Positions 1 through 21,992 of a DNA stretch of 21,992 nt are shown piece by piece. The translations under genes and the position numbers were made by a program. Position 1 is the first letter of the stretch. Every line of letters begins with the position of its first letter. This stretch comes from a bacterium. Its GTDB lineage: Bacteria > BMS3Abin14. The stretch lies in the NCBI GenBank assembly GCA_029210545.1, contig JARGFV010000038.1, forward strand, positions 1 through 21,992, given 5' to 3'. The notes below the pieces were generated by a model that ran no database searches, had not been told where the DNA came from, and was given only the letters and a program-made list of their open reading frames with translations.

Positions 1-71
1 TGAGGGAACCGAAAACCACGCTTTTCGGTTCCCGTTGAGCCAAAGTCTCGCACAGACTTTGGTGATTATCA
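1..71 (+). repeat. Two-hairpin repeat module, copy 1
   Basis: Two consecutive perfect hairpins are visible. Hairpin A pairs 4-15 with 22-33 (12 bp) around the loop CCACGC. Hairpin B pairs 40-48 with 54-62 (9 bp) around CGCAC. The module ends in GATTATCA. The next module downstream (81-157) has the same architecture and the same loop A, but different stem bases that still pair, so this is a conserved structure rather than a chance palindrome. The function is unknown. It may be a REP/BIME-like element, and it could also act as an RNA structure in the thiM leader. Confidence 0.7.
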
Positions 72-80
72 GCAGTCCCC

Positions 81-157
81 GTGAGGAAAGGGAAAACCAC
101 GCTTTTCCCTTTCCGTGGAGCGAAAAGTCCTGGATTGGACTTTTTGCGACCCTATCA
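81..157 (+). repeat. Two-hairpin repeat module, copy 2 (thiM leader)
   Basis: Hairpin A pairs 85-96 with 103-114 (12 bp) around the same CCACGC loop as copy 1. Hairpin B pairs 120-130 with 137-147 (11 bp with one G-U pair) around TGGATT. The 21 bases at 137-157, containing GGACTTTTTGCGACCC, recur exactly at the start of the katG remnant and nearly exactly upstream of otsA. The module ends 16 bases before the thiM start codon, so it would lie in the thi operon 5' leader if the promoter is farther upstream. Confidence 0.75.
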
Positions 158-173
158 CTGTTGAGGAGGTAAC

Positions 174-980
174 ATGAGTAACTGGAAAACCGAATACATG
201 AAACTCGACGCAATGATCCGCGAAAAGCGTCCCATGATCCACCACATCACCAACTACGTGGTCATGAACGTCACCGCCAACGTGACCCTGGCTATGGGGG
301 CGTCCCCGGTCATGGCCCACGCCAACGAGGAGGTGGAGGAGATGGTGGCCTTTGCCTCTGCCCACGTCCTGAACCCCGGGACCCTTTCGCCCCATTGGAT
401 CACTGCCATGCTGAGTTCCGGGAAAAAGGCCAAAGAGCTGGGAATTCCGATCATCCTGGACCCCGTGGGCGCCGGGGCCACCAAATTTCGCACCGAGACC
501 TGCCTGAAGATCCTGGAAGAGGTCCGGCCCGATGTCATCAGGGGCAACATGGCCGAGGTCATGATCCTGGCAGGAGAAGAGGCCCGGATCCAGGGGGTGG
601 ACTCCATGGAGACAGGGGAGGCGCCTTTGGAGGCTTTCAAGGCCCTCGCCCGACAAACGGGCGCCGTCATCTGCGTCACGGGCCCTGTGGACCACGTCAC
701 CGACGGCGAAACAGCGTACCGGATCGATAACGGACACCCCATGATGGGTAACGTCACCGGGACGGGTTGTTCCTCAACAACTGCAGTGGCGGTCTACTGC
801 GCCGCCGGAGGGGCGAACGCCCGGTCGTGCGCCCTGGGGCTTGCCGTCTTCGGCGCCTGCGGCGAACTGGCCGCCGACCAGAGCACCGGGCCCGGCTCCT
901 TCCAGGTGGCCATCCTGGACGCGCTTTACAATGCCCCGGGAATGGATGTGGGGGGGCGCCTCCGCATTAACGAGCTATAG
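174..980 (+). CDS. thiM: Hydroxyethylthiazole kinase ThiM
   Basis: Phosphorylates 4-methyl-5-(2-hydroxyethyl)thiazole with ATP, the thiazole salvage step of thiamine synthesis, in the cytosol. The 268-residue protein has the usual family length. Visible family features are the N-terminal HHITNYV block (residues 23-29), LNPGTLS, the ILDPVGAGAT segment, VIRGNMAEVMILAGEE, and the GTGCSS motif (GTGC at 196-199) that forms the ribokinase-like anion hole with the catalytic cysteine. The ATG at 174 is preceded by a strong Shine-Dalgarno, GAGGAGGT at 163-170, the only strong one in this operon. It is the first gene of thiM-thiE-thiL-thiD. No TPP riboswitch core is recognisable in the 173 bases upstream within the window; two repeat modules occupy that space instead. 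Identification is confident. Confidence 0.96.
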   Translation: MSNWKTEYMKLDAMIREKRPMIHHITNYVVMNVTANVTLAMGASPVMAHANEEVEEMVAFASAHVLNPGTLSPHWITAMLSSGKKAKELGIPIILDPVGAGATKFRTETCLKILEEVRPDVIRGNMAEVMILAGEEARIQGVDSMETGEAPLEAFKALARQTGAVICVTGPVDHVTDGETAYRIDNGHPMMGNVTGTGCSSTTAVAVYCAAGGANARSCALGLAVFGACGELAADQSTGPGSFQVAILDALYNAPGMDVGGRLRINEL

Positions 981-1049
981 TACTCTGTACCCAGTAGTCA
1001 GAAATCAGATAAGTTCGTACTTGATCTGGCTACTGTCTACTGACTTCTT
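980..1049. repeat. Heptamer-phased tract with inverted copy (thiM-thiE spacer)
   Basis: The spacer reads as consecutive 7-base units: GTACTCT, GTACCCA, GTAGTCA, GAAATCA, GATAAGT (980-1014). It then ends with CTACTGT, CTACTGA, CTTCTTA (1030-1050). The reverse complement of CTACTGA is a cyclic permutation of GTAGTCA, so the same word recurs in inverted orientation. No Shine-Dalgarno for thiE is evident within it. Confidence 0.6.
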
Positions 1050-1050
1050 A

Positions 1051-1704
1051 ATGGATACCATGAAAGCAAAAGCACCTTTCGATCCATTACTGTACTTGGT
1101 GACCGACCCGGAGTTGTCCCTGGGGCGGTCGGAGGTCGAGGTCGTACGGCGGGCCGTCGCAGCCGGCGTCACCATGGTCCAGTACAGGGACAAGAACGCT
1201 TCGACCCGTGTTATGATCGAAAAGACTCGTTCCCTCGCTAAAATCTGCAGGGAAAGCGCAGTACCCCTCATTGTCAACGACAGGCTGGACGTGGCCCTCG
1301 CCGGAGGAGCCCATGGGGTTCACCTTGGCCAGGACGACATGGACCCCGGCGATTGCCATGAAATCGCCGGGACCGGGTTTATCATCGGCGTTTCTGTAAC
1401 AACCGTCGAAGAAGTGAGAAAAGCGGAAAAGGCGGGAGCCGATTACGTCGCCGCCAACGGAGTCTTCCCCACCGGGACCAAGACCGACCTGGGAGAACCG
1501 TTGGGGCTTACCGGCCTGGCCGAACTGGCCGCAGCGACCGACCTGCCCCTTATCGCCATCGGAGGGATCGACGACACCAACGCAGGGCAGATCATTGAGG
1601 CAGGGGGAACTGGAGTTGCACTGGTCTCATTCATCGTAGGGGCAGAAGATATAGAGGGAAGGTGTGGATTGATGTTATCTGCCCTGCATAGAGCTAAGAG
1701 CTAA
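1051..1704 (+). CDS. thiE: Thiamine-phosphate synthase ThiE
   Basis: Condenses HMP diphosphate with thiazole phosphate to give thiamine phosphate; cytosolic TIM barrel. The 217-residue product shows YLVTDPEL at the N-terminus, VQYRDK (a family VQxRxK pyrophosphate-binding motif), IVNDRLDVALAGGAHGVHLG, GVSVTTVEEVRKAEKAGADY, FPTGTKTD and PLIAIGGI. The usual G-x-G-P-x-FPT segment reads AANGVFPTGTK here, a mild deviation. The reading frame is open back to 841 inside thiM, but homology begins near 1051 (ATG), with a second ATG at 1060. Neither has a clear ribosome-binding site, so the exact start is uncertain. The last residues and stop codon fall in a GAGCTAA direct repeat. It is the second gene of the thi operon. 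Confidence 0.94.
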   Translation: MDTMKAKAPFDPLLYLVTDPELSLGRSEVEVVRRAVAAGVTMVQYRDKNASTRVMIEKTRSLAKICRESAVPLIVNDRLDVALAGGAHGVHLGQDDMDPGDCHEIAGTGFIIGVSVTTVEEVRKAEKAGADYVAANGVFPTGTKTDLGEPLGLTGLAELAAATDLPLIAIGGIDDTNAGQIIEAGGTGVALVSFIVGAEDIEGRCGLMLSALHRAKS

Positions 1705-1705
1705 G
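1691..1705. repeat. GAGCTAA heptamer duplication at thiE stop
   Basis: GAGCTAA occurs twice in tandem (1691-1704) plus one further base. It encodes the last codons and the TAA stop of thiE, and lies a few bases before the thiL start, where no good Shine-Dalgarno is seen. Confidence 0.5.
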
Positions 1706-1711
1706 TACATT

Positions 1712-2713
1712 ATGAAAATTTCGGACGTTGGTGAATTCAAACTCATCGAGATGATCGAGGCGAGGGCAGGCCTTCCGTCCTACCCGGTTGTCGTGGGGAT
1801 CGGCGACGACGCCGCCGTCCTGGACGTGGGTCCCCGTACCCAGGTGGTCACCACCACCGACATGCTGGTGGAGGGAGTCCACTTCGGCCGGGAAACCACA
1901 CCACCACGTGACCTGGGATATAAATCCCTTGCTGTCAACCTGAGCGACCTCGCGGCGATGGGGGCCTCTCCGGTCCAGTCGTTCCTTTCCATGGGCCTCA
2001 CCCCCGACACCCGGCTGGCCGATTTGGAGGCGTTCGTGGACGGATTTCTCGAGGCGGGGAAGGGGATCACACTGGCCGGGGGAGACACGGTCTCGTCGCC
2101 TTCCGGCTGGGTCATCAGCGTGACCGTCATGGGCCTTTCACCCTCCGGAAAGGTTCTGCGCCGGGACATGGCGAAAGCAGGGGAAAGGCTTTGGCTATGC
2201 GGCCCTGTGGGCGATGCGGCCGGTGGCCTTTCCATCCTCCTCGGGGAAACGAAGGCCGGGACACCGGAAGACTCGGATTTCCTTGTCAGGCGGCACAACC
2301 GCCCGGAACCAATGGTCCGCATGGGGAAGATCCTCCTGGAAACCGGGTTTTCCGCCTGCGCCATCGACGTCAGCGACGGACTGCTCCAGGACCTGGGTCA
2401 TATCTGCAGAAAAAGCCGGGTTGGCGCCGAGATCGAGACTGAAAAGCTGCCCCTGGGCAGACAACTCCTGGATCTTGCCGATGCCAACGGCAAAGATCCC
2501 CTTGACTGGGCCCTGGCGGGGGGGGAGGACTACAGCCTCCTTTTCACCGTGCCCCCTGAAAAGGAGGAAAAACTGGCCGCGCTGGTACAACGGGAGGAAC
2601 TCGATGCGGTTTCCATCGGACGCATCGTTCCGGTAACCGGCATCCGGGTCACCAGGGACGGCGAGCCGGTGGAAAGGGAAGGAAAACAGGGTTGGGATCA
2701 TTTCTCTCGTTAG
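1712..2713 (+). CDS. thiL: Thiamine-monophosphate kinase ThiL
   Basis: Uses ATP to phosphorylate thiamine phosphate to thiamine diphosphate, the active cofactor. The protein has 333 residues, the normal length, in the PurM/AIR-synthase-like fold. Visible motifs in order are GIGDDAAV (29-36), TTDMLVEGVHF (48-58), NLSDLAAMGASP (76-87), GGDTVSSP, a SDGLLQDLGH metal/substrate-binding motif near residue 219, and GGEDYSLLF near 273. The ATG at 1712 follows the thiE stop by 7 bases, so the two are probably translationally linked. The Shine-Dalgarno is weak. Its presence completes the salvage operon to TPP without a separate thiamine pyrophosphokinase. Confidence 0.96.
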   Translation: MKISDVGEFKLIEMIEARAGLPSYPVVVGIGDDAAVLDVGPRTQVVTTTDMLVEGVHFGRETTPPRDLGYKSLAVNLSDLAAMGASPVQSFLSMGLTPDTRLADLEAFVDGFLEAGKGITLAGGDTVSSPSGWVISVTVMGLSPSGKVLRRDMAKAGERLWLCGPVGDAAGGLSILLGETKAGTPEDSDFLVRRHNRPEPMVRMGKILLETGFSACAIDVSDGLLQDLGHICRKSRVGAEIETEKLPLGRQLLDLADANGKDPLDWALAGGEDYSLLFTVPPEKEEKLAALVQREELDAVSIGRIVPVTGIRVTRDGEPVEREGKQGWDHFSR

Positions 2714-2726
2714 CTTCGCTAACAGT

Positions 2727-2797
2727 GCGAAGAGCGAAGCGCAAAGCGCGAAGGAAATGAGGACTTCCCTTCGTACTTCGTTCTTCGTACTTCGCTC
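2727..2797. repeat. Paired heptamer tracts, direct then inverted (thiL-thiD spacer)
   Basis: Four consecutive heptamers GCGAAGA, GCGAAGC, GCAAAGC, GCGAAGG occupy 2727-2754. After 15 bases come TTCGTAC, TTCGTTC, TTCGTAC, TTCGCTC at 2770-2797. The last unit reversed is GAGCGAA, a cyclic permutation of GCGAAGA, so the second tract is an inverted version of the first. The outer arms 2731-2739 and 2790-2798 pair perfectly over 9 bp. thiD follows without a clear Shine-Dalgarno. Confidence 0.7.
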
Positions 2798-2818
2798 TCT
2801 GAAGCTGAGATCATCGTT

Positions 2819-3613
2819 ATGAAACCTATCTTATTGATCTCAGCTTCAGACAGCAGTTCTGCAGCAGGAATGCAGGTGGACCTGAGGGTGGCCCAGGAAC
2901 TGGGTTTCCCGGCCCGGTGCGCTGTTACGGCACTGACGGTCCAGGGTGACGCCGGAGTCATGCGTATCGACCCGGCCGATCCCGATGCCGTGGGATTGGC
3001 GATCCGGACGGCATTGAGCGATGAACCGGGTATCGCGGCCGTCAAGGTCGGCCTCGTTCCGGAGTCCCGCATCGTCTGGTCCATCGCCTCGGCCCTGTCG
3101 GAAGGGGCTGCCGGCATCCCCGTTGTCGTGGACCCTGTTATCCGGTCCACCTCCGGGTCACAGATGGCCGACAACCGGTCGGGCATCGCCTTATGTGACC
3201 GCATTGTCCCCCTTGGTGCTATTCTCACACCCAACAGGGATGAACTGGCAGCGCTATCCAAAGCGGCAGGGGCCGGCACCAATGAAAGGAAATTGCAGGC
3301 GATGGCCCTGATCGACATAGGGGCGGGCGCCATCCTGGTTACGGGCGGGGACAGCGGGGAGGATCCATGCGTGGATCTCCTTTTCAGCCGTAGCGGGGAT
3401 GAACCGGCCCGCTTTTCCCACCCCAGGGTAGGCGGTCAGACACCCCGCGGCACCGGATGCGCCCTTTCAACGGCGCTGGCAGCCTTCCTCGCAAGCGGCA
3501 TGGAACTGGAAGAAGCCGTGGGACGTGCCGTTGAATATGTCCATGGTAAGATCCAGCGATCGGTATTTATCGGAAAGCAGAGGATGTTGTTCGGGGGTGG
3601 GGGAAGGTTCTAG
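2819..3613 (+). CDS. thiD: Hydroxymethylpyrimidine/phosphomethylpyrimidine kinase ThiD
   Basis: Phosphorylates HMP and then HMP phosphate to HMP diphosphate, the pyrimidine substrate of ThiE. The 264-residue protein is full length for the ribokinase-fold ThiD family. Visible features are the ISASDSSSAAGMQVDL N-terminal substrate loop (residues 7-22), VDPV (104-107), LTPNRDEL (136-143), VTGGD, and the GTGC anion-hole/catalytic motif (211-214). In the first loop the usual glycines are partly replaced by Ser/Ala (SSSAAGMQ rather than SSGGAGIQ), a mild variation. It is the last gene of the thi operon. Its TAG stop lies inside a dispersed repeat shared with 15383-15425, so the repeat forms the gene boundary. 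Start at the ATG at 2819. Confidence 0.94.
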   Translation: MKPILLISASDSSSAAGMQVDLRVAQELGFPARCAVTALTVQGDAGVMRIDPADPDAVGLAIRTALSDEPGIAAVKVGLVPESRIVWSIASALSEGAAGIPVVVDPVIRSTSGSQMADNRSGIALCDRIVPLGAILTPNRDELAALSKAAGAGTNERKLQAMALIDIGAGAILVTGGDSGEDPCVDLLFSRSGDEPARFSHPRVGGQTPRGTGCALSTALAAFLASGMELEEAVGRAVEYVHGKIQRSVFIGKQRMLFGGGGRF

Positions 3614-3708
3614 CCCGCATTATTCATGATGCAAATGAAATGTACGCTAACAGTCCGGCAAACAGGGGTAAACGGGAATAGCATGAGAAACATCATGAAT
3701 TAAGCGGG
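3611..3708 (-). repeat. Dispersed CATTTGCATCATGAAT repeat with inverted arms
   Basis: Bases 3611-3654, read on the minus strand, match 15382-15425 on the plus strand over about 44 bases with few differences (shared core CATTTGCATCATGAATAA, then GCGGGCTA). A second partial copy in opposite orientation lies at 3691-3708. The two pair as imperfect arms (3617-3632 with 3691-3706). The repeat begins on the thiD stop codon. It may help terminate the thi transcript. Confidence 0.65.
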
Positions 3709-3710
3709 GT

Positions 3711-3858
3711 TGCCCGGATTTAGTCACGAGTGGAGTTTTTCGTTCAGGCAAGGCGACCGGGGAGTGAGCGCGGAGGCATATTCTGGTATGTCGCACAAGC
3801 AAACGACTCGGCAACGCCGCCTGAGCGGAAAAGAACCTCGTGAATAATCCAGGCTAGA
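3711..3858. repeat. ~145-base imperfect palindrome between thiD and glgP
   Basis: Outer arms 3712-3730 and 3837-3855 are near-complementary, including a perfect CACGAG/CTCGTG pair at 3725-3730 and 3837-3842. Inner arms TTTTTCGTTCAGGC (3736-3749) and GCCTGAGCGGAAAA pair with G-U wobbles. A small CATA/TATG palindrome sits near the centre. The element fills the gap between convergent thiD and glgP. It has the size and symmetry of a non-autonomous mobile palindrome (MITE-like), and could also serve as a bidirectional terminator. Confidence 0.6.
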
Positions 3859-3885
3859 TTCCAGACTCCTAGACTCTTAGACCCT
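3855..3885. repeat. Octamer-phased tract at the glgP 3' end
   Basis: The units TAGATTCC, AGACTCCT, AGACTCTT, AGACCCT follow each other with period 8. The TAG stop of glgP (3869-3871, minus strand) and its last few codons lie inside this tract, so the glgP C-terminal tail is written by the repeat. Confidence 0.5.
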
Positions 3886-5941
3886 GCCCCTTCGCCCTGC
3901 TCTTCCCCTCCACCTGCACCGTCTCGGGCTCAACCTTCCAGATGTCCCGGCAGTACTGGGCGATGGCCCTGTCCGAGGAAAAGGGAGCGATGCGGGCCAC
4001 GTTGAGGATGGACTTCCGGGACCAGCCGGGCCGGTCGTTGAAGGCCCGTTCCACGTCCGCCTGGCAGCGGATGTAGTCGGCAAAGTCCTCGAGGACCAGG
4101 AAAGGATCGTTCTCGAGGAGGGAACCGGTCAGCGGAAGGAACAGGGCGTTGTCGCCCGCGGAATACTCTCCGGAGGCGATAAGGTCCACCGCTTCCCGGA
4201 GCATCGGGTCCGACTGATAGTGGTCCCGGGGCCGGTAACCCGATCCCCTGAGATCCTCGACCTCCCCGGCGGTGAGACCGAAGAGAAAAAAGTTTTCCGG
4301 CCGGACCGCTTCCCTGATCTCCACGTTGGCCCCGTCGAGGGTGCCGATGGTGAGGGCCCCGTTTAACGCCAGCTTCATGTTTCCCGTTCCGGAAGCCTCC
4401 ATGCCGGCGGTCGAGATCTGCTGGGAGAGGTCGGCCGCCGGGAAGATGGGCATGGCGTTCTTCACGTTGTAATCGGGAAGGAACACAACCTTCAGCCGGT
4501 CTTTCGTTTCCGGATCGGCGTTCACCCTTTCGGCCACGGAATGGATGAGCTTGATGATGAGCTTGGCCATCCGGTATCCGGGGGCCGCCCTCCCCGAAAA
4601 GATCACCACCCGCGGCGGCGCCTGGTCGCCGGGATCCCGGCGAAGCCGCTGGTGGAGCGCCACGACGTGGAGGATGTTCAGGTGCTGGCGTTTGTACTCG
4701 TGGATCCGTTTGACGTGGACGTCGAAGAGGGCGTCCGGATCCACGACGATCCCCGTCCGGCGCAGGATCTCCCCGGCCAGGGCTTCCTTGCCGGCCCTCT
4801 TGACCGCCCTCCACTCCTCCTGGAAGGAAGGATCCGGGGCAAGGGGTTCGAGGCCCTCCAGCCTTGCCAGATCCGAAACGCAGCCGGGGCCCAGCACATT
4901 GTCCAGAAGGGCTGCCAGTGCGGGGTTGGCCACGGCCACGGCCGGGTGGGTGTCGTTGAGCTGCACCGCGTACTTGCCGGAGAAACCGCCGAGATCACTG
5001 CCGGTCTGCAGGAAGATCCGGATCATGTCCTGGAGGGAGCAGGAGACGAAGAAAAACTGTTGTTCGAGCCGCAGCCGCTTTCCCCGCATCGGTTCGTCGT
5101 TGGGGTACAGGATCTTCGTGATGTTCTCGGAGTCGATCTTGTCCTCCACCGCCCGCCAGTAGTCCCCCACGTTGAAGGCCTCGAAATCGAAGGATTCCGC
5201 TGCCTCGGCCTTCCACAGGCGCAGGAGGTTGGCCGTGTTGACCAGGTGCCCGGGAATATAGGTGTCGTAAGCGACCCCCTTGACGACATGGGCCGGGACC
5301 CAGCGGACCCGGTGGTTCCCGTTCCCGTCGGTGAACATCTCCGTGTATCCCTCGATGGGAACCTCGTGCTGGATCTCGGGCCGGGCGATCTCCCACGGGT
5401 TTCCCTTGCCCAGCCACTTGTCCGTCAGTTCCACCTGCCATCCGTCCCGGATGGCCTGGTCGAAGATGCCGAACTCGTACCGGATGCCGTAGCCGATGGC
5501 AGGGATCTGCAGGGTCGCCATGGACTCCATGAAGCAGGCCGCGAGCCGCCCGAGACCCCCGTTGCCGAGGCCCGGTTCCTCCTCCTGTTTGGCGATCCCG
5601 TCGAAGGAAAGACCCAGGTCGGCCATGGCCTGGCGGGCCTCGTCCAGCAGACCGAGGTTAAGAAGGTTCCGGGCGAGATGGGGGCCGGGGAGGTACTCGG
5701 CGGAGAGGTAGCAGGCGGTGCGGCAGCGTTGACGGTAATAGGTCTCGCCGGTGGCCATGCCGCGTCGATGGAGCCTGTCCCGGACCGTGAAGGCAAGGGC
5801 GAGATACCTGTCGTTGTCGGTGGCCACTTCGGGGAACCGCCCCAGGTGATTGTACAGTTTCTCGGTAAAGACCTTCCTGATCGCCTCAACGGTGTCCAAG
5901 GCGACGGGCGGCGGCGGTATGTTGACCCTGTTCCTTCCCAT
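3869..5941 (-). CDS. glgP: Glycogen/alpha-glucan phosphorylase with internal in-frame deletion
   Basis: GT35 family; normally releases glucose-1-phosphate from alpha-1,4-glucans using phosphate and pyridoxal phosphate, in the cytosol. Family landmarks are clear: ACYLSAEYLPG, GLGNGGLGRLAACFMESMAT (residues 125-143), IRYEFGIF, DGWQVE, ILYPNDEP, VQLNDTHPA (326-334), VKRIHEYKRQ (410-419), and EASGTGNMKLALNGAL with the PLP lysine at 523. The protein has 690 residues against about 820-840 for the family. Right after VQLNDTHPAVAV (residue ~337) it jumps to ANPALAALLDNV, which in homologues follows the NGVTPRRWLLQ region. About 130 residues are absent, including the TNHTLLPEALE and NGVTPRR segments that contact the glucose, so activity is doubtful. 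The ATG at 5941 has an excellent AAAGGAGG at 5949-5956. A TATAAT box lies at 5962-5967 on the same strand. Confidence 0.88.
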   Translation of the reverse strand: MGRNRVNIPPPPVALDTVEAIRKVFTEKLYNHLGRFPEVATDNDRYLALAFTVRDRLHRRGMATGETYYRQRCRTACYLSAEYLPGPHLARNLLNLGLLDEARQAMADLGLSFDGIAKQEEEPGLGNGGLGRLAACFMESMATLQIPAIGYGIRYEFGIFDQAIRDGWQVELTDKWLGKGNPWEIARPEIQHEVPIEGYTEMFTDGNGNHRVRWVPAHVVKGVAYDTYIPGHLVNTANLLRLWKAEAAESFDFEAFNVGDYWRAVEDKIDSENITKILYPNDEPMRGKRLRLEQQFFFVSCSLQDMIRIFLQTGSDLGGFSGKYAVQLNDTHPAVAVANPALAALLDNVLGPGCVSDLARLEGLEPLAPDPSFQEEWRAVKRAGKEALAGEILRRTGIVVDPDALFDVHVKRIHEYKRQHLNILHVVALHQRLRRDPGDQAPPRVVIFSGRAAPGYRMAKLIIKLIHSVAERVNADPETKDRLKVVFLPDYNVKNAMPIFPAADLSQQISTAGMEASGTGNMKLALNGALTIGTLDGANVEIREAVRPENFFLFGLTAGEVEDLRGSGYRPRDHYQSDPMLREAVDLIASGEYSAGDNALFLPLTGSLLENDPFLVLEDFADYIRCQADVERAFNDRPGWSRKSILNVARIAPFSSDRAIAQYCRDIWKVEPETVQVEGKSRAKGQGLRV

Positions 5942-5961
5942 GGCCGGCCTCCTTTACGGAC

Positions 5962-5967
5962 ATTATA
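5962..5967 (-). promoter_or_regulatory. Possible -10 box for glgP
   Basis: Read on the minus strand, this is a perfect TATAAT, 20 bases upstream of the glgP ATG. No convincing -35 is seen at 16-18 bases. The predicted start of transcription would leave a leader only just long enough to include the Shine-Dalgarno. Tentative. Confidence 0.3.
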
Positions 5968-6128
5968 GCCAAAGGACAGGAAGGAATGCCGCAAACAAGT
6001 GCACCGGCGCACTTACTACATCCGGGAGGCACCAGAAAATGGCGGTACTTAACGGGCCTCGGAATGACAGCCGCGGCAACAGGCTCCTGTTATCCTTTGC
6101 CATCTTCGCGTTCCCTGCCTGTCCTGCC

Positions 6129-6181
6129 TGCCCCGAGTCTGTCGAGGGGGCAAACCGGAGGCCCTGAGCCTTGCCGAAGGG
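6129..6181. repeat. Two short CCC-TGTCGA-GGG palindromes
   Basis: Two imperfect short palindromes, CCCCGAGTCTGTCGAGGGG and CCCTGAGCCTTGCCGAAGGG, lie 30 bases apart. Both belong to the CCTGAG-C-TGTCGAAGGG type of small dispersed repeat common in many bacterial spacers. They sit in the 483-base gap between glgP and the TRAP operon. The rest of that gap (about 5970-6130 and 6182-6236) shows nothing else I can name. Confidence 0.45.
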
Positions 6182-6236
6182 TGGAATGCGTCGCGGGTTG
6201 GATTACAGATCATCCGGCAATGGTAGTCATTGATTT

Positions 6237-6302
6237 GTGAGGAAAGGGAAAACGACGCTTTTCCCTTTCCCCGGGACATTAATGAGCCAGGAAAAGTCCC
6301 GG
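6237..6302 (+). repeat. Two-hairpin repeat module, copy 3 (altered second hairpin)
   Basis: Hairpin A is identical in both arms to that of copy 2 (6241-6252 with 6259-6270), with the loop CGACGC in place of CCACGC. The second hairpin keeps only the left-arm remnant GAAAAGTCC. A different pairing, CCGGGAC (6271-6277) with GTCCCGG (6296-6302), has taken over. The leading GTGAG is also conserved. It lies downstream of the TRAP permease gene. Confidence 0.6.
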
Positions 6303-6424
6303 CCAGCCGGTCCTCCAGCATGGCGCCCCAGTCGGTGGGATTGAGGGCACGGCTCACTTCCCGGATGCTTGCGAGGTCGACGTTGTCATCCTTTTCGTCG
6401 TTGCAGGTCTCAGAAACCGTGGGG
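6303..6424 (-). pseudogene. Possible coding remnant after dctQM
   Basis: On the minus strand, in a frame different from dctQM, bases 6424-6303 read as an uninterrupted protein-like stretch containing NDEKDDNVDLASIREVSRAL and NPTDWGAMLEDRLAG, with GC-rich third positions. No ATG or good ribosome-binding site starts it (only a GTG at 6357), and it runs straight into repeat copy 3. It could be the C-terminal remnant of a gene cut by the repeat, or a chance open frame. I do not recognise the family. Confidence 0.25.
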
Positions 6425-8281
6425 TCAGCGGAGGAAGAGTCTGGGGAGGAAGGTCGTCAGGGGCGGGAAATAGGTTATCATGAGCACCCCGACCAGAAGG
6501 ACGAGAAGTATGGGCAGGATCGACCGGTAGACCTCCTGCAGCGATTTGTCGAACCGGTAGGAGGAGAGAAAAAGGTTCATCCCCACCGGAGGAGTGAGGT
6601 AGCCCAGCTCGAGGTTGGCAAGGAAAATGATCCCCAGATGGACCGGATCGATCCCGAAAGCCGCACCCAGTGGGACGATAAGAGGCACCACCACAACAAT
6701 GGCAGAGTAGATGTCCATCAGAGCGCCTACGATGATCAGGAAAACGTTCAGAAGGAGCAGGAACACCAGGGGAGACTCGATGGTACCGGTTACCAGATCC
6801 AGCACCCGGGAAGGGACCTGGGCATCGACCAGGTAGTTGGTAAAACCCATGGCAACGCTCAGGATGAGAAGGACACCGCCTATTAGCAGCCCGCACTCGG
6901 TCAGCACCCGGGTTATATCACCAGGCAGCTTCAGATCCCGGTGAAAAAGGGTCTGCGTCAGGAAGGCATAAAGGGCGGTCATGGCCGCCGCCTCCACCGG
7001 GGTGGCCAGGCCGCTGTAAAGCGACCCGAGGGCGACCACCGGCAGGAGCATTTCCCACTTGGCATCCCAGAGGGCCCGCCCCACCTCTTCGGGATCGAAC
7101 CTCTTCCCGGTCGATTCGACCTTCGGGCATTGCCGGGCACCCCACCAGGCGGTCATGACCACCAGCAGCACCCCGGGGAGGATTCCGGCCAGAAAGATCT
7201 CTTCCAGTGAGATTTTCGCGACGATGGCGTAAAGGATCAGGGGGAGGCAGGGAGGGAAGAGGAGACCCAGGGACCCGGAACCGGTGAGCAGTCCGAGGGC
7301 CGATCGCTCGGAGCAGCCGGACGCTGTCAGTATCGGCAGGAGAAGCCCACCCAGGGCCAGGATAGTCACCCCTGACGCACCGGTGAACGAGGTGAAAAAA
7401 GCGCAGACTACGGCGGTAATGATTGCCGGCCCGCCCCTGAGACCGCCCAGACCCACCTGAAACAGCCTGATAAGCCTCCGCGGTGCGCCCCCTTCCGCCA
7501 GAAAATAGCCGGCCAGTGTGAAGAGAGGGAGGGCCGGAAGGGATGGGTTCGTGACCAGGCGATACTGGTCAAGGGGAATGGAGGCGAGGGGCAGCTCCGC
7601 CCCCCAGAAGAGGATGACAGCCGCCCCCCCGAGGAGGACGAAGACGGGGGATCCCAGGGCGGTGGCCAGAACGAGAGCGGCCAGGGCAAGGGGGACAAGC
7701 ACGGCCGGGGAGAGGGGCTGCAGAAGGCCCGCCATGACGATCATCCCGGCGATCAGGGCGACCAGGAGCCGCCCGGGCCACCGATCAGCCCCGTGGCGGA
7801 GGATGTGAAAAGCTATCAGGGCAAAACCCGCGGGGATGACAAGCTGCACGAACCACACCGGGATGCCGTAGGCCAGTATCTTTCCGCCCAGCCGCTCCGA
7901 TCCGATGAACCGGAGGCCGGCCGCGCAAAGCACAGCGGTGACAGCCAGGGCAAAGCCGCCGCTGTAGATCCGGGCGGCGGATCGGTAAGGACCCTTGAGA
8001 TAATCGGTTGCCGCCGAAAGGGAGAGGAGACGGTTTTCCCGGGCGGCGATGGCCCCTCCCAGCATGGACACCACCAGGGTCAGGTGCTGAACCAGGGAGG
8101 TGGAAGCCGAGATGCCCACATTAAAGACCGCCCGAAGGACGATCTCGGCCAGGGGTATCAGAACCATGGCCGCAAGGGCGATGCCGACCAGGAGGTTCTC
8201 CCCCCGTTTCCAGAATCGGGGGAAGCCAGCCAGGCCCCTTTCCTCCGATGCCCCGGGGCTGTCCGGCGGCAAATCTCTCAT
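6425..8281 (-). CDS. dctQM: TRAP transporter fused small/large permease DctQM
   Basis: Inner-membrane subunit of a tripartite ATP-independent periplasmic transporter, driving sodium- or proton-coupled uptake of a substrate captured by the DctP receptor. The 618-residue protein fuses the four-helix DctQ domain (about residues 25-165) to the large DctM domain, with a dozen or so hydrophobic segments overall. DctM signatures include FTGASGVTILALGG, LLTGSGSLGLLFPPCLP, GLATPVEAAAMTALYA, and LGYLTPPVGMNLF (559-571). The fusion is a known arrangement. The start ATG overlaps the dctP stop by four bases (ATGA), so translation is coupled. It is the last gene of the tatT-dctP-dctQM operon. The substrate cannot be read from the sequence. 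Confidence 0.92.
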   Translation of the reverse strand: MRDLPPDSPGASEERGLAGFPRFWKRGENLLVGIALAAMVLIPLAEIVLRAVFNVGISASTSLVQHLTLVVSMLGGAIAARENRLLSLSAATDYLKGPYRSAARIYSGGFALAVTAVLCAAGLRFIGSERLGGKILAYGIPVWFVQLVIPAGFALIAFHILRHGADRWPGRLLVALIAGMIVMAGLLQPLSPAVLVPLALAALVLATALGSPVFVLLGGAAVILFWGAELPLASIPLDQYRLVTNPSLPALPLFTLAGYFLAEGGAPRRLIRLFQVGLGGLRGGPAIITAVVCAFFTSFTGASGVTILALGGLLLPILTASGCSERSALGLLTGSGSLGLLFPPCLPLILYAIVAKISLEEIFLAGILPGVLLVVMTAWWGARQCPKVESTGKRFDPEEVGRALWDAKWEMLLPVVALGSLYSGLATPVEAAAMTALYAFLTQTLFHRDLKLPGDITRVLTECGLLIGGVLLILSVAMGFTNYLVDAQVPSRVLDLVTGTIESPLVFLLLLNVFLIIVGALMDIYSAIVVVVPLIVPLGAAFGIDPVHLGIIFLANLELGYLTPPVGMNLFLSSYRFDKSLQEVYRSILPILLVLLVGVLMITYFPPLTTFLPRLFLR

Positions 8282-9354
8282 CGGGGTTCTTTCCGGTCAG
8301 ATGATCGAGACTCCCTTATGATCCGCTGCACCTCGTCGAAGATCTCCTCGGGAACCATTGACCCGCGGATCTTCGGGTAGATATCCTCGGCGGCCGCTCT
8401 CCAGCGTGCCTCTATTTCCGGGCCGACTTCCTGAACCACGAGGCCTCGTTTCTTCATGGCCTCGACCGACTCGTCCGCCTCCAGCCGGCTCTGGGTTTTT
8501 ATCTCCCTGCCCGCCTCGGCCGCCGCCTCCAGGAGGAGTTCCCGGACGCCCGCGTCAAGACTGTCCCAGGCCTTTTTTGTAACGACAGTTGCTCCCAGGA
8601 GAGGAGCCCAGTTGACCCTAAGCATGTATTTGGCCTGCCGGTAGAACTGACCAGCCAGGGCGTAGTGGGGAGTTGACGGAACGGCATCGATCATGCCGGT
8701 CTGAAGACCGGTCAGGATGTCGCTTGTCTCCAGGGGGACCGGATGATAGCCGGCGGCCTTCATCAGGTCGAACTGCTGGGTATCCCCTGCCCATGCGAAG
8801 ATCTTCATTTTCTTCAGGTCTTCTGGATATTTTGCCGGTTCGTTGGTGAAAAACCTAATCCAGCCGGCATCACCCCAAAAGAGGGTCACGAAACCCTTGT
8901 CCAGCATCTTCTTCTCGAGTGTCGGGCGCAGCAGCTCCAGTACATGCTCCATCTCCTCGAGGGATTCAAACATCATCGGCATGTATTCGAGGACGTTTAT
9001 GGATTCGTCTATCTCCGACAGCCCGACGATGGTCAACATGGCGGCCTGGAGCTGGCCGATACGCATCCTCCGGATCACGTCCGTCTCACCGCCCATGGTC
9101 CCGTCGGTGTAGATCGTAAGGGTTACTCCTCCCCCGGGGGACTGCCGCCACTTCCGGCCCATCATCTGAAGGCTCCGGTGAAAAGATGAGCCTTTGGGGG
9201 CAAGGGTGGCCATACGGATATCAGGGGGTTTTCCCGCCGCGGCCCGGGCGGTGCCCAGCTTCCCGTCCCGCCCGGCTCCTGCCAAAACCAGGACCGTCAC
9301 CAGGACCGTTACGAGCCCGAATATCGGCTGTCTCCCTTTCGATTCGTTCTTCAT
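8278..9354 (-). CDS. dctP: TRAP transporter substrate-binding protein DctP
   Basis: Periplasmic receptor of the TRAP system. The 358-residue precursor has a hydrophobic signal sequence (about residues 11-28) and a likely signal-peptidase site after ARAAA near residue 40. The mature part starts with IRMATLAPKGSSFHRSLQ, a typical DctP first strand and loop. It continues with LTIYTDGTMGGETDVIRRMR, the family hinge and ligand region containing the conserved arginines, and LQTGMIDAVPSTP. Length fits the family. A GGAGG Shine-Dalgarno lies in the 31-base gap after tatT. The stop overlaps the permease start. Receptors of this subfamily associated with TatT lipoproteins have various ligands, so the substrate is left open. 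Confidence 0.92.
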   Translation of the reverse strand: MKNESKGRQPIFGLVTVLVTVLVLAGAGRDGKLGTARAAAGKPPDIRMATLAPKGSSFHRSLQMMGRKWRQSPGGGVTLTIYTDGTMGGETDVIRRMRIGQLQAAMLTIVGLSEIDESINVLEYMPMMFESLEEMEHVLELLRPTLEKKMLDKGFVTLFWGDAGWIRFFTNEPAKYPEDLKKMKIFAWAGDTQQFDLMKAAGYHPVPLETSDILTGLQTGMIDAVPSTPHYALAGQFYRQAKYMLRVNWAPLLGATVVTKKAWDSLDAGVRELLLEAAAEAGREIKTQSRLEADESVEAMKKRGLVVQEVGPEIEARWRAAAEDIYPKIRGSMVPEEIFDEVQRIIRESRSSDRKEPR

Positions 9355-9385
9355 TTATTTCTTCAACCTCCGTTCCGGTGAACTA

Positions 9386-10321
9386 CTATTCCAGGAAAAG
9401 GTCGTCTGTCCGGGAGAGGAGCCAGGCTGCCCGGCGCTGCATGATCAGGTTGCTCAGCCGCCACTCCGGTATGGCGTCGGCATCGATGGCCAGCGCCTGG
9501 TTCAGGAGATCCGTGAACTCCTCCCTGTCCTGGGTGGCCACGGAAACGTTTTCCGCCATGGCCACCAGGGGGGACGCCATCATCCCCCTGGAGAGCTCAA
9601 CGGCCCTCTCGAAATGGGACCGCACCAGGTTTTGCCCTTCCGGACCTTTACCGGGGCTGCCCGACTCCAGGGCGATCAGAAAGACATGAATGGCGCCGTT
9701 GTCGTAAGCTTCGTCCAGCTCCAGGGCACGGTATATGAGAGCTTCCATCTGGGGCAGGTCGGCGATCAGGTCCGGGTCGTCCTTGGAGAGGGAAATGGCC
9801 GCCCCCCATGAAGCGGCCGTCCAGTAGATGAGAGGCACGTCCTTCTTTACAAGTTTTTTAACGGCCCTCTCCGGCTCACGGTAGAGTTCGTCACGGATAC
9901 CCTCATGGGATGTTTCGAGCCCCCGCAGGCCGTAATCCCTGGCCCGGAGATAAAGGCGGCGGGCATACCGGCGCAGCTCCATGGCGCGCAGGAGGTCAGC
10001 ATCCTCAACTTCGTCCGCATCCTGTTCGGTGAATGCGTAGCCGTAGCTGGTGAAACCGCTGGCAGCTGCCAGAAGCAGGCCGCGGTGCCCGGGGCTCTCT
10101 GCCAGCAGGCTCTCCATGAGTTTGAGGCTGAAGGGCGTGGCCGCCCGTATCAGCTCCGGATTGTCATCGCTGGCGTAGGTGCTGCCGCCGCCTGCAAGGG
10201 CGTCTCCCATCCGGTTGACGGCAAACTTCTTAAACGAGCACGAGGAGAGGACCAGGACTACAAGGAGAAATACCGGGATAAGCACCTTCCCTCCCCGCAC
10301 CATACCTCTGGTTTTGCGCAT
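9386..10321 (-). CDS. tatT: TRAP-associated TatT-type lipoprotein (TRAP T-component)
   Basis: Helical, TPR-like lipoprotein that partners with the DctP receptor in some TRAP systems (TatT family, characterised as TP0956 in Treponema). The chosen start is the ATG at 10321, preceded by CGGGAG; the open frame extends upstream to 10381, but that would sit on the predicted transcription start. The 311-residue product begins with a basic and hydrophobic signal and a lipobox, LSSC, with the lipidated cysteine at residue 28. The rest is helix-rich and hydrophilic, with blocks such as KDVPLIYWTAASWGAAISLS and an ALELDEAYDNGAIHVFL helix pair typical of the family. It is the first gene of the operon with dctP and dctQM, and is probably anchored on the periplasmic face of a membrane. 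Confidence 0.87.
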   Translation of the reverse strand: MRKTRGMVRGGKVLIPVFLLVVLVLSSCSFKKFAVNRMGDALAGGGSTYASDDNPELIRAATPFSLKLMESLLAESPGHRGLLLAAASGFTSYGYAFTEQDADEVEDADLLRAMELRRYARRLYLRARDYGLRGLETSHEGIRDELYREPERAVKKLVKKDVPLIYWTAASWGAAISLSKDDPDLIADLPQMEALIYRALELDEAYDNGAIHVFLIALESGSPGKGPEGQNLVRSHFERAVELSRGMMASPLVAMAENVSVATQDREEFTDLLNQALAIDADAIPEWRLSNLIMQRRAAWLLSRTDDLFLE

Positions 10322-10386
10322 ATCGATCTCCCGGACCAACAACATGACACCTTCGGGGAAATGCCCCGGTTCCAAAACCACGCGGC

Positions 10387-10415
10387 ATTATAACTTCTCC
10401 CCTGGCCGAATCCAA
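10387..10415 (-). promoter_or_regulatory. Sigma70-type promoter for the TRAP operon
   Basis: On the minus strand, TTGGAT (10410-10415) and a perfect TATAAT (10387-10392) are separated by 17 bases. Transcription would start near 10380, giving a leader of about 58 bases before the tatT ATG. That leader contains a small CGGGG/CCCCG hairpin at 10354-10368. The -10 is perfect and the -35 is poor. Confidence 0.5.
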
Positions 10416-10416
10416 G

Positions 10417-10444
10417 TTTACTCGTTCTCTTTTACTCGTTCTCT
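10417..10444. repeat. Perfect 14-base tandem duplication
   Basis: TTTACTCGTTCTCT is repeated twice with no mismatch, and the 14-mer itself resembles two related 7-mers. It lies just upstream of the TRAP promoter -35. Confidence 0.7.
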
Positions 10445-10564
10445 TCAGCCCGTCTTTCCGTCTACGACCCCCGGAACGGTCAGGTATGTTTGAAGGTTCG
10501 GCAGGCGTACTATGGTTTGTTCGAGATGATCCGGCGGAGGATCCGGATCGTGTCCATGGCGTAA

Positions 10565-10581
10565 TCACGCCGGTGGCGTGA
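10565..10581. repeat. TCACGCC/GGCGTGA hairpin
   Basis: 7-bp stem with a 3-base loop. The same stem recurs at 16566-16582, and half-copies (TTGGCGTGACTCAGGG) lie at 15877-15892 and 15922-15937, so this is a small dispersed palindrome. This stretch belongs to the 640-base divergent spacer between tatT and otsA. Confidence 0.45.
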
Positions 10582-10611
10582 CTGAAAAGAGGCGGGTTAC
10601 GTGTTCCTGAG

Positions 10612-10630
10612 CCTGCCTGCCGCAGGCAGG
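10612..10630. repeat. CCTGCCTG/CAGGCAGG palindrome
   Basis: Perfect 8-bp inverted repeat around CCG, of a type seen widely in bacterial spacers. Between it and the otsA promoter (10631-10809) I see no gene or structure I can support. Confidence 0.5.
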
Positions 10631-10809
10631 GGGGAACTCTACCCGAAATCCGGCGATTGGGCGCCTCCGGTCGGGCTTGAGGGCTTAAGGAGGGACGGCG
10701 AGCCCTCGTTTGAACCTCCCGGCCTCTCACAACAGTAGAACCGGCCGCCTGAGCACCCCGACCGGAGACGGAGCAATACCAATCGCGGATTTCGGGCAGC
10801 TTGCCCTCC

Positions 10810-10837
10810 TTGGGGTTATGGGCAAGTATGTTATAGT
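10810..10837 (+). promoter_or_regulatory. Candidate extended -10 promoter for the trehalose cluster
   Basis: TTGGGG at 10810-10815, a 16-base spacer, then TATAGT at 10832-10837 preceded by TG at 10829-10830 (extended -10). It points toward otsA, whose GTG lies about 125 bases downstream. The leader would contain repeat copy 4. Confidence 0.4.
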
Positions 10838-10901
10838 AACCTGACGAACGTTGCCGGGGAGCGGGAAAGGGGTCCTGGGCTCCGAGGCACCGCTGATCGT
10901 T

Positions 10902-10964
10902 TAATAGAGTCGCAAAAAGTCCAATCCAGGGACTTTTCGCTCCAAGGAAAGGATTTTTTACGTG
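10902..10964 (-). repeat. Two-hairpin repeat module, copy 4 (inverted, partial)
   Basis: On the minus strand this matches the 3' part of copy 2: half of hairpin A, then all of hairpin B (arms 10912-10922 and 10930-10940, loop AATCCAG with one extra base). The AAGGAAAGG that serves as the otsA Shine-Dalgarno (10944-10952) is the complement of this repeat's hairpin A arm, so the repeat provides the translation signal. Confidence 0.65.
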
Positions 10965-12467
10965 ACCCAGTCGAAAAATACTCGACTCGTCGCCATCTCC
11001 AACCGCCTCCCCGTCGCCCTTTCCAGAAAGGGTGACGCATGGTCGGTGGAGCCCGGTTCTGGCGGCCTGGTGACCGCTATGGCCCCTGTCCTGAGGGACC
11101 GGGGAGGGCTCTGGATCGGGTGGCCCGGCACCTCGGAGCAGGTTGATTTAGACACGGTTCTCGGGGACGCCTCCCTGACCACCGGATACGACCTCATCCC
11201 CGTGGAAATGAACGCGGAGGAGGTCACCAGCTATTATGAAGGGTTCTCCAACCAGATCATCTGGCCCCTCTTTCACGACATGCATTCCCACTGCACCTTT
11301 GACCCGGAGTTCTGGTATTCCTACATCCGGGTCAACGCCAAGTTCGCCGACCGGATTCTGGACCACACCTCCAACAAGGACTACATCTGGGTTCACGATT
11401 ACCACCTCTTTCACGTCGGCAAGTTTTTGCGGGAGCGGGAACGCGGCTACCGGATCGGCTTTTTCCTGCACATTCCCTTTCCCCCCATGGACATCTTCGT
11501 CAGACTCCCCTGGAGGATGGAGATCCTCGACGCCCTGATGGAGTACGATCTGGTTGGGTTCCAGACCTACCGTGACCGGAAGAATTTCCTCGACTGCCTT
11601 CAGCGCTCATACCCCAACACCAAGGTCACCGGGCGGGGAACGGTGGTCCAGGTCGCCTTCAAGGACCGTGTCGTGCGGGTGGGCTACTTCCCTATCAGCA
11701 TTGACTACCGGAACTTCGTCGAGGGCACAAACTCCGAAGGGACCATGGAATGGTATCAGTCCCTCAAGGAGAAGTTCAGTAACCACACCGTCATCCTCGG
11801 CGTGGATCGCATGGATTTCACCAAAGGTATCCAGGAACGGCTCGAGGGGTACCGGAACACCCTGGAGCGCTATCCGGACTTGAGGGAAAAGGTCATTTTC
11901 ACCCAGGTCCTGGTCCCGAGCCGCCACTCCCTGACCAGTTACCAGATCCTCAAAGCGCGCATCGACAGGCTCATCGGAGAGATCAACGGCCAGTTCGCGA
12001 CCCTGGAGTGGGACCCGATCCGTTATCTTTACCGCAGCCTCGAGCACAACGAACTGCTGGCCCTGTACCACCTCGCCGACATCGCCCTGGTCACCCCGTT
12101 AAAGGACGGAATGAACCTGGTAGCCAAGGAGTACTGCGCCTGCAGCCTTCAGAACAACGGAGTCCTCATCCTCAGCGAGTTTGCCGGCGCGGCGGCTGAG
12201 CTTCACAGCGGTGCGCTGCTGGTCAACCCCCACGACTCCGAGGGGATCGCCGACGCGCTTTACTACGCCTTTACCATGGACTACGATGAGAAACAGACCC
12301 GGATGAAAAAAATGCGCCAGATCGTCCGCCGCAGGGATATCTTCCGGTGGGTCGACTCCTTCCTGCAGGCTGCCTTCGCCCGGAACCTCAACGACTTTCC
12401 GCCGGTGAAAGAAGAGTATGTTCCGGGAGTCAGCGGCGAGGATTTCGCCGGCATGCTGAAGGAGTAG
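10962..12467 (+). CDS. otsA: Trehalose-6-phosphate synthase (GT20, OtsA type)
   Basis: Transfers glucose from a nucleotide sugar to glucose-6-phosphate, giving trehalose-6-phosphate; cytosolic, retaining GT-B enzyme. The 501-residue protein keeps the family signatures: SNRLPVAL and SGGLVTAM at the N-terminus (13-20, 33-40), GLWIGWPG (49-56), WVHDYHLF (143-150), FFLHIPFPP (167-175), GVDRMDFTKGI (280-290) with the phosphate-binding Arg283 and Lys288, and LKDGMNLVAKE (380-390) with the acidic donor-binding residues. Start is the GTG at 10962, the only one that fits the AAGGAAAGG at 10944-10952. It is the first gene of a four-gene cluster ending in a matching phosphatase. Glucosylglycerol-phosphate synthases share this fold, so acceptor specificity is inferred. 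Confidence 0.9.
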   Translation: MTQSKNTRLVAISNRLPVALSRKGDAWSVEPGSGGLVTAMAPVLRDRGGLWIGWPGTSEQVDLDTVLGDASLTTGYDLIPVEMNAEEVTSYYEGFSNQIIWPLFHDMHSHCTFDPEFWYSYIRVNAKFADRILDHTSNKDYIWVHDYHLFHVGKFLRERERGYRIGFFLHIPFPPMDIFVRLPWRMEILDALMEYDLVGFQTYRDRKNFLDCLQRSYPNTKVTGRGTVVQVAFKDRVVRVGYFPISIDYRNFVEGTNSEGTMEWYQSLKEKFSNHTVILGVDRMDFTKGIQERLEGYRNTLERYPDLREKVIFTQVLVPSRHSLTSYQILKARIDRLIGEINGQFATLEWDPIRYLYRSLEHNELLALYHLADIALVTPLKDGMNLVAKEYCACSLQNNGVLILSEFAGAAAELHSGALLVNPHDSEGIADALYYAFTMDYDEKQTRMKKMRQIVRRRDIFRWVDSFLQAAFARNLNDFPPVKEEYVPGVSGEDFAGMLKE

Positions 12468-12510
12468 ATCTTCCAGCGACAACGTCCTGGGTTCAGAGAG
12501 AGATTGTCTG

Positions 12511-13197
12511 ATGGCTATAAAAACCGACGCACCCGAGAAACAGCTTCAGGAAAGCTTCCAGGTGTTCGACTGCGCCCCGGTCTTCATCGCCACAGGGGTG
12601 CGGGCTTTCACCCTCCGGGAACTGATCGAGAGCCTGCGGGTCGTCCACCTCTGGAGTATCCAGCACCACTTCTGGGGGCGACTGCTCAGGCCGGCTGTCG
12701 AGGAACCGGAGTACAGCAACGATTTCGCCGCCTGGACGGGCAGGGAACTGAGGGACAAGGTGCTCGCGGAGCGACTGAGCGTCATTTACCCCTCGGACTA
12801 CACCGACATCGAGGAACTTCGGGGGGAGATCATCGACGTCATCGAGAACCGCCTTGACGAGGACCTCACATCCCACACCGCCACGGCACCCCAGCCCTTC
12901 CACTTCCTCCGCTCCCAGCTGGTTGTTTTCGACACCGGGATCAGGATCAGGGAGCCTTCCGAACTCCCCGACGCGATCAAGAGGATGTCGGAGGGGAGCA
13001 TCTTTTACCACTTCATCGAAGCCCGCAGGCGGACTGTGAAGGGCCGCGACGATTTCTCGGCCTGGCTCGAGTTGAACCCAGGTGACTACCATCAGCTCTG
13101 CGCGGGCCTGACAGCCATCGACCCCTACTTCTCCTCACTCGGGGAGATACGTGAGCGCCTCGAAAACCTGTTAAGGCAGGGCTGTCCCCAGGCCTGA
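12511..13197 (+). CDS. DUF5752 family protein
   Basis: Function unknown. The 228-residue soluble protein has no signal peptide or membrane segment. Recognisable features are FTLRELIESLRVVH near the N-terminus, a histidine/aromatic run SIQHHFWGRLL, YSNDFAAWTGRELRDKVLAERL, and SEGSIFYHFIEARRR. I recognise it as the DUF5752 type usually found beside trehalose synthases. It lies 43 bases after otsA and 48 before treT on the same strand, so it is probably co-transcribed. The pattern of conserved His, Trp and Tyr, and a fixed place between two glycosyltransferases, would fit an accessory or regulatory partner; that is inference. The ATG at 12511 has a weak AGAGAGA upstream. Confidence 0.85.
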   Translation: MAIKTDAPEKQLQESFQVFDCAPVFIATGVRAFTLRELIESLRVVHLWSIQHHFWGRLLRPAVEEPEYSNDFAAWTGRELRDKVLAERLSVIYPSDYTDIEELRGEIIDVIENRLDEDLTSHTATAPQPFHFLRSQLVVFDTGIRIREPSELPDAIKRMSEGSIFYHFIEARRRTVKGRDDFSAWLELNPGDYHQLCAGLTAIDPYFSSLGEIRERLENLLRQGCPQA

Positions 13198-13245
13198 CGA
13201 CGTGGGCCTTTAAACCCGATCCTCGCATCCCGCGGAGGTTACAGT

Positions 13246-14496
13246 TTGTCAAATCTTCTCGACAGATATGGAGAAACAGCAGGAAAGGACGTCATCAGGC
13301 AGCTTCGTCTTCTTGCCCGGGAACTGGAGGGGGTCCGGGTCCTCCACGTCAACTCCACCAAGGAGGGCGGGGGCGTAGCCGAGATCCTTCACAAGATGAT
13401 CCCCCTGCTGCGGGACCTGGGGATCGAAGCCGGCTGGGAGGTCATCACCGGCAGCCCGGCCTTCTACCAGTGCACCAAGTGGATGCACAACACCCTCCAG
13501 GGTGAGAGGACGGTCATAACCGGGGAGCTACTCGACGTATACGAAAAAACCAACCAGGAGTTCGCCGAACGGATGCGCGGGCCCCTTGCCGAGGCCGACA
13601 TTGTCTTCATCCACGACCCGCAGCCCGCCGCGGCCATCGGGCACATCCCCGAACGGAAGGGGCGCTGGGTCTGGAGGTGCCACATCGATATCAGCAGGCC
13701 CCAGCGTACGGTCTGGAAATATCTCCGAAAACACGTGGTCCAATACGATTCGAGCATCTTTTCCATGCAGCGGTTTTCCCAGAGGCTGCCCCACATCCAG
13801 TATCTGATCCCCCCGAGCATCGACCCGTTGAGCGAAAAAAACGTGGACCTGTCCGCCCGGGAGATACTGGAGGAGATCTCCCCCTTCAACCTGGCCCCGG
13901 ACATCCCCCTGCTCCTCCAGGTATCCAGGTACGACCGGTTCAAGGACCCCATAGGGGTCATCGAGGCCTACAAGATGGTCAGAAAACTCACACCGGTGCA
14001 GATTGTTCTGGCAGGGGGAGGCGCCAGCGATGATCCCGAGGGGGAAGCTGTTCTCGAGGAGGTGCGCCGGGCCGCCGGGGAAGATCCCGATATCCACGTC
14101 CTCCAGCTACCCAACGACGCTCACCGGACCATCAACGCCCTTCAGCGGCGGGCCGACATCATCATCCAGAAGTCGACAAAGGAGGGGTTCGGGCTCACCG
14201 TGACCGAGGGGATGTGGAAGGGTAAGCCGGTCATCGGCGGTGAGGTCGGCGGTATCCGGCTGCAGGTCATGGACCATAAAACCGGGTTCCTGGTCAACTC
14301 TCCGGAAGGCGCGGCCCTGAGGATCCGATACCTTCTGCACCGCCCCGACGTGCGACTCCGGATGGGATGCCAGGCCAGGGAGTTCGTACGGGACAACTTC
14401 CTCCTTACCCGCCATCTCCGAGACTACCTCGCTCTGATGGTCAGCCTCCTCAAAGGCAAGGAACAAGACCCCTACCTTGAGATCCATGTCTCATAG
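13246..14496 (+). CDS. treT: Trehalose synthase, GT4 (TreT type)
   Basis: Retaining GT-B enzyme of the family that joins an NDP-glucose to glucose to make trehalose directly. The 416-residue protein carries the TreT-like VNSTKEGGGVAE (35-46), VFIHDPQPAA, WRCHIDIS, PPSIDP, QVSRYDRFKDPIGVI beginning the C-terminal domain, and the EGFGLTVTEG GT4 donor-binding motif (313-322). The start is TTG at 13246, supported by GGAGGT at 13234-13239, 6 bases upstream; no suitable ATG is nearby. Its neighbours are the TPS/TPP pair, so this locus has a direct and a two-step route to the same sugar. Exact donor and acceptor are not proven by sequence. Confidence 0.88.
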   Translation: MSNLLDRYGETAGKDVIRQLRLLARELEGVRVLHVNSTKEGGGVAEILHKMIPLLRDLGIEAGWEVITGSPAFYQCTKWMHNTLQGERTVITGELLDVYEKTNQEFAERMRGPLAEADIVFIHDPQPAAAIGHIPERKGRWVWRCHIDISRPQRTVWKYLRKHVVQYDSSIFSMQRFSQRLPHIQYLIPPSIDPLSEKNVDLSAREILEEISPFNLAPDIPLLLQVSRYDRFKDPIGVIEAYKMVRKLTPVQIVLAGGGASDDPEGEAVLEEVRRAAGEDPDIHVLQLPNDAHRTINALQRRADIIIQKSTKEGFGLTVTEGMWKGKPVIGGEVGGIRLQVMDHKTGFLVNSPEGAALRIRYLLHRPDVRLRMGCQAREFVRDNFLLTRHLRDYLALMVSLLKGKEQDPYLEIHVS

Positions 14497-15295
14497 ACCC
14501 CTCCCGCCACCCGGGAAAAAATTCTGGGAAGACCTCAAAGCCGCCCGGAGCAAGGTGTTGTTCCTCGACTACGACGGCACCCTGGCCCCCTTCCGGGAGA
14601 ATCGTCGCGAGGCGACCCCCTACCCTGGAGTCCGGGAGATACTCGAAAAGATTCTGGAGTCCGGCGTGTGCCGGGTGGTCCTCATCAGCGGCCGTTGGAC
14701 AAAGGATCTGCCGCCTCTCCTGGGGTTGAAAAAACTTCCCGAGATCTGGGGGTCCCATGGCCTCGAACGGCTTTTCCCGAACGGCCGCTACGAGGTGGCT
14801 GCCCTGAGCGAGGAAGAGATACGGGGGCTGGCCGAGGCGGATGGCCTGATCACCGAAGCCGGTCTCGGCCGTCACAGCGAGCAGAAACCTGGCTGCCGCG
14901 CCCTGCACTGGAGAGGCCTGGACAAAAATGCCCGTGACCGGTTGATCAGCCGTATTGAGGAAAAGCTGGCCCCTCTTGCGCGTAAAACAGGGCTGGTCCT
15001 CAAGGAGTTCGACGGAGGCCTGGAGTTGCGCGCACCGGGCCGTGACAAGGGAGACGCCGTCCAAACGGTACTCACCGAGGAAGGGCCCGGCGCCGCGTGT
15101 GCCTATCTCGGCGACGACCTGACCGACGAAGACGCCTTTAAGGCACTCGGAGGCCGGGGGCTTGGGATCCTGGTGCGCGAACAGTGGCGGCCGACAGCGG
15201 CGTCAGCCTGGCTGCAACCGCCCTGGGAGCTCATACGGTTCCTTGAACGGTGGGCTGAGGTCTGCACCGGCGCACAAGGGAAAGGTCCAAAATAG
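14486..15295 (+). CDS. otsB: Trehalose-6-phosphate phosphatase (OtsB)
   Basis: HAD-superfamily phosphatase that removes phosphate from trehalose-6-phosphate. Visible HAD motifs are LDYDGTLAPF (motif I, catalytic Asp28 and Asp30), LISGR (motif II region) and GDDLTDEDAFKAL (motif IV, metal-binding acids). The EFDGGLELRAPGRDKG stretch has the usual lysine before the last motif. The product is 269 residues from the ATG at 14486, which overlaps the treT end by 11 bases. A TTG at 14477 is an alternative, giving 272 residues. The overlap implies coupled expression with treT. It is the last gene of the cluster; no clear rho-independent terminator follows. Confidence 0.92.
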   Translation: MSHRPLPPPGKKFWEDLKAARSKVLFLDYDGTLAPFRENRREATPYPGVREILEKILESGVCRVVLISGRWTKDLPPLLGLKKLPEIWGSHGLERLFPNGRYEVAALSEEEIRGLAEADGLITEAGLGRHSEQKPGCRALHWRGLDKNARDRLISRIEEKLAPLARKTGLVLKEFDGGLELRAPGRDKGDAVQTVLTEEGPGAACAYLGDDLTDEDAFKALGGRGLGILVREQWRPTAASAWLQPPWELIRFLERWAEVCTGAQGKGPK

Positions 15296-15342
15296 GAGGA
15301 GCGGAAAAAAGGAGAAATCACGCCATCGGCTTGATCGAAGGT

Positions 15343-15367
15343 TGATGACTTCGCAAAAAGTCCATCA
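15343..15367 (-). repeat. GACTTTTTGCGA repeat, short copy 5
   Basis: TGATGACTT (15343-15351) pairs with AAGTCCATCA (15358-15367) with one bulged base, around CGCAAA. On the minus strand it reads TGATGGACTTTTTGCGAAG, sharing the core of hairpin B in the two-hairpin modules. Confidence 0.5.
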
Positions 15368-15381
15368 TCTTTAATTGCCAC

Positions 15382-15425
15382 ACAGTTAGCTGACATCTCA
15401 TTTGCATCATGAATAAAGCGGGCTA
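15382..15425 (+). repeat. Dispersed CATTTGCATCATGAAT repeat, second copy
   Basis: About 44 bases matching, in opposite orientation, the sequence at 3611-3654 after thiD. It is followed at 15446-15472 by a small CCCACC/GGTGGG hairpin. The spacer 15296-15537 holds these repeats and no gene I can support. Confidence 0.65.
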
Positions 15426-15537
15426 GGAGTCTATGTCCTGCCTGCCCACCGTAGTTTCAACGAAGGTGGGAGTTTGTCGAAGGATGGGCGTGATGTGCAG
15501 GTTTCCCGACACGCTGCCAGGCTCATCAAAAAGCCCG

Positions 15538-15792
15538 TTATTCCACTTCGGAAAGGGCGGGCAGAGCTACCTCGAGCTGCCGGACCAGCTCCTCCCAGGA
15601 TTCCTCCATGACATGCAGGACCGCGCAGAGCGGGCCGTACTGTTCCTCATGGTAAAGTACACCCTCCCACAGGGTCGAGCCGTCCACGGCACTGTCCTTC
15701 CTGAATATATCCAGGTGAATCTCCCCAAGACCGGGGAGATGAAACGTGTGATATCCACCCCTGGCTTGGGAGTGCCAACTTATCAATGACAT
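15538..15792 (-). CDS. Small hypothetical protein
   Basis: 84 residues with no family I recognise. It looks coding: codons in the middle and end are GC-rich at the third position, and the C-terminal part (EESWEELVRQLEVALPAL) is a good amphipathic helix. The N-terminal half has alternating polar and hydrophobic residues, with HTFHLPGLGEIHLDIF and WEGVLYHEEQYGPL suggesting beta strands. It is acidic, with no signal peptide or membrane segment. The ATG at 15792 has only a poor ribosome-binding site. An overlapping plus-strand frame (15433-15789) looks less protein-like. It stands alone between otsB and the HAF-repeat gene; function unknown. Confidence 0.5.
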   Translation of the reverse strand: MSLISWHSQARGGYHTFHLPGLGEIHLDIFRKDSAVDGSTLWEGVLYHEEQYGPLCAVLHVMEESWEELVRQLEVALPALSEVE

Positions 15793-15821
15793 TCAGACCC
15801 GAACCCTGCCTTTCCTGGCCC

Positions 15822-15959
15822 TTCCACCCTTCGATCACGCCGTCCGTCTTCGTTCTTCGAACTTCACCGTGACAAGTTGGCGTGACTCAGGGTCTACGAC
15901 TTCCACCCTTCGATCACCCTGTTGGCGTGACTCAGGGCCTTCGGCTTTCCACTTTCCAC
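15822..15959. repeat. Interleaved direct repeats
   Basis: TTCCACCCTTCGATCAC occurs at 15822-15838 and 15901-15917. TTGGCGTGACTCAGGG occurs at 15877-15892 and 15922-15937. TTTCCAC is a tandem heptamer at 15946-15959. No gene is seen in this spacer (15793-16000). Confidence 0.65.
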
Positions 15960-16000
15960 TTCTTGTCCTCCATAGCCTTTGGCGAAGGAGGATCCACTCT

Positions 16001-16381
16001 TCACTTATTTTTCATCTCCCAAACCACCATTCCGTGCTCGGCAGGTTTCTCGTTCCAGTAGCGTACAAACCCTCCCGGAGCCAGCCCGGAATCGTTGACA
16101 TCCTCCACATGCCATGTGGGGGAGATGTAGCCGGCCGGTCCGGGAAAACCGATCATGGTGATGGGCTCGCCGGGCCGCCAGGCATAGGCGAAGTATCCCC
16201 CGCTTTTCACCGATTGGGCGTTTCCGACAACGAGGCCGTCGTTGCCGATGTCCTCGGGAATGTAGATGCTTTCCGTTCCACCTTCATAAAAGGCGCAGGG
16301 ATCCGCACCGACGGCAGGTGCAAGCAGGATCGACAAAAGCAGGAACGTCAGGATACATGGGTAGCCGGCAGACCTTTTCAT
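16001..16381 (-). CDS. Small secreted HAF-repeat-like protein
   Basis: 126 residues with a clear signal peptide (MKRSAGYPCI, then a leucine-rich core, cleavage after AVGA near residue 26). The mature part has two degenerate units of the extracellular HAF-type repeat. The first is DIGNDGLVVGNAQ followed by YFAYAWRPGEP. The second is DVNDSGLAPGGFV followed by HGMVVWE. These units normally occur in long proteins as beta-propeller-like blades, so this protein is unusually short, perhaps a stand-alone fragment. The ATG at 16381 has GAGGT 8 bases upstream. It is an isolated gene; export to the periplasm or outside is likely and the role is unknown. Confidence 0.65.
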   Translation of the reverse strand: MKRSAGYPCILTFLLLSILLAPAVGADPCAFYEGGTESIYIPEDIGNDGLVVGNAQSVKSGGYFAYAWRPGEPITMIGFPGPAGYISPTWHVEDVNDSGLAPGGFVRYWNEKPAEHGMVVWEMKNK

Positions 16382-16504
16382 GGCTTACCTCAACGGCAAA
16401 GCAGGGGATCGGTTCCGGGTCTGCATGAGGCGGGAAAGGTGTGAGCGCCCTCCAGAACACTCACCGGGGAATTCTACCTGTGCGGACGGGAAATGGCAAG
16501 GCGT

Positions 16505-16582
16505 CTTCCCTTCCGGGGGCAGGAAGGAGGGAGGAGGGAGGAGCAGACGCGGGGACACGGGGACATCACGCCTCTGGCGTGA
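16505..16582. repeat. AGGGAGG heptamer tract and TCACGCC hairpin
   Basis: AGGAAGG, AGGGAGG, AGGGAGG follow each other at 16521-16541, preceded by an inverted TTCCCTTCC. GACGCGGGGACACGGGGAC follows. A TCACGCC/GGCGTGA hairpin lies at 16566-16582, like that at 10565-10581. Part of the 682-base gene-free spacer 16382-17063. Confidence 0.5.
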
Positions 16583-16739
16583 CAGGCTTCAACACGGGGA
16601 CGAGGAGGTAAAGCAGCCAGGGAACCGATGGCTGATAGCTGCTTTCGCCCTTCAAGAAGGGGGGAAATTCAGTTTATAGTTCCGAGGAAGCTCTGGATTC
16701 AAAATTCAAAAAAACTTTCGTGACTGGTGACTCGTGGCC

Positions 16740-16792
16740 AGGAGTCTGTCGGAGAACCTCCCTGTTTTTTAACAGGGAGGGCACAGACTCCT
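16740..16792. repeat. Two nested perfect inverted repeats
   Basis: Outer arms AGGAGTCTGT (16740-16749) and ACAGACTCCT (16783-16792) enclose inner arms CCTCCCTGTT (16757-16766) and AACAGGGAGG (16771-16780) with a TTTT loop. Both stems are 10 bp and perfect. It lacks a terminal U run, so it is not a typical intrinsic terminator. Confidence 0.65.
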
Positions 16793-16837
16793 AGTGTTTG
16801 GAAAAATCTTGCATCGGGGTTCACGGATTTCCCCTCG

Positions 16838-16931
16838 TTGTCATCGCAAGCTGTCCATTAAGCGAAGCGATCCCGGGAAATGGTGCAGGAACCTGAGACT
16901 GCTTCGGACAAATATCGCCTCGCAGTGACAA
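16838..16931. repeat. GTCATCGCAAG...CTCGCAGTGACA dispersed palindromic element
   Basis: About 94 bases bounded by imperfect terminal inverted repeats: TTGTCATCGCAAG at 16838-16850 and CTCGCAGTGACAA at 16919-16931. The inside contains GCGAAGCGATC and GAGACTGCTTCGGA. This is the layout of a widespread small palindromic element in bacterial spacers. A half-copy (GTCATCGCAAG) lies near 20074. Confidence 0.55.
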
Positions 16932-16961
16932 CCTGCGGGTTTCCTTCCCCTTTTCCCTCCA

Positions 16962-17048
16962 CACGCTCCCACGCTCCCACGCCTGTTCTTCCCCGCGTCC
17001 CCGCGTCGGCTCTTCCTCCCTCTTCCCTTCTCCTTTCCCCCTTCTCCC
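16962..17048. repeat. Octamer and polypyrimidine heptamer tracts
   Basis: CACGCTCC is repeated 2.6 times from 16962 to 16982. CCGCGTCC and CCGCGTCG are adjacent at about 16993-17008. They are followed by a C/T-only stretch (about 17009-17048) that, read on the other strand, falls into AGGGAGA-like heptamers. It ends just upstream of the membrane-protein gene. Confidence 0.55.
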
Positions 17049-17063
17049 TGTTATACTGTCTCC

Positions 17064-17414
17064 ATGTTCATCAACCGTCTCATCGGCGGCACCCTTGCGG
17101 CCGCATCGTTCATCATGCTCGGTCTGGCCATGTCCTCCCTGGGCAGCGGAGGGGTCGGGGTCCAGGTCATGGACCGCATGGGGCTGCCCTACATCCTCGC
17201 CTTCCTGGCGGCGCAGTTTGTGCTGCTGGTCATCTTCGTCACTCCCGCTGAACGGCCGGTGCCCGTTCTTCTCCTTGTCGGGGGTACGGTCGTGTACATG
17301 GTGATCCTTGGTGTAAAGGGAGGGGGCAGTTCGGTTCAGCACTCCCTTTACGCGGGGAGCGCCTTCAGCGGCCTGGCAACGGGGCTGTTCGCGATGCTGG
17401 GCGGGAAGGGATAG
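17064..17414 (+). CDS. Small integral membrane protein
   Basis: 116 residues, almost entirely hydrophobic, with four probable membrane helices: LIGGTLAAASFIMLGLAMSS, YILAFLAAQFVLLVIFV, VPVLLLVGGTVVYMVILGV and SLYAGSAFSGLATGLFAML. I do not recognise a family. No Shine-Dalgarno precedes the ATG. A TATACT -10-like box sits at 17052-17057, only six bases before the start codon, so the transcript could be leaderless. The coding frame is GC-rich like its neighbours and open from the ATG. It is a single gene whose 3' end faces the convergent FMN reductase. Confidence 0.6.
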   Translation: MFINRLIGGTLAAASFIMLGLAMSSLGSGGVGVQVMDRMGLPYILAFLAAQFVLLVIFVTPAERPVPVLLLVGGTVVYMVILGVKGGGSSVQHSLYAGSAFSGLATGLFAMLGGKG

Positions 17415-17421
17415 GGCAAAA

Positions 17422-17469
17422 TGGGGAATGTGGAAAGATCACCTTTCCCCTTCCACTTTCGACTTTTCT
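17422..17469. repeat. Heptamer tract between convergent genes
   Basis: CCTTTCC, CCTTCCA, CTTTCGA, CTTTTCT follow each other at 17442-17469, preceded by GTGGAAAG, which pairs with them (GGAAAG/CTTTCC, 17432-17437 with 17443-17448). It sits exactly between the two convergent stop codons and may act as a terminator. Confidence 0.5.
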
Positions 17470-18215
17470 TATCGATATTCCGGATTCGGATTGTCGAAGC
17501 GGCACCCGGCCTCCCACTTGGACCGCTGGTTGCCGTGGGCCGGGATCCCGCCGGCGTCCTTGATCATCCTGGCCATGTGCAGGAGGTTCCATGTCATGAA
17601 GGTGGTGTTGCGGTTGGTGAAGTCATTCTCCGGCCCGCCTGAGCCCGGGTCCAGGTAGGAGGGGCCGGGACCGGCCTCACCCAGCCAGCACGCGTCGGCC
17701 TGGGGCGGGATGACGTAGCCCAGGTGCTGCAGGGAGTACAGGATGTTCATGGCGCAGTGTTTGGCGCCGTCCTCGTTGCCTGTGATGAGGCACCCCCCCA
17801 CCCTTCCGTAGTAAGCGTACTGCCCGGCCTCGTTGAGGTCCCCTGAAGAGGCATAGAGGCGCTCGATGACCCTGGTGCACACCGAGGACTTCTCCCCCAG
17901 CCAGATGGGGGAGGTAATGACCAGGATATCGGCGGCCAGGACCTTCTTGTAGATCGTGGGCCATTCGTCCGTCTCCCACCCGCGCTCCGTCATGTCCGGG
18001 TAAACACCGGTGGCTATGTCATGATCCACCGGACGCAGGGACTGGACGATGACGCCGTTCCTTTCCATGATCTCCGCGGACATGCGGATGAGTCCCTCGG
18101 TGTGGGACATCTCGGGACTCCTTTTGAGGGTGCAGTTAAGAAACAGGGCCGAGATGTCCGTAAAGTCCCATTTGCTCTCCTCGCACAGTTGAATCTGCTT
18201 GTCGATCAGGGGCAT
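17469..18215 (-). CDS. NAD(P)H-dependent FMN reductase / flavodoxin-family protein
   Basis: Cytosolic flavoprotein of the flavodoxin-like FMN reductase fold; substrate unknown. From the ATG at 18215 it has 248 residues. ALFLNCTLKRSPEMSHTEGL is the first strand and FMN phosphate loop. DILVITSPIWLGEKSSV is the third-strand segment with the P-x-W motif beside the flavin. VIERLY and GGCLITGNEDGAKHCAMNIL follow, then GYVIPPQADACWLGEAGPG, which resembles many NADPH-dependent FMN reductases. The open frame extends upstream to 18356, but that part is a repeat tract (TTCCAGG units), and GGAG precedes the chosen ATG. Convergent with the small membrane protein. Family assignment is firm; the reaction is inferred. 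Confidence 0.85.
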   Translation of the reverse strand: MPLIDKQIQLCEESKWDFTDISALFLNCTLKRSPEMSHTEGLIRMSAEIMERNGVIVQSLRPVDHDIATGVYPDMTERGWETDEWPTIYKKVLAADILVITSPIWLGEKSSVCTRVIERLYASSGDLNEAGQYAYYGRVGGCLITGNEDGAKHCAMNILYSLQHLGYVIPPQADACWLGEAGPGPSYLDPGSGGPENDFTNRNTTFMTWNLLHMARMIKDAGGIPAHGNQRSKWEAGCRFDNPNPEYR

Positions 18216-18231
18216 GGTCGCTTCGCTCCAG

Positions 18232-18259
18232 TTCCAGGTTCCATATTCCAGGTTCCAGG
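18232..18259. repeat. TTCCAGG heptamer tract
   Basis: TTCCAGG, TTCCATA, TTCCAGG, TTCCAGG: four in-phase units directly upstream of the FMN reductase start, on a background with no other gene signal. Confidence 0.7.
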
Positions 18260-18394
18260 TTTGAGGGTAAGTGAAAAGGTCAGTGGTCTGCGGACTATTA
18301 TACCAATATCTGTGGACAACGGGGAAGGGGCAATAGAACGAGTGCATCAAGAGCAAAAGTGCGGGAGTGCATGGAGTGCACTACTGCACTACTT

Positions 18395-19042
18395 TTAAAA
18401 ACGTACCACCACCTTCGCCATGGCTGTCCCGTTCATGGCCACCTTGTCGGCTTCGATCATAATGGTTCCATCACGGTAGACCGTCGTGATGCCAACCTCG
18501 TCGGGAAATACGTCAGCCGCCGAAAGTTCGAACGCCACGTTCTTCTCATTGAACAGGCTTCCGCGCGTGTCGAAACGGGCGGCCAGTTCCAGGTTGTCGT
18601 CGACGCGGCAGGCTACGACGATCTTCCACCAACACCTCGAATCAGGCTCCTTCCCGGCAGCGGCCTGAACCGATCTCCCCCTCATCTTCCACTGCCGGGA
18701 GAACTCCCTGACCTCGGCCACCAGGTCCACCCCGCCCGTCAGTTCGGCCCACACGAAGCTCACCATGGAAACCATGTTGTCGGGACCGTACCCGGCTGCT
18801 ATCCGAGCGTTTTCAGGGTCATTGATCGGTGAGGAATATCCGGGAGCCCTGGATTCCTCAACCCGGGGAAGGGCGAGACGGCGCAGGGCCGGCGTATCGG
18901 CCGTCAAGGGGCTTGCCAGGTCCAGGCGAAAGGCGGCCCACTCGACACCGGGAACCTCCAGGTTCGCCCCAGGTCCCGCACTACCCAGGCACAGGGCGGG
19001 GAGGATCAGGATCAATATCATCTGCAGAACGGTCTTTTTCAT
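18395..19042 (-). CDS. Exported hypothetical protein
   Basis: 215 residues from the ATG at 19042, which has GAGGAG about 9 bases upstream; an upstream start at 19063 is less likely. A signal peptide is evident (MKKTVLQMILILILPALCLG, cleavage near residue 21-24). The mature protein is hydrophilic with mixed charge. It has a patch AAGYGPDNMVSMVSFVWAELTGGV and a C-terminal beta-like region, VFPDEVGITTVYRDGTIMIEADKVAMN. No repeats or membrane segments beyond the signal, and no recognised family. It is alone on its strand, separated from the FMN reductase by repeat sequence. Probably periplasmic. Confidence 0.7.
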   Translation of the reverse strand: MKKTVLQMILILILPALCLGSAGPGANLEVPGVEWAAFRLDLASPLTADTPALRRLALPRVEESRAPGYSSPINDPENARIAAGYGPDNMVSMVSFVWAELTGGVDLVAEVREFSRQWKMRGRSVQAAAGKEPDSRCWWKIVVACRVDDNLELAARFDTRGSLFNEKNVAFELSAADVFPDEVGITTVYRDGTIMIEADKVAMNGTAMAKVVVRF

Positions 19043-19100
19043 CGGGACGGCTCCTCGGCTCACGGTTACCCTTGGTATCGCAAGGGCCGTACCAGGTTAA

Positions 19101-19155
19101 GGGAGGAGGGAGGAGGAAGGAATCAGGCCAAAGTCCAAAGATCAAAGACCAAAGA
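19101..19155. repeat. Two heptamer tracts (GGGAGGA and CCAAAGA)
   Basis: GGGAGGA, GGGAGGA, GGAAGGA at 19101-19121. CCAAAGT, CCAAAGA, TCAAAGA, CCAAAGA at 19128-19155. The first word also occurs at 16528-16541. They lie in the 573-base spacer between two exported-protein genes. Confidence 0.7.
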
Positions 19156-19220
19156 CCCGGGAACAAATAGGCAGGGCCGCCCAACGGTCTGAAACAAGAG
19201 GAGAAATGCGGACGCGGGGA

Positions 19221-19252
19221 GCGGGGGAGCATGGGTGCGGGGGAGCATGAGT
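19221..19252. repeat. 16-base tandem duplication
   Basis: GCGGGGGAGCATGGGT is repeated once with a single change; an octamer substructure is visible. Confidence 0.6.
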
Positions 19253-19257
19253 GTACT

Positions 19258-19389
19258 GTTCACTTAAAACATGAACAACGCTTTTTCAGCATGTCGATAC
19301 CCTTGACGGCGCTGAAAAAGCGTTCGAATTTGAAACAGGCGTAGGGAAACGAGAGAGCCGGCGTTACCTGCGGATCAGGTACCACCGGC
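19258..19389. other. Run of three strong hairpins, possible structured RNA
   Basis: GTTCA/TGAAC (19258-19276) is followed by a perfect 14-bp stem (19277-19290 with 19311-19324, 20-base loop). A compound hairpin follows: GAGCCGG (19353-19359) with CCGGCTC (19383-19389), enclosing ACCTG/CAGGT (19364-19368 with 19374-19378). No coding frame fits. It could be a small RNA, a decayed mobile palindrome, or a leader of the gene at 19616. Tentative. Confidence 0.3.
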
Positions 19390-19398
19390 TCCGGTAAC

Positions 19399-19419
19399 AA
19401 GGGAAAAGGGGAAAGGTGA
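19399..19419. repeat. AAGGGGA heptamer tract
   Basis: AAGGGAA, AAGGGGA, AAGGTGA in phase, 7 bases each, just after the hairpin run. Confidence 0.5.
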
Positions 19420-19615
19420 CAGGAATTCCCCCAATTGTGCAGCTCAACTCAGCCCTCATCGTCCCGGACGAGCTACATCCTCGTGTTTCCGTGAAAGATG
19501 TCCATAAAAAACCGCCAAAATCCGCCCCCGGCCTGCTAAAATGGAAGGTGTAGAGGGAACAGTTAAAAGGCCGTCCGGAAGCCGCAGCATTTTACGTCCC
19601 CGGAGGAGGTATTGC

Positions 19616-20050
19616 ATGAGATCCAAAGTCGTTGTCGCGGGAGTCCTGGCTTTCCTGTTCCTTGCTGTCGAAGCCGGTCCGATCCAGGCCTGCAACCAGG
19701 GGCCCCTGGAAGGTTGCTGGAACTGCCCCCGGCCGGGATGGGGACCGGGATACGACCACCAACCCGGCTACGGGTATGGGTATCGGTACGACTACGGCTG
19801 GTGGGGTTACGGCCCGCGCGGCTACAGGATGGGCCCGGACCGGAGCGCCTTCGGCGACACACTTTCAAAAGGGGAAGCCGAAAAGCTGGTCCAGTGGGTG
19901 GTGCGGGGCAATCCCAACCTGGAGGTGGGAAAGGTCACCGAGGTGGAGGGTGGATACCGGGTGGAGGTGGTGACGAGGAAGGGCAAATCTCTCGTGGACA
20001 CCCTCATGGTGGAAAAGGACACGGCCCGGGTGTATCCGGTTTACGAATAG
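19616..20050 (+). CDS. Exported Gly/Tyr-rich protein with PepSY-like C-terminus
   Basis: 144 residues from the ATG at 19616, chosen because GGAGGAGGT at 19602-19610 is an ideal Shine-Dalgarno; the frame is open further upstream. A signal peptide ends near residue 25 (GPIQA, then CNQG). Next comes a low-complexity linker rich in Gly, Tyr, Trp and Pro (GYGYGYRYDYGWWGYGPRGY). The C-terminal part is folded-looking: GEAEKLVQWVVRGNPNLEVG, then VTEVEGGYRVEVVTRKGK and LVDTLMVEKDTARVYPVYE. This resembles small PepSY-like periplasmic domains of Deltaproteobacteria; that assignment is from memory of the pattern. Four cysteines lie close to the start of the mature part or in the linker region. Function unknown. 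Confidence 0.8.
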   Translation: MRSKVVVAGVLAFLFLAVEAGPIQACNQGPLEGCWNCPRPGWGPGYDHQPGYGYGYRYDYGWWGYGPRGYRMGPDRSAFGDTLSKGEAEKLVQWVVRGNPNLEVGKVTEVEGGYRVEVVTRKGKSLVDTLMVEKDTARVYPVYE

Positions 20051-20096
20051 GCTGTCAGACACGACTTTGGAGCGTCATCGCAAGTCCAGGTAAAGT

Positions 20097-20225
20097 CACC
20101 TTCCTTACTCTTCCTCCCCCTGCCAATAGCCCCTTTCCTCATTCTCCCTCTCCCCCTCATGTAGGCTCACTTCCTTATCCTTCCTCCCCCTACCAATAGC
20201 CCCTTTCCTTATTCTCCCTCTCCCC
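20097..20225. repeat. Tandem ~58-base direct repeat, 70-base spacing
   Basis: The stretch TTCCTTA...CCAATAGCCCCTTTCC...ATTCTCCCTCTCCCC occurs at about 20101-20155 and again at 20171-20225 with only a few differences, exactly 70 bases apart (ten heptamer lengths). Confidence 0.75.
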
Positions 20226-20432
20226 GCCGAGGGAGAGGGCCGGGGTGAGGGGGAAAGTTTTTCCTGAGGGGGGAGGATCGAGGTGGGGGTGAGAGAAACC
20301 CCTCCTTCGACATGTTTAAGACCCTGAGTCCCGCCGTTGGCGGGATCGAGTGGCCATCAGGGGACGGACAGAAGGAGGGGAAGATTAAGGAGGTTGGTTG
20401 CTGAAAGGAGGTGGGGGTGAAAGGATCCTCCC
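20216..20432. repeat. CCCTCTCCC hairpin followed by nested inverted repeats
   Basis: CCCTCTCCC (20216-20224) pairs with GGGAGAGGG (20231-20239). Then three nested perfect pairs follow: GGGAGGATC (20271-20279) with GATCCTCCC (20424-20432), CCCCTCCTTC (20299-20308) with GAAGGAGGGG (20371-20380), and CCCGCC/GGCGGG (20330-20344). The spacer 20051-20499 contains these and no gene I can support. Confidence 0.6.
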
Positions 20433-20499
20433 GAGTGAAGCGATCCAAGGAATTGACCAACTCCCGCTCTGACGCCGATCTGATACAGGAATTCCGCCA

Positions 20500-21992
<1,493 letters not shown>

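Follow-up and report, generated by a model that had tools for sequence, protein, structure and literature searches.

Why do so many gaps between the genes of one bacterial contig carry short tandem tracts with a step of seven nucleotides? The stretch analysed here, referred to as the window, is contig C38 (21,992 nt) of a 2.72-Mb assembly in 241 contigs, 97% complete. Its genes, named from their translations, include probable thiM/E/L/D, katG and genes for trehalose metabolism, a TRAP transporter and glycogen phosphorylase, with the glycogen phosphorylase and katG assignments also backed by PDB matches; Rfam gave no match in the window. In this genome and its relatives, a typical tract is a seven-letter word repeated about three to four times in a gap between genes.

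Tandem tracts of the window

The tracts are listed in Table 1, with single-tract p values taken from shuffled segments of equal length. An initial annotation had reported heptamer-phased tracts in many spacers, and 13 of the 14 that it listed hold in the shuffle test, two of them weakly. The tract at 10417–10444, which it had described as heptamer-phased, is instead a plain duplication of a 14-mer without a 7-nt period. Those at 980–1050 and 17442–17469 are weak as direct repeats, the first being one of two inverted heptad pairs in the window (982–1048 and 2724–2798). As DNA, 982–1048 folds with −9.7 kcal/mol (z of −2.6; 0 of 200 shuffles as good). Forming the second pair are arms of 30 nt each at 2724–2753 (GCGAAGN) and 2769–2798 (CTTCGNN), complementary at 22 of 30 positions. 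The tract at 1691–1705 is not purely spacer, because it overlaps the thiE stop codon, and the array at 18227–18261 lies upstream of a minus-strand gene with a likely start near 18209. The period-8 relatives of the initial annotation are present (p 0.000 to 0.006) and are matched by a genome-wide excess at lag 8.

Table 1. Tandem tracts in the window, with coordinates, strand and supporting evidence.
Position	Strand	Feature	Evidence and context
982–1048	.	Weak heptad tract folding as inverted pair	thiM–thiE spacer; lag-7 score 7, p 0.015
1690–1705	+	AGAGCTA duplication, 2.3 units, across thiE stop codon	TRF; p 0.001
2724–2798	.	Inverted pair of four-heptad arrays, 15-nt loop	Lag-7 p 0.001; fold z −2.75
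3854–3882	+	Period-8 tract CTAGACTC	TRF; p < 0.001
10417–10445	+	Exact 14-mer duplication	Lag-7 score 2, lag-14 score 15
15936–15961	+	CTTTCCA heptad array inside dispersed repeat	Related copies on contigs C9, C50, C58; lag-7 p ≤ 0.002 for 15946–15959 (shuffled segments)
16521–16543	+	AGGGAGG heptad array	TRF; p < 0.001
16546–16565	+	GACACGGG octad array	TRF; word family frequent among the 8-mers of the genome
16957–17007	+	Two octad arrays, CTCCCACG and TCCCCGCG	TRF and shuffle test
17442–17469	+	Weak CTTTCCA-like tract	p 0.012
18227–18261	+	TCCAGGT/TTCCAGG heptad array, 5 units	TRF; p < 0.001
19100–19121	+	AGGGAGG heptad array	TRF and shuffle test, p ≤ 0.002
19125–19157	+	CCAAAGA heptad array, 4.7 units	Shuffle test, p ≤ 0.002
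19216–19253	+	GGGGAGCG/GGGTGCGG octad array	TRF; p 0.006
19399–19423	+	AAGGGGA-like heptad array	Shuffle test, p ≤ 0.002

Strength and place of the seven-nucleotide period

With an X-drop score of at least 8 and 300 dinucleotide shuffles, the 4.0 kb of window spacers hold 10 tracts at lag 7 against 0.11 in shuffles (maximum 2) and 4 at lag 8 against 0.08, and none at lags 5, 6, 10 and 11. Genome statistics were taken from a 407-kb sample, 15% of the window's genome (G000), divided by a purpose-written gene caller whose calls are approximate into 85% coding DNA and 68.5 kb of spacer. The initial annotation had proposed autocorrelation against dinucleotide shuffles as a check, and in these 407 kb the signal passed it: spacer identity at lag 7 is 0.302 against 0.256 (z = 30.4), with 101 exact two-unit runs against 6.2 and 95 degenerate runs against 2.1. 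Lag 8 gives a smaller signal (27 exact two-unit runs against 3.4), harmonics appear at lags 14 (z = 21) and 21, and lags 5, 6, 9 and 10 are small and near background; about two runs per lag in these counts are an apparent artefact of masked N stretches.

The density of degenerate lag-7 runs is about 20-fold lower in coding DNA, where the lag spectrum shows the expected multiples of 3 nt and few lag-7 runs. Across the sample, no bias towards convergent, divergent or co-directional spacers was found, all three carrying 1.5 to 2.1 arrays per kb, and terminators or promoters were rejected on this absence of any preference for gene orientation.

Words, size, pairing and turnover of the arrays

Across the 115 arrays of the sample, 58 words are used, in keeping with the proposal that the period is constant and the word differs. 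That each tract has its own word is true only in that the words are many, as their exact reuse is heavy: 1.8% of pairs of unlinked spacers share a word, against 0.11% for random spacer 7-mers (about 17-fold), and the assembly contains 22 copies of CTTTCCACTTTCCA, compared with 3 of its reversed control. Vocabularies are lineage-specific, ACTCTGG being dominant in the relatives G001, G004 and G009, and AGATCTC and ACACTAG in G008. A cross-family search covering one word, AATCCAA, which is used in G001 and G007, detected it in 13 of 193 genomes, while its reversed control stayed near zero; the unrelated G040 and G051 carry it dozens of times. Words used at least three times exceed unused words in single-copy abundance by a factor of only about 1.1 to 1.6; seed abundance was rejected as the driver of word choice, since single-copy abundance barely predicts usage.

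Near-perfect arrays peak at three to four units, and few exceed five. Exact AATCCAA runs in G040, sized with a 13-nt probe that reduces length bias, peak at 27 nt (three overlapping matches); one array reaches four matches and none exceeds about 34 nt. Variation within arrays is concentrated in one phase of the heptad (share 0.58 to 0.69 against 0.45 to 0.48 expected), partly because duplicated units share the same variant. Three of four genomes show greater likeness between adjacent units than after permutation in arrays of at least five units, the gain being +0.21 to +0.33 of 7 positions (each about 3 SE). In G000, arrays selected at lag 14 show no decay of likeness with distance (0.854 for units one apart, 0.847 for units three apart).

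An inverted partner accompanies 36 of 141 arrays in G008 (25%, against a null of 3.9%) and 18 of 115 in the window's genome (16%, against 6.5%), with no excess over the null in G001. As many thresholds were set in the course of the work, the moderate enrichments, namely the inverted pairs of G000 and the phase concentration, call for an independent check. Most paired stems measure 20 to 31 nt, with lengths of 27 to 31 nt commonest in G008, and their loops, from 15 to more than 100 nt, are mutually unrelated. Within a pair, the arms differ at the free base, and mismatches in the stem fall mainly in one phase of the heptad.

Most sampled members of the same family carry lag-7 arrays, at about 1.4 (G009), 5.7 (window's genome), 7.2 (G008) and 7.7 (G001) per 20 kb; no array was seen in 20 kb of G010, and in this survey G005 was masked. 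Non-harmonic lags other than 8 are low in the relatives. Among 80 named loci of other bacteria, most are without arrays, the exceptions being L035, L037 and L045, with octads in L050. The trait is thus rich in this clade and sporadic elsewhere, matching the published picture for long simple repeats in bacteria. The trehalose operon is syntenic in a relative (86–87% nucleotide identity), and its spacers are short and array-free.

Turnover is visible between G004 and G009, members of one genus, sister to that of the window, in which 73 kb could be aligned, the identity being 82 to 97%. Orthologous arrays have 2.3 units in G004 (C3:14059) and 4.4 in G009 (C10:142812–142842), and about 5.9 units in G004 (C44:78499) and about 3 in G009. 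Another orthologous array has kept its length and lost half of its units, and in G004 a palindromic repeat, absent from G009, interrupts a GTTGGAC array. These comparisons indicate that arrays in the clade change in unit number and suffer insertions. Variation in unit number among relatives, as initially anticipated, is thus seen in two clean cases, which lie in the sister genus and outside the window's own spacers.

Origin of the arrays and known counterparts

The reading that best explains the arrays, which we put forward tentatively, is slippage in 7-nt steps together with local template switching in unconstrained spacers. A replicating strand would slip or switch template in 7-nt steps in DNA free of constraint, and an array would result. 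Loops of 7–8 nt are expected to escape mismatch repair. Through ectopic or fold-back template switching, one short array may give rise to others, a route by which words would travel free of their flanks and inverted pairs would be left behind. Instability or selection would hold arrays near 30 nt; no function need be assumed. The restriction to spacers, the absent orientation bias, the change in unit number and the likeness of neighbours in long arrays favour slippage with template switching. Loss of mismatch repair was ruled out, as MutS1 (928 aa) and MutS2 (823 aa) are intact in the window's genome.

Plain slippage does not account for the size ceiling, the shared vocabulary and the inverted pairing. 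Memoryless slippage predicts falling unit counts, yet these peak at three to four units, and the lack of decay with unit distance at lag 14, the weak effect of seed abundance and the reuse of words without flanks stand against simple slippage. The initial annotation had proposed local generation by slippage or template switching. Unit change agrees with this, but purely local generation and a word of its own for each tract fit poorly, because words are heavily reused and one, AATCCAA, is common to unrelated families.

A size ceiling near four units, variation and stem mismatches in a single heptad phase, and the paired opposite-strand layout could also reflect operator-like sites, an alternative that we consider unlikely but worth weighing. 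On the model of Geobacter metallireducens, about four copies of a 6-nt site plus one free base, often in opposite-strand pairs, would be recognised by a regulatory or nucleoid protein; sites of four heptads and of paired octads have been described in that species, with IHF/HU suggested (PMC2700814). Speaking against such sites are the roughly 50 words per genome sample, the absence of preference in gene context and the fast turnover between sister species. An expansion of HU/IHF is not seen either, the family having an unremarkable 2–3 genes against 1–5 in other genomes.

Slightly more doubtful is the dispersal of the arrays as small MITE-like modules of about 30 nt, single or as inverted pairs, copied between spacers. 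In G001, 107 of 175 arrays share flanks and many keep an identical order of unit variants, and at many sites in G051 a loop of some 14 nt often lies between AATCCAA arms of about 32 nt. In G000, however, a flank in common with another array was seen for only 8 of 115, so that the element body beyond the array expected of a MITE, found for many G001 arrays, is missing, and arrays of the same word nearly never have common flanks (2 of 59 in G000, 6 of 84 in G008). Paired arms also differ at the free base, and neither target duplication nor a dedicated transposase was found. The view that the tracts are not copies of one mobile element is thus supported in G000, except that the tract at 15946 lies in a dispersed repeat. 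Two Y1 transposase genes were found, with no link to the arrays shown.

That a reverse transcriptase or telomerase-like enzyme writes the arrays from an RNA template would suit the constant period and limited vocabulary, but is very improbable given that RVT_1 had no match in the array-bearing window's genome, G001, G004, G007 and G008. Chance or spacer composition has a negligible claim, ruled out by shuffles of the same composition and by a z of 30 at lag 7 with near-background values at lags 5, 6, 9 and 10.

The arrays are heptanucleotide short tandem arrays of the STRR or long-SSR kind, and both the repeat class and the paired four-unit layout have been published. Shared with that kind are a 7-nt period above chance, a mainly intergenic position, word reuse and unit change (G004 against G009). 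The likeness to heptanucleotide STRRs noted at the outset thus stands, with G. metallireducens a closer precedent than cyanobacteria. That genome carries GGGACCG as four tandem heptanucleotides in 49 copies, and its classes 1–3 comprise 3–5 tandem 7–8-mers in opposite-strand pairs at variable distance, regarded as putative regulatory elements (PMC2700814). The arrays here share the preference for about four units, and opposite-strand pairing is strong in G008, moderate in G000 and not in excess in G001. They differ in being mostly unpaired and in reusing words without flank homology, and in having about 50 words per 400 kb rather than a few words of 16 to 49 copies each.

What sets the present case apart is how many words share one layout, both in a single genome and throughout a family. 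The repeat type itself is known from Geobacter, Xanthomonas and cyanobacteria, and the arrays here are a strong, family-wide example of it, unusually rich in words and with some tracts arranged as mirror-image pairs. Why heptamers dominate bacterial simple repeats has been a standing question since 2007. Across one complete genome and several relatives, the family offers hundreds of arrays that are independent of one another and marked by a sharp 7-nt step, a size ceiling and inverted pairing, so that slippage, dispersal and operator models predict different, testable outcomes. A broader conjecture, which we regard as doubtful, is that four-heptad arrays (a fixed hexamer plus a free base, 27–33 nt), single or in inverted pairs, might form a general class of bacterial spacer element of constant layout and changing words, with a vocabulary common to unrelated families and machinery that sets period and length.

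Among other precedents, heptanucleotides were the most abundant class of long SSR in most genomes surveyed by Mrazek in 2007, with polymerase slippage proposed, as related in later papers (PMC4692102, PMC4679880); compared with the SSRs so described, the arrays here are degenerate, lie near three to four units and have a family-wide vocabulary. TAACTGA repeats of Beggiatoaceae, some cyanobacteria and Bacteroidetes have 2–6 units and are mostly intergenic, a single word scattered over phyla, with singletons no guide to arrays (PMC4679880). The present arrays resemble them in their intergenic position, small unit numbers, a word found across phyla and uninformative singletons, but TAACTGA is one word with most sets upstream of start codons, whereas here the words are many and positional bias is absent. 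GGGAATC and GGGGA(C/T)T of Xanthomonas and Nostoc are intergenic heptads, usually of four units, whose length varies among related species (PMC4692102); they are G-rich quadruplex formers, unlike most words here. For Calothrix, three heptamer STRR words have been reported (as cited in PMC4692102), and cyanobacterial STRRs, like the present arrays, comprise several heptamer words per genome, although the words here are different and far more numerous.

Internal gaps in katG and glycogen phosphorylase

Missing in frame from the window katG is a block of ~230 amino acids present in catalase-peroxidases of known structure. At the gap point the genome of a family relative, G008, carries ~700 bp extra, and the two window katG pieces matching G008 overlap by 8 nt, a pattern that would fit a deletion between short direct repeats, or else an assembly error. 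Glycogen phosphorylase likewise lacks, between two matched halves, an in-frame block of ~140 amino acids found in its solved relatives, a second in-frame internal deletion in this one window.

Features of the window and of relative G004
Feature	Position	Strand	Details
Palindromic repeat family copies	window 1-173, 6225-6303, 10900-10952, 15338-15430, 21922-21992		interspersed
Glycogen phosphorylase	window 3869-5941	-	690 aa
Trehalose operon	window 10964-15285		
Degenerate tandem repeat	window 20101-20225		34-bp unit, 3.6 copies
katG	window 20500-21924	-	474 aa
CTCTGGA heptad arrays	G004 C2:6450-6850, C2:54121-54165		interrupted by CCCTTCGACAGGCTCAGGGC

Interspersed sequences

Contig ends and many spacers carry copies of a palindromic repeat family (for example, GAAAGGGAAAACCACGCTTTTCCCTTTC and GTCGCAAAAAGTCC...GGACTTTTTGCGA), with 84 to 100% identity to copies in family relatives. 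One copy breaks up a heptamer array in G004. Lying inside the G004 CTCTGGA arrays is a second interspersed sequence, which is absent from the sites matching the two tabulated tracts in the congeneric G009.

Trehalose operon and tandem repeat

Two further genera of the family have a collinear trehalose operon with 86 to 87% nucleotide identity to that of the window; outside it, little of the window aligns to the compared stretches of family relatives. The 34-bp tandem repeat is ~95% alike to a piece of C58, another contig of the same assembly.
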